From Plumapathes pennacea (taxonomy: Eukaryota > Cnidaria > Anthozoa > Antipatharia > Myriopathidae), in assembly GCA_964036295.1 (NCBI GenBank), contig OZ038467.1:3353501-3417500 (forward strand): DNA of 64,000 bases, written 5' to 3'. The notes under the pieces are model-generated. The model ran no database searches, was not told the origin of the DNA, and worked only from the letters and a program-made list of their open reading frames with translations. Positions 1 through 64,000 of the stretch are shown one piece after another. Each line of letters begins with the position of its first letter. Position 1 is the first letter of the stretch. The position numbers were made by a program, and so were the translations under genes.

Positions 1-3000
1 GAGTTTTCAATTTTTGGCCAAAATCAGCAAAAAACCCTGTGCTATAGCCTTAGTATTTTTTCAGAATTCCAACATTTTTCGACCACCTCAGAATCACATG
101 AAACTTTCAGGAGACGTTCCTGGGATTATACCGGCAAAGTTTGCATAGTTTTTGTAAACTTTTAGCCCGCACGTCGTGAGAAATTAGAGCAATTTCAAGC
201 AAATTACGCACTAATTAATTCACCACACCTTTCGGGGAAAGGAGCCAAGTTTAAGCTGCTATATCTCGCCAACGGATGAAGATAGATAAGGCAAATGTAT
301 TGCAAAAAGTCTTCTTATAGTCCCAGAAAAGTTTCCTGAAGGTTTCAAGAGTTTTCAATTTTTGGCCAAAATCGGCAAAAAACCCTGGCCTATAGCGTTA
401 GTATTTTTTCAAAATGCCAACATTTTTCGACCACCTCAGAATCGCATGAAACTTTCAGGAGACGTTCCTGGGACTATGCAGACAAAGTTTGCATAGTTTT
501 TGTAAACTTTTAGCCCGCGCGTCGTGAGAAATTAGAGCAATTTCAAGCAAATCACGCACTAATTAATTCATCACACCTTTCGAGGAAACAGACAAGTTTA
601 AGCTCCTATATCTCGCCAACGGATGAAGATAGATAAGGCAAATGTATTGCAAAACGTCTTCTTATAGTCCCAGGAAGGTTTCCTGAAAGTTTCAGGAGTT
701 TTCAATTTTTTACCAAAATCGGCAAAAATCCCTGTGCTATAGCATTAGTATTTTTTCAAAATTCCAACATTTTTCCACCATCTCAGAATCACATGAAACT
801 TCCAGGAGACGTTCCTGGGATTATGCCGACAAAGTTTGCATAGTTTTTGTAAACTTTTAGCCCGCGCCTCGTGAGAAATTAGAGCAATTTCAAGCAAATC
901 ACGCATTAATTAATTCATCACACCTTTTGGGGAAAGGAGACAAGTTTAAGCTGCTATATCTCGCCAACGGATGAAGATAGATAAGGCAAATGTATTGCAA
1001 AACGTCTTCTTATAGTCCCAGGAAGGTTTCCTGAAAGTTTCAGGAGTTTTCAATTTTTTACCAAAATCGGCAAAAATCCCTGTGCTATAGCCTTAGTATT
1101 TTTTCAAAATTCTAACATTTCTCGACCATCTCAGAATCACATGAAACTTTCAGGAGACGTTCCTGGGACTATGCAGACAAAGTTTGCATAGTTTTTTTAA
1201 ACTTTTAGCCCGCGCGTCGTGAGAAATTAGAGCAATTTCAAGCAAATCACGCACTAATTAATTCATCACACCTTTCGAGGAAACAGACAAGTTTAAGCTC
1301 CTATATCTCGCCAACGGATGAAGATAGATAAGGCAAATGTATTGCAAAACGTCTTCTTATAGTCCCAGGAAGGTTTCCTGAAAGTTTCAGGAGTTTTCAA
1401 TATTTGGTCAAAATCGGCAAAAATCCCTGTGCTATAGCCTTAGTATTTTTTCAAAATTCCAACAATTTTCGACCACCTCAGAATCGCATGAAACTTTCAG
1501 GAGACGTTCCTGGGACTATGCAGACAAAGTTTGCGTAGTTTTTGTAAAATTTTAGCCCGCGCCTCGTGAGAAATTAGATCAATTTCAAGCAAATCACGCA
1601 CTAATTAATTCATCACACCTTTTGGGGAAAGGAGACAAGTTTAAGCTGCTATATCTCGCCAACGGATGAAGATAGATAAGGCAAATGTATTGCAAAACGT
1701 CTTCTTATAGTCCCGGGAAGGATTCCTGAAAGTTTCAAGAGTTTTCAATTTTTGGCCAAAATCAGCAAAAAAAACCCTGTGCTATAGCCTTAGTATTTTT
1801 TCAAAATTCCAACATTTTTCGACCACCTCAGAATCGCATGAAACTTTCAGGAGACGTTCCTGGGACTATGCAGACAAAGTTTGCATAGTTTTTGTAAACT
1901 TTTAGCCCGCGCCTCGTGAGAAATTAGAGCAATTTCAAGCAAATCACGCATTAATTAATTCATCACACCTTTTGGGGAAAGGAGACAAGTTTAAGCTGCT
2001 ATATCTCGCCAACGGATGAAGATAGATAAGGCAAATGTATTGCAAAACGTCTTCTTATAGTCCCAGGAAGGTTTCCTGAAAGTTTCAGGAGTTTTCAATT
2101 TTTTACCAAAATCGGCAAAAATCCCTGTGCTATAGCCTTAGTATTTTTTCAAAATTCCAACATTTCTCGACCATCTCAGAATCACATGAAACTTTCAGGA
2201 GACGTTCCTGGGATTATGCCGACAAAGTTTGCATAGTTTTTGTAAACTTTTAGCCCGCGCCTCGTGAGAAATTAGAGCAATTTCAAGCAAATAACGCACT
2301 AATTAATTCATCACACCTTTCGAGGAAAGGAGACAAGTTTAAGCTGCTATATCTCGCCAACGGATGAAGATAGATAAGGCAAATGTATTGCAAAACGTCT
2401 TCTTATAGTCCCAGGAAGGTTTCCTGAAAGTTTCAGGAGTTTTCAATATTTGGTCAAAATCGGCAAAAATCCCTGTGCTATAGCCTTAGTATTTTTTCAA
2501 AATTCCAACATTTTTCGACCACCTCAGAATCGCATGAAACTTTCAGGAGACGTTCCTGGGACTATGCAGACAAAGTTTGCATAGTTTTTGTAAACTTTTA
2601 GCCCGCGCGTCGTGAGAAATTAGAGCAATTTCAAGCATATCACGCACTAATTAATTCATCACACCTTTCGAGGAAAGGAGACAAGTTTAAGCTGCTATAT
2701 CTCGCCAACGGATGAAGATAGATAAGGCAAATGTATTGCAAAACGTCTTCTTATAGTCCCAGGAAGGTTTCCTGAAAGTTTCAGGAGTTTTCAATATTTG
2801 GTCAAAATCGGCAAAAATCCCTGTGCTATAGCCTTAGTATTTTTTCAAAATTCCAACATTTTTCGACCACCTCAGAATCGCATGAAACTTTCAGGAGACG
2901 TTCCTGGGACTATGCAGACAAAGTTTGCATAGTTTTTGTAAACTTTTAGCCCGCGCCTCGTGAGAAATTAGAGCAATTTCAAGCATATCACGCACTAATT

Positions 3001-6000
3001 AATTCATCACACCTTTCGAGGAAAGGAGACAAGTTTAAGCTGCTATATCTCGCCAACGGATGAAGATAGATAAGGCAAATGTATTGCAAAACGTCTTCTT
3101 ATAAGCCGAGGAAGGTTTCCTGAAAGTTTCAGGAGTTTTCAATATTTGGTCAAAATCGGCAAAAATCCCTGTGCTATAGCCTTAGTATTTTTTCAAAATT
3201 CCAACATTTTTCGACCACCTCAGAATCGCATGAAACTTTCAGGAGACGTTCCGGGGACTATGCAGACAAAGTTTGCATAGTTTTTGTAAACTTTTAGCCC
3301 GCGCGTCGTGAGAAATTAGAGCAATTTCAAGCAAATCACGCACTAATTAATTCATCACACCTTTCGAGGAAAGGAGACAAGTTTAAGCTGCTATATCTCG
3401 CCAACGGATGAAGATAGATAAGGCAAATGTATTGCAAAACGTCTTCTTATAGTCCCAGGAAGGTTTCCTGAAAGTTTCAGGAGTTTTCAATTTTTTACCA
3501 AAATCGGCAAAAATCCCTGTGCTATAGCCTTAGTATTTTTTCAAAATTCCAACAATTTTCGACCACCTCAGAATCGCATGAAACTTTCAGGAGACGTTCC
3601 TGGGACTATGCAGACAAAGTTTGCATAGTTTTTGTAAACTTTTAGCCCGCGCGTCGTGAGAAATTAGAGCAATTTCAAGCATATCACGCACTAATTAATT
3701 CATCACACCTTTCGAGGAAAGGAGACAAATTTAAGCTGCTATATCTCGCCAACGGATGAAGATAGATAAGGCAAATGTATTGCAAAACGTCTTCTTATAG
3801 TCCGAGGAAGGTTTCCTGAAAGTTTCAGGAGTTTTCAATTTTTGGTCAAAATCGGCAAAAATCCCTGTGCTATAGCCTTAGTATTTTTTCAAAATTCCAA
3901 CATTTTTCGACCACCTCAGAATCGCATGAAACTTTCAGGAGACGTTCCGGGGACTATGCAGACAAAGTTTGCATAGTTTTTGTAAACTTTTAGCCCGCGC
4001 GTCGTGAGAAATTAGAGCAATTTCAAGCATATCACGCACTAATTAATTCATCACACCTTTTGGGGAAAGGAGACAAGTTTGAGCTGCTATATCTCGCCAA
4101 CGGATGAAGATAGATAAGGCAAATGTATTGCAAAACGTCTTCTTATAGTCCCAGGAAGGTTTCCTGAAAGTTTGAGGAGTTTTCAATTTTTTACCAAAAT
4201 CGGCAAAAATCCCTGTGCTATAGCCTTAGTATTTTTTCAAAATTCCAACATTTTTCCACCACCTCAGAATCGCATGAAACTTTCAGGAGACGTTCCGGGG
4301 ACTATGCAGACAAAGTTTGCATAGTTTTTGTAAACTTTTAGCCCGCGCGTCGTGAGAAATTAAAGCAATTTCAAGCAAATCACGCACTAATTAATTCATC
4401 ACACCTTTTGGGGAAAGGAGACAAGTTTAAGCTGCTATATCTCGCCAACGGATGAAGATAGATAAGGCAAATGTATTGCAAAACGTCTTCTTATAGTCCC
4501 AGGAAGGTTTCCTGAAAGTTTCAGGAGTTTTCAATTTTTTACGAAAATCAGCAAAAATCCCTGTGCTATAGCCTTAGTATTTTTTCAAAATTCCAACATT
4601 TTTCCACCATCTCAGAATCACATGAAACTTCCAGGAGACGTTCCTGGGTTTATGCCGACAAAGTTTGCATAGTTTTTGTAAACTTTTAGCCCGCGCCTCG
4701 TGAGAAATTAGAGCAATTTCAAGCAAACCACGCACTAATTAATTCATCACACCTTTTGGGGAAAGGAGACAAGTTTAAGCTGCTATATCTCGCCAACGGA
4801 TGAAGATAGATAAGGCAAATGTATTGCAAAACGTCTTCTTATAGTCCCAGGAAGGTTTCCTGAAAGTTTCAGGAGTTTTCAATTTTTTACCAAAATCGGC
4901 AAAAATCCCTGTGCTATAGCCTTAGTATTTTTTCAAAATTCCAACATTTTTTGACCACCTCAGAATCGCATGAAACTTTCAGGAGACGTTCCTGGGACTA
5001 TGCAGACAAAGTTTGCATAGTTTTTGTAAACTTTTAGCCCGCGCGTCGTGAGAAAATAGAGCAATTTCAAGCATATCACGCACTAATTAATTCATCACAC
5101 CTTTCGAGGAAAGGAGACAAGTTTAAGCTGCTATATCTCGCCAACGGATGAAGATAGATAAGGCAAATGTATTGCAAAACGTCTTCTTATAGTCCGAGGA
5201 AGGTTTCCTGAAAGTTTCAGGAGTTTTCAATTTTTGGTCAAAATCGGCAAAAATCCCTGTGCTATAGCCTTAGTATTTTTTCAAAATTCCAACATTTTTC
5301 GACCACCTCAGAATCGTATAAAACTTTCAGGAGACGTTCCGGGGACTATGCAGACAAAGTTTGCATAGTTTTTGTAAACTTTTAGCCCGCGCCTCGTGAG
5401 AAATTAGAGCAATTTCAAGCAAATCACGCACTAATTAATTCATCACACCTTTTGGGGAAAGGAGACAAGTTTAAGCTGCTATATCTCGCCAACGGATGAA
5501 GATAGATAAGGCAAATGTATTTCAAAACGTCTTCTTATAGTCCCAGGAAGGTTTCCTGAAAGTTTCAGGAGTTTTCAATTTTTTACCAAAATCGGCAAAA
5601 ATCCCTGTGCTATAGCCTTAGTATTTTTTCAAAATTCCAACATTTTTCCACCATCTCAGAATCACATGAAACTTTCAGGGGACGTTCCTGGGATTATGCC
5701 GACAAAGTTTGCATAGTTTTTGTAAATTTTTAGCCCGCGTGTCGTGAGAAATTAGAACAATTTCAAGCAAATCACGCACTAATTAATTCATCACACCTTT
5801 CGGGGAAAGGAGCCAACTTTAAGCTGCTATATCTCGCCAACGGATGAAGATAGATAAGACAAAGCTATTGCAAAAGGTCTTCGTATAGTCCCAGGAAGGT
5901 TTCCTGAAAGTTTCAGGAGTTTTCAATATTTGGTCAAAATCGGCAAAAATCCCTGTGCTATAGCCTTAGTATTTTTTCAAAATTCCAACATTTTTCGACC

Positions 6001-9000
6001 ACCTCAGAATCGCATGAAACTTTCAGGAGACGTTCCTGGGACTATGCAGACAAAGTTTGCATAGTTTTTGTAAACTTTTAGCCCGCGCGTCGTGAGAAAC
6101 TAGAGCAATTTCAAGCAAATCACGCACTAATTAATTCATCACACCTTTTGGGGAAAGGAGACAAGTTTAAGCTGCTATATCTCGCCAACGGATGAAGATA
6201 GATAAGGCAAATGTATTGCAAAACGTCTTCTTATAGTCCCGGGAAGGTTTCCTGAAAGTTTCAAGAGTTTTCAATTTTTGGCCAAAATCAGCAAAAAACC
6301 CTGTGCTATAGACTTAGTATTTTTTCAGAATTCCAACATTTTTCGACCACCTCAGAATAACATGAAACTTTCAGGAGACGTTCCTGGGATTATGCCGACA
6401 AAGTTTGCATAGTTTTTGTAAACTTTTAGCCAACGCCTCGTGAGAAATTAGAGCAATTTCAAGCAAATCACGCACTAATTAATTCATCACACCTTTCGAG
6501 GAAAGGAGACAAGTTTAAGCTGCTATATCTCGCCAACGGATGAAGATAGATAAGGCAAATGTATTGCAAAACGTCTTCTTATAGTCCCAGGACGGTTTAA
6601 TGAAAGTTTCAGGAGTTTTCAATTTTTGGTCAAAATCGGCAAAAATCCCTGTGCTATAGCCTTAGTATTTTTTCAAAATGCCAACATTTTTCGACCACCT
6701 CAGAATCGCATGAAACTTTCAGGAGACGTTCCTGGGACTATGCAGACAAAGTTTGCATAGTTTTTGTAAACTTTTAGCTCGCGCGTCGTGAGAAATTAGA
6801 GCAATTTCAAGCAAATCACGCACTAATTAATTCATCACACCTTTCGAGGAAACAGACAAGTTTAAGCTCCTATATCTCGCCAACGGATGAAGATAGATAA
6901 GGCAAATGTATTGCAAAACGTCTTCTTATAGTCCCAGGAAGGTTTCCTGAAAGTTTCAGGAGTTTTCAATATTTGGTCAAAATCGGCAAAAAACCCTGTG
7001 CTATAGCCTTAGTATTTTTTCAAAATTCCAACATTTTTCGACCACCTCAGAATCGCATGAAACTTTCAGGAGACGTTCCTGGGACTATGCAGACAAAGTC
7101 TGCATAGTTTTTGTAAAATTTTAGCCCGCGTGTCGTGAGAAATTAGAGCAATTTCAAGCAAATCACGCACTAATTAATTCATCACACCTTTTGGGGAAAG
7201 GAGACAAGTTTAAGCTGCTATATCTCGCCAACGGATGAAGATAGATAAGGCAAATGTATTGCAAAACGTCTTCTTATAGTCCCGGCAAGGATTCCTGAAA
7301 GTTTCAAGAGTTTTCAATTTTTGGCCAAAATCAGCAAAAAACCCTGTGCTATAGCCTTAGTATTTTTTCAAAATTCCAACATTTTTCGACCACCTCAGAA
7401 TCGCATGAAACTTTCAGGAGACGTTCCTGGGACTATGCAGACAAAGTTTGCATAGTTTTTGTAAACTTTTAGCCTGCGCGTCGTGAGAAATTAGAGCAAT
7501 TTCAAGCAAATCACGCATTAATTAATTCATCACACCTTTTGGGGAAAGGAGACAAGTTTAAGCTGCTATATCTCGCCAACGGATGAAGATAGATAAGGCA
7601 AATGTATTGCAAAACGTCTTCTTATAGTCCCAGGACGGTTTAATGAAAGTTTCAGGAGTTTTCAATATTTGGTCAAAATCGGCAAAAATCCCTGTGCTAT
7701 AGCCTTAGTATTTTTTCAAAATGCCAACATTTTTCGACCACCTCAGAATCGCATGAAACTTTCAGGAGACGTTCCTGGGACTATGCAGACAAAGTTTGCA
7801 TAGTTTTTGTAAACTTTTAGCTCGCGCGTCGTGAGAAATTAGAGCAATTTCAAGCAAATCACGCACTAATTAATTCATCACACCTTTCGAGGAAACAGAC
7901 AAGTTTAAGCTCCTATATCTCGCCAACGGATGAAGATAGATAAGGCAAATGTATTGCAAAACGTCTTCTTATAGTCCCAGGAAGGTTTCCTGAAAGTTTC
8001 AGGAGTTTTCAATTTTTGGTCAAAATCGGCAAAAAACCCTGTGCTATAGCCTTAGTATTTTTTCAAAATTCCAACATTTTTCGACCACCTCAGAATCGCA
8101 TGAAACTTTCAGGAGACGTTCCTGGGACTATGCAGACAAAGTCTGCATAGTTTTTGTAAAATTTTAGCCCGCGTGTCGTGAGAAATTAGAGCAATTTCAA
8201 GCAAATCACGCACTAATTAATTCATCACACCTTTTGGGGAAAGGAGACAAGTTTAAGCTGCTATATCTCGCCAACGGATGAAGATAGATAAAGCAAATGT
8301 ATTGCAAAACGTCTTCTTATAGTCCCGGGAAGGATTCCTGAAAGTTTCAAGAGTTTTCAATTTTTGGCCAAAATCAGCAAAAAACCCTGTGCTATAGCCT
8401 TAGTATTTTTTCAAAATTCCAACATTTTTCGACCACCTCAAAATCGCATGAAACTTTCAGGAGACGTTCCTGGGACTATGCAGACAAAGTTTGCATAGTT
8501 TTTGTAAACTTTTAGCCCGCGCGTCGTGAGAAATTAGAGCAATTTCAAGCAAATCACGCATTAATTAATTCATCACACCTTTTGGGGAAAGGAGACAAGT
8601 TTAAGCTGCTATATCTCGCCAACGGATGAAGATAGATAAGGCAAATGTATTGCAAAACGTCTTCTTATAGTCCCAGGAAGGTTTCCTGAAAGTTTCAGGA
8701 GTTTTCAATTTTTTTCCAAAATCGGCAAAAATCCCTGTGCTATAGCCTTAGTATTTTTTCAAAATTCCAACATTTTTCCACCATCTCAGAATCACATGAA
8801 ACTTCCAGGAGACGTTCCTGGGATTATGCCGACAAAGTTTGCATAGTTTTTGTAAACTTTTAGCCCGCGCCTCGTGAGAAATTAGAGCAATTTCAAGCAA
8901 ATCACGCACTAATTAATTCATCACACCTTTTGGGGAAAGTAGACAAGTTTAAGCTGCTATATCTCGCCAACGGATGAAGATAGATAAGGCAAATGTATTG

Positions 9001-12000
9001 CAAAACGTCTTCTTATAGTCCCAGGAAGGTTTCCTGAAAGTTTCAGGAGTTTTCAATATTTGGTCAAAATCGGCAAAAATCCCTGTGCTATAGCCTTAGT
9101 ATTTTTTCAAAATTCCAACATTTTTCGACCACCTCAGAATCGCATGAAACTTTCAGGAGACGTTCCTGGGACTATGCAGACAAAGTTTGCATAGTTTTTG
9201 TAAACTTTTAGCCCGCGCGTCGTGAGAAATTAGAGCAATTTCAAGCAAATCACGCACTAATTAATTCATCACACCTTTCGAGGAAAGGAGACAAGTTTAA
9301 GCTGCTATATCTCGCCAACGGATGAAGATAGATAAGGCAAATGTATTGCAAAACGTCTTCTTATAGTCCGAGGAAGGTTTCCTGAAATTTTCAGGAGTTT
9401 TCAATTTTTGGTCAAAATCGGCAAAAATCCCTGTGCTATAGCCTTAGTATTTTTTCAAAATTCCAACATTTTTCGACCACCTCAGAATCGCATGAAACTT
9501 TCAGGAGACGTTCCTGGGACTATGCAGACAAAGTTTGCATAGTTTTTGTAAACTTTTAGCCCGCGCGTCGTGAGAAATTAGAGCAATTTCAAGCAAATCA
9601 CGCACTAATTAATTCATCACACCTTTTGGGGAAAGGAGACAAGTTTAAGCTGCTATATCTCGCCAACGGATGAAGATAGATAAGGCAAATGTATTGCAAA
9701 ACGTCTTCTTATAGTCCCAGGAAGGTTTCCTGAAAGTTTGAGGAGTTTTCAATTTTTTACCAAAATCGGCAAAAATCCCTGTGCTATAGCCTTAGTATTT
9801 TTTCAAAATTCCAACATTTTTCCACCATCTCAGAATCACATGAAACTTTCAGGAGACGTTCCTGGGATTATGCCGACAAAGTTTGCATAGTTTTTGTAAA
9901 CTTTTAGCCCGCGTGTCGTGAGAAATTAGAACAATTTCAAGCAAATCACGCACTAATTAATTCATCACACCTTTCGGGGAAAAGAGCCAACTTTAAGCTG
10001 CTATATCTCGCCAACGGATGAAGATAGATAAGGCAAATGTATTGCAAAACGTCTTCTTATAGTCCGAGGAAGGTTTCCTGAAAGTTTCAGGAGTTTTCAA
10101 TTTTTTACCAAAATCGGCAAAAATCCCTGTGCTATAGCCTTAGTATTTTTTCAAAATTCCAACATTTCTCGACCATGTCAGAATCACATGAAACTTTCAG
10201 GAGACGTTCCTGGGACTATGCAGACAAAGTTTGCATAGTTTTTGTAAACTTTTAGCCCGCGCGTCGTGAGAAATTAGAGCAATTTCAAGCAAATCACGCA
10301 CTAATTAATTCATCACACCTTTCGAGGAAACAGACAAGTTTAAGCTCCTATATCTCGCCAACGGATGAAGATAGATAAAGCAAATGTATTGCAAAACGTC
10401 TTCTTATAGTCCCAGGAAGGTTTCCTGAAAGTTTCAGGAGTTTTCAATATTTGGTCAAAATCGGCAAAAATCCCTGTGCTATAGCCTTAGTATTTTTTCA
10501 AAATTCCAACATTTTTCGACCACCTCAGAATCGCATGAAACTTTCAGGAGACGTTCCTGGGACTATGCAGACAAAGTTTGCATAGTTTTTGTAAACTTTT
10601 AGCCCGCGCCTCGTGAGAAATTAGATCAATTTCAAGCAAATCACGCACTAATTAATTCATCACACCTTTTGGGGAAAGGAGACAAGTTTAAGCTGCTATA
10701 TCTCGCCAACGGATGAAGATAGATAAGGCAAATGTATTGCAAAACGTCTTCTTATAGTCCCGGGAAGGATTCCTGAAAGTTTCAAGAGTTTTCAATTTTT
10801 GGCCAAAATCAGCAAAAAAACCCTGTGCTATAGCCTTAGTATTTTTTCAAAATTCCAACATTTTTCGACCACCTCAGAATCGCATGAAACTTTCAGGAGA
10901 CGTTCCTGCGACTATGCAGACAAAGTTTGCATAGTTTTTGTAAACTTTTAGCCCGCGCCTCGTGAGAAATTAGAGCAATTTCAAGCAAATCACGCATTAA
11001 TTAATTCATCACACCTTTTGGGGAAAGGAGACAAGTTTAAGCTGCTATATCTCGCCAACGGATGAAGATAGATAAGGCAAATGTATTGCAAAACGTCTTC
11101 TTATAGTCCCAGGAAGGTTTCCTGAAAGTTTCAGGAGTTTTCAATTTTTTACCAAAATCGGCAAAAATCCCTGTGCTATAGCCTTAGTATTTTTTCAAAA
11201 TTCCAACATTTCTCGACCATCTCAGAATCACATGAAACTTTCAGGAGACGTTCCTGGGATTATGCCGACAAAGTTTGCATAGTTTTTGTAAATTTTTAGC
11301 CCGCGCCTCGTGAGAAATTAGAGCAATTTCAAGCAAATAACGCACTAATTAATTCATCACACCTTTCGAGGAAAGGAGACAAGTTTAAGCTGCTATATCT
11401 CGCCAACGGATGAAGATAGATAAGGCAAATGTATTGCAAAACGTCTTCTTATAGTCCCAGGAAGGTTTCCTGAAAGTTTCAGGAGTTTTCAATATTTGGT
11501 CAAAATCGGCAAAAATCCCTGTGCTATAGCCTTAGTATTTTTTCAAAATTCCAACATTTTTCAACCACCTCAGAATCGCATGAAACTTTCAGGAGACGTT
11601 CCTGGGACTATGCAGACAAAGTTTGCATAGTTTTTGTAAACTTTTAGCCCGCGCCTCGTGAGAAATTAGAGCAATTTCAAGCATATCACGCACTAATTAA
11701 TTCATCACACCTTTCGAGGAAAGGAGACAAGTTTAAGCTGCTATATCTCGCCAACGGATGAAGATAGATAAGGCAAATGTATTGCAAAACGTCTTCTTAT
11801 AGTCCGAGGAAGGTTTCCTGAAAGTTTCAGGAGTTTTCAATTTTTGGTCAAAATCGGCAAAAATCCCTGTGCTATAGCCTTAGTATTTTTTCAAAATTCC
11901 AACATTTTTCGACCACCTCAGAATCGCATGAAACTTTCAGGAGACGTTCCTGGGACTATGCAGACAAAGTTTGCATAGTTTTTGTAAACTTTTAGCCCGC

Positions 12001-15000
12001 GCCTCGTGAGAAATTAGAGCAATTTCAAGCATATCACGCACTAATTAATTCATCACACCTTTCGAGGAAAGGAGACAAGTTTAAGCTGCTATATCTCGCC
12101 AACGGATGAAGATAGATAAGGCAAATGTATTGCAAAACGTCTTCTTATAGTCCGAGGAAGGTTTCCTGAAAGTTTCAGGAGTTTTCAATTTTTGGTCAAA
12201 ATCGGCAAAAATCCCTGTGCTATAGCCTTAGTATTTTTTCAAAATTCCAACATTTTTCGACCACCTCAGAATCGCATGAAACTTTCAGAAGACGTTCCGG
12301 GGACTATGCAGACAAAGTTTGCATAGTTTTTGTAAACTTTTAGCCCGCGCGTCGTGAGAAATTAGAGCAATTTCAAGCAAATCACGCACTAAATAATTCA
12401 TCACACCTTTCGAGGAAAGGAGACAAGTTTAAGCTGCTATATCTCGCCAACGGATGAAGATAGATAAGGCAAATGTATTGCAAAACGTCTTCTTATAGTC
12501 CCAGGAAAGTTTCCTGAAAGTTTCAGGAGTTTTCAATTTTTTACCAAAATCGGCAAAAATCCCTGTGCTATAGCCTTAGTATTTTTTCAAAATTCCAACA
12601 TTTTTCCACCACCTCAGAATCGCATGAAACTTTCAGGAGACGTTCCGGGGACTATGCAGACAAAGTTTGCATAGTTTTTGTAAACTTTTAGCCCGCGCGT
12701 CGTGAGAAATTAAAGCAATTTCAAGCAAATCACGCACTAATTAATTCATCACACCTTTTGGGGAAAGGAGACAAGTTTAAGCTGCTATATCTCGCCAACG
12801 GATGAAGATAGATAAGGCAAATGTATTGCAAAACGTCTTCTTATAGTCCCAGGAAGGTTTCCTGAAAGTTTCAGGAGTTTTCAATTTTTTACCAAAATCG
12901 GCAAAAATCCCTGTGCTATAGCCTTAGTATTTTTTCAAAATTCCAACATTTTTCCACCATCTCAGAATCACATGAAACTTCCAGGAGACGTTCCTGGGAT
13001 TATGCCGACAAAGTTTGCATAGTTTTTGTAAACTTTTAGCCCGCGCCTCGTGAGAAATTAGAGCAATTTCAAGCAAATCACGCACTAATTAATTCATCAC
13101 ACCTTTTGGGGAAAGTAGACAAGTTTAAGCTGCTATATCTCGCCAACGGATGAAGATAGATAAGGCAAATGTATTGCAAAACGTCTTCTTATAGTCCCAG
13201 GAAGGTTTCCTGAAAGTTTCAGGAGTTTTCAATATTTGGTCAAAATCGGCAAAAATCCCTGTGCTATAGCCTTAGTATTTTTTCAAAATTCCAACATTTT
13301 TCGACCACCTCAGAATCGCATGAAACTTTCAGGAGACGTTCCTGGGACTATGCAGACAAAGTTTGCATAGTTTTTGTAAACTTTTAGCCCGCGCGTCGTG
13401 AGAAATTAGAGCAATTTCAAGCAAATCACGCACTAATTAATTCATCACACCTTTCGAGGAAAGGAGACAAGTTTAAGCTGCTATATCTCGCCAACGGATG
13501 AAGATAGATAAGGCAAATGTATTGCAAAACGTCTTCTTATAGTCCGAGGAAGGTTTCCTGAAAGTTTCAGGAGTTTTCAATTTTTGGTCAAAATCGGCAA
13601 AAATCCCTGTGCTATAGCCTTAGTATTTTTTCAAAATTCCAACATTTTTCGACCACCTCAGAATCGCATGAAACTTTCAGGAGACGTTCCTGGGACTATG
13701 CAGACAAAGTTTGCATAGTTTTTGTAAACTTTTAGCCCGCGCGTCGTGAGAAATTAGAGCAATTTCAAGCAAATCACGCACTAATTAATTCATCACACCT
13801 TTTGGGGAAAGGAGACAAGTTTAAGCTGCTATATCTCGCCAACGGATGAAGATAGATAAGGCAAATGTATTGCAAAACGTCTTCTTATAGTCCCAGGAAG
13901 GTTTCCTGAAAGTTTGAGGAGTTTTCAATTTTTTACCAAAATCGGCAAAAATCCCTGTGCTATAGCCTTAGTATTTTTTCAAAATTCCAACATTTTTCCA
14001 CCATCTCAGAATCACATGAAACTTTCAGGAGACGTTTCTGGGATTATGCCGACAAAGTTTGCATAGTTTTTGTAAACTTTTAGCCCGCGTGTCGTGAGAA
14101 ATTAGAACAATTTCAAGCAAATCACGCACTAATTAATTCATCACACCTTTCGTGGAAAGGAGCCAACTTTAAGCTGCTATATCTCGCCAACGGATGAAGA
14201 TAGATAAGGCAAAGCTATTGCAAAAGGTCTTCGTATAGTCCCAGGAAGGTTTCCTGAAAGTTTCAGGAGTTTTCAATTTTTGGTCAAAATCGGCAAAAAT
14301 CCCTGTGCTATAGCCTTAGTATTTTTTCAAAATTCCAACATTTTTCGACCACCTCAGAATCGCATGAAACTTTCAGGAGACGTTCCTGGGACTATGCAGA
14401 CAAAGTTTGCATAGTTTTTGTAAACTTTTAGCCCGCGCGTCGTGAGAAATTAGAGCAATTTCAAGCAAATCACGCACTAATTAATTCATCACACCTTTTG
14501 GGGAAAGGAGACAAGTTTAAGCTGCTATATCTCGCCAACGGATGAAGATAGATAAGGCAAATGTATTGCAAAACGTCTTCTTATAGTCCCAGGAAGGTTT
14601 CCTGAAAGTTTCAGGAGTTTTCAATTTTTTACCAAAATCGGCAAAAATCCCTGTGCTATAGCCTTAGTATTTTTTCAAAATTCCAACATTTTTCCACCAT
14701 CTCAGAATCACATGAAACTTTCAGGAGACGTTCCTGGGATTATGCCGACAAAGTTTGCATAGTTTTTGTAAACTTTTAGCCCGCGTGTCGTGAGAAATTA
14801 GAACAATTTCAAGCAAATCACGCACTAATTAATTCATCACACCTTTCGTGGAAAGGAGCCAACTTTAAGCTGCTATATCTCGCCAACGGATGAAGATAGA
14901 TAAGGCAAAGCTATTGCAAAAGGTCTTCGTATAGTCCCAGGAAGGTTTCCTGAAAGTTTCAGGAGTTTTCAATTTTTGGTCAAAATCGGCAAAAATCCCT

Positions 15001-18000
15001 GTGCTATAGCCTTAGTATTTTTTCAAAATTCCAACATTTTTCGACCACCTCAGAATCGCATGAAACTTTCAGGAGACGTTCCTGGGACTATGCAGACAAA
15101 GTTTGCATAGTTTTTGTAAACTTTTAGCCCGCGCGTCGTGAGAAATTAGAGCAATTTCAAGCAAATCACGCACTAATTAATTCATCACACCTTTTGGGGA
15201 AAGGAGACAAGTTTAAGCTGCTATATCTCGCCAACGGATGAAGATAGATAAGGCAAATGTATTGCAAAACGTCTTCTTATAGTCCCAGGAAGGTTTCCTG
15301 AAAGTTTCAGGAGTTTTCAATTTTTTACCAAAATCGGCAAAAATCCCTGTGCTATAGCCTTAGTATTTTTTCAAAATTCCAACATTTTTCCACCATCTCA
15401 GAATCACATGAAACTTTCAGGAGACGTTCCTGGGATTATGCCGACAAAGTTTGCATAGTTTTTGTAAACTTTTAGCCCGCGTGTCGTGAGAAATTAGAAC
15501 AATTTCAAGCAAATCACGCACTAATTAATTCATCACACCTTTCGTGGAAAGGAGCCAACTTTAAGCTGCTATATCTCGCCAACGGATGAAGATAGATAAG
15601 GCAAAGCTATTGCAAAAGGTCTTCGTATAGTCCCAGGAAGGTTTCCTGAAAGTTTCAGGAGTTTTCAATTTTTGGTCAAAATCGGCAAAAATCCCTGTGC
15701 TATAGCCTTAGTATTTTTTCAAAATTCCAACATTTTTCGACCACCTCAGAATCGCATGAAACTTTCAGGAGACGTTCCTGGGACTATGCAGACAAAGTTT
15801 GCATAGTTTTTGTAAACTTTTAGCCCGCGCGTCGTGAGAAATTAGAGCAATTTCAAGCAAATCACGCACTAATTAATTCATCACACCTTTTGGGGAAAGG
15901 AGACAAGTTTAAGCTGCTATATCTCGCCAACGGATGAAGATAGATAAGGCAAATGTATTGCAAAACGTCTTCTTATAGTCCCAGGAAGGTTTCCTGAAAG
16001 TTTGAGGAGTTTTCAATTTTTTACCAAAATCGGCAAAAATCCCTGTGCTATAGCCTTAGTATTTTTTCAAAATTCCAACATTTTTCCACCATCTCAGAAT
16101 CACATGAAACTTTCAGGAGACGTTTCTGGGATTATGCCGACAAAGTTTGCATAGTTTTTGTAAACTTTTAGCCCGCGTGTCGTGAGAAATTAGAACAATT
16201 TCAAGCAAATCACGCACTAATTAATTCATCACACCTTTCGTGGAAAGGAGCCAACTTTAAGCTGCTATATCTCGCCAACGGATGAAGATAGATAAGGCAA
16301 AGCTATTGCAAAAGGTCTTCGTATAGTCCCAGGAAGGTTTCCTGAAAGTTTCAGGAGTTTTCAATTTTTGGTCAAAATCGGCAAAAATCCCTGTGCTATA
16401 GCCTTAGTATTTTTTCAAAATTCCAACATTTTTCGACCACCTCAGAATCGCATGAAACTTTCAGGAGACGTTCCTGGGACTATGCAGACAAAGTTTGCAT
16501 AGTTTTTGTAAACTTTTAGCCCGCGCGTCGTGAGAAATTAGAGCAATTTCAAGCAAATCACGCACTAATTAATTCATCACACCTTTTGGGGAAAGGAGAC
16601 AAGTTTAAGCTGCTATATCTCGCCAACGGATGAAGATAGATAAGGCAAATGTATTGCAAAACGTCTTCTTATAGTCCCAGGAAGGTTTCCTGAAAGTTTC
16701 AGGAGTTTTCATTTTTTTACCAAAATCGGCAAAAATCCCTGTGCTATAGCCTTAGTACTTTTTCAAAATTCCAACATTTTTCCACCATCTCAGAATCACA
16801 TGAAACTTTCAGGAGACGTTCCTGGGATTATGCCGACAAAGTTTGCATAGTTTTTGTAAACTTTTAGCCCGCGTGTCGTGAGAAATTAGAACAATTTCAA
16901 GCAAATCACGCACTAATTAATTCATCACACCTTTCGGGGAAAGGAGCCAACTTTAAGCTGCTATATCTCGCCAACGGATGAAGATAGATAAGGCAAAGCT
17001 ATTGCAAAAGGTCTTCGTATAGTCCCAGGAAGGTTTCCTGAAAGTTTCAGGAGTTTTCAATTTTTGGCCAAAATCGGCAAAAAACCCTGTGCTATAGGCC
17101 TTAGTATTTTTTCAAAATTCCAACATTTCTCGACCATCTCAGAATCGCATGAAACTTTCAGGAAATGTTCCTGGGATTATACCGGCAAAGTTTGCATAGT
17201 TTTTGTAAAATTTTAGCCCGCACGTCGTGAGAAATTAGAGCAATTTCAAGCAAATTACGCACTAATTAATTCACCACACCTTTCGGGGAAAGGAGCCAAG
17301 TTTAAGCTGCTATATCTCGCCAACGGATGAAGATAGATAAGGCAAATGTATTGCAAAACGTCTTCTTATAGTCCCAGGAAGGTTTCCTGAAGGTTTCAAG
17401 AGTTTTCAATTTTTGGCCAAAATCGGCAAAAAACCCTGGCCTATAGCGTTAGTATTTTTTCAAAATGCCAACATTTTTCGACCACCTCAGAATCGCATGA
17501 AACTTTCAGGAGACGTTCCTGGGACTATGCAGACAAAGTTTGCATAGTTTTTGTAAACTTTTAGCCCGCGCGTCGTGAGAAATTAGAGCAATTTCAAGCA
17601 AATCACGCACTAATTAATTCATCACACCTTTCGAGGAAACAGACAAGTTTAAGCTCCTATATCTCGCCAACGGATGAAGATAGATAAGGCAAATGTATTG
17701 CAAAACGTCTTCTTATAGTCCCAGGAAGGTTTCCTGAAAGTTTCAGGAGTTTTCAATTTTTTACCAAAATCGGCAAAAATCCCTGTGCTATAGCCTTAGT
17801 ATTTTTTCAAAATTCCAACATTTTTCCACCATCTCAGAATCACATGAAACTTCCAGGAGACGTTCCTGGGATTATGCCGACAAAGTTTGCATAGTTTTTG
17901 TAAACTTTTAGCCCGCGCCTCGTGAGAAATTAGAGCAATTTCAAGCAAATCACGCACTAATTAATTCATCACACCTTTTGGGGAAAGGAGACAAGTTTAA

Positions 18001-20640
18001 GCTGCTATATCTCGCCAACGGATGAAGATAGATAAGGCAAATGTATTGCAAAACGTCTTCTTATAGTCCCAGGAAGGTTTCCTGAAAGTTTCAGGAGTTT
18101 TCAATTTTTTACCAAAATCGGCAAAAATCCCTGTGCTATAGCCTTAGTATTTTTTCAAAATTCCAACATTTCTCGACCATCTCAGAATCACATGAAACTT
18201 TCAGGAGACGTTCCTGGGACTATGCAGACAAAGTTTGCATAGTTTTTGTAAACTTTTAGCCCGCGCGTCGTGAGAAATTAGAGCAATTTCAAGCAAATCA
18301 CGCACTAATTAATTCATCACACCTTTCGAGGAAACAGACAAGTTTAAGCTCCTATATCTCGCCAACGGATGAAGATAGATAAGGCAAATGTATTGCAAAA
18401 CGTCTTCTTATAGTCCCAGGAAGGTTTCCTGAAAGTTTCAGGAGTTTCCAATATTTGGTCAAAATCGGCAAAAATCCCTGTGCTATAGCCTTAGTATTTT
18501 TTCAAAATTCCAACATTTTTCGACCACCTCAGAATCGTATGAAACTTTCAGGAGACGTTCCTGGGACTATGCAGACAAAGTTTGCATAGTTTTTGTAAAA
18601 TTTTAGCCCGCGCCTCGTGAGAAATTAGATCAATTTCAAGCAAATCACGCACTAATTAATTCATCACACCTTTTGGGGAAAGGAGACAAGTTTAAGCTGC
18701 TATATCTCGCCAACGGATGAAGATAGATAAGGCTAATGTATTGCAAAACGTCTTATTATAGTCCCGGGAAGGATTCCTGAAAGTTTCAAGAGTTTTCAAT
18801 TTTTGGCCAAAATCAGCAAAAAAACCCTGTGCTATAGCCTTAGTATTTTTTCAAAATTCCAACATTTTTCGACCACCTCAGAATCGCATGAAACTTTCAG
18901 GAGACGTTCCTGGGACTATGCAGACAAAGTTTGCATAGTTTTTGTAAACTTTTAGCCCGCGCCTCGTGAGAAATTAGAGCAATTTCAAGCAAATCACGCA
19001 TTAATTAATTCATCACACCTTTTGGGGAAAGGAGACAAGTTTAAGCTGCTATATCTCGCCAACGGATGAAGATAGATAAAGCAAATGTATTGCAAAACGT
19101 CTTCTTATAGTCCCAGGAAGGTTTCCTGAAAGTTTGAGGAGTTTTCAATTTTTTACCAAAATCGGCAAAAATCCCTGTGCTATAGCCTTAGTATTTTTTC
19201 AAAATTCCAACATTTCTCGACCATCTCAGAATCACATGAAACTTTCAGGAGACGTTCCTGGGATTATGCCGACAAAGTTTGCATAGTTTTTGTAAACTTT
19301 TAGCCCGCGCCTCGTGAGAAATTAGAGCAATTTCAAGCAAATCACGCACTAATTAATTCATCACACCTTTCGAGGAAAGGAGACAAGTTTAAGCTGCTAT
19401 ATCTCGCCAACGGATGAAGATAGATAAGGCAAATGTATTGCAAAACGTCTTCTTATAGTCCCAGGAAGGTTTCCTGAAAGTTTCAGGAGTTTTCAATATT
19501 TGGTCAAAATCGGCAAAAATCCCTGTGCTATAGCCTTAGTATTTTTTCAAAATTCCAACATTTTTCGACCACCTCAGAATCGAATGAAACTTTCAGGAGA
19601 CGTTCCTGGGACTATGCAGACAAAGTTTGCATAGTTTTTGTAAACTTTTAGCCCGCGCGTCGTGAGAAATTAGAGCAATTTCAAGCATATCACGCACTAA
19701 TTAATTCATCACACCTTTCGAGGAAAGGAGACAAGTTTAAGCTGCTATATCTCGCCAACGGATGAAGATAGATAAGGCAAATGTATTGCAAAACGTCTTC
19801 TTATAGTCCCAGGAAGGTTTCCTGAAAGTTTCAGGAGTTTTCAATTTTTTACCAAAATCGGCAAAAATCCCTGTGCTATAGCCTTAGTATTTTTTCAAAA
19901 TTCCAACATTTTTCCACCATCTCAGAATCACATGAAACTTTCAGGAGACGTTCCTGGGATTATGCCGACAAAGTTTGCATAGTTTTTGTAAATTTTTAGC
20001 CCGCGTGTCGTGAGAAATTAGAACAATTTCAAGCAAATCACGCACTAATTAATTCATCACACCTTTCGGGGAAAGGAGCCAACTTTAAGCTGCTATATCT
20101 CGCCAACGGATGAAGATAGATAAGGCAAAGCTATTGCAAAAGGTCTTCGTATAGTCCCAGGAAGGTTTCCTGAAAGTTTCAGGAGTTTTCAATTTTTGGC
20201 CAAAATCGGCAAAAAACCCTGTGCTATAGGCCTTAGTATTTTTTCAAAATTCCAACATTTTTCGACCATCTCAGAATCGCATGAAACTTTCAGGAAATGT
20301 TCCTGGGATTATACCGGCAAAGTTTGCATAGTTTTTGTAAACTTTTAGCCCGCACGTCGTGAGAAATTAGAGCAATTTCAAGCAAATTACGCACTAATTA
20401 ATTCACCACACCTTTTGGGGAAAGGAGCCAAGTTTAAGCTGCTATATCTCGCCAACGGATGAAGATAGATAAGGCAAATGTATTGCAAAAAGTCTTCTTA
20501 TAGTCCCAGGAAGGTTTCCTGAAGGTTTCAAGAGTTTTCAATTTTTGGCCAAAATCGGCAAAAAACCCTGGCCTATAGCCTTAGTATTTTGTCAAAATCC
20601 GGTCATTTTTCAATCACCTCAGAATCGCATGAAACTTTAA
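1..20640. repeat. 348-bp satellite array
   Basis: An uninterrupted head-to-tail array of about 59 monomers of 346-349 bp. The landmark GAGTTTTCAA recurs at 1, 349, 696, 1044 and onward. Monomers are AT-rich and about 90-98% alike by eye. Variant classes differ by small changes, for example AAACAGACAAG against AAAGGAGACAAG, and CATAG against the CTATTGCAAAAGGTC class. No ORF of 60 codons occurs anywhere in it. Within each monomer the segment TAGTCCCAGGAA...CCTGAAAGTTTCA is followed about 95 bp later by its near reverse complement. Copies bearing rarer variants recur at spacings that are multiples of 348, so blocks of several monomers have been copied together. The left end lies outside the window. 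Confidence 0.98.
14160..17000. repeat. Dimeric higher-order block inside the satellite
   Basis: A monomer variant carrying AAAGCTATTGCAAAAGGTC alternates with a standard monomer. The variant recurs at about 14,211, 14,907, 15,604, 16,300 and 16,996, a 696-697 bp step equal to two monomers. It also occurs singly near 5,862 and 20,130. This indicates recent copying of two-monomer units. Confidence 0.75.
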
Positions 20641-21060
20641 GGAAATGTTCCTGGGACTATGCCGACGGCTTTTTGCATAGTTTTTGTAAACTTTGAGCAC
20701 GCGCGTCGTGAGAAATTACATCAAATCCTCGACTAAGTAAAACATCACACCTTTCAAAGTTTTAAGCGGTTTTGCTACTATATCTCGCCAACGGATGAAG
20801 ATACATAAAGCAAATTTATTGCAGAAAGTCTTCTTATAGTCCCAGGAAGGTTTCCTAAAAGTTTCAAGAGTTTTCAATTTTTGGCCAAAATCTGCAAAAA
20901 AAAACCCTGGGCTATAGCCTTAGTATTTTGTCAAAATCCGGTCATTTTTCGACCATCTCAGAACATGAAAATTTACAGACTTGAAAATTGCAGGGAAATT
21001 TCTTGGGACTATGATGAGGTTTTTTGTAATACATTTGTCTTTTTTTTCGTCAGCCATTGA
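20641..21060. repeat. Diverged satellite edge with head-to-head inversion
   Basis: From about 20,590 the monomers diverge and lose length. A forward copy with TATCTCGCCAACGG lies near 20,784. A reverse-complement copy, recognisable as TTGACGAGATATAGG preceded by GGGACTATGATGAGG, lies at 20,975-21,072. The polarity flips inside this segment. No gene is seen. Confidence 0.7.
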
Positions 21061-21820
21061 CGAGATATAGGTAGAAAACTACGCATAATTTTGCTCTTTT
21101 GTTTGAAAATGATGATATTTTAGGGGATGATTTGCTCTTATTATTCGCGCCCTGCTCTATGAACTATCATAAATGTTATATCAAAACCTTTGCTATACTC
21201 CCAGGAACATTTCATGAGAGTTTCATTCGATTCTGAGATTAGGCCAAAAATCGTGAAATTTTGAAAAAATGGTAAGGCTATAGCCCATGCTTTTTGCCAA
21301 AAATAGCCGATTTTGAGCAAAAATTTAAAAGACTTGAAATTTTCTGGAAAACTTCCTGGGACTATGACGAGTCCTTTTGCAGTACATCGTCTTATTTTTG
21401 CTCAGCCGTTGACGAGATATAGGAAGAAAACTACGCATTATTTTGCTCTTTTGTTTTAAAATGATGATATTTTAGGGGATGATTTGCTCCTATTATTCGC
21501 GCCCTGCTCAAAGAAGTATCATAAGTGTTATATCAATACATTTGTCTTATTTTTCTTCAGCAGTTGACGAGATATAGGAAGAAAACTACGCATAATTTTG
21601 CTCTTTTGTTTTAAAATGATGATATTTTAGGGGATGACTTGCTCCTATTATTCGCGCCCTGCTCAAAGAAGTATCATAAGTGTTATATCAATACATTTGT
21701 CTTATTTTTCTTCAGCCGTTGACGAGATATAGGAAAAAAACTACGCATAATTTTGCTCTTTTGTTTGAAAATGAAGATGTTTTAGGGCATGATTTGCTCT
21801 TATTATTCGCGCCCTGCTCA
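21059..21820. repeat. 155-bp tandem repeat beside the satellite
   Basis: GACGAGATATAGG starts units at 21,059, 21,411, 21,566 and 21,721. The last three are exactly 155 bp apart. Each unit continues with AACTACGCATAATTTTGCTC and a CGCGCCCTGCTC segment. The 352-bp gap after the first unit holds one inverted satellite monomer. The unit start is the reverse complement of the satellite segment CTATATCTCG, so this array derives from satellite sequence. Confidence 0.8.
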
Positions 21821-21921
21821 ATTACCACTCCCGATTACCACTCCCAATTACCAATCCTGATTACGACTCCCGATTACGACTCCCGATTATCACTCACAAT
21901 TATCACTCCCGATTATCATAT
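21821..21921. repeat. 13-bp minisatellite, 8 units
   Basis: Eight units of a 13-mer of the form ATTACCACTCCCG follow one another, with C/G/T changes at position 5 and a few others. A 60-codon open frame over this stretch is a by-product of the repeat. Confidence 0.85.
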
Positions 21922-22435
21922 ACTGTAGTTAAAAGAAAAATTTATAAACAATTTCAAAACTAATATCTTGTGATTCGCCCAACATTCGCTAAAACGCGCC
22001 CGCATCACACAATTTACGAGCCTAATTTATCCAAGCCTATTCCTGTGTCCTGTTAAAAAGAATTCTCACCACAAAGATATAGCAAGTACCATATAACGTA
22101 GATTCAGCAACAGACGTGACTCTTAACGCGCGTGTAAATTTAATCACAAGGTTTAGCAGTTTTCGCAGTTTCACGTGTTATGATATCGCATCATTGCAAA
22201 CCACCACACTATTTCCGGTTGTACTATGTAGTCCTGTAAAATATTCTCACTGCTGCTGTAGGTTTCACTTTTACTGAAACTAGTAGTCATGGCGCAGCGC
22301 CCCATCTATCCGTTTGTCTCCAAGCCATAACGAGCGGCTTCGAGCAGCACAAATTCCGACGAAGAAACATCCACCACGACCAAGGATAATTTAGAAAATC
22401 AGGAGAGTTGCCTAAAGTTGTAGCAGAAGAAACGA
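21922..22435. other. Unique-looking DNA, no gene seen
   Basis: About 510 bp without a convincing ORF, repeat or RNA. It may be the 3' flank of the minus-strand candidate gene that follows. Confidence 0.4.
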
Positions 22436-22845
22436 TTATTTAGCTTCACTTGTGTACACCGGTTCCAGGTGACTCCGGCTGATGGACGAGTCTAGCGGAA
22501 TCTCTGCTTCCTTCGCCATGTCAGAAGTCGCTTGAATTGCTTTGCTTTTATCTGCAAACAAAAGAAAACGTCGTTAATAATGATATTTCTAAAGACTGCT
22601 TCGTTTTTGCTGTCTTTGAAACTTAATCATCTACCTAAAATTTGGAGCCTTTCGCAAACGTCTTTGCATCCTGCAGGTCGACCAAAAATAGCCTGAAGTG
22701 ACAAAAATATGTCGATATATGCAAATCGTACATAAATGTGAGAGGTCCTATTATTCCAAATGCAAGGTATGTGCCTATCCACAAAAGAATGCGCGAACAT
22801 AGTCAAAAGTAAAAACAGCGTATTCCCCAGAGCGCAAGTGTAAAA
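22436..22845 (-). CDS. Possible last two exons of an unidentified gene
   Basis: On the minus strand, an acceptor (CTGCAG) at 22,846-22,851 opens a 211-nt exon (22,845-22,635) ending at TTTTAG|GTAGAT. After an 83-bp intron with a pyrimidine-rich end (CTTTTGTTTGCAG), a second exon (22,551-22,436) continues in the same frame to a TAA. The joined frame encodes a hydrophobic stretch (LGNTLFLLLTMF) and a polar tail ending SRSHLEPVYTSEAK. The matching phase across the junction is the main support. A different frame of the first exon reads GIIGPL.F.YDL, which recalls a late transmembrane segment of major-facilitator transporters but contains a stop. An eroded transporter 3' end is therefore an alternative. 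No upstream exons were found. Function unknown. Confidence 0.3.
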
Positions 22846-23195
22846 CTGCAGGGCCAATATTCAAAATAAAACACTTTCAAATGAATTTTAATAATCAGAC
22901 CACACTTTATATACACATAATTATCGGGTTTTTTCTACTTGTTTGTCATCGGCAGCAGCAACTGTCACGAGAACTACAGCGTTTATGAATGAATCCATCA
23001 TGACTATCAATTTAGAGCAGCGGTTCATGACCGCCTTTGTATTTAACAATAAATAGAATCAACTTTCACCAAGGTAATATATATGCCGTCGAGTTTGTCC
23101 TCGACCGCGTTCTGCATATACATACTTGTAGAGTGTATGCTGCCCTATATTGTGCACGTTATAACAGAGGAACGCTTTTCAAGATTTATCTAATA
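22846..23195. other. No feature recognised
   Basis: About 350 bp between the minus-strand exon candidate and the first fragment of the duplicated unit. I see no repeat boundary or convincing coding signal. Confidence 0.4.
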
Positions 23196-23424
23196 GGCTC
23201 AATCAAACGCGCCCTAAATCACCGTAAATGTGTCAATTGGGGATCGCGAGGAAAGAGAAAGCTTGCATGACCATAAAAGTACTAGAGAATCGAAAAAACT
23301 ACTAAGCGCTGAAAAGCAGTCCCTTTAGTTAAACATCAAACAAAATGGAATACAGGATTTCAACTCATAGACAGTATTAAAGTGTTGTAGATTCATTATC
23401 AACATGGTGAAATCAACAGAACCG
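23196..23424 (+). repeat. Fragment of the duplicated peptide unit
   Basis: It starts at GGCTCAATCAAACGCGCC. The segment matches the last third of the 71-aa ORF family plus its 3' flank, and runs to AATCAACAGAACCG, where a mobile element interrupts it. The rest of this unit copy resumes at 25,241. Confidence 0.8.
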
Positions 23425-23837
23425 TTGTAGTGGGCAAAAATGCCCCCCCCAATATTTTGCCTCCCCGGGCATTTCATCCCAGGCGATAATGCCCTCCGGG
23501 CATTTCCGCCCAGGCAAAAATGCTCTAGCTAAAGTTTTCCCCCCTGGGCTAAAATGCCCGGCGTTCAGAAAGGTCGTTTCAATAGTTGCTAATAACTCTA
23601 GCCAAACAAGGATACTTAAATACAAACAAAGGCATATTCAAAAAGGTTAGCACAATACCAGGACTCTTCTAAGGCATCATAAAAGAGAATTATTCAGTTG
23701 CGCCAAATCCGGACTTTCTTATCTTACTCCACAGGGAGCGTGCACCTTCCGTGACGCGCGTCACGCTGGTTGACCACGGCGTCTTTTTAACACCTCCTCA
23801 AACGGAAGGGGAGGGCCAATGGAGAGAAAAGAAAACA

Positions 23838-23868
<31 letters not shown>

Positions 23869-25236
23869 ACTCAGGGGAGAGGGGGAAGGAGGGTACTACC
23901 CTCCTCACTTTTTTATATTCTTTCCCTTCCATTTCGAGAACTTTGAAATTCAGGTTTGCGGTTTGCTTTGAAACTTTTCTAAAATAAATTGTGGGCTGCC
24001 TGCGATTTCTCTGTCATTGATTGTCTTGGCATTTCCGAGGGCAAAACCTTTGTCATCTTCGACAGCAAATTTCAAATTGCTGTTTTGATAGTCTTTCGGG
24101 CAAGCTATTATTTAAAAAGTTCGTTCTTTTATTTTGTTTAATCGTATTGTAACCAACACTGATCACTGTGTTGCGTTTAGTTAGTGATTACAATACAGTA
24201 CGTGTATGAATCTATTGAGTCACAACTCAGATATCTTTGGAATATCCGTTTAGTACAATACTTGATTATTATTGTGAACTAACCTTTCTTTATTGTTTCG
24301 CTTTTCTGTATAGCCTTTGTTCTACTGTATGACTGTACGTGTACTTTACTTGTGAAGGGGATTTCTGAGGTTCCTCGTAGCGTTATGTTAGTGACCTGTG
24401 AGTTCGTTCTGCTCCGTGCCCTCGGCAAGCGTTACAAATGTGTGCCGTTTTGGACAATCCGGCTTTCGCCTATGATAAGTCAAATTGTATCCGACATGAT
24501 ATGTCAAGTTACAATTGCTAATCAAAGTACAATAATCATATTAAGGGTCGCAACTTGTGCTTTTCCCACTTAACTGGAAATGCATTTCAACAAAGACCAA
24601 ATAAATGTTTGCCGTTGTATTTAGAAACAAACGACTTCAATGACATTCTGTACATGGTAAAGTTTGAACGTGAAATATTAACGTTTGGAGTACCTGTTTC
24701 TCGTCCACCACTGAATAATTAATGTATCCGGCTGTCAAGTTACTAAACGCAATTGAAAAGGTAAAAGTGTACTATTAGAGGCACAACGTGGGTAAGCTAT
24801 TATTCGATACAGTATTAGTTGAAAAGTTCCCAGATCGCTGAACTGAAATGTCTTCCGAGAGAGACCTCTCCGTCCGCCCACCTCACCCCTCCGAAACAGT
24901 TCATCAAAGAGACCGAAGGTCACGCAGTACTTGACAGTATGAATTGATTACATCCAGATGTCTGGCTAGAGATCACTGTTCTGAATTTGATCATTTTAGT
25001 ACCGTATGTTTACGCAAGGACGAGCTGCGCACGGATTTGTTGATCAGAATTACCTGCAACTCGAAATCGATGATTTTGCAAAGGGGGGCATTTTTGCCCA
25101 GAGAGGGCCTTTTTGCCTGGGCAAAAACGCCCGGGGAGGCATTTTTACCTGGGCAAAAAAGCCCGGGGAGGCATTTTTGCCTAGGCAAAAATGCCCGGGG
25201 AGGCATTTTTGCCAGGGGGGCAAAAAAGACTCTTAC
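23425..25236. mobile_element. 1.8-kb inserted element with hairpin arrays at both ends
   Basis: The element interrupts the duplicated unit between AGAACCG and TCACTAACC, which are contiguous in the other copies. ACCG flanks it on both sides (23,421-23,424 and 25,237-25,240), consistent with a 4-bp target duplication. Both ends carry arrays of self-complementary words built on GGGCAAAAATGCCC (about 23,429-23,565 and 25,080-25,222), in inverted relation. The middle is unremarkable: a 24-bp A-run near 23,842, GC-rich patches, and small ORFs without recognisable products. No transposase is visible, so the element looks non-autonomous. The class is uncertain. Confidence 0.7.
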
Positions 25237-25240
25237 ACCG

Positions 25241-25690
25241 TCACTAACCTACGCATCATTCTCTGTATTCGGCAAGCCTTTATAGCATTTTGAGATTAAT
25301 AAACAAAAATGTCACTTCACTTTTGGTAACTTGGTATAAAAGGCATATTTATAACTGTTACTGGTTGATTTCGGCTTTGTTAATGGCCTGATACCAGAAA
25401 GCTGCCGGCGGACGGCAGGTTTCCAGCGGTTACTAAGAAAAAAACGTCATGTTCGCTTTGCGAAGGTCAACTATACAATCAACATGAGAGAAAGGAATAA
25501 AAAGACAGGAGTCTTAATTTGATGGAGCTTGTTCGTTAAACAATGTGTCGTATCTTGACTGTTTAATTCCCCTCTGAAATAACCGGCTGACAGTTGTGCG
25601 GCCATTCATTAGTAAATAATATTGTCTATTGAGTTGGCGTGTCAGTGTGACTGAATCAACACTAAAGGTCATTTCTTAATATACATATAC
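25241..25690 (+). repeat. Duplicated unit: 3' flank and promoter-proximal segment
   Basis: This segment continues the unit cut at 23,424: an AATAAA near 25,299, the CTGCCGGCGGACGGCAG palindrome, and the stretch leading to the peptide-gene promoter. The promoter, exon 1 and most of the intron are then missing, because the sequence jumps from ATCAACACTAAAGG to the 3' end of the intron. Confidence 0.75.
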
Positions 25691-25706
25691 ATGTTTCATG
25701 CCACAG

Positions 25707-25805
25707 GTCAAACAAGCCATACGAAACGTATGTAGAACCGCCCGGATGCTTGACTGCAAAAAAAAAGAACTTGAAGATGATGAAGATTTCAGTATAGAAA
25801 CGTGA
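25707..25805 (+). pseudogene. Peptide precursor copy 1: orphan exon 2
   Basis: Only the second exon of the secreted-peptide family remains, after a normal-looking acceptor (CCACAG at 25,701-25,706). It reads V-K-Q-A-I-R-N-V-C-R-T-A-R-M-L-D-C followed by KKK and an acidic tail ending FSIET. Two differences stand out: the upstream KR processing pair is KQ here, and one extra Lys codon follows the second Cys. Exon 1, with the signal peptide, has been deleted. A poly(A) signal is at 25,879-25,884. Without a start the copy cannot make a secreted product by itself. Confidence 0.8.
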
Positions 25806-26005
25806 TGACTTTCAAGCTGTATTACTAACAACAAGATAGCAGTGTTCAGGCCTTGTTACATTTGACCATCAAAGTTGCAATAAAGTTATTACTGAAGACT
25901 TTGTCTTTGTAATGTGTAGCTGTTGACACTAACGGCGTCGTTTATTTAATGAATGTCTTATTTAAGGGCACATTCGATTAGGTCGATTCCGAAATAGGAA
26001 TAGCG

Positions 26006-26221
26006 ATGTTGATCAGTAGAATTCTTTGGTTTGGAGCTGACTTGGGTAGAGATGTGTCGGGAGCTGTTCAAAATGCCAGTGTGAAGGTTCTCAAAACAAT
26101 TTCGAACAAAATTCCTCCCGCAACAAGCAACCCTTATTCCGGAATAGACTCAATCGAACGCGCCCTAAATCACCGTATATGTGTCAATTGGGGATCGCGA
26201 GGAAAGAGAAAACTTGTATGA
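26006..26221 (+). CDS. 71-aa ORF of the duplicated unit, copy A
   Basis: ATG-to-stop frame reading MLISRILWFGADLGRD..., with a C-terminus rich in Arg/Lys (GSRGKRKLV). I do not recognise it. It lies 3' of the peptide gene in every unit and is open in six of the seven full-length copies. A consistent AATAAA about 240 bp after the stop (26,463-26,468) raises the possibility of a separate transcript. There is no signal peptide and no known motif. All good copies are recent duplicates, so an open frame alone is weak evidence of function. In this copy the frame upstream of the ATG is closed by a TAG. Confidence 0.3.
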   Translation: MLISRILWFGADLGRDVSGAVQNASVKVLKTISNKIPPATSNPYSGIDSIERALNHRICVNWGSRGKRKLV

Positions 26222-26761
26222 CCATAAAAAGTACTAGAGAATCGAAAAAACTACTAAGCGCTGAAAAGCAGTCCCTTGAGTTAAACATCAAACATCGAGG
26301 ACATTTTAGGGTGGAAGAGACACGAAATGGAATAAAGGATTTCAACTCATAGACAGTATTAAAGTTGTAGATTCATTATCAACATGGTGAAATCAACAGA
26401 ACCGTCACTAACCTACGCATCATTCTCTGTATTCGGCAAGCCTTTAATAGCATTTTGAGATTAATAAACAAAAATGTCACTTCACTTTTGGTAACTAGGT
26501 ATAAATGCATATTTATAAATGTTACTGGTTGATGTCGGCTTTGTTAATGGCCCGCTTATACCAGAAAAGCTGCCGGCGGACGGCAGGCGTCCAGCGGTTA
26601 CTAACAAAAGAACTCCATGTTCGCTTTGTGAAGATCAACTATACTGCAATCAACATGAGGGAAAGAAATATAAGGACAGGAGTCTTGATTTGATGGAGCT
26701 TGTTCGTTGAGCAATGTGTCGTATCTTAACTGTTTAATTCCCCTCTGAAATAACCGACTGA
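26222..26761 (+). repeat. Duplicated unit: intergenic segment
   Basis: Shared 3' flank of the unit, containing AATAAA, the GGCCCGCTTATACCAG word and the CTGCCGGCGGACGGCAG palindrome. The same block occurs at 30,038, 31,513, 33,543, 35,134, 54,030, 54,854 and 56,440. No gene is recognised. Confidence 0.8.
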
Positions 26762-26960
26762 CATGACTACCACGCCTCCGAATTCAGCAAACGCAGTCCT
26801 GGGTAGAAAAAAAGGACTAGCAGTAAGTCATAAATACTTCTGTAAAGTAATATCGGACAAATTGTTCAAAGCTTGTATATTTAAGGCTTCTTTTTATATA
26901 CTTATTATTATATAGAGGATATTACACGGCGGCGCGAAGATATGAATTTTATTTTCCAGT
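26762..26960 (+). pseudogene. Peptide precursor copy 2: truncated exon 1
   Basis: A remnant of exon 1 without promoter or signal-peptide codons. It begins CATGACTACCACG, encodes a pro-region ending V-L-G-R-K-K-G-L-A and keeps the donor GTAAGT. The intron then runs into unrelated repeat sequence (GGATATTACACGGCGG), so no exon 2 follows. The identical structure at 32,041 shows that the damage predates the local duplication. Confidence 0.75.
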
Positions 26961-27137
26961 GGTAAAAACAATATTTTACGAACGGCGGTTACTAACAAAA
27001 GAACTCCATGTTCGCTTTGTGAAGATCAACTATACTACAATCAACTCGAGAGAAAAAAATAAAAGGACAGGAGTCTTAATTTGATGGAGCTTGTTCGTTG
27101 AGCAATGTGTCGTATCTTGACTGTATTGATATTAAAA

Positions 27138-28912
27138 CTAGACTGGCCTTGCCAGTGAGCTCGCGGCGTGAGTTGGGTCGAGACCAGAATATAAAATGGA
27201 AAGTAGGGGACAAGAGCGGAACTCCCAAGAGAGACTTCCAATTTCTCACCATAAAAATATCACACAGTATAGAGAACTTGGCTTTTAACACCTTGCTCTT
27301 TTGACACCTTGATTAAACTAAAAATTATTATTACAACACTCATACACTTGCTTCTTAAAGGTTGAGCGACCCTGCATCTTGAGAATGCGTGACATATCTT
27401 TTTATGCACAATCGATTTTGACAGTTTGACCTTGACTCATATTTCTAATCAGAGGCCACGATTAATCCAGCCTTCGCTTCACTACTTATGTGTTTTCTTT
27501 TCTTAACTCAATACGTTTCTTCTATCAGGCTTTCGAGTATTCGTGCTCTGTAACAAATATAAAATTGAAAGCGAGGAATGTCACACGACAGATGTTTACA
27601 ATATTATTGCGCTTTTGTTCACAGTGTGTTCAGTCCATTTGTGACTGCAAACTCAATCCTCAGAATTATTTCGGTGTATTTTTCATTTCTGGTATTTAAT
27701 GAACATTGCGAAACAAAGACTACATGATCGAATGAAAGAAACACTTCAACAGGCAATGTACGATACGCAGAAGAATTTTATGAGGCAACAGATGTCATGT
27801 ACAGAGTAAGGCATGAAGCGTCATTGTTTTACGGCTAAAGCTCACCGTAGCTTTGGTTTCTGTTTTCGCCCTGTTATCTTCCCAAAAGTATTTCGTGTCG
27901 CCACAGAAAGTTTCGTTGGGACTAAATACTTATCGGCGACAGAGATATTTGCAATACCCCAGAAGTACCATCAAACATTTGTTTACGGCTATTCTCAAAG
28001 CTTGTGCGGTGAACGCGAGCCAAAATCTTTTCCTAAAATCCAGTTTATCCATGCCTATTCCACAGAGCCAAATGGCGTTGAATTTGAATGGGATGCAGTT
28101 TACTTTTTCGCTTCACTACTTATATGTTTTCTTTTATTAACTCAATACGTTTCTTTCTATCAGGCTTTCGAGTATTCGTGCTCTGTAAGAAATATAAAAT
28201 TGACAGCGAGGAATGTCACACGAGAGATGTTTACAATATTATTGCGCTTTTGTTCACAGTGTGTTCAGTCCATTTGTGACTGCAAACTCAATCCTCAGAA
28301 TTATTTCGGTGTATTTTTCATTTCTGGTATTCACTGACCATTGCGAAACAAAGGCTACATGATCGAATGAAAGAAACACTTCAACAGGCAATGTACGATA
28401 CGCAGAAGAATTTTATGAGGCAACAGATGTCATGTACAGAGTAAAGCATAAAGCGTCATTGTTTTACGGCTAAAGCTCACCGTAGCTTTGGTTTCTGCTT
28501 TCGCCCTGTTATCTTCCCAAAAGTATTTCGTGTCGCCACAGAAAGTTTCGTCGGGACTAAATATTTATCGGCGACAGCGGTACCATCAAATATTTGTATA
28601 CGGCTATTCTCAAAGCTTCCGCGGTGAACGCGAGCCAAAATCGTTCCCGAAAATCCAGTTTATCCGTGCCTATTCCACAGAGCCAAATGGTGTTGAGTTT
28701 GGATGGGATGCAGTTAACTTTTACACACAAGTAACGAGCAATTCAGTGGCCACATCTCGAGTTGTTTAGCGAAGTCAATTACGTCATCGCCCAGCACGTG
28801 ATAATATGAACCAATCACCGTGTGCTGATCCTCGACCCACAAAAAGGAAAAAAATAAAAAAATAAAAATCTCCATTCTTAAGCTCTCGTGGGCCCCAGGC
28901 CCCCGCGAGCAA
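27138..28912 (-). mobile_element. Helitron-like element, copy 1
   Basis: The insertion is proven by an empty site. The duplicate at 32,411-32,420 reads TTAAAATAAG without a break, while here 1,775 bp sit between ATTAAAA and TAAGG, with no target duplication and an A|T junction. On the minus strand the element begins TTGCTCGCGG with a terminal hairpin and ends with a short hairpin (ACTGGC-AAG-GCCAGT) directly before CTAG, as Helitron-type 3' ends do. It lacks the canonical 5' TC. Inside, about 330 bp are tandemly duplicated (27,480-27,810 and 28,130-28,450). No helicase is encoded, so the element is non-autonomous. An alternative reading is a 2-bp TT duplication by another element type. Confidence 0.65.
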
Positions 28913-29113
28913 TAAGGTGCGGGGTATTCTGTAATTTAGCCATTGTTTAATTCCACTCTGAAATAACCGGCTGACAGTTGTATGGCCATATAATAGTAAA
29001 TAATTGTCTATTGAGTTGGCGTGTCAATGTGACTGAATCAACACTAAGGCCAAGATAATTAGCGTTTTACACAGTATGTGTCAGTAACTGCACCTGAAGA
29101 TATTTTCTAGTGG
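28913..29113 (+). repeat. Duplicated unit: promoter-proximal segment
   Basis: Common 5' flank of the peptide genes, with GTCTATTGAGTTGGCGTGTC and AATCAACACTAAGGCC. Its near-identical partner is at 32,417-32,617. Confidence 0.75.
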
Positions 29114-29121
29114 ATAAATAG
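29114..29121 (+). promoter_or_regulatory. TATA box of peptide copy 3
   Basis: ATAAATAG lies 102 bp before the ATG. The same spacing recurs in copies 4, 5 and 6. Confidence 0.6.
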
Positions 29122-29215
29122 CCGCTCAACACGTACACTCGCAGTTAAACCTTTTCAGAGGATCTTTTTAGACACGACTGCCGCAGTTGCTTCAACAAAA
29201 ATTAGGCGGGAAAAC

Positions 29216-29523
29216 ATGAATTATCGGTTGGTTATTATCCTCTCCATGCTACTCATGACAGTGCATGGGACTCCCCCGGAACAGGAGGAGCTTGAAGCAA
29301 GCCCATGCGTGGGTAGAAAAAAAAGGACTAACAGTAAGTCATAAGTACTTATGTGAAGTAATATTGGACAGGTTGTTCAAAGCTTGTAATTTAAGGCTTC
29401 TTTTTTTTTTCACATTTTACACAACAGGTCAAACGAGCCATACGAAACGTATGTAGAACCGCCCGGATGCTTGACTGCAAAAAAGAACTTGAAGATGATG
29501 AAGATTTCAGTAGAGAAACGTGA
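29216..29523 (+). pseudogene. Peptide precursor copy 3, frameshifted
   Basis: A complete promoter, exon 1 (29,216-29,333), a 94-bp GT-AG intron and exon 2 (29,428-29,523) are all present, with a poly(A) signal at 29,597. The signal peptide (MNYRLVIILSMLLMTVHG) and pro-region are intact up to G-R-K-K. After that an A-run of eight, where intact copies have seven, shifts the frame. Spliced translation then reads exon 2 out of frame and stops within a few codons, losing the cysteine core. Exon 2 itself is undamaged. The extra A also occurs in copy 6, so it is either inherited or a shared homopolymer base-calling problem. Exon 1 also has an unusual extra Cys in the pro-region (SPCVG). Confidence 0.75.
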
Positions 29524-29821
29524 TGACTTTCAAGCTGTATTACTAACAGCAAGATAGCAGTGTTCAGGCCTTGCTACATTTGACCATCAAAGTTTCAATA
29601 AAGTTATTACTGAAGACTTTTTCTTTGTAATGTGTAGCTGTTGACACCAACGGCGTCGTTTTATTCACGAATTGTCGAACTGAACGCGACACGGTAAACA
29701 CTAGTCTTTATCCTGTCTCAGCCAAGCACCAGAAAATTAATCATGACGCTCTGCGCAGACTATTTCAAATTTCATATCTAATGGCGCATTCGATTCGGTC
29801 GATTCCGAAATAGAAATAGCG

Positions 29822-30037
29822 ATGTTGATCAGTAGAATTCTTTGGTTTGGAGCTGACTTGGGTAGGAATGCATCAGGAGCTGTTCAAAATGCCACTGTGA
29901 AGGTTTTCAAAACAATTTCGAACAAAATTCCTCCCGCAACAAGCAACCCTTATTCCGGAATAGACTCAATCGAACGCGCCCTAAATCACCGTATATGTGT
30001 CAATTGGGGATCGCGAGGAAAGAGAAAGCTTGCATGA
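29822..30037 (+). CDS. 71-aa ORF of the duplicated unit, copy B
   Basis: Same family as copy A, differing at a few residues (GRNASG, NATVKVF, final A). The upstream frame is broken by a missing A (CTAATGG against CTAAATGG in copy E), so only the ATG start at 29,822 is shared by all copies. Confidence 0.3.
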   Translation: MLISRILWFGADLGRNASGAVQNATVKVFKTISNKIPPATSNPYSGIDSIERALNHRICVNWGSRGKRKLA

Positions 30038-30700
30038 CCATAAAAAGTATTGGAGAATCGAAAAAAGTACTAAGCGCTGAAAAGCAGTCTCTTGAGTTAA
30101 ACATCAAACATCGAGGACATTTTAGGATGGAAGAGACACGAAATGGAATAAAGGATTTCAACTCATAGACAGTATTAAAGTTGTAGATTCATTATCAACA
30201 TGGTGAAATCAACAGAACCCCGTCACTAACCTACGCATCATTCTCTGTATTTGGCAAGCCTTTATAGCATTTTGAGATCAATAAACAAAAATGTCACTTC
30301 ACTTTTGGTAAGGTATAAATGCATATTTATAAATGTTACTGGTTGATATCGGCTTTGTTAATACCAGAAAACTGCCGGCGGACGGCAGGCGTCCAGTGGA
30401 TACTAACATAAGAACTCCATGTTCGCTTTGTGAAGATCAACTATTACAATCAACATGAGAAAAAGAATTAAAAAGACAGGAGTCTTAATTTGATGTAGCT
30501 TGTTCGTTGAGCAATGTGTCGTATCTTGACTGTTTAATTCCCCTCTGAAATAACCGGTTGACAGTTGTCCGGCCATTCATTAGTAAATAATTGTCTATTG
30601 AGTTGGCGTGTCAATGTGACTGAGTCAACACTAATGCCAAGATAATTAGCGTTTTACACAGTATGTGTCAGTAACTCCACCTGCAGATACTTTCCAGTGG
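30038..30700 (+). repeat. Duplicated unit: flank between copy B and peptide copy 4
   Basis: Shared unit sequence with AATAAACAAAAATG, the CTGCCGGCGG palindrome and the promoter-proximal block. No separate gene is seen. Confidence 0.75.
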
Positions 30701-30708
30701 ATAAATAG
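30701..30708 (+). promoter_or_regulatory. TATA box of peptide copy 4
   Basis: ATAAATAG, 102 bp upstream of the start codon. It is conserved in position across the family. Confidence 0.65.
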
Positions 30709-30802
30709 CCGCTCAACACGTACACTCGCAGTTAAACCTTTTCAGAGGATCTTTTTAGACACGACTGCCGCAGTTGCTTTACCAAAAACCAGGCGGGAAA
30801 AC

Positions 30803-31096
30803 ATGGATTATCAGTTGGTTATTATACTCTCCATGCTACTCATGACAGTGCATGGAACAGATGCACTTGAGCCAAACGTACCCGTGGGTAGAAAAAAAGG
30901 ACTAACAGTAAGTCATAAGTACTTATGTGAAGTAATATTGGACAGGTTGTTCAAAGCTTGTAATTTAAGGCTTCTTTTTTTTTCACATTTTACACAACAG
31001 GTCAAACGAGCCATACGAAACGTATGTAGAACCGCCCGGATGCTTAACTGCAAAAAAGAACTTGAAGATGATGAAGATTTCAGTATAGAAACGTGA
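30803..31096 (+). CDS. Secreted cysteine-peptide precursor, copy 4 (intact)
   Basis: Two exons: 30,803-30,907 and 31,001-31,096, with a 93-bp intron (GTAAGT...CACAACAG). The 66-aa product has four parts. Residues 1-18 are a signal peptide (MDYQLVIILSMLLMTVHG). A short acidic pro-region runs to GRKK (29-32). A basic pair KR at 37-38 follows. Then comes A-I-R-N-V-C-R-T-A-R-M-L-N-C (39-52), closed by KK and an acidic tail. The two Cys are separated by seven residues and probably form one disulfide. This copy has Asn where the others have Asp before the second Cys. GRKK, KR and KK are plausible prohormone-convertase sites. A TATA box at 30,701 and AATAAA at 31,170 complete the gene. I do not recognise the peptide. 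The layout fits a neuropeptide or antimicrobial peptide precursor. The intron is a multiple of three with no stop, so a retained form would stay in frame. Confidence 0.75.
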   Translation: MDYQLVIILSMLLMTVHGTDALEPNVPVGRKKGLTVSHKYLCEVILDRLFKACNLRLLFFSHFTQQVKRAIRNVCRTARMLNCKKELEDDEDFSIET

Positions 31097-31296
31097 TGAC
31101 TTTCAAGCTGTATTACTAACAACAAGATAGCAGTGTTCAGGCCTTGCTACATTTGACCATCAAAGTTTCAATAAAGTTATTACTGAAGACTTTGTCTTTG
31201 TAATGTGTAGCTGTTGACACTAACGGCGTCGTTTATTTAATGAATTTCTTATTTAAGGGCGCATTCGATTAGGTCGATTCCGAAATAGGAATAGCG

Positions 31297-31512
31297 ATGT
31301 TGATCAGTAGAATTCTTTGGTTTGGAGCTGACTTGGGTAGAGATGTGTCGGGAGCTGTTCAAAATGCCAGTGTGAAGGTTCTCAAAACAATTTCGAACAA
31401 AATTCCTCCCGCAACAAGCAACCCTTATTCCGGAATAGACTCAATCGAACGCGCCCTAAATCACCGTATATGTGTCAATTGGGGATCGCGAGGAAAGAGA
31501 AAACTTGTATGA
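31297..31512 (+). CDS. 71-aa ORF of the duplicated unit, copy C
   Basis: Protein identical to copy A, as expected from the 5.3-kb local duplication. No independent evidence of function. Confidence 0.3.
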   Translation: MLISRILWFGADLGRDVSGAVQNASVKVLKTISNKIPPATSNPYSGIDSIERALNHRICVNWGSRGKRKLV

Positions 31513-32040
31513 CCATAAAAAGTACTAGAGAATCGAAAAAACTACTAAGCGCTGAAAAGCAGTCCCTTGAGTTAAACATCAAACATCGAGGACATTTTAG
31601 GGTGGAAGAGACACGAAATGGAATAAAGGATTTCAACTCATAGACAGTATTAAAGTTGTAGATTCATTATCAACATGGTGAAATCAACAGAACCGTCACT
31701 AACCTACGCATCATTCTCTGTATTCGGCAAGCCTTTAATAGCATTTTGAGATTAATAAACAAAAATGTCACTTCACTTTTGGTAACTAGGTATAAATGCA
31801 TATTTATAAATGTTACTGGTTGATGTCGGCTTTGTTAATACCAGAAAGCTGCCGGCGGACGGCAGGCGTCCAGTGGATACTAACATAAGAACTCCATGTT
31901 CGCTTTGTGAAGATCAACTATACTGCAATCAACATGAGAGAAAGAAATAAAAGGACTGGAGTCTTAATTTGATGGAGCTTGTTCGTTGAGCAATGTGTCG
32001 TATCTTAACTGTTTAATTCCTCTCTGAAATAACCGACTGA
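31513..32040 (+). repeat. Duplicated unit: intergenic segment
   Basis: Near-identical to 26,222-26,761, minus a short GGCCCGCTT-containing stretch. No gene is seen. Confidence 0.75.
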
Positions 32041-32239
32041 CATGACTACCACGCCTCCGAATTCAGCAAACGCAGTCCTGGGTAGAAAAAAAGGACTAGC
32101 AGTAAGTCATAAATACTTCTGTAAAGTAATATCGGACAAATTGTTCAAAGCTTGTATATTTAAGGCTTCTTTTTATATACTTATTATTATATAGAGGATA
32201 TTACACGGCGGCGCGAAGATATGAATTTTATTTTCCAGT
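32041..32239 (+). pseudogene. Peptide precursor copy 2': truncated exon 1 (duplicate)
   Basis: Almost base-for-base duplicate of the remnant at 26,762: a signal-less exon 1 end with G-R-K-K-G-L-A and a GTAAGT donor, but no exon 2. Confidence 0.75.
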
Positions 32240-32404
32240 GGTAAAAACAATATTTTACGAACGGCGGTTACTAACAAAAGAACTCCATGTTCGCTTTGTG
32301 AAGATCAACTATACTACAATCAACTCGAGAGAAAAAAATAAAAGGACAGGAGTTTTAATTTGATGGAGCTTGTTCGTTGAGCAATGTGTCGTATCTTGAC
32401 TGTA

Positions 32405-32425
32405 TTGATATTAAAATAAGGTGCG
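32405..32425 (+). other. Empty site of Helitron-like copy 1
   Basis: Here TTAAAATAAGG is continuous. In the paralogous stretch at 27,131 a 1,775-bp element splits it between AAAA and TAAGG. Confidence 0.8.
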
Positions 32426-32617
32426 GGGTATTCTGTAATTTAGCCATTGTTTAATTCCACTCTGAAATAACCGGCTGACAGTTGTATGGCCATATAATAG
32501 TAAATAATTGTCTATTGAGTTGGCGTGTCAATGTGACTGAATCAACACTAAGGCCAAGATAATTAGCGTTTTACACAGTATGTGTCAGTAACTGCAACTG
32601 AAGATATTTTCTAGTGG

Positions 32618-32625
32618 ATAAATAG
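32618..32625 (+). promoter_or_regulatory. TATA box of peptide copy 6
   Basis: ATAAATAG, 102 bp before the start codon. Confidence 0.6.
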
Positions 32626-32719
32626 CCGCTCAACACGTACACTCGCAGTTAAACCTTTTCAGAGGATCTTTTTAGACACGACTGCCGCAGTTGATTCAAC
32701 AAAAATTAGGCGGGAAAAC

Positions 32720-33027
32720 ATGAATTATCGGTTGGTTATTATCCTCTCCATGCTACTCATGACAGTGCATGGGACTCCCCCGGAACAGGAGGAGCTTGAA
32801 GCAAGCCCATGCGTGGGTAGAAAAAAAAGGACTAACAGTAAGTCATAAGTACTTATGTGAAGTAATATTGGACAGGTTGTTCAAAGCTTGTAATTTAAGG
32901 CTTCTTTTTTTTTTCACATTTTACACAACAGGTCAAACGAGCCATACGAAACGTATGTAGAACCGCCCTGATGCTTGACTGCAAAAAAGAACTTGAAGAT
33001 GATGAAGATTTCAGTAGAGAAACGTGA
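32720..33027 (+). pseudogene. Peptide precursor copy 6, frameshifted
   Basis: Duplicate of copy 3: exon 1 32,720-32,837, exon 2 32,932-33,027, AATAAA at 33,101. It shares the eight-A run after the G-R-K-K codons that throws exon 2 out of frame. It also has a private change in exon 2, where the core Arg becomes Leu (C-R-T-A-L-M-L-D-C), which is expected once constraint is lost. Promoter, splice sites and both Cys codons remain. Confidence 0.75.
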
Positions 33028-33326
33028 TGACTTTCAAGCTGTATTACTAACAGCAAGATAGCAGTGTTCAGGCCTTGCTACATTTGACCATCAAAGTTTC
33101 AATAAAGTTATTACTGAAGACTTTGTCTTTGTAATGTGCAGCTGTTGACACCAACGGCGTCGTTTTATTCACGAATTGTCGAACTGAACGCGACACGGTA
33201 AACACTAGTCTTTATCCTGTCCCAGCCAAGCACCAGAAAATTAATCATGACGCTCTGCGCAGACTATTTCAAATTTCATATCTAAATGGCGCATTCGATT
33301 CGGTCGATTCCGAAATAGGAATAGCG

Positions 33327-33542
33327 ATGTTGATCAGTAGAATTCTTTGGTTTGGAGCTGACTTGGGTAGGAATGCATCGGGAGCTGTTCAAAATGCCAA
33401 TGTGAAGGTTTTCAAAACAATTTCGAACAAAATTCCTCCCGCAACAAGCAACCCTTATTCCGGAATAGACTCAATCGAACGCGCCCTAAATCACCGTATA
33501 TGTGTCAATTGGGGATCGCGAGGAAAGAGAAAGCTTGCATGA
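33327..33542 (+). CDS. 71-aa ORF of the duplicated unit, copy D
   Basis: Family member with GRNASG and NANVKVF variants. Here the frame is also open upstream of the ATG for about 60 codons, through AKHQKINHDALRR. A longer protein or an upstream exon junction after CCTGTCCCAG therefore cannot be excluded. Confidence 0.3.
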   Translation: MLISRILWFGADLGRNASGAVQNANVKVFKTISNKIPPATSNPYSGIDSIERALNHRICVNWGSRGKRKLA

Positions 33543-34203
33543 CCATAAAAAGTATTGGAGAATCGAAAAAAGTACTAAGCGCTGAAAAGCAGTCTCTTGA
33601 GTTAAACATCAAACATTGAGGACATTTTAGGGTGGAAGAGACACGAAATGGAATAAAGGATTTCAACTCATAGACAGTATTAAAGTTGTAGATTCATTAT
33701 CAACATGGTGAAATCAACAGAACCGTCACTAACCTACGCATCATTCTCTGTATTTGGCAAGCCTTTATAGCATTTTGAGATCAATAAACAAAAATGTCAC
33801 TTCACTTTTGGTAAGGTATAAATGCATATTTATAAATGTTACTGGTTGATATCGGCTTTGTTAATACCAGAAAACTGCCGGCGGACGGCAGGCGTCCAGT
33901 GGATACTAACATAAGAACTCCATGTTCGCTTTGTGAAGATCAACTATTACAATCAACATGAGAAAAAGAATTAAAAAGACAGGAGTCTTAATTTGATGTA
34001 GCTTGTTCGTTGAGCAATGTGTCGTATCTTGACTGTTTAATTCCCCTCTGAAATAACCGGTTGACAGTTGTGCGGCCATTCATTAGTAAATAATTGTCTA
34101 TTGAGTTGGCGTGTCAATGTGACTGAGTCAACACTAATGCCAAGATAATTAGCGTTTTACACAGTATGTGTCAGTAACTCCACCTGCAGATACTTTCCAG
34201 TGG
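33543..34203 (+). repeat. Duplicated unit: flank before peptide copy 5
   Basis: Shared unit sequence closely matching 30,038-30,700. No gene is seen. Confidence 0.75.
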
Positions 34204-34211
34204 ATAAATAG
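34204..34211 (+). promoter_or_regulatory. TATA box of peptide copy 5
   Basis: ATAAATAG, 102 bp upstream of the ATG, in the same context as copy 4. Confidence 0.65.
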
Positions 34212-34305
34212 CCGCTCAACACGTACACTCGCAGTTAAACCTTTCCAGAGGATCTTTTTAGACACGACTGCCGCAGTTGCTTTACCAAAAATCAGGCGGG
34301 AAAAC

Positions 34306-34618
34306 ATGGATTATCAGTTGGTTATTATACTCTCCATGCTACTCATGACAGTGCATGGGACTCCCCCGGCGAAACCGGAGGAGTATGAGCCAAACGCACC
34401 CGTGGGTAGAAAAAAAGGACTAACAGTAAGTCATAAGTACTTATGTGAAGTAATATTGGACAGGTTGTTCAAAGCTTGTAATTTAAGGCTTCTTTTTTTT
34501 TTTTTCACATTTTACACAACAGGTCAAACGAGCCATACGAAACGTATGTAGAACCGCCCGGATGCTTGACTGCAAAAAAGAACTTGAAGATGATGAAGAT
34601 TTCAGTAGAGAAACGTGA
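34306..34618 (+). CDS. Secreted cysteine-peptide precursor, copy 5 (intact)
   Basis: Exon 1 34,306-34,425 and exon 2 34,523-34,618 around a 97-bp intron, AATAAA at 34,692. The 71-aa precursor has an 18-residue signal peptide, then an acidic Pro/Glu pro-region (TPPAKPEEYEPNAPV) ending in GRKK. KR follows, then the core A-I-R-N-V-C-R-T-A-R-M-L-D-C, KK, and a strongly acidic tail (ELEDDEDF). The basic core and acidic pro-pieces balance in charge, as in many cationic peptide precursors. The start is fixed by the signal peptide and the TATA distance. This is the cleanest copy of the recent set. The family is unknown to me. Processing and amidation at G-R-K are inferred. Confidence 0.78.
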
Positions 34619-34917
34619 TGACTTTCAAGCTGTATTACTAACAGCAAGATAGCAGTGTTCAGGCCTTGCTACATTTGACCATCAAAGTTTCAATAAAGTT
34701 ATTACTGAAGACTTTGTCTTTGTAATGTGTAGCTGTTGACACTAACGGCCTCATTTTATTTACGAATTGTCGAACTGAACGAGACACGGTGAACACTAGT
34801 CTTTATCCTGTCTCAGCCAAGCACCAGAAAATTAATTATGACGCTCTGCGCAGACTATTTCAAATTTCATATCTAAATGGCGCATTCGATTCGGTCGATT
34901 CCGAAATAGGAATAGCG

Positions 34918-35133
34918 ATGTTGATCAGTAGAATTCTTTGGTTTGGAGCTGACTTGGGTAGGAATGCATCGGGAGCTGTTCAAAATGCCAATGTGAAGGT
35001 TTTCAAAACAATTTCGAACAAAATTCCTCCCGCAACAAGCAACCCTTATTCCGGAATAGACTCAATCGAACGCGCCCTAAATCACCGTATATGTGTCAAT
35101 TGGGGATCGCGAGGAAAGAGAAAGCTTGCATGA
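34918..35133 (+). CDS. 71-aa ORF of the duplicated unit, copy E
   Basis: Same family. In this copy the frame is open further upstream to a GTG at 34,789, giving 114 codons that include NGAFDSVDSEIGIAM. A possible acceptor (TTATCCTGTCTCAG) ends near 34,818. Other copies have stops or frameshifts there, so ATG at 34,918 is the conservative start. Unrecognised. Confidence 0.3.
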   Translation: MLISRILWFGADLGRNASGAVQNANVKVFKTISNKIPPATSNPYSGIDSIERALNHRICVNWGSRGKRKLA

Positions 35134-35470
35134 CCATAAAAAGTATTGGAGAATCGAAAAAACTACTAAGCGCTGAAAAGCAGTCCCTTGAGTTAAACAT
35201 CAAACATCGAGGATATTTTAGGGTGGAAGAGACACGAAATGGAATAAAGGATTTCAACTCATAGACAGTATTAAAGTTGTAGATTCATTATCAGCATGGT
35301 GAAATCAACAGAACCGTCACTAACCTACGCATCATTCTCTGTATTCAGCAAACCTTTAATAGCATTTTAAGATTAATAAACAAAAATGTCACTTCACTTT
35401 TGGTAATTGAGGTATGAATGCGTATTTATAAATGTTACTGGTTGATGTCGGCTTTGTTAATGGCCCGCTT
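35134..35470 (+). repeat. Duplicated unit: 3' flank, cut by an insertion
   Basis: Standard unit flank ending at ATGGCCCGCTT, where the 2-kb fold-back element begins. The unit continues at 37,436 with ATACCAGAAAGC. Confidence 0.8.
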
Positions 35471-37429
35471 TATGGAAAGCCGTTACTGCCAAAAGTAATC
35501 AGAATTTATAGAATGAGTTGAAATGCTCTTCAATAGCACTGAGTAAAAGATGCTACAGCTTCAATTGCAGAACAAAAGACTGAGCTTTAAATAAACCATG
35601 TTCAAATGCTTGAGTGTGTGGTCCAGTTTCTCGCTAGCGAATTTCGATTTCTCGCTAGCGAGTTTAAAAATTTCTCGCTAGCGAGTTTGGACATTTCTCG
35701 CTAGTGAGTTTGAACATAAAACACTTTGACACAACCTCGTTCCCAGGACGCGAAAGAGAGGTCCTGGGTTCGATTTCAAAATGAATTTATCAACATGGCT
35801 GCCACGGAAGTTCGAAGGTTATTTTGCAGGTTTTGATAACCTCCTGGCTTCATTGGAGTTGTGTACCGACAACCTTTTGGGAGAATATTTGGAAAGGAAA
35901 CTTGAAGATTATTTGACAATTTTATTTGGGATGATCCGTCTGCTAGAAAACAACGAAAGCGATTCGCGCGTACAGAGTGCCGATAGCAATTTTCATGGAA
36001 AAAAAGTCATTAAGTTGCTAGAAATTCTGTACAAGTCCTGTTACGAGGATTGGGAAGCCATATCGCAACAATGTCAACAAGATCAGTCTACATGTTTGCC
36101 TAAATCTGATTATTGTCCCCCGCTGGAGAAAACACGGGGACGCCCAAGGTTTGTGATTACGGGGGAACAGCTGCTGAATTTTCGTGACACTGGCATGACG
36201 TGGTCTAAACTTGCCGTTTGCCTAAACATAAGTGAAAGTGTACCGGCGGGTTCATGAATTTGATCTGCACGAAACATTTTCAGAGATTTGCGATGGACAT
36301 CTGGATGAATTACTTAAGGACATCATGTCCAAAACCCCTTGTACAGCATTTCTAGCAACTCAATGACTTTGTTTTCATGAAAATTGCTATCTGCACTCTG
36401 TACGCGCAAATCGCTTTTGTTGTTTTCTAGCCGACGGATCGTCCCAAATAAAATTGTCAAATAATCAAGTTTCCTTTCCAAATATTCTCCCAAATAGTTG
36501 TCGGTACGTAACTCCAATAAAGAGGTTTTATCAAAGTGTTTTTCTCGTTGGCGAGAAATGTTCAAACTCGCTAGCGAGAAATGTTTACACTCGCTAGCGA
36601 GAAATGTCCAAACTCGTTAGCGAGAAATGTTCAAACTCGCTAGCGAGAAATCGAAACTCGCTAGCGAGAAACTGGACCAAACACTCAAGCATTTGAACAT
36701 AGTTCATTTAAAACTCAGTCTTTTGTTCTGCAATTGAAGCTGTAGCATCCTTTATTATATGGCACTGATACTACGCACGCTACGATTGGTTAATTTACCG
36801 GTCCATAACTTACTGTACGGACCGCAAAATCAGTTTGCACATGTGGATCGCAAATGATTATTCAAAAAGTTGCTAAACGTTTGTCATAAAAGGCCCAGAA
36901 GTGCAATGGGAAGTTTAAACGTTCCGGATACTCACTGTTAAGTTATGATGATCGGGGAAAGCTTACAATCTTGGAAAATGACCGTTACGAAGGAGGAAAA
37001 CATCCGAGGAAAAAATTGCTTGCGACCTCAGCCGTCATTGACAACAAGTGCTGCAGAGTATGGAGGGTTGTTAGTTCACCCCTGTGTTAAAATTTGCACA
37101 CCTGCCAGGAAGAAAGTGGAAAGCGAACTATCACCGTGAACAGTTATGACTAAAACTGTGCAAGACTATCAAGTTTTGCAGACATGTTTGCTCGTCATGG
37201 CGCGCTGTGAGGACTGTAAACATATTTTTCACAATGCACGAGAACTCTGTATTTAGAAATCACTGACTGGCGCGCTCGGGCCATAAGGCGACGAAAAAAA
37301 CTCGGTCCATAACTTACGGTACGGACCAAGCAAACGAGGTTAATAAGATCTATTTACTCAGTGCTATTAAAGAGTATTTCAACTCATTCTATGAATTCTG
37401 ATTACTTTTGACAGTAACGGCTTTCCATA
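35471..37429. mobile_element. Fold-back element with long inverted arms
   Basis: A 1,959-bp insertion bounded by TATGGAAAGCC and its exact complement GGCTTTCCATA, flanked by CCGCTT on both sides (35,465-35,470 and 37,430-37,435). The intact target word CCGCTTATACC occurs in other unit copies. The arms (35,471-36,034 and 36,340-37,429) contain inverted clusters of CTCGCTAGCGAG words at 35,630-35,710 and 36,545-36,670. They even contain inverted copies of one coding segment. The right arm carries an extra block at about 36,770-37,370 with two GGTCCATAACTTAC...GTACGGACC palindromes, probably a nested insertion. No complete transposase is present. Confidence 0.8.
35781..36366 (+). pseudogene. Fragment of a transposon-type DNA-binding (HTH) protein
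   Basis: An ORF of 158 codons from 35,781 ends in a frameshift near 36,236. The next frame carries on without a stop to 36,366. Together they show a helical N-terminal region and a basic GRPRF motif. A helix-turn-helix-like stretch follows (G-M-T-W-S-K-L-A-x-C-L-N-I-S-E-S, then V-Y-R-R-V-H-E-F in the shifted frame). This order resembles the N-terminal part of integrase-core proteins found in fish and cnidarian transposons, where GRPR, HTH and YRR are followed by an rve domain. No integrase domain follows here. The coding piece at 35,840-36,034 is repeated in inverse orientation at 36,340-36,530. This is a dead passenger of the fold-back element. Confidence 0.6.
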
Positions 37430-37435
37430 CCGCTT

Positions 37436-37639
37436 ATACCAGAAAGCTGCCGGCGGACGGCAGGTGTCCAGTGGATACTAACATAAGAACTCCATGTTCG
37501 CTTTGTGAAGATCAACTATTACAATCAACATAAGAGAAAGTAATATAAGGACAGGGGTCTTAATTTGATGGAGCTTGTTCGTTGAGCAATGTGTCGCATC
37601 TTAACTGTTTAATTCCCCTCTGAAATAACCGGCTGACCT
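37436..37639 (+). repeat. Duplicated unit resumes after the fold-back element
   Basis: ATACCAGAAAGCTGCCGGCGG onward matches the other unit copies and leads to another truncated exon 1. Confidence 0.75.
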
Positions 37640-37895
37640 GACTACCACGCCTCCGAATTCAGCAAACGCAGTCCTGAGTAGAAAAAAAGGACTAGCAGTA
37701 AGTCATAAATACTTCTGTAAAGTAATATCGGACAAGTTGTTCAAAGCTTGTATATTTAAGGCTTCTTTTTATATACTTATTATAAATACATATATACGTT
37801 TCACAACACAGGTCAAACGAGCCATACGAAACGTATGTAGAACCGCCCGGATACTTGAATGCAAAAAAGAACTTGAAGATGATGAAGATTTCTAG
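37640..37895 (+). pseudogene. Peptide precursor copy 7, start lost
   Basis: Exon 1 here is the truncated type. The ATG seen at 26,763 is CTG, no signal peptide is encoded, and G-R-K-K has become S-R-K-K. The donor GTAAGT (37,698) and acceptor (CACAG at 37,807-37,811) are kept. Exon 2 (37,812-37,895) reads V-K-R-A-I-R-N-V-C-R-T-A-R-I-L-E-C-K-K and then the shorter tail ELEDDEDF before TAG. AATAAA lies at 37,979. It shares the early TAG with copy 9, which points to a common ancestor for those two tails. Confidence 0.75.
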
Positions 37896-38035
37896 AGAAA
37901 CGTGATGACTCTCAAGCTGTATTATTAACAGCAAGATAATAGTGTTCAGGTCTTGCTACAATTGACCAACAAAGTTTCAATAAAGTTATTATTGAAGACT
38001 TTTCTTAAAAATGTGTAGCGTGTTGACACTACACA

Positions 38036-38207
38036 TGTGTAATTATTTCCATAACATTGGCTTTTATTGTTGTTATACTATTGTATATTATTATATTATA
38101 TTTTATATTATTATATTTATATCTAAATAGTATTTTGTATTAGTAGATCTCCCAGTATAGTGTATTACTGTTTTTAGGAGTAACCCATTAAAGCATTAAA
38201 GCATTAG
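38036..38207 (+). mobile_element. Probable LINE 3' tail
   Basis: About 170 AT-rich bp interrupt the unit between TGTTGACACTA and GCGCTGTCGTTTTA. The stretch ends ACCCATTAAAGCATTAAAGCA, a short tandem tail typical of some non-LTR retrotransposons. Too short to assign a clade. Confidence 0.45.
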
Positions 38208-38693
38208 CGCTGTCGTTTTATTTAACGAATTGTCGAACTGAACGCGACGCGGTAAACACTAGCCTTTATCCTGTCTCAGTCAAGTACCAGAAAGTTAACT
38301 ACGACTCTCTGCGCAGACTATTTTAAATTATGTGTTAAATGAGGAACGCTGCACCTTACTATGAATATAGCTTGTCTGAGCTGGTCTCAAGCAAAGACAT
38401 ATACAAAAAAGTTTCAGGTAAAGTGAGTAATGATCACAGCACAGCTTTCAACTGAGCAGCTAGAAGCCAAGACTGATTGGGCCTCTGATAGTTCATGTTG
38501 GTTATATTCCAAACTATGGGTTGTTTTCCGCTTCAGTCAGGAGTATATTTAAATGTCTGAATACTGAAAGAGAGAGCTTGTCTAACGACAAGAGTACTAG
38601 AGAGTCGAAAAAACTGCCGTAAAAGCAGTTTCTTTCAACATCAAACACCGAGGGCATTTCAGGGTGGAAGAGACACAAAATGGAAATACAGTA
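38208..38693 (+). repeat. Duplicated unit: decayed segment
   Basis: Recognisable unit words (GAATTGTCGAACTGAACGCG, CGCAGACTATTTTAAA, GAGGGCATTTCAGGGTGG) are interspersed with unrelated sequence. The 71-aa ORF is absent. No gene is seen. Confidence 0.6.
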
Positions 38694-38868
38694 TTGATCA
38701 CGATATTTTGATCAGCAAGCTGTCGATACGCGGTGTAAATAACAACGACTTCGAATGGTTTAAGAGCTATTTACAGGGGAGAAATCAATTTGTCGGGTGT
38801 GAAAGCGCAGAGTCCGAACGGCGTTCATTCATCCACGGAGTCCCGCAGGGTTCGATCCTAGGTCCGAT
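38694..38868 (+). pseudogene. Reverse-transcriptase fragment (non-LTR type)
   Basis: One open frame reads SIDHDILISKLSIRGV, then W-F-K-S-Y-L-Q-G-R-N-Q-F-V and H-G-V-P-Q-G-S-I-L-G-P. These are the expected order and spacing of a LINE reverse-transcriptase palm region (DHDIL...KL, WF.SYL..R.Q.V, GVPQGSILGP). The catalytic YxDD segment does not follow, so this is a 5'- and 3'-truncated scrap of about 58 codons. It lies just before the receptor pseudogene. Confidence 0.8.
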
Positions 38869-39071
38869 CACAAAGACACTGCTGATCTCTAAGAGACTCA
38901 ACATTACTCAGACCTCGTTTAAATTCTCGGCTGCTTTCTATAGATATATTATTTTTACACTGGTCACCGATTAATACCAGCCAATCTAGTGATTGACTGC
39001 CCGGTTTTATCAGTATAAATAAAGATATTATTATTTCAACTAATAAACAGGTAGTTACCATTTTCTATGTA
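38869..39071. other. Spacer between RT fragment and receptor pseudogene
   Basis: AT-rich, no coding signal. It may be more LINE-derived sequence. Confidence 0.4.
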
Positions 39072-39890
39072 CTATTTTCACATTCATCTACGTATATCTG
39101 GATCACTGGCCTTTTGGTGAATACGCTTGCACCGTTGCCCCTCCAAGTGTTGTCTCTCTTCGTGGTGACCAACACGCTCGCAGCCATCGCAGCTTACCGC
39201 TTCGTTTTTATCGTCTCACATCAGGATTACCGTCACTAACTACAGACTCATCCTGTTCTTCTCTCTGTTGTGGCTGGTTGCGCTTGCAGTGTCTACGGCC
39301 TCTCTTCATTTTCCGCAAAGTACTCTTACATAAAGGAAACAGCTTCTGCATCATGCCAAAATTTAAAGACAGCAAACTTAATAATTACGAGATCGCCAGG
39401 TTCATCCTGAACTTTAGACTGCCGTACCTGATCACGGTAATGTCCTACGCTGCCATGGCTTCGAAGTCAGAAAGCACATCAAGCGCAACAGGAGAGAAGC
39501 AGCGGAAATGACCGAACTGGGAGAAACCACCAATCAGACCCTACAGGAGGAAGAGCCGATTCAGCAACAAGACACGCGGAAGCCACCCAGAGAACGCAGG
39601 AAAAGCTCCAGAGCGATCGTTGACCGGGAAAACGATCTGCTGAAAATGATTTATGCCATCATCATTGTCTTCGCTGTGTGCTATCTGCCTTAAGGGCAGT
39701 TCCTTTTCCACATATTCGGTGGATATAAACGCTATCCCGAAGCCAAACAATACCAAAGAATCATTCAGCAGTACAGCTTGCTTCTGGCGAGCTTGTCGAG
39801 CGCTCTCCACCCTCTGTGTTACGGCACTATGAATAAGTTTTACGCCAAGTTCTTCTCGAGATTGGTGTTGTGCAGTTACAAGTCTAAATA
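39072..39890 (+). pseudogene. Rhodopsin-class receptor pseudogene
   Basis: The sequence aligns along its length with the receptors at 47,208 and 59,219, but begins only at the end of transmembrane helix 2 (TTTCACATTCATCTACG). Damage relative to the intact copies includes a 5-bp loss after GCTTGCACCGTT (about 39,135), a 2-bp loss in ATCGTCTCACATC (about 39,215), a gained base in GTGTCTACGGCC, and an in-frame TAA at CTGCCTTAAGGG (about 39,690) in helix 6. Helix 7 (A-L-H-P-L-C-Y) and the short tail remain. The 3' flank is shared with the intact copies to about 41,305, so a whole gene segment was duplicated and then decayed. Confidence 0.9.
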
Positions 39891-39977
39891 GTCAGCATTC
39901 CGAACACTGAATAACACATCACAGTCATCAAGGTATCTTAGACCACGACTATAGAGCGGTGTTGCTAGGTCTTTTAA

Positions 39978-40524
39978 AGGACTGTTCGTTTATTACGTCG
40001 AAGGGGGAGGTGGTTTTTCCGAAAATGTGGCGTTAGAAAAACGTACTCTTCTGAGAAATAAGCTGCCAAAAATTTTACCCCGTTTCAATTTTCCCAGTGA
40101 GAAAATTTTACCCCCACCCTTCCCCAGAGAATATTCTGGATACCAGTCCTACGCATCAGACGCATCGCCAGGTCACTGTTTCAAAATGGCGTCCACGTTC
40201 ACAAGCTCAGCATCTGATTTAAAAGATACCGTCAACCTCAGTTGGCAGGGCAAGAGAACGGAAGTGAGGCAGAAGTCTGTAGCAGGGAAATACGTTCGAA
40301 CATCCCTACAATTTCTCACGCAGACTGATGTGCTAGTAAAGCTAGAATCTGTGATCCACCTTTCGGAAGAAGCAAGTCAGAAAATAAATGTAGCTGAAAT
40401 ATTTACCCCTCCCACGTTAATATTAGGTATAAAAATTTACCCCATTCAAATTCAGGGTGCTTAAAATTTTTACCCTCCCCATAAATCCATCGCCCCCCCT
40501 TCGACGTAATAAACGAACAGTCCC
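39978..40524. mobile_element. 547-bp MITE with 29-bp perfect terminal inverted repeats
   Basis: GGACTGTTCGTTTATTACGT and nine more bases (39,979-40,007) are perfectly complementary to 40,495-40,523. TAA lies on both sides (39,975-39,977 and 40,525-40,527). The receptor 3' flanks at 48,380 and 60,350 read GGTTTTCTAATGC without interruption and give the empty site. A TAA target duplication and no transposase suggest a PIF/Harbinger-like non-autonomous element. Subterminal ATTTTACCCC words occur at both ends. A 145-codon frame inside has no recognisable product. Confidence 0.85.
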
Positions 40525-41305
40525 TAATGCAAACTAAACCATGCCATTTGCATGGGATATTAAAAATATTATAATCGTTTAACTTATAAAAAGGTATATC
40601 CCGCACCAATGAAAAGATACTGAACGTTAAATATACACAAGGTTCATTCCACTGTTAGAAAATAAATTCTACTGAAGAAAAAAATGCAAAGTTTGGCGGA
40701 TAATTTATTATTTATACCCTAACATGTCCAATTCAACCGAAAACATTAACTTAACGCGGAGCCCGATCGTTCAAACTTGAATAAAAGGCTAATCCTGTAT
40801 TATTGCATGGTTTAAACTTTGTTTCAATGTTTTAGGATAAAAACGAAACGCCGGTTTTGCTCACAAAAAAATGCAAGCTTCCTTAATATTTGCTTTATTA
40901 GCTAAAACAAAGTTCTTATGGTCCGTTTGCACAGACAAGTAAACGTAAATTTTAGGGGTCTAGAGAGCAAGATGGCAGCTTTTTAGAAGTTTGGTAGCGC
41001 GACGAACAACACGTTCGAGTCGGCAACAAACTGTCGTTTACTGTGCAGTATACACTTGCAAAGTTGTAAATGTCGGCATTATATCTTCGCACAAATTAGA
41101 GAAATATACAGTATATGTTTTAGATAGATGAAAATATACGAATAAATGGGTTCTACACATGTAGTGAATACGTGTGTATAGAAACAGCATAAGGTGTATT
41201 TACATGTTTATAAAAAAATCATTTTATGTTAGTGTCACTTGGAGTTATTGCAGGTGAAGTTGTAGACTCTCTTTGAAACAATAATACGCAATAAATAGTC
41301 TTTAA
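40525..41305. repeat. Duplicated 3' flank of the receptor pseudogene
   Basis: Matches 48,385-49,163 and 60,355-61,137. Stops abruptly at CTTTAAAACTAG, where a dispersed repeat replaces the rest. No gene. Confidence 0.85.
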
Positions 41306-41307
41306 AA

Positions 41308-41444
41308 CTAGAAGTAACCAAAGGTCAGGTGAATGCTGCCGAGGCTTACCCTAGCTGATTAAAACAAGTCAGAACACGGAAGCAAGAAAGTTTCTTTCTT
41401 GTTTACAACTGTAACTAAATCTATTAACCCATTCACTCCTGGAG
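41308..41444 (+). repeat. Dispersed repeat, first of a direct pair
   Basis: CTAGAAGTAACCAAAGGTCA through AACCCATTCACTCCTGGAGAAA recurs almost unchanged at 44,212-44,352. Its end belongs to the CCCTTTCACTCC-type repeat common in corals. Related ends also occur at about 41,922 and 42,130. Confidence 0.8.
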
Positions 41445-42445
41445 AAATGCATTTACATTTATTTATTAAATTTATTGATTTCAAAGAGTTTGTCAGGCTT
41501 ATAAGTGACAAATTTTAGATCTAACCTGGAGTTAACCTAAACCCGTGCTGTGAACACTCTCGTGGTTTCCAAGTTAAGGCGTATTTTCAAAAAGGCCGCC
41601 ATCTTGGACCGGAAGTAAAAGTACATAGACCGAACATACATTTGAACTATCTTTTTTATTCTTTGAATCACTTTCAATCAAAGACAGGAACAATAAAAAC
41701 GTGCAAGTATCATATTTAGAAGAAAAAGTTTGGGTTGACAATACAAAAAATGCTTTTAAAATGGCAATCTATACAGACCGGAAGTGAAAATTATTTTTAG
41801 CGGAAGTGGTCAAAGTAAATGCTTTTCTTTGTGAGCTTACCGTGTTTGCCTGTTTTATTATCACAGCCATGATAGAATATTTACCAATACATGTTCTAGT
41901 TACAATATTGGCTCATCATCTTAACCCTTTCACTTCCAAGTTCAAAATGCAGATTCTCCCAACTTTTAAAATGTATGAGTCATGTAGTGAGAACTGATAG
42001 TTCAATCAGCTATCATCTGGGCAAGGCATCAAAAGCTAAGTTCTCCTTACTATAGTATTCGGCTTTCAATAATAGTAGAATGTTCCGTTTCGTCTATAAC
42101 AAGTATGCAATACAGTTTGAAGATTGCGTTAACCCTTTCACTCCCGAAAGTGATCAACTTCGATTTTCTACTTCAGTTTCTCACCAGAATAATGGAAAGG
42201 GAATAATATTCCACGGATTCGACTATACAAGAGGCAAGGTAGTTCTCAGGCTGAAAATGCGTCGAAGTAAATCATCTTAACGTCAAGGTCATACATTTCT
42301 GTTGCCGCACTCCGCAAAATTTAAGAATTGGGAAAACGCACACAATTAGCACAGGAACAGAGAGAGGAATACCCAGACATTAAAGGCATTTCACAGAACA
42401 AAACTCGGATCAGCACAAAGAAGCACTTGCGTTACCTCGACTCCG
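41445..42445. other. Repeat-rich DNA, no gene supported
   Basis: Contains two further TTAACCCTTTCACT words (41,922 and 42,130) and AT-rich sequence. Open frames of about 60-66 codons cover the repeats and show nothing recognisable. Confidence 0.5.
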
Positions 42446-44137
42446 AGAGCGTCGCCAACCTCCTTCCCAGACTCTTTCATCTCCCGGCCCCCGCCCCCGA
42501 AGAAAGACCCTGGTTCAGGCTGGTCACGTGTCGGCCGGAATCTGGCCGGTCGCAAAAAAGGAAACTAAGGATGGGGCCGTTAAGTCGGAAATTTACCTTA
42601 CTTTGTCTACTGGGGAAGGAAAAATTTGGATATAAAAATTTAACACCTCCCATGTGTGTCGCAGACTGTGTGACCCCGAAAAAAGTTTAGGCTGCGTCTG
42701 AACAACAAGTCAAGTTGTTGTAAGCTTTGTAGTTCTGTGGGAGACCCATCGCAAAAACGTACAGTATGCGGAAAACTGGGCCAATAGGACACTTCTCAGA
42801 ACAGCGGAAGAGTTTTACAGCAGCTCGTTGCCACAGAGCGAAGGTTTGCTGCATTTAATCTGCAGACCATGTGAAAGACGCCTCGACAACTTCAGAGCTT
42901 TCAAGAAGGTAATTTCAAGAGTCAAGGCTCCTTCGGAAGGGTGAAAAGATGCATTTAAGTTTCATCACCTGCGCCCCGAACGCTAAGGTCTTAGTTTTAT
43001 AGGTCTCAGGTCTTAGGTCTTAGGCCTTAGTTTTATAGACACCCCAAAGGCAAGTTGCGCAAATGAACCCGCGGAAGCTCCGGCCGTGCGAAGTGCACTG
43101 AATGGTGCTATTAGCATCCTTTAGCAGATGTCATGAATTGAGTCGTCTATAGAGACTGAACACAGTGTTTCTTTCAGATGGAAATGCAACTAAGAAATAA
43201 TTTATATCAAGTTGATCAGTGTGTTGTCTGAGGCTGGCGACGGCAGTAACTTTGCCTATTCTTAGGTTGCTCAATTTGTTCCGTTTTTGCTTAGGTTCTA
43301 TTGATTTCATCGTTTCCTACTAAGAAGAACGACTGTCGTTCACGTCGTTCACGTTGTCGAACTGCCGTCCACGTCCTGACAACGACGTAAAAAAGAAGCA
43401 TTTGAAGTCGCACGCGAGAGCACGGAGACCCCGAGAACATGTCAATTTCAGATATTCACGTGCTTCTTTTGTCTTCTGTAATCAGTTTTATTGTTTCACC
43501 GACGTTGCCGTCGTCCTCTCGCGTCCTGTATCTTAAAGTCCCTATTATCATATTTTGCTTTCTCTTCAGCAAACCGTAACAACAGTGGCATTTCCTGTCC
43601 TTTGAAAAAAGGCTATTAAAGAAACATGAAACCTGGTGTCAAAAGCCTTTCTTCTTCTGAAAGGATTGAAATCTACCTCATATTTTCTTCTGTTTCAGCT
43701 GCTTTTTAAGTCTGAACAAGGGCTTTTTAATGTGGGGCTACTAGTAGCATTTCGTAGGACAAAAGCGCTGAAAGAAAGTGAACTGAAATGAGAGACTTTC
43801 CGTATCCGGTTGACAGCACGGCGATAGTGCCTCCAAAGTAAACTGCTTTCAAGCTCTTGACTTATTGAGGTTTAAGGTTTATGCTCCAGTACGTATCTGC
43901 TGTTAACGATAGCGAAAGGAAGCTTGCCAAAAAGCGTGGCTGATTTGTGTCGTTTGTGCCAGCCCTCGTTTGGATTTTGACAAACGCACAGCGCGACAAA
44001 TTTCTTTGACAGCGGGACCCCTCCCAACGGATTATCTTTGTGAGCAAGGCACGTGACCAGCCTGAACCAGGGTCTTTCTTCGGGGAGGGGGGCCGGGAGA
44101 TGAAAGAGCCTGGGAACGAGGTTGGAGCGTCGCGAGG
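42446..44137. mobile_element. Possible element with GC-rich inverted arms
   Basis: The stretch 42,446-42,530 (CCAACCTCCTTCCCAG... GCTGGTCACGTG) is about 85% complementary to 44,050-44,137 (CACGTGACCAGC...GAACGAGGTTGG). The arms enclose about 1.5 kb. A 120-codon ORF (42,328-42,690) overlaps the left arm and is probably incidental. The whole block lies between direct repeats at 41,308 and 44,212. The interior holds a diverged MITE (43,229-43,545) and a run of GGTCTTAGG words near 43,010. Confidence 0.5.
43229..43545 (+). mobile_element. Diverged MITE related to 46,292
   Basis: TTTGCCTATTCTTAGG, CCTACTAAGAAGAACGA, GTCGCACGCGAGAGCAC and TTTTATTGTTTCACCGACG all recur in the same order at 46,370-46,630. 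The right end AGTCCC remains. The left end is degraded. Confidence 0.75.
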
Positions 44138-44211
44138 CGAAACTGAACTACTGGAGAAATGTAGGTTCCCGGAGATGAAGGTGCTTGAGGATGCAGTAAC
44201 TTATTGCTAGG

Positions 44212-44352
44212 AACTAGAAGTAACCATAGGTCAGGTGAATGCTGCCGAGGCTTACCCTAGCTGATTAAAACAAGTCAGAACACGGAAGCAAGAAAGTTTC
44301 TTTCTTGTTTACAACTGTAACTAAATCTATTAACCCATTCACTCCTGGAGAA
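44212..44352 (+). repeat. Dispersed repeat, second of a direct pair
   Basis: Near-identical to 41,308-41,444. The two may mark the ends of one duplicated or inserted block. Confidence 0.8.
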
Positions 44353-45547
44353 ATAACGCGCGCAGCTACCTTCAAGTTGTACGGGAACGATAACGCAACG
44401 CGACTCGCAAAAATAAACCAAATGCGCAGTAATTACAGAAGCGAGATACCATTCCTAATTAAAATTTATTTGAAACTAGAATACATGACCAAAACATATA
44501 ATAAAAAGGACAAAAGATCATTCAAAAGGCAATAAAACCTGAAATTATAAATCACTGAATGAAATATTTTGTTCGCAGCGTTCGTCCATCCGAAGGCGAA
44601 CAGCGAACTTATCTGTACAAAACTTAAGTGAAATGGTTCTAAACTTCAGACTGATATTCTAAATTCACAGATCGATCTCGTTAAAGCAAATCTAATAAAT
44701 CTGCAGACAAAATAGAAGCAAAATTAGCAAGCGGACTGGAAATAATTGTGCGAAGTACATCGCCACGTGGTGATAAACAAAGTCAGTTTCACGAAGAAAT
44801 TGAACGATATTTCTTCCCTACGGATTCGTTTCGCGGTCACTATCAAGACGAATAACTCCACAAATCCATCTCTGGTAAACACAACGAAGAAACATACTGT
44901 CTTGGACAGATCAGAAGCTTACAAGAATCCGCGTTCGTACCTCCGCCATTGTAAGTTCAAACAACATGATATCTCTCTTTTCGTCTTCATCGGTCGAAGG
45001 CTCTTTCAGAATTTAAATCTGCCAAAATCTGTTCATAAGTCGCCAGTTATTTTGAGGAGGTTCCACACAAAATACATGTGCCCATACTGCTTTGAATTTT
45101 GCACAAGAAATGGATTGCCAGCAGTGAATGCCCGTGATTGACCCTCGCAACATGTATTTTAATCGTGAGTAATGCAACGCGGTATCGAGTCAACAGCGAA
45201 GAAACGAGCGTTAACGACAAAAATTGTTATCTCAAGTCAGAGTGCAGTTTATTTATTTTTTACTCACATGGATCACCAAATGTAAAGCCAAATGATGAAA
45301 CAGATAAACATTGAGGGGCACATGCATTGACACGAAAGACATACCGGTTGTAACCGGTACATTGCGAATGTAACGTGCTATTGTTGTTTGGCAGAGATCA
45401 TCAGGAAGATCAGGCGATGTTTCACTTCAATACTCGATTTGTTACAACGAAGGAACACTCAAAAAGTCCTTGCTTCGACTTTCGAGTGGCGTCATAGAAA
45501 AACACTCTCACGGTCCCCTGAGCATTATGTCTGCGTTCAATTGGCCA
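44353..45547. other. No gene supported
   Basis: A 131-codon frame (44,746-45,141) opens with TTG and lacks an ATG start, a signal peptide or known domains. Its end (Y-M-C-P-Y-C-F-E-F-C) has three Cys but no zinc-finger partner. A short palindrome ACCGGTTGTAACCGGT lies at about 45,343. Confidence 0.4.
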
Positions 45548-45671
45548 TCAGTTGTCACATGACTGATCATCCAGACCGACATCCGTGAGTCGAGTCACAA
45601 ACAGCAACGTCAGTTGTCACATGACTGATCATCCAGACCGACATCCATGGCGTTGAGTCACAAAGCAGAAT
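45548..45671 (+). repeat. 62-bp tandem duplication
   Basis: TCAGTTGTCACATGACTGAT starts at 45,548 and again at 45,610. The two 62-bp units are nearly identical over their first 37 bp. Confidence 0.8.
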
Positions 45672-46291
45672 TAGTGTCGCTGCCTCCTATCGTCGGCAGC
45701 AAATATGCCTATTCAGTCGCCACTGACGGTTTTTGTAAACATTTCACTTCACAGCCGTCACGACCAAATCAAATCAGTAACGACAAGCACAACTACTTAG
45801 TTTTAAATGGTTGGAAGCCTCTATTTCAATTAGACTTACATGGTTATTGAAAGGCATACCATATGTAAATTTCGAACTCAATTCGACGCTATTTGGCTTT
45901 GTCCATTACTACATAATTGAATCCAACCATTTTGCTTAATAACCGCTTTTTTTCCTTTCTTTCTTTTCTTTATTGTCTGATATTCGCACGTAATAGTCTT
46001 GTTTTTGTTCTTTGTTGTTTTCCTTTTTTTTCATTCCTTTATATAACTCAATGTGTGTTAGTGCCGTACATCTGTCCTATAAAAAGTTCACTTCATATAA
46101 CATAAGTTCCCTAGCTTCGTGCTTTTGGAACAAATGTTAAGAATAAGTATTGTTTAAATAAAAAAAAGTAGGCTCAAGTAAAGTATATATTTATTTCAAC
46201 TCGTACGCGAATGACCAAATGGAAGATTCATTGATGCTCCACATTTTACTGTACTGTCTCTGTCGACTGAAACGTCTGACACAAAATAATA
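45672..46291. other. AT-rich spacer
   Basis: A T-rich tract (about 45,945-46,040) and no coding evidence. Confidence 0.4.
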
Positions 46292-46655
46292 GGGAGCTTA
46301 AGCAAACTAGGACGGCGACGGCAACGCGAGGAACCAGGAAAAGAGTGTCTCTGTAATCCTTGTCTTTGTAACTTTGCCTATTCTTAGTTTGCTCAAATTT
46401 GTTCCGTTTTTGCCGAAGTTTTACTGCTTTCACCGTCTCCTACTAAGAAGAACGATTGCCGTAATTTCTCAAAATGTCGTCCACGTCCTGACAACAGCCT
46501 AAAAAAAAAAGCATTTGGAGTCGCACGCGAGAGCACGACGAGCCCGAGATCATGTCAATTTCACATATTCACGTGCGGCTTTTGTCTTCTGCAATAAGTT
46601 TTATTGTTTCACCGACGTTGCCGTCGTCCTCTCCCGTCCTGGTGCTTAAGCTCCC
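46292..46655. mobile_element. 364-bp MITE with GGGAGCTTAAGCA ends
   Basis: GGGAGCTTAAGCA at 46,292 is matched by TGCTTAAGCTCCC ending at 46,655. Subterminal GACGGCGACGGCAACG and CGTTGCCGTCGTC are also inverted. No transposase. No convincing target duplication is seen. A relative lies at 43,229. Confidence 0.8.
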
Positions 46656-47207
46656 CTTTGACTGGTCGATTTACGTACCGTTGTAAAGTGTTGTCATACT
46701 GTACATCCGGCGATGCATAGTACTGGCCAGAACCTTTCATTCAAGCGTTTTTGGCATACATATTTTCAAAAACTGCGATTTGAGGCAAACTTAAAACACC
46801 GCGCACAAGAACTTCGCGACGCAACACCATGAACCTCCGTATCCGTTCAGTCGGCGCCAAGTTCGTCGATTCACAACACTGAAGTAACCTTTCGTTTGAG
46901 CGGTCTGACACATCGAATACTGTGGCAAGTTATCCTGGTAAGTTTGAAGCAATTCATCGTGAAATTATTCACTAACCTGATCACCTCGCTGAAAGCGCTG
47001 TGACCTCATGGGTTTCTCGTGATCACGAGCTTGTCACGAAGCAGCCTTCGCCGCCCTGTCATTGTTTCCTCGACCAATAGCGAAGTTCGCGCACAATCGG
47101 CAATCCAGTGCTTCCTTTCATTGGTTCCGAATATCAACGCGCGACCATTTATTGATTCTTACTTACTTAAGCACCCGATGACAAAAAGAAAACAAAAGGC
47201 GACGGAA
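46656..47207 (+). other. 5' flank of the receptor gene
   Basis: No clear TATA box. The receptor frame stays open upstream to a GTG at 47,019 and has another ATG at 47,178. A 5' exon could lie here, but I cannot place one. Confidence 0.35.
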
Positions 47208-48284
47208 ATGGCAGAATCACAAAACGTTTCCTTGCAGAGCACTCCAATCCCAACAAGCGCATCTGAAGCAGCATCGTTTGAAGAACCACAGGCATCAAAA
47301 ATCTTCCGAATCATCTTCTTCTCGCTGACCACCTTGGCGTCCCTCCTGGGGAACTCAGTCATGTTGAAAGCCGCCAGCGCATATCCTTCAAGGAAACCCC
47401 TGTCCTACCATCTGGTGACCAACTTGGCCGCGGCAGAGATCATCAGCACGCTGTGTCTTATTTTCACATTTATCTACGTTTATCTGGATCACTGGCCTTT
47501 TGGTGAATTCGCTTGCACCGTTACCATTCCCCTTCAAGTATTGTCTCTTTTCGTGGTGACTAACACGCTCGCAGCCATCGCAGCTTACCGCTTCGTTTTT
47601 ATCGTCTTCCACATCAGGATTACCGTCACTAACTGCAGACTCATCCTGTTCTTCTCTCTGTTGTGGCTGGTTGCGCTTGCAGTGTCTATGCCTCTCTTCC
47701 TTTTCCTCGAAGTAGTCTTATATAAAGGAGACAGCTTCTGCACCGTGCCAAATTTCAAAGGCAGTAGTCATGATTACGAGATCGCCAGGTTCATCCTGAA
47801 CTTTGGACTGCCGTACCTGATCATGGTAATGTCCTACGCTGCCATGGCTACGAAACTCAGAAAGCACATCAAGCGCAGCAGGGAGGAAGCAGTGGAAATG
47901 TCCAAACTGGGAGAAACCACCAATCAGACCCAAGAGGAGGAAGAGCCGATTCAGCAACAAGACACGGAAGCCACCAATAGAGAACGCAGGAAAAGTTCCC
48001 GAGCGATCGTTGACCGGGAAAACGATCTGCTGAAAATGATTTATACCATCATCATTGTCTTCGCCGTGTGCTATCTGCCTTACCAAGTGCAGTTCTTTTT
48101 CTACATCTTCGATGGATATGAACGCTATCCCGAAGCCAAGCAATACAAAAAAATCATTCGGGAGTACAGCTTGCTTCTGACGAGCTTGTCGAGCGCTCTC
48201 CACCCCCTTTGTTACGGCACCATGAATAAGTTTTACGCCAAGTTTTTCTCGAGATTGGTGTTGTGTAGTTGCAAGTATGAATAG
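47208..48284 (+). CDS. Peptide-receptor-like GPCR (rhodopsin class), copy 2
   Basis: Intronless seven-helix receptor, 358 aa from the ATG at 47,208. This start is chosen because it is the homologous ATG of the second intact copy. Visible parts: N-glycosylation site NVS at 6-8; helix 1 with GNS (49); helix 2 (T-N-L-A-A-A-E, 71-77); F-T-F-I-Y-V-Y-L-D-H-W-P-F-G-E before Cys103, strikingly like neuropeptide Y-type receptors. Cys178 in loop 2 should pair with Cys103. The third intracellular loop is long, Glu/Gln-rich (215-275). Helix 6 has F-A-V-C-Y-L-P (285-291). Helix 7 has A-L-H-P-L-C-Y. The tail is short with C-S-C, a possible palmitoylation site. Odd points: the DRY motif is A-Y-R (126-128) and NPxxY is HPxxY. 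It should act at the plasma membrane. The ligand is unknown. Confidence 0.9.
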   Translation: MAESQNVSLQSTPIPTSASEAASFEEPQASKIFRIIFFSLTTLASLLGNSVMLKAASAYPSRKPLSYHLVTNLAAAEIISTLCLIFTFIYVYLDHWPFGEFACTVTIPLQVLSLFVVTNTLAAIAAYRFVFIVFHIRITVTNCRLILFFSLLWLVALAVSMPLFLFLEVVLYKGDSFCTVPNFKGSSHDYEIARFILNFGLPYLIMVMSYAAMATKLRKHIKRSREEAVEMSKLGETTNQTQEEEEPIQQQDTEATNRERRKSSRAIVDRENDLLKMIYTIIIVFAVCYLPYQVQFFFYIFDGYERYPEAKQYKKIIREYSLLLTSLSSALHPLCYGTMNKFYAKFFSRLVLCSCKYE

Positions 48285-49163
48285 AACATTTGGCGGACTT
48301 ATTCAGCATTCCGAACACTGAATAACACTGATCACAGTCATCAAGGTATCTTACACCACGACTAGAGTGGTTTCAGCTAGGTTTTCTAATGCAAACTAAA
48401 CCATGCCATTTGCATGGATATTAAAAATATTAGAAATCGTTTAGCTTATAAAAAGGTATTTAGCACCAATGAAAAGATACTGAGCGTTAAATATATACAC
48501 AAGGTGCATTCCACTGTTAGAAAATAAATTCTACTGAAGAAAAAAAATGCCGTTTGGCCGATAATTTATTATTTATACCCTAACATGTCCAATTCAACCG
48601 AAAACATTAACTTAACACGGAGCCCGGTTGTTCAAACTTGAACAGGAGGCTAATCCCGTACTATTGGTTGTAACTTTGCTTTAATGTTTTAGGATGAAAA
48701 CGAATAGCCGGTTTTGCTCACAACACATGCAATCTTCCTTGATATTTGCTTTATTGGCTAAAACAAACTTCTTATGGTCCGTTTGCACAAGACGTAAATG
48801 TAAATTTTAGGGGCCGAGAGAGCAAGATGGCAGCTTCTTAGAAGTTGGCAGCGTGACAAGCAACACGTTCGAGTCGGCGACAAACTGTCGTTTACTGTGC
48901 AGTACACTTGAAAAGTTGTAAATGTCGGCATTATATCTTCACACAAATTAGAGAAGTAAATATACAGTAAATGTTTTAGATAGATGAGAATATACGAATA
49001 AATGGGTTCTACACATGTAGTGAATACGTGTGTATAGAAACAGCTGAAGGTGTATTTACATGTTTATAAAAAAAATAAATTTATGTTCGTGTCACTTGGA
49101 GTTATTGCAGGTGAAGTTCTAGACCCTCTTTGAAACAATAATACGCAATAAATAGTCTCTAAA

Positions 49164-49433
49164 ATGAATGATGAGTTCTATTTGAGTTACTTTCGCTTTT
49201 TGAAATGCATAGCTCTGTGCCTTGTGAGTCAGGCTTGTCAGCTGCCTCAAATGACAGATTCATTTATTACAAGCAAAATCAAACAATCATTAAAAAAAAT
49301 GCACAGTGTTATTAGAGCGTCAAAATTAATAGAAAGGAGCTTTGTCATAAACGAAGTTGGCGGCTTATTGGCTCCTTATTATCAGCATTATTGTTTAAAA
49401 CAAGAAAATTCTGTACTTTCTTTGCTGCCATGA
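49164..49433 (+). CDS. 89-aa ORF in the receptor 3' flank, copy 2
   Basis: An ATG-started frame about 880 bp after the receptor stop, present in both intact duplicates (also 61,138). No signal peptide or known domain, though residues 12-25 are mildly hydrophobic. Between the two copies I count three amino-acid changes (I/V, V/I, L/F) and one silent change. That is no sign of protein-level constraint. It may be untranslated 3' sequence. Confidence 0.2.
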   Translation: MNDEFYLSYFRFLKCIALCLVSQACQLPQMTDSFITSKIKQSLKKMHSVIRASKLIERSFVINEVGGLLAPYYQHYCLKQENSVLSLLP

Positions 49434-49693
49434 GGTCTCATTAATTATATGACGTCCATATATTAACTGTCGATAATTCAGTCATTCGCACCGGGAGTAG
49501 AAGTATTATACGTTTCAAAGAAAACATCTCGAAATTTACGGCTCTTGTAATCTTCCTCAGTTATTTTTGTCTATTTTTTTCGTTTGATTATCGTGTGATA
49601 TTCAACCAGCTTTTTTTAAGTGTGAGTAGTACTCTGTGTGATAACATATCAGCCGACGCGAGAGAACAAGCTGCTGCTATTATTTATATTATA

Positions 49694-50620
49694 ATCAGAC
49701 TGCGAATAATAATTAAAACACATTTGCACACAGCGCACACACAGACTGATGTAACAGACCAGTACACTAGTAAAGTCAGTTAAATGAAGGGTTAGCTTTA
49801 GATCGATCATAATTTCCCGGTCGTAGTGTTGCTTTTTTCATATGAGTTCGCACTCGCACCTCGTTGTTAATACGACAAGTGACAGACGTTTCTGTTTAGC
49901 AGGGATTCTCAAGTTGTCAGTGTTAATAATTTCAAGTGACTTAAAAATCATGATTCATGAACACACCACCGGACTACCATCTCCATGTAAAAAAAAGTTT
50001 TACATTTGTCCGTCACAAACATAATCATAATCAGGTCATTGGTAATCATTAGTTAATATGCAAACTTTCCAATCAACAATCAGCATATATGGCAAATAGA
50101 CCGGCCCCAGCCATCGGTGAGTTTGGCGCTGAAAATGATTGAATAAACATGACAAATATCTCTGTCCGCAGAAATTAGTCGTCGACATTTATTCCCCTCC
50201 CTTTACGCTTGACTTCGAAATAACGAGGGCTTCAAATGAACCGAGTTTGAAATAGCTGGGTTCGACTGTACAGTTTTAATGTCGTCGCCAATAGTTCCGA
50301 AAACTAGTTTCTTCCAGTAGCCTCATCTCTTTTTACACAGAGTGGGTACATCTGTGCGATAACACATCCCCCGGACCGCACTGCTTTAAAAAAATATTCC
50401 AGGAGGGGCACTCACAATAATAAGCTGATAGGTGAAAGAGGTGGAAGATCCTCAGACTCAACAAAGGGTGTAGAATAGTCGTACTTTTTGGTATTTTAAA
50501 GGGATCATTGAGAACGGCCGGACTAACGAATTTAATAGGGATGTAAATCTCTCGAGCCTCACAGTTGAGGTCTTCACAACACCGCGTTGTCGCGTTCAAG
50601 TGTTCTTGAAGTCTTTCTGA
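49694..50620. other. No gene seen
   Basis: AT-rich and unremarkable. Short CA-rich words (CACACAGCGCACACACAG) lie near 49,727. I could not find this sequence after the paralogous breakpoint at 61,657. Confidence 0.4.
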
Positions 50621-52148
50621 TTGCTCGCGGACAGCGCAGCTGCGGCGAGCTTAAAAATGGAGGTTTTTTTGTTTTCCTTTTTCTGGGTCGAGAATCAGCA
50701 CACGGTGATTGGTTCATATTATCACGTGATATGCGATGACGTAAATCGCCGCCCGGTTGGCTTAGTTGGTTGAGTGCCGGTCTTTCGTGCGGGATGTCGC
50801 GGGTTCGAACCCCGGCCGGACCAGCACTCGGGGTCTTACAATAACTAAGGAGAAGATGCTGCCTTTGTTTTTATCAGCAAATGGTAAGATCTTCACGTGG
50901 CTCGGATGACTACGTAAAATGGCGGTATCGTCCCCCTATACTTCTATACTTGATTACAGGGGGACGTAAAAGAACCACTGAGGACGTAAACAAATTTCTG
51001 GCAGTGACCACTCTCAGTGCCTGTACTCCACAGTAGTGTGGCGAAGCCAAATTGTTGCTAAAAAGCCCCTTGAGGGGAGCATCAATAAAAATATGTGTGT
51101 AATGTATGTAATTGACTTCGCTAAACAACTCGAGATGTGGCCAGTGAATATTGCTCGTTACTTGTGTGTAAAAGTTAACTGCATCCTATCCAAACTCAAA
51201 ACCATTGGGCTCTGTGGAACATGTACGGATAAACTGGATTTTAGGGAATGATTATGGCTTGTGTTCTTAAGTTCACCGCTGAAGCTTTGAGAATAGCCGT
51301 AAACAAATGTTTGATGGATACCGCTCGGGGATTGCAAATTTCTCTGTCGCCGCTAAAAATTTAATCCCGACGAAACTTTCTGTGGCGGCACGAAATACTT
51401 CTGGGAAGATAACAGGCCGAAAACGGAAACGAAAGCTACGATGAGCTCAGTTTGGCCGCAAAACAATGACGATTTATGCTTTACTCTGTGCATGACATCT
51501 GTTGCCTCATAACATTCTTCTGCTTATCGTACATTGCCTGTTGAAATGTTTCTTTCATTCGATCATGTAGCCTTTGTTTCGCAATGGTCATTGTATACCA
51601 GATATGAAAAATACACCGAAATAGTCCTGAGCATTGAGTTTGCAGTCACAAATGACTGTGAACAAAACCGCAATAATAATGTAAAACAATTATTGTCGTG
51701 TTATATTCCTCGCTTTCAATTTTATATTTGTTACAGAACACGAATACTCGAAAGCCTGATAGAAGAAACGTATTCAGTTAATAAAAGAAAACACAAAAGT
51801 ATTGAAGCGAAGGCTGGATTAATCGTGGCCTCTGGTTAGAAATAAGAGTCGAGGTCAAACTGTCAAAAATCGATTGTGCATAAAAAGATATGTAACGCAT
51901 TCTCAAAATTCAGGGTCGCTCTCCTTTAAGAAGCAAGTGTATGAGTGTTGTAATGATAATTTATAGTTTAATCAGGTTTCATTTGAGCAAGGTGTCAACG
52001 GCCAAGTTCTCTATACTGTGTGATATTTTTCTGGTGAGAAACTGGAAGTCTCTCTTGGGAGTTCCACTCTTGTCCCTACTTTCCATTTTAGTATATTCTG
52101 GTCTCGACGCAACTCACGCCGCGAGCTCACTGGCGACGCCAGGTCTAG
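50621..52148 (+). mobile_element. Helitron-like element, copy 2
   Basis: Reverse-orientation relative of 27,138-28,912. It begins TTGCTCGCGG after an A. A terminal hairpin (GCTCGC...GCGAGC with inner CGCAGCTGCG) follows, and the 3' end is a short hairpin (CTGGC-GAC-GCCAG) then GTCTAG with T following. It shares the T-rich tract, GTGATTGGTTCATATTATCACGTG, and the internal AATAGCCGTAAACAAATGTTTGATGG block with copies 1 and 3. A SINE sits inside it (50,745-51,107). Small ORFs are degenerate. Confidence 0.65.
50745..51107 (+). mobile_element. tRNA-derived SINE
   Basis: A 363-bp insertion in the Helitron-like element, flanked by GTAA (50,741-50,744 and 51,108-51,111). The uninterrupted form GACGTAATTGACTTCGC is present in copy 1. 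The head (50,751-50,823) has a polymerase III A box (TGGCTTAGTTGG, 50,758-50,769) and B box (GGTTCGAACCC, 50,802-50,812). It folds as a degenerate tRNA with a CGT loop, resembling tRNA-Thr but with a mismatched acceptor. The body contains GCACTCGGGGTCTTA and GGGGGACGTAAAAGAACC, familiar from coral SINEs. Not a functional tRNA gene. Confidence 0.85.
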
Positions 52149-53406
52149 TTAAAGGTATAAAACAAAGGAGAATACTGTAACCAGAGGTATACCCATAGGT
52201 ATACAGCTGATAAAAGGGTCATTATTTCGACGGCCGAGCTCGTTGTACAAAATTTCTTTAAGTCTTACCCCTCCCTGGCGAGAAAAACTCCGACTATGCG
52301 GCGTCGAAACTACGTGCACATCTCCGCACCTCAATAAAAATACTTCCCTGCTACATGACAGCTGATCAATTCATGCAATTTTAGCTTATTGACACGCGAC
52401 CATGAGTGTTCGTCGAGCATAATAATCATTTTTAATGATCAGTAAATTGTTTTCCTCGCATGAGTCGAGCTTCAGCTGTTCGTCAGGACACAAGTTGAAG
52501 TAAAGAAAATTTAGTAATATATGTTATTTAGTCATATTGGTTTGACTGTTTCTTTGTTGTGCATCGATGATGATAATACTCAAAATTATTAGCCTACCCG
52601 TGCTGTGAACACCCTTGGGCTGGGTCTAAATTTTCAGTGTGATATTCTTTTTTCTGGCTAATGTGGCTGCCCACATGTTTGCCGACTTATTATCGACCTG
52701 ACACCGCTGCTGCAAACTGCTAAGTCACAATTCTAGAACAGGAAACAGCACCGCAGATGCATGTTTGTTGTTCAGTAGAAACTGGGCGAGCCATTTCAAT
52801 ACTCAGCTGTTTACAGCATTGTGTTCACATAGAGCGAGGTATTGATATTTACGGTCACCGTAATTACTCTCTGTTTGTTTACAAGATAGAGCTTGGTTGG
52901 TCGTGTTTCGTTGCCATTTATTTTTCCGCAACGTAAGTAAAACATATCAATTTCAAAACGTTACCACAGATAATGGTCACACCCACTTCCAGAATCTAAG
53001 CGTAGTTAATTAAAACGCAAATTCTTGACAGTTCCAAAAAAAAAAAAAACATGAAGGCGGAAAAATAACTGACATCGAAGCACAAGGCTTTTAAAAGCAG
53101 GTGAAGCAAAGACAACGCTACAATTTTCCATCTTACAAATCTTTGACGGCTAGTTCCAGTAAAAATGTGGACTAAAATTATCTCGTGTGCATAATTTTAT
53201 TTTCGTTAAAAATCAAACGAAGTTACAATGAGGTTAACTGGTGTGAGACAAAACATTATGTAATCACTCTTTTTAATGAAATGCCTCCCACATTCAAATA
53301 TTTGCCTCTCTTTAATCGAGTCCGGGTCAGTCACTGTGCAAGGTCTAGGTAATTGGTTTTGATCATAGCATGCATGTCAGTAACATATGGTGCTTTCTAA
53401 ATAAAA
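52149..53406. other. No gene seen
   Basis: About 1.26 kb without a supported gene. Contains an inverted-repeat-like stretch around TTTAATGATCAGTAAA (52,431), an A-run near 53,037 and scattered repeat-like words. Confidence 0.45.
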
Positions 53407-53414
53407 ATATATAA
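53407..53414 (+). promoter_or_regulatory. TATA box of peptide copy 8
   Basis: ATATATAA, 91 bp before the start codon. The surrounding promoter differs completely from the other copies. Confidence 0.55.
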
Positions 53415-53497
53415 CGAACGGCGTACGTTCTGGCAGGTAAACGTTCGTGAAGGATCTCAACACTACTGTCTCGGCTAATTCGCTGCAAAACGGGAAA

Positions 53498-53855
53498 ATG
53501 AATTATCGGTTGGTTATTGTTCTCTCATTGCTGCTCGTCAATGTATTTGCATCTAATCACATAACACGCCGTATAAGTACAGGCAGGAAGAAAAGCTTGA
53601 CAGTAAGTTCAGCATGCCCAGGCTTTCAACCCCTGAAAAAATGAAGAAACTATTTATTGTTATTATAATATTATTATTTCTTTTTTCTTGTATTTTTTTT
53701 CTTTTTTTTTACTATCATTATTATTGTTATCATTGTTATATTTTCTCTCTCTCATTCCATCACAGGACAAACTAGCCAGACGAAACGTATGTGAAAGCGC
53801 CAGAATGCTGGACTGCAAAAGAGGAAGTTATTATCTGAGGATCTTGATGACTTGA
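53498..53855 (+). CDS. Secreted cysteine-peptide precursor, diverged copy 8
   Basis: Exon 1 is 53,498-53,602 and exon 2 is 53,766-53,855, with a T-rich 163-bp intron (GTAAGT...CATCACAG) and AATAAA at 53,888. The 64-aa precursor starts with a signal peptide (MNYRLVIVLSLLLVNVFA). It keeps the first basic site G-R-K-K and has a dibasic R-R directly before N-V-C-E-S-A-R-M-L-D-C, then K-R and a new hydrophobic tail (GSYYLRILMT) instead of the acidic one. Promoter, intron, pro-region and tail no longer match the other copies, while the core, both Cys and the flanking basic pairs do. This is the best evidence in the window that the cyclic core is the functional product. It probably represents an older paralogue. 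Expression is not shown. Confidence 0.78.
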
Positions 53856-54029
53856 AGTACAGCGTTTGATTCATTCCACATTTGACAAATAAAATTATAT
53901 GTCAGACCATTTCGTAAACATCCGATTGTTATGTTCAGTCGCCACGGACCTTTTTATGCGCAAGGCAAGGTACAATATTACTACACATTCAAACTCTTTA
54001 AAAAAACGTATAATATATTAAAGTTTTTA

Positions 54030-54637
54030 ATTAAAGTTGTAGATTCATTATCAACATTAAAATCAACAGAACCGTCAGTACGCATCATTCTCTGTATTCG
54101 GCAAACCTTTGATAGCATTTTGAGATTAATAAACAAAAATGTCACTTCACTTTTGGTAAGGTATAAATGCATATTTATAAATGTTACTGGTTGATGTCGG
54201 CTTTGTTAATGGCCCGCTTATACCATAAAGCTGCCGGCGGACGGCAGGCGTCCAGCGGTTATACTAACAAAAGAACTCCATGTTCGCTTTGTGAAGATCA
54301 ACTATACTGCAATCAACATAAGAGAAAGAAATAAAAGGACTGCAGTCTTAATTTGATGGAGCTTGTTCGTTGAGCAATGTGTCGCATCTTGACTGTTTAA
54401 TTCCCCTCTGAAATAACCGGCTGACAGTTGTGCGGCCATTCATTAGTAAATAATATTGTCTATTGAGTTGGCGTGTCAATGTGACTGAATCAACACTAAG
54501 GCCAAGATAATTAGCGTTTTACACAGCGCGTGTCAGTGACTCCACCTGCAGATACTTTCCAGTGGAAAGCGCAGACTATTTTAAATTTCTTATCTAAGGG
54601 CGCATTCGATTAGGTCGATTCCGAAATAGGAATAGTG
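54030..54637 (+). repeat. Duplicated unit: flank, promoter remnant and joined 71-aa ORF leader
   Basis: The unit flank resumes with GTAGATTCATTATCAACATT. The peptide promoter is present to CTTTCCAGTGG (about 54,566), but TATA, exons and intron are deleted and the sequence jumps to AAAGCGCAGACTATTTT. This is therefore a unit without its peptide gene. Confidence 0.75.
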
Positions 54638-54853
54638 ATGTTGATCAGTAGAATTCTTTGGTTTGGAGCTGACTTGGGTAGGATTGAATCGGGAGCTGTT
54701 CAAAATGCCAGTGTGAAGGTTTTCAAAACAATTTCGAACAAAATTCCTCCCGCAACATGCAACACTTATTCCGGAATAGACTCAATCGAACGCGCCCTAA
54801 ATCACCGTAAATGTGTCAATTGGGGATCGCGAGGACAGAGAAAGCTTGCATGA
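54638..54853 (+). CDS. 71-aa ORF of the duplicated unit, copy F
   Basis: Open frame with several private changes (GRIESG, ATCNTYSG, NHRKCVNW, GQRKLA). It is the most diverged of the intact copies but still full length. Function unknown. Confidence 0.3.
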   Translation: MLISRILWFGADLGRIESGAVQNASVKVFKTISNKIPPATCNTYSGIDSIERALNHRKCVNWGSRGQRKLA

Positions 54854-55487
54854 CCATAGAAAGTACTAGAGAATCGAAAAAACTACTAAGCGCTGAAAAG
54901 CAATCTCTTGAGTTAAACATCAAACATCGAGGACATTTTAGGGTGGAAGAGACACGAAATGGAATAAAGGATTTCAACTCATAGACAGTATTAAAGTTGT
55001 AGATTCATTATCAACATGGTGAAATCAACAGAACCGTCACTAACCTACGCATCATTCTCTGTATTCGGCAAGCCTTTAATAGCATTTTGAGATTAATAAA
55101 CAAAAATGTCACTTCACTTTTGGTAAGGTATAAATGCATATTTATAAATGTTACTGGTTGATGTCGGCTTTGTTAATGGCCCGCTTATACCAGAAAGATA
55201 AGAACGCCATGTTCGTTTTGTGAAGATCAACTATACAATCAACATGAGAGAAAGAAATAAAAAGACAAGAGTCTTTTTGGTGGAGCTTGTTCGTTGAGCA
55301 ATGTGTCGTATGTTGAGTGTTTAATTCCTCACTGAAATAACCGGCTGACAGTTGTGTGGCCATATATTAGTAAATAGTTGTCTATTGAGTTGGCGTGTCA
55401 ATGAGACTGAATCAACACTAAGGCCAAGATAATGAGCTTTTTTCACAGCGTGTGTCAGTAACTCCACCTGCAGATACTTTCCAGTGG
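54854..55487 (+). repeat. Duplicated unit: flank before peptide copy 9
   Basis: Unit flank lacking the CTGCCGGCGGACGGCAG palindrome, followed by the full promoter-proximal block. Confidence 0.75.
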
Positions 55488-55495
55488 ATATATAG
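55488..55495 (+). promoter_or_regulatory. TATA box of peptide copy 9
   Basis: ATATATAG, 104 bp before the start codon. It replaces the ATAAATAG of the other copies and is a closer match to the TATA consensus. Confidence 0.65.
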
Positions 55496-55591
55496 CCGCT
55501 CAACACGTACACTCGCAGTTAAACCTTTCCAGAGGATCTTTTTAGACACGACTGCCGCAGTTGCTTCACGCCAAAAATTAAGCGGGAAAAC

Positions 55592-55894
55592 ATGAATTAT
55601 CAGTTGGTTATTGTCCTCTCCATGCTACTCATGGCAGTGCATGGAACTCCCCCGGGGACTGAAGATGCAAGGATTGGCAGAGAGGAAGGACTAGCAGTAA
55701 GTCATAAGCACTTCTGTAAAGTAATATCGGACAAGTTGTTCAAAGCTTGTATTTAAGGCTTCTTTTTATTATGACTTATTATAAATGCATGTATATGTTT
55801 CACACCACAGGTCAAACGAGCCATACGAAACGTTTGTAGAACCGCCCGGATGCTTGACTGCAAAAAAGAACTTGAAGATGATGAAGATTTCTAG
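55592..55894 (+). CDS. Secreted cysteine-peptide precursor, copy 9 (intact)
   Basis: Exon 1 55,592-55,696, intron 114 bp, exon 2 55,811-55,894, AATAAA at 55,978. The 62-aa precursor has the signal peptide (MNYQLVIVLSMLLMAVHG) and a short pro-region. Here the usual G-R-K-K is G-R-E-E, so the first cleavage or amidation site is lost. The K-R before the core, the core A-I-R-N-V-C-R-T-A-R-M-L-D-C, and K-K after it are unchanged. The tail stops early (ELEDDEDF then TAG), as in copy 7. Loss of the first site with retention of the two around the core argues that only the core matters. Confidence 0.78.
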
Positions 55895-56189
55895 AGAAAC
55901 GTGATGAATTTCAAGCTGTATTACTAACAGCAAGATAGCAGTGTTCAGGTCTTGCTGCATTTGACCATCAAAGTTTTAATAAAGTTATCACTGAAGACTT
56001 TGTCTTTGTAATGTGTAGCCGTTGACGCTAAGGGCGCCGTTTTATCTACGAATTGTCGAACCGAACGAGACGCGGTAAACACTAGTCTTTATCCTGTCTT
56101 AGTCAAGCACCAGAAAGTTAACTATGATGCTCTGCGCAGACTATTTTAAATTTCTTATCTAAGGGCGCATTCGATTGGGTCGATTCCGA

Positions 56190-56240
56190 AGTATGTATAT
56201 TGTATTTATACTTGTATTTATATTTGTATTTTGTATTTGG
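56190..56240 (+). repeat. TGTATT-type microsatellite
   Basis: About 50 bp of imperfect TTGTATTTATA/TTGTATTT repeats, inserted just upstream of the 71-aa ORF relative to the other units. Confidence 0.7.
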
Positions 56241-56247
56241 AATAACG

Positions 56248-56436
56248 ATGTTGATTAGTAGAATTCTTTGGCTTGGAGCTGACGTGGGTAGAGATGCATC
56301 GGGAGCTGTTCGAAATGCCAGTGTAAAGTTTTCAAAACAATTTCGAGCAAAATTCCTCCCGCAACAAGCAACGGCACTTATACACGGAATAGGCTCAATC
56401 AAACGCGCCCTAAATCACCCTTTTTGTGTCAATTGA
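56248..56436 (+). pseudogene. 71-aa ORF of the duplicated unit, altered copy G
   Basis: The same ATG and first 26 residues as the family. A 1-bp loss then shifts the frame at AAAGTTTTC, a 4-bp gain restores it at GCACGG-like sequence (GGCACTTATACACGG), and a stop replaces the W codon after FCVN. The product would be 62 aa. Confidence 0.55.
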
Positions 56437-56761
56437 GGATCGCGAGGACAGAGAAAGCTTGCATGACCATAGAAAGTACTAGAGAATCGAAAAAACTACT
56501 AAGCTCTAAAAAGCAGTCTCTTGAGTTAAACATCAAACATCGAGGACATTTTAGGGTGGAAGAGACACAAAATGGAATACAGGATTTCAACTCACAGACA
56601 GTATTAAAGTTGTAGATTCATTATCAACATGGTGAAATCAACAGAACCGTCACTAACCTACGCATCATTCTCTGTATTCGGCAAGCCTTTAATAGCATTT
56701 TGAGACTAATAAACACTTCACTTTTGGTAAATATTAATTAACACTTCACTTTTGGTAACTA

Positions 56762-57015
56762 CAATCCTGGCCAAAAGTCGTGGGACACTTAGCCTTTTAT
56801 CTAAAAATTATGACACTTTCCCTCTTCCCGCCCCCCTCCCCCCTTACAATGTTGAATGAATGTGCTCAAAGTGCACTCCCTTTAAGCAACATTGTATGGG
56901 GGGGAGGGGGAGGACTAAGTTTCGGAAACAGGAGCCGCTTTCGTTGTTCAACAAGGAGTGGTGGTGAAAACATAGCATTTTTTCAGAGTGTCCCACATAC
57001 TTTTGGCCAGGATTG
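56762..57015. mobile_element. Tc1/mariner-type MITE, 254 bp
   Basis: Ends CAATCCTGGCCAAAAGT and ACTTTTGGCCAGGATTG are exact complements, each flanked by TA (56,760-56,761 and 57,016-57,017). The next bases (GTGGGACA / TGTCCCAC) are also inverted. TA duplication and the GGCCAAAAGT...GGGACA ends are typical of mariner/Tc1 elements. The interior contains a C-rich and a G-rich tract that pair with each other. No transposase. Confidence 0.88.
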
Positions 57016-57109
57016 TAGGTATAAATGCATATTTATAAATGTTACTGGTTGATGTCGGCTTTGTTAATGGCCCGCTTATACCAGAAAGCTGCCGGCGTTC
57101 AGCGGTTAC

Positions 57110-57460
57110 TGCGATCACCAACGGGGCAAAAAAACTGGTCGTATTAACGGGGTAGGGTCAAGTTTTGTAGCTGGCCTCTTTCAAATGACGTCATGACAGT
57201 TATGATAAAATTTCACTTCCCTATTGACTGTTTGTGAGCATCCGGAAGGCATGTAATTTATCGCAACAAAACTGAGTTTTTAAAACAGGAACAAAATGCT
57301 ACAAATTTCTTGTTTCGAAACAAAGCTCCGGCTCGAGCTCTCCATTTTGTTTAGTCGTATTAACGGGGTGAATTTATAAAGGAAAAGCCCATTGGGATTT
57401 CAAAAAGTGGTCGTTGGTCGGATTTACGGGGTGGTTGTAAGGCGGAGTTCCACTGCATAT
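57110..57460. repeat. Dispersed repeat with GTCGTATTAACGGGGT ends
   Basis: GTCGTATTAACGGGGT occurs at about 57,138 and again at about 57,354, followed by GGTCGGATTTACGGGGTGG and TAAGGCGGAGTTCCACTG. This resembles a widespread invertebrate interspersed repeat. No gene. Confidence 0.5.
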
Positions 57461-57800
57461 ACAACACAAGTGAATAATGCCTTCCGCGCGCTCTGATTGG
57501 CTCCTCAATCTCGGAATATCAAGTACTATTCACCTCTCGGCGGTCCCCGGTAAAACAAAATGGCGCGCGAACCCAATTTTTGCCCACTTTTGTCGGAAAT
57601 AAAATAGCTATTTGGGAGTTGGCTATTTAACTTGTGTGGTATATACTAAAACAATTATTCGCCTCAGTGTTGTTGAATAGCGGTGGATATTTACCTTGCC
57701 GAAACGGCTCGGTAAATATCCACCGCTATTCACCTCCACTTCGGCGAATAATTGTTAACTATTCACCTCCCGGCAACTTCCGGTTTGAAACAAAATGGCG
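57461..57800. repeat. Palindromic repeat element
   Basis: GAATAGCGGTGGATATTTACC (57,675) pairs exactly with GGTAAATATCCACCGCTATT (57,711 on) around a 15-nt loop. Outer arms AACAATTATTCGCC (57,650) and GGCGAATAATTGTT (57,743) also pair. CTATTCACCTC and AAACAAAATGGCGC flank both sides as direct repeats. A strong cruciform or hairpin could form. Confidence 0.8.
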
Positions 57801-59195
57801 CCTGTTTTGCTGCTGCCACTAAAGCAGAACTGTTTATGTAAACAAGGCAGCTGTACATGACAACACAAAGAAAGCTTCAAAGTTCGTTTTTATCAGTGTT
57901 CACTGGTGAGCTTTTGTGTTTCATTTTGGTACTAAGCCGTTGGTACAGTGTTTTGTGTTTGTTTTCTACGAGTGTCCATTTTCGCGAGCCTGCATGAAAA
58001 AGCTGAACGTTTTCAACTCTAAGATGAAGCATTTAATGTTTTGCAGAATGGTTTCAACAGAAAGAAAATCTTAAAACTCTGCTTGGAAGAAGTGTCTCAG
58101 GCACAGTTACAAATTCCTTCAAAAAATTGTCGCGTTGTTTTCGGTTGCAAATTGGTCTCGCGCGCGTGATCAGTAAACCGACTTTTTGCCCATACTTTGT
58201 CGGAAAAAAAAAAGGGGGGGGGGGGAGCCTGGCTATAAAATTCGGATGCACAGCTTTTTATCCACCCTCATTGGACTTATGTCTAAGAGTTATCTTCGGT
58301 GAATCCCCAGTGCCGGACATTCAGGTGCTTATGGCGAGTATTCGTGCAAGTCCTTTAGGTTGAACTTTTTCACGAGTTTTTCCGCATCCGTAATTCAGCC
58401 ACAGCTAAACTGCGATTCTTTCACAAAGGAAGCCTTGATCGCGCAGATTTCATTCCGGAAACCCCTCTGATCCAACGCGCACTTTAGTTTCTTCGCTCTG
58501 TGCATCGCTACTTTGGATTTTGATTGTTTGTTTCTCTTTGGTACCTTTTAGGGTAAAAATATGGTCGAGCCACGCCCATTTTAGTACCTTTTAGGGGTCA
58601 AAACAAAAATTTCCGACGAGCATCCCCGTCATTTTTATGTGAGTACCCCCCGCCGGAGCGTGAGATGCGTGGTTTACGGAGGGTCTTATTAATGCTAACA
58701 GAATATGTCACCAGTCAATTAGCAGGCATCAGGTCGAGATTGCTTTTTTTTTTTTTTTCCGGAATTTTCTGCAAATGCACGCTTTTGAAGTGAATTACAA
58801 GTTTAGAAAAAAACCTAAATTTCGCTGACCCACTCCAAAGTTGACAGGGATGATACCTTAAAGATCACAGATAATAGAACGTTCTTGATGCGTGATTAGC
58901 GCCTTTCTATGTTCTAACAAAAAGCCTTCTGTGTATAATAATTATTAATGAATTATTATTAAATAATTATTTACAATTATTGCGCATTTGGCAGTTCATC
59001 GATTATCTCGTACACCAGATGTCTGATATGACATGTCAAGAGTTAGATAGACAAACTCTTTGAAATGAAGAAATTTAAATATGTATATTTTATGCCCGAA
59101 ACTCTGGTATGTTTTAAATCCTGGTACCTCACACTTAAAGAGTTTTGACTCACCAAAGCTAAACTTGTGATAAAGAGAAAGCCGAAGCACAGACA
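57801..59195. other. No gene seen
   Basis: Contains an A-run followed by a G-run (58,203-58,227), a GTACCTTTTAGGGTAAAAAT-type repeat duplicated near 58,540-58,610, and a T-run near 58,745. The AATAATTATTAATGAATTATT stretch at about 58,940 is AT-palindromic. No coding evidence. Confidence 0.45.
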
Positions 59196-59218
59196 AAGAA
59201 AAACAAAAGGCAACGGAA

Positions 59219-60253
59219 ATGACAAGCGCATCTGAAGCAGCATCATTTGAAGAGCCACCGGCGTCTAAAATCTTCCGCATCATCTTCTTCTCGCTGACCA
59301 CCTTGGCGTCCCTCTTGGGAAACTCAGTCATGTTGAAAGCAGCCACCGCATATCCATCAAGAAAACCTCTGTCCTACCATCTGGTGACCAACTTGGCCGC
59401 AGCAGAGATCATCAGCACGCTGTGTATGATTTTCACATTCATCTACATCCATCTAAATCATTGGCCTTTTGGTAAATTCGCTTGCACCGTTACCATGCCC
59501 CTCCAAGTGTTGTCTCTTTTCGTGGTGACTAACACGCTCGCAGCCATCGCAGCTTACCGCTTCGTTTTTATCGTCTTCCACATCAGGATTACCGTCACTA
59601 ACTGCAGACTCATCCTGTTCTTCTCTCTGTTGTGGCTGGTTGCGCTTGCAGTGTCTATGCCTCTCTTCATTTTTCACGAAGTAGTCTTATATGAAGGAGA
59701 CAGCTTCTGCATCATGCCAAATTTCAAAGGCAACGTTCATGATTACGAGATCGCCAGGTTCATCCTGAACTTTGGACTGCCGTACCTGATCATGGTGATG
59801 TCCTACGCTGCCATGGCTTCGATACTCAGAAAGCACATCAAGCGCAGCAGGAAGGAAGCAGTGGAAATGTCCAAACTGGGAGAAACCACCAATCAGACCC
59901 AAGAGGAGGAAGAGCCGATTCAGCAACAAGACACGGAAGCCACCAATACAGAACGCAGGAAAAGCTCCCGGGCGATCGTTGACCGGGAAAACGATCTGCT
60001 GAAAATGATCTACGCCATCATCATTGTCTTCGCCGTGTGCTATCTGCCTTACCAAGTGCAGTTCTTTTTCTACATCTTCGATGGATATGAACGCTATCCC
60101 GAAGCCAACCGATACCGAAGAATCATTCAGCAGTACAGCTTGCTTCTGACGAGCTTGTCGAGCGCTCTCCACCCCCTGTGTTACGGCACCATGAATAAGT
60201 TTTACGCCAAGTTTTTCTCGAGATTGGTATTGTGTAGTTGCAAGTCTGAATAG
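59219..60253 (+). CDS. Peptide-receptor-like GPCR (rhodopsin class), copy 3
   Basis: Intact 344-aa paralogue of the receptor at 47,208, over 90% identical by eye. The start is the homologous ATG. Directly after it about 42 bp are missing, which removes the N-terminal N-V-S glycosylation site and gives an extracellular N-terminus of only some 15 residues. Conserved: L-N-H-W-P-F-G-K before the helix 3 Cys, the loop 2 Cys (D-S-F-C), A-Y-R in place of DRY, F-A-V-C-Y-L-P in helix 6, A-L-H-P-L-C-Y in helix 7, and a C-S-C tail. Changes cluster outside the membrane core, for example ECL1 (YVYLDHW to YIHLNHW) and ECL3 (KQYKKIIRE to NRYRRIIQQ), so ligand preference may differ. No intron is seen. Confidence 0.9.
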   Translation: MTSASEAASFEEPPASKIFRIIFFSLTTLASLLGNSVMLKAATAYPSRKPLSYHLVTNLAAAEIISTLCMIFTFIYIHLNHWPFGKFACTVTMPLQVLSLFVVTNTLAAIAAYRFVFIVFHIRITVTNCRLILFFSLLWLVALAVSMPLFIFHEVVLYEGDSFCIMPNFKGNVHDYEIARFILNFGLPYLIMVMSYAAMASILRKHIKRSRKEAVEMSKLGETTNQTQEEEEPIQQQDTEATNTERRKSSRAIVDRENDLLKMIYAIIIVFAVCYLPYQVQFFFYIFDGYERYPEANRYRRIIQQYSLLLTSLSSALHPLCYGTMNKFYAKFFSRLVLCSCKSE

Positions 60254-61137
60254 AACATTTGGTGGATTTATTCAGCATTCCGAACACTGAATAACACTGA
60301 TCACAGTCATCAAGGTATCTTAGACCACGACTAGAGTGGTTTTTGCTAGGTTTTCTAATGCAAACTAAACCATGCCATTTGCATGGATATTAAAAATATT
60401 ATAAATCGTTTAGCTTATAAAAATGTATATAGCACAAATGAAAAGATACTGAGCGTTAAATGTACACAAGGTTCATTCCACTGTTAGAAAATAAATTCTA
60501 CTGAAGAAAAAAAATGCAAAGTTTGGCCGATAATTTATTATTTATACCCTAACATGTCCAATTCAACCGAAAACATTAACTTAACACGGAGCCCGGTTGT
60601 TCAAACTTGAACAGGAGGCTAATCCCGTACTATTGGTTTTAACTTTGTTTTAATGTTTTAGGATGAAAACGAATAGCCGGTTTTGTTCACAACACATGCA
60701 ATCTTCCTTGATATTTGCTTTATTGGCTAAAACAAACTTCTTATGGTCCGTTTGCACAAGACGTAAATGTAAATTTTAGGGGCCTAGAGAGCTAGATGGC
60801 AGCTTCTTAGAAGTTGGCAGCGTGACAAGCAACACGTTCGAGTGGGCGACAAACTGTCGTTTACTGTGCAGTATATACTTGAAAAGTTGTAAATGTCGGC
60901 ATTATATCTTCACACAAATTAGAGAAGTAAATATACAGTAAATGTTTTAGATAGATGAGAATAATAATACGAATAAATGGGTTCTACACATGTAGTGAAT
61001 ACGTGTGTATAGAAACAGCTGAAGGTGTATTTACATGTTTATAAAAAAATTAATTTATGTTCGTGTCACTTGGAGTTATTGCAGGTGAAGTTCTAGACCC
61101 TCTTTGAAACAATAATACGCAATAAATAGTCTTTAAA

Positions 61138-61407
61138 ATGAATGATGAGTTTTATTTGAGTTACTTTCGCTTTTTGAAATGCGTAGCTCTGTGCCTTGTG
61201 AGTCAGGCTTGTCAGCTGCCTCAAATGACAGATTCATTTATTACAAGCAAAATCAAACAATCATTAAAAAAAATGCACAGTATTATTAGAGCGTCAAAAT
61301 TAATAGAAAGGAGCTTTGTCATAAACGAAGTTGGCGGCTTATTCGCTCCTTATTATCAGCATTATTGTTTAAAACAAGAAAATTCTGTACTTTCTTTGCT
61401 GCCATGA
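61138..61407 (+). CDS. 89-aa ORF in the receptor 3' flank, copy 3
   Basis: Counterpart of 49,164-49,433 at the same distance from the receptor. See that entry for substitutions. Probably not a protein-coding gene, kept here because it is open in both copies. Confidence 0.2.
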   Translation: MNDEFYLSYFRFLKCVALCLVSQACQLPQMTDSFITSKIKQSLKKMHSIIRASKLIERSFVINEVGGLFAPYYQHYCLKQENSVLSLLP

Positions 61408-61978
61408 GGTCTCATTAATTATATGACGTCCATATATTAACTGTCGATAATTCAGTCATTCGCACCGGGATTAGAAGTATTATACGTTTCAAAGAAAACA
61501 TCTCGAAATTTACGGCTCTTGTAATCTTCCTCAGTTATTTTTGTCTATTTTTTTCGTTTGATTATCGTGTGATATTCAACCAGCTTTTTTTAAGTGTGAG
61601 TAGTACTCTGTGTGATAACATATCAGCCGACGCGAGAGAACAAGCTGCTGCTATTATTGCTTGTGACGTCACAAGCTATAAAATGCAGCGATTTTTTTTT
61701 TTTTTTTATTTTTCTGGGTTAGAGATCTGCATGCGATGATTGGTTGATATTATCATGTGATTTGTAATGACGTTGTGATCACGTGACTTGTCGAGCAAGC
61801 AGTTTCGCCATTTTGAAGACAGCAAGTTGCTTGCCTTAGTTGGCTCTGTGGATTATTTTATGGACCGCTCATCTTACTTACAAACGCATACGCCGGCTGC
61901 GGTAGACCCATACTAAATTTCATTGAGCGGTTTTGGCTTGGGTCGGTCCGCTCAGCCTCAAAAGCCACATTGAAAGCC

Positions 61979-62146
61979 ATGAAAGCAAATGCAATGAATT
62001 TATCAATGAACTGCATAACTATGCACAACTGTACAGAAATGTACGAAGAATCTAATATCCAGAACCTTGAGAACTTGAAGGAACAAGCTGAACGAAGGCG
62101 CTCGAGATACAAAGACGAGAACCTGTGTAAAGACGGCGATTCTTGA
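61979..62146 (+). CDS. Small ORF in Helitron-like copy 3
   Basis: The frame is open from about 61,815 with its first ATG at 61,979. Upstream of that ATG it includes W-L-C-G and I-E-R-F-W-L-G, which resembles the W-L-C-G...R-E-R-F-W-L-A reading of copy 1. It then gives a hydrophilic, helical, charged end (LENLKEQAERRRSRYKDEN). Possibly a remnant of a gene carried by the element. No known domain. Confidence 0.25.
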   Translation: MKANAMNLSMNCITMHNCTEMYEESNIQNLENLKEQAERRRSRYKDENLCKDGDS

Positions 62147-62168
62147 CAAGCGCTTGATAGCGGATTAT

Positions 62169-62339
62169 ATGGAACTGTTTAGTATGAGGGTGAACTTGAA
62201 GGTACTTTGTATTCTTTTACTTTGTATTATTCTTGCTGATACAAGTAAAGCGTCAGAAAATCTGACTTTTGTTTGGAATCAAAATTTCACTCTGCGTGCA
62301 TTTATGTTGTTGTTGCGAGATTTTGGCTCGGTGCCATGA
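62169..62339 (+). CDS. Short ORF with signal-peptide-like start
   Basis: From the ATG at 62,169 (MELFSMRVNLKV) the frame encodes a hydrophobic stretch L-C-I-L-L-L-C-I-I-L-A and a plausible cleavage point near SKA-SEN, then two N-glycosylation sites (NLT, NFT). It stops after 56 codons. It may be exon 1 of a secreted product, but no convincing donor is visible. The next ORF follows in 50 bp. Confidence 0.3.
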   Translation: MELFSMRVNLKVLCILLLCIILADTSKASENLTFVWNQNFTLRAFMLLLRDFGSVP

Positions 62340-62389
62340 AGGTCAAACAATCAGTGGAACAGATGGCGTTATTATTTGAAAATTAGGAA

Positions 62390-62725
62390 ATGGCTGAGGA
62401 AAAAGTGACCGTTGGTAGATCTTGCTTCGCTCAGTTTTATTGTATTCCCATAAATGTTTATGTGAAAGAAAACCGAAGTCCTCCAAGACGAAGTCGTGAG
62501 CCAAGCCACGTACCATTGAATTACCTTTCACGCATTTTGAACAAGAGTAGAAAAAGCAGGCGACTAATACAAGAATACATTTCAAAGAATGTCCCAAAGT
62601 CGTCAAAAGTTCATGATTATACCCGAGCTTACGTACTTCACAATGCTAATGCGTTCCGTGAACGTGCATGTAAACAACATGGAAACAATAAAAAGCCACA
62701 GATGGAAATGGAAAGAGAAAATTAG
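62390..62725 (+). CDS. 111-aa basic ORF, unrecognised
   Basis: ATG-started frame with an Arg/Lys-rich centre (PPRRSREPSH, L-N-K-S-R-K-S-R-R) and a charged tail. The centre resembles R-R-F-N-K-S-R-K-D-R in the frame at 63,219-63,593, and the DNA around both is alignable in patches. The two are therefore tandem relatives inside the element. No domain recognised. Confidence 0.3.
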   Translation: MAEEKVTVGRSCFAQFYCIPINVYVKENRSPPRRSREPSHVPLNYLSRILNKSRKSRRLIQEYISKNVPKSSKVHDYTRAYVLHNANAFRERACKQHGNNKKPQMEMEREN

Positions 62726-63218
62726 GATCAATAAACCATCGCTGCGAGAAAGCTAGAAGCTCAAAAAGAAGATTGCCAAAAGTAACCGAGGTGCTAAGAT
62801 ACGTTTGTATTTTAAAATGTGTTAAAACACAGGCATTGCAAGATCAGACGTATTCAGAGATCAAAATCACAGAACCAAGTACAATGGGTTTTCTCTGTCA
62901 AGGGATATAGAAAAAAATTCCGGTCCTTCAGTTGTTGATCCAAACAAAACGATCATCGGTTGGCTTTCTGGATGCACGGAAGCCATACTTTAGGAGCGAT
63001 TTTGGCTTGCATTGTTTTTAAGCGTCGGAAGACTTGAAAATAGCCGTACCCAAATGCTTGATGTGTTACCAGCGGGACCCCCGTAAAGTACGAAGGGTTG
63101 TGTTTTGCAAATGCTCGATTATAGATACCGCTTCAACCAATGTATCTGTGTTCTGAGCAATATTTGTGTGAAAGAACATCGAATAAGTAGTAGAAGACGT
63201 GTCGAAACTTGATAGAAC
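62726..63218 (+). other. Element interior, no gene
   Basis: Contains the 62,990-63,090 block shared with Helitron-like copies 1 and 2. Its frame (E-R-F-W-L-A) is short and closed. Confidence 0.4.
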
Positions 63219-63593
63219 TTGAACTTTTCCCTGCGGGCAGAGCGTCTCCCTTTGTCGGAAACTCTGCGGCTTTGTGTAACGCGCGGCGTATACGAACAGT
63301 CGGCGTTTAACTTCGTTTTGCGTGCAGTAAAGGTTCTTTGTTTATTGTCTGAGGATATTGAATTACTAATAGGATTGAGGCAAATATCACGCGAGATTAA
63401 GATACAAGATCTGTCAATGAAATGTCACGAGCATAATATCATAGAACGGGGAATCCCGAATCATCAGCTACTTAGCTTTCACTCACGCCGCTTTAACAAA
63501 AGCAGGAAAGACCGGCAGGCGATTACATCGAGAATATTTGTCACTGAATACCTCGAAGTCTTCAAGGTTGATATCCGACTATCCGAGCCGTAA
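63219..63593 (+). CDS. 124-codon ORF, unrecognised
   Basis: Opens with TTG rather than ATG; the first in-frame ATG is deep inside. Shares the L-L-S-F-H-S-R-R-F-N-K-S-R-K pattern with the preceding ORF. Probably a decayed duplicate. Confidence 0.2.
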   Translation: MNFSLRAERLPLSETLRLCVTRGVYEQSAFNFVLRAVKVLCLLSEDIELLIGLRQISREIKIQDLSMKCHEHNIIERGIPNHQLLSFHSRRFNKSRKDRQAITSRIFVTEYLEVFKVDIRLSEP

Positions 63594-63816
63594 TGTTCGC
63601 TCCACAAGCCCGTGATGCACGCCTTTGTTGTCACGGTATTCAAACGTCTGCAGCTTCCGATAGAGATTAATTTCGTATCGACCCAGAATTTTGCGTTAAA
63701 GCTTAATGCATAGCAGTCTTGAACATATTAGTGATCAGACTTGTACATGTAGGATGCGTAACGTCTGAGATGGCTTTTTCATACGAAGTAATTTCATCAT
63801 GGGAAGTGTCATGTTT

Positions 63817-64000
63817 TAGGCCCCGTCCACACTACGCCGGATAAATTTGAAAACGCAACTTTATTCTTACGGTTAGGAAAACGCTCTTCAAAGTGGATAA
63901 ATTTGAAAGCGCCGGCTTTGCGTTTTGGTGTGGACGAAAAACATTTTGAAAACAGAACTTTTCGAAAACCCTGACTCACGTGGCCACGTCAAGTGGTTTC
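63817..64000. mobile_element. Left part of a MITE-like repeat
   Basis: GGCCCCGTCCACACTACGCC followed by AAATTTGAAAACGCAACTTT and GGTGTGGACGAAAAACATTTTG. Such 'GGCCCCGTCCACACTA' repeats are widespread in invertebrates. It is cut by the window end. Confidence 0.55.

Follow-up and report, generated by a model that had tools for sequence, protein, structure and literature searches.

What do the small secreted peptide precursors encoded again and again in this part of the genome do, and are the receptor genes beside them the receivers of their products? According to the sections of PMC11087051 on which we draw, cnidarian genomes can hold more than 1000 GPCR genes, and for most of these no ligand is known. 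Here, we analyse a window of 64,000 nucleotides (the whole stretch, a part of which is shown above), for which a sequence-only reading had proposed an unrecognised family of secreted, disulfide-closed precursors yielding a cyclic core of 11-14 residues. That interpretation is partly supported, and the strongest clue to the function of the peptides is a linked family of receptor genes; neither these nor the hypervariable segment of the precursor described below figured in that reading. No earlier report of such a peptide-GPCR cassette family was found in the literature searched. Five-digit names below are window positions and seven-digit names are positions on contig C6.

All eight exon-2 copies reported for the window, starting at 25707, 29428, 31001, 32932, 34523, 37812, 53766 and 55811, were recovered on the plus strand, together with six signal-peptide exons (29216, 30803, 32720, 34306, 53498 and 55592). 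Spliced in-frame models bear out the four genes held to be intact and their short introns (93, 97, 163 and 114 nt, all phase 0 and GT-AG). The TATA/AATAAA frame ascribed to these genes is visible but was judged by eye only. The copies are as follows.

30803-31096, plus strand: intact peptide gene (exon 1 30803-30907, intron 30908-31000, exon 2 31001-31096 including the stop), a spliced in-frame model with TATA-like and AATAAA boxes seen by eye
34306-34618, plus strand: intact peptide gene (exon 1 34306-34425, intron 34426-34522, exon 2 34523-34618), a spliced model
53498-53855, plus strand: intact peptide gene that is more divergent (exon 1 53498-53602, intron 53603-53765, exon 2 53766-53855), a spliced model
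55592-55894, plus strand: intact peptide gene (exon 1 55592-55696, intron 55697-55810, exon 2 55811-55894), a spliced model, with receptor gene 59219 3.3 kb downstream
25707-25805, plus strand: broken exon-2 copy without a signal exon
29216-29523, plus strand: broken copy as assembled, reading out of frame at the usual acceptor, with a longer A-run after Gly-Arg
32720-33027, plus strand: broken copy with the same frame difference and longer A-run as 29216
37812-37895, plus strand: broken exon-2 copy that has lost all of exon 1 but its end

The family extends beyond the window. A 33-base degenerate core pattern matched the 290 Mb genome nine times in forward orientation, always on contig C6, while the reversed control gave no match, so the pattern lies far beyond chance. 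Exon-2 matches on this contig number 14 (14 candidates, all scored) and form two clusters at 3.38-3.46 Mb and 4.41-4.42 Mb, with five further intact genes 0.01-1 Mb downstream of the four in the window; the family found thus comprises 14 exon-2 copies and nine intact genes, more than had been counted before. All nine consist of two exons, split at one shared position by a phase-0 intron. The description as an unrecognised secreted family holds, and the family is under constraint; three precursors returned no Pfam family (E<=1) and one query found no match among solved structures; the core-letter strings likewise had no match in the literature searched, unrelated word matches aside.

The cysteine core is deeply conserved. 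Two cysteines in C-x7-C spacing occur in all 14 exon-2 copies, and all eight window copies fit the reported pattern NVC-x2-A-x2-(L/I)-x-C, with KK or KR directly behind it; among all intact genes, K-K or K-R follows the core in eight of nine and 'NVC' is lost in three. The spacing is, as had been stated, unlike that of vasopressin, somatostatin, MCH or allatostatin-C. The basic pair said to precede the core is found in the four intact window genes (KR in three, RR in 53498), but KR itself stands there in just seven of the nine intact genes overall.

A second site is kept more strictly. Gly-Arg lies in front of the core in all nine intact genes and in three of the four broken copies that still have the site; broken copy 37812 reads Ser-Arg at this position. 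The context is GRKK in seven intact genes, GRKR in one and GREE in 55592, where an R-x-x-R spans the site, a form listed among cleavage sites in the portion of PMC11087051 used here. The N-terminus is hydrophobic in eight of the nine by a hydropathy scan that also required Gly-basic-basic; the signal peptide of 55592, missed by that rule, was recognised by eye. Judged from these sequences, the genes would encode short secreted precursors with an N-terminal signal peptide and with Gly plus basic residue(s) behind an N-terminal peptide, as neuropeptide precursors do. An invariant Gly-Arg has the form of an amidation and cleavage site for the peptide ahead of it, and that peptide is the segment that diversifies; the core, earlier inferred to be the product, is a less likely candidate, and the specificity-bearing ligand is probably the N-terminal, putatively amidated peptide. 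The residues before Gly are NVPV, NAPV, RLPV, NHPI, VIPA, IST, TST, ARI and MRV, and none of these C-termini matches those of known anthozoan amidated families such as RFamide, RWamide or RPamide. The excerpted text of PMC6756747 names 'RIamides' and 'PVamides' for Nematostella without sequences, and the present family may be akin to them.

The segment in question lies between the signal peptide and Gly-Arg, its start having been placed by us at codon 19 in gene 30803.

30857-30886, plus strand: hypervariable segment of gene 30803, candidate amidated ligand
34360-34404, plus strand: hypervariable segment of gene 34306
53552-53581, plus strand: corresponding segment of gene 53498, unexceptional when compared with gene 3427
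55646-55675, plus strand: hypervariable segment of gene 55592

In two pairs, no other window of the aligned stretch has diverged as much as the segment: p3440 against p3456 differs by 12 events in 36 columns (none of 2121 other windows as high) and p34306 against p55592 by 13 events in 45 columns (none of 963), and against intron plus flanks Fisher's test gives p of 5e-5 and 8e-4, respectively. Others are less marked. As many or more events occurred in 19 of 850 windows for p29216 against p34306 (homologous part) and in 45 of 1089 for p30803 against p34306, which is partly exceptional, while p53498 against p3427 is not (103 of 699). Of 36 pairs, nine reached p<0.05 in the segment test, without correction and with pairs that are not independent. 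The segment thus evolves fast in several pairs and not in others, all comparisons being between paralogues of one genome and open to distortion by gene conversion within the array, and its length is a multiple of three in all nine copies measured.

These observations bear on the view that the core itself is the receptor ligand, a cyclic peptide cut between Gly-Arg-Lys-Lys or Lys-Arg and the trailing Lys-Lys/Arg, with the N-terminal segment as an unconstrained spacer. The core is certainly the deeply conserved part of the precursor and may be the true ligand: its C-x7-C is universal among the copies, exon 2 is the sole part of the peptide gene that aligns between old cassettes, and the two residues behind its first Cys differ among cassettes. 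A spacer should, however, change at the pace of the intron and not faster, and the Gly is retained though cleavage of the core alone needs none. Moreover, Lys-Arg before the core is missing from two of nine genes, and the core is near-identical in 30803, 34306 and 55592, yet their downstream receptors differ in loops 2 and 3. We consider this view unlikely, though the most serious of the alternatives.

Far less probable is that the array encodes diversifying secreted effectors of antimicrobial or venom type, with the neighbouring GPCRs serving as chemoreceptors for another ligand. A fast-evolving precursor segment in some pairs and a cationic core would suit such peptides, but the core holds only two Cys, no known family is matched and GPCRs of peptide type are closely linked. 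The acidic pro-piece of a cationic antimicrobial precursor, which had been suggested, is not borne out either, as the segment ahead of the core has a net charge of -2 to +2 in six precursors and is not consistently acidic; acidic residues form a tail behind the core in six of the nine genes.

The receptor genes of the window, and the loop regions discussed below, are the following.

59219-60253, plus strand: intact gene for a class-A GPCR with a Pfam 7tm_1 match (E=6e-36, 260/260 positions)
47178-48284, plus strand: intact class-A GPCR gene, 92% identical to 59219, its start taken as the first ATG of the open frame
39059-39885, plus strand: decayed receptor copy, matched as two stretches that overlap, of which one contains 1 TAG and 5 TAA
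59690-59734, plus strand: extracellular loop 2 region, with four positive-selection sites of posterior >0.9 (receptor residues 158, 159, 165 and 172)
60107-60121, plus strand: extracellular loop 3 region, with three such sites (receptor residues 297, 300 and 301)

In the PDB, 59219 is matched best by sequence to neuropeptide Y Y2 receptors, and the hits that follow include amine and chemokine receptors; together with the 7tm_1 domain, these matches point to a predicted class-A GPCR of peptide type. Nine intact receptors, including 59219, are at least 55% identical to it among those found (714 candidates, 117 scored), and they are confined to C6 3.39-3.48 Mb and 4.41-4.43 Mb, the clusters that hold the peptide genes. 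A scan of prokaryote and viral contigs, made for the receptors alone, found no relatives.

For five of the nine (3412719, 3441665, 3456949, 4410917 and 4424251), an intact peptide gene on the same strand lies upstream at a distance of 0.6-3.7 kb. Receptor 3435628 has a broken one 4.2 kb upstream, and that of 3400753 lies farther off; 3464840 has no own peptide gene between it and the preceding receptor, and 3477340 none in 9.4 kb upstream. Three more distant relatives at 43-44% identity and one at 40% also lack a peptide gene in the flanks examined. Divergent peptide genes were sought beside 3464840, 3477340, 3516790, 3523716, 3535334 and C2:20025555 by core profile, exon-1 scan and flank comparison, and none was found in these partial flanks; the best core-profile score there, 15.3, falls inside the 12.9-18.4 range of top scores from five shuffled windows. 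A first look at the 290 Mb genome gives 2407 7tm_1 candidates (147 scored), or one per ~120 kb; by arithmetic ignoring clustering, ~2% of random sites would then be expected to have a same-strand receptor no more than 4.4 kb downstream.

Linked paralogues can ride along in block duplication without a functional tie, and unrelated secreted peptide and GPCR genes could have been duplicated here as one block. The two receptors, out of nine, that lack a peptide gene of their own would fit this, as would the young cassettes, which share their flanks too (ORFs 49152 and 61126 are near-identical). The old cassettes, which we compared by blastn because free gaps inflate global per-region identities, argue against it: between 4409 and 3440, exon 2 and the receptor coding sequence are the sole matches at E<=1e-3, and 4409 and 4420 share these two and one 52-nt minus-strand match (750 bases of 4420 lay outside the comparison). 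Cassettes that are otherwise mostly unalignable have nevertheless kept both genes intact and adjacent in two separate clusters, with exon 2 and the receptor under shared constraint. In a receptor tree of 14 rows, which omits the distant C4 row, 3441665 groups with 3456949/3464840 at a support of 100/100, in agreement with a 3-residue deletion common to peptides 3440 and 3456.

Selection on the receptors bears on the same question. Site models run with our own code rather than PAML on six receptors, including 3464840 without its own peptide gene, favour M2a over M1a (2dlnL 46.1) with 7.6% of codons at w=6.6, the highest value in 25 null simulations being 12.7. Sites with posterior >0.9 fall in loops 2 and 3 in seven of eight cases under M2a and seven of ten under M8, and removal of both loops leaves 2dlnL 6.6 (p=0.036). 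Positive selection thus acts on the receptors, for the most part in extracellular loops 2 and 3, with the caveat on gene conversion given above. For three peptide-less sister receptors, by contrast, a simpler pairwise comparison gave loop w of 0.31-0.43; one of the three pairs had a loop nonsynonymous excess (odds 2.1), together with raised synonymous change. Loop-specific selection in the peptide-linked receptors speaks against mere co-duplication, which we regard as improbable, slightly more so than a core ligand. A search in six pairs found no complementarity of charge between the segment and the receptor loops (r=-0.19, permutation p 0.39).

The reading we prefer, and to which we give about an even chance, is an array of linked ligand-receptor cassettes, each made up of a small secreted precursor gene of neuropeptide type and, downstream of it on the same strand, a class-A peptide-receptor gene. 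Once the signal peptide has been removed, cutting at the invariant Gly-Arg(-Lys-Lys) would set free an N-terminal peptide of ~10-15 residues, C-terminally amidated, which varies by cassette and most likely sets receptor specificity. The conserved C-terminal part, a presumed disulfide ring of C-x7-C often with an acidic tail, may be freed as a second peptide or act as a folding or sorting partner. The adjoining GPCR, with its positively selected loops 2 and 3, would be the receptor for the peptide of its cassette. Apparently fast change in the variable parts of both suggests matched signal-receiver pairs duplicating together. The genome itself proposes the pairs, as most receptors of the family adjoin a candidate ligand gene. 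If the reading is true, linkage lets peptide and receptor co-diversify in animals, as it does at the mating-type and pherotype loci of fungi and bacteria. A more speculative extension, which we think doubtful, is an animal pherotype-like system in which tandem cassettes, each with an amidated peptide and a GPCR peculiar to it, duplicate as units, diverge in matched fashion and, in an anthozoan, serve individuals, gametes or species in recognising one another.

Adjoining and co-diversifying peptide and receptor genes are familiar from the bacterial agr and ComQXPA pherotype cassettes and from fungal pheromone/receptor loci; the receptors of agr and ComQXPA are histidine kinases, and these genes are unrelated to the cassettes described here. 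The self-sterility genes s-Themis and v-Themis of Ciona are not known to form a peptide-GPCR pair. They provide several paired variable recognition genes in a marine invertebrate, as set out in the part of PMC7018956 considered. Among cnidarians, the N-terminal segment of gene C6:4419705, alone among the intact genes in having a Cys pair there, reads C-x4-C, three residues and then an amidation-type site, resembling the scyphozoan and cubozoan cyclic peptides CTSPMCWFRPamide and CKGQMCWFRamide in the pages of PMC6909153 concerned; it has one copy only, and the likeness is one of spacing rather than established homology. Single-copy anthozoan precursors of the Antho-RIamide and LRWamide type also have a signal peptide, one peptide copy and then Gly plus basic residues (e.g. 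GKR), whereas the relevant passages of PMC7523074 describe for them no C-x7-C module conserved at the C-terminus, no part of the peptide that evolves fast and no receptor gene in linkage. Linkage between receptor and precursor genes is not described in the excerpt of PMC11087051 on the deorphanised Nematostella neuropeptide GPCRs; these are, like the receptors here, cnidarian and of class-A peptide type, and one of their clusters is expanded in Hexacorallia.

The explanation that best fits the sequence of the locus is a ligand-receptor cassette, that is, a peptide gene with a class-A GPCR gene downstream on the same strand, whose specificity would reside in a predicted amidated peptide at the N-terminal end of the precursor. 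We favour this reading because the precursors carry an amidation-type site, because the peptide genes have a long tie to a peptide-type receptor, and because fast change is seen both in the segment between signal peptide and Gly-Arg (in several pairs) and in the receptor outer loops.

With the core protein as query, the genome (290 Mb, 24 contigs) yields 14 matches, exclusively on contig C6, which contains the window (C6:3353501-3417500). The window has eight of them; another four lie at 3.427-3.456 Mb, and the last two at 4.409 and 4.420 Mb. The eight exon-2 copies and four intact genes of the sequence-only reading were recovered at the positions it had claimed. In nine genes the spliced model is intact, always with two exons separated by a phase-0 GT-AG intron of 80-613 nt. 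Seven-digit numbers below are C6 positions, four-digit ones C6 positions in kb, others window positions.

Peptide and receptor genes
30803, 34306, 53498, 55592: intact peptide genes in the window, spliced models
3426937, 3440629, 3456006, 4408350, 4419705: intact peptide genes outside the window, spliced models
25707, 29216, 32720, 37812: broken peptide copies in the window
3431220: broken peptide copy, stop in the signal region, read by eye
47178-48284 and 59219-60253: intact class-A GPCR genes in the window
near 39059-39885: decayed class-A GPCR copy in the window

The frame difference of 29216 and 32720 is located in an A-run and could be an assembly error. Downstream of peptide copies lies a 300-nt repeat (seven copies, 26140-26439 to 56385-56684, 88-98% identical to the reference copy), which overlaps short ORFs such as 29747-30037, for which no Pfam match was found. 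An ORF at 38561-38974 resembles, by eye, a reverse transcriptase fragment. Long inverted repeats, 84-94% complementary and about 22-25 kb apart (27416-28859 versus 50664-52076), contain a 635-nt direct repeat and look like a dispersed element.

The precursor runs from the signal peptide through a segment of about 10-15 residues to Gly-Arg plus KK, KR or EE, a short link and the core, which in most copies reads K-R-A-x-R-N-x-C-x2-A-R-x3-C-K-(K/R). In cnidarian precursors, Gly ahead of basic residues signals amidation and cleavage (PMC11087051, PMC6909153). Gly-Arg is present in 9/9 intact genes, preceded in five by NVPV, NAPV, RLPV, NHPI or VIPA and in the other four by IST, TST, ARI or MRV; the 4419705 segment has Lys-Arg in front and C-x4-C inside. 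Within the cassette idea, the main alternative is that the Cys core is the ligand. C-x7-C spacing is kept in 14/14 exon-2 copies, Lys-Arg precedes the core in 7/9 intact genes, K-K or K-R follows it in 8/9, and an acidic tail comes after it in 6/9. The conserved core may act as a further ligand beside the N-terminal peptide, or may have a folding or sorting role.

Intact relatives at least 55% identical to receptor 59219 (3412719 on C6) were found only at 3.39-3.48 and 4.41-4.43 Mb of C6, among 117 scored of 714 candidates, and both receptor clusters coincide with peptide gene clusters. All nine intact peptide genes have an intact receptor within 17 kb downstream on the same strand.

Distances from exon 2 to receptor start
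peptide 4409 to receptor 4410917: 1.7 kb
peptide 4420 to receptor 4424251: 3.7 kb
peptide 3440 to receptor 3441665: 0.7 kb
peptide 3456 to receptor 3456949: 0.6 kb
peptide 55592 to receptor 3412719: 3.3 kb
broken peptide copy 3431220 to receptor 3435628: 4.2 kb

The nearest intact peptide gene to receptor 3400753 (in 47178-48284) lies 12.6 kb upstream, with broken peptide and receptor copies in between. No peptide gene was found between receptor 3464840 and the preceding receptor, in the 9.4 kb upstream of receptor 3477340, or in the examined flanks of four more distant relatives, of which three have 43-44% identity and the fourth, on C2, has 40%. The receptor adjoining gene 3426937 (1.2 kb) is decayed and inverted, not intact. 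The order across C6:3427253-3436647 (intact peptide gene, decayed inverted receptor, broken peptide copy, intact receptor) possibly reflects partner exchange between cassettes. About 0.9 kb downstream of each intact receptor in the window lies one of a near-identical pair of 93-aa ORFs (49152-49433, 61126-61407), part of a duplicated block; 61126-61407 has no Pfam match.

The main rival is block duplication without function. In blastn comparisons (E<=1e-3; all but 750 bases of the 4420 cassette covered), the 4409 and 3440 cassettes align only in exon 2 (59 nt, 76%) and the receptor coding sequence; 4409 and 4420 align in these two parts plus one 52-nt minus-strand match. Between 4420 and 3440, the receptor aligns, as do 30 nt of exon 2 and a single further stretch of 41 nt. 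Peptide and receptor genes are both under constraint, because introns, signal exons and spacers of the old cassettes no longer align, and their adjacency has outlasted nearly everything else.

Segment change was compared with intron plus flanks in pairs of nine copies, counting substitutions only (p3427, p3440 and p3456 lie near those kb of C6). The segment differed more in p3440/p3456 (8/31 versus 22/576 sites, p=5e-5), p34306/p55592 (9/30 versus 48/592, p=8e-4) and, with a broken copy, p29216/p34306 (9/42 versus 24/594, p=1e-4). Overall, 9/36 pairs reached p<0.05, uncorrected and non-independent; the others are mostly older, with flanks themselves diverged. Two close pairs did not reach this level, p30803/p34306 (p=0.26) and p53498/p3427 (p=0.80). 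With indels counted and the segment ranked against other alignment windows, it was the most diverged in p3440/p3456 (0/2121 others as high) and p34306/p55592 (0/963). Windows at least as high numbered 19/850 in p29216/p34306, 19/849 in p32720/p34306, 13/634 in p29216/p30803 and 3/920 in p29216/p55592, the rivals among those listed lying at the alignment edge; 45/1089 in p30803/p34306, near 31200; and 103/699 in p53498/p3427, a pair therefore unsupportive of a fast segment. Segment lengths are 30-45 nt, a multiple of 3 in 9/9 copies.

The six closest receptors have dN/dS ratios (w) of 0.28-0.70 in 15/15 pairs and are therefore constrained overall. Among seven pairs, with loop boundaries read from alignment and hydropathy, not structure, nonsynonymous differences were enriched extracellularly in the four close pairs (odds 3.1-8.3), but not in the two pairs with receptor 3435628 (1.3 and 1.5). 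One distant pair showed the enrichment too (odds 2.8), together with raised synonymous change. A custom-code codon site model for these six (328 codons, N-terminus excluded) favoured a class with w=6.6 comprising 7.6% of codons (2dlnL 46.1 for M1a versus M2a, 46.3 for M8a versus M8; maximum 12.7 in 25 M1a null simulations). Eight M2a sites had posterior >0.9; loop 2 holds four of them, loop 3 another three, and the eighth is at the C-terminus. M8 added two sites, the first in upper helix 2, the second in the third inner loop. The 2dlnL fell to 28.2 without loop 2, 26.0 without loop 3 and 6.6 without both (p=0.036). Three peptide-less sister receptors gave loop w of 0.31-0.43 and odds of 0.6-2.1, with loop excess in 1/3 pairs, an imperfect control because they are more diverged and were compared by pairwise tests only. 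Charge matching between segment and receptor was negative in six pairs.

Among the literature matches listed, with subscription journals thinly covered, there was no report of this core or its peptides, nor of linked peptide-GPCR cassettes in cnidarians. The Antho-RFamide motif is anthozoan, and a precursor of this type lies on C1, where the pattern occurs 18 times in a stretch of 536 bases; on this ground the genome is taken to be anthozoan. The pattern also matches units about 13 kb apart at C2:37912873-37939649 (three, near the C2 end) and C23:6269-44938 (four), which form a long tandem array, possibly, as a guess, ribosomal DNA. Among solved structures, neuropeptide Y Y2 receptors come closest to the receptor in sequence.
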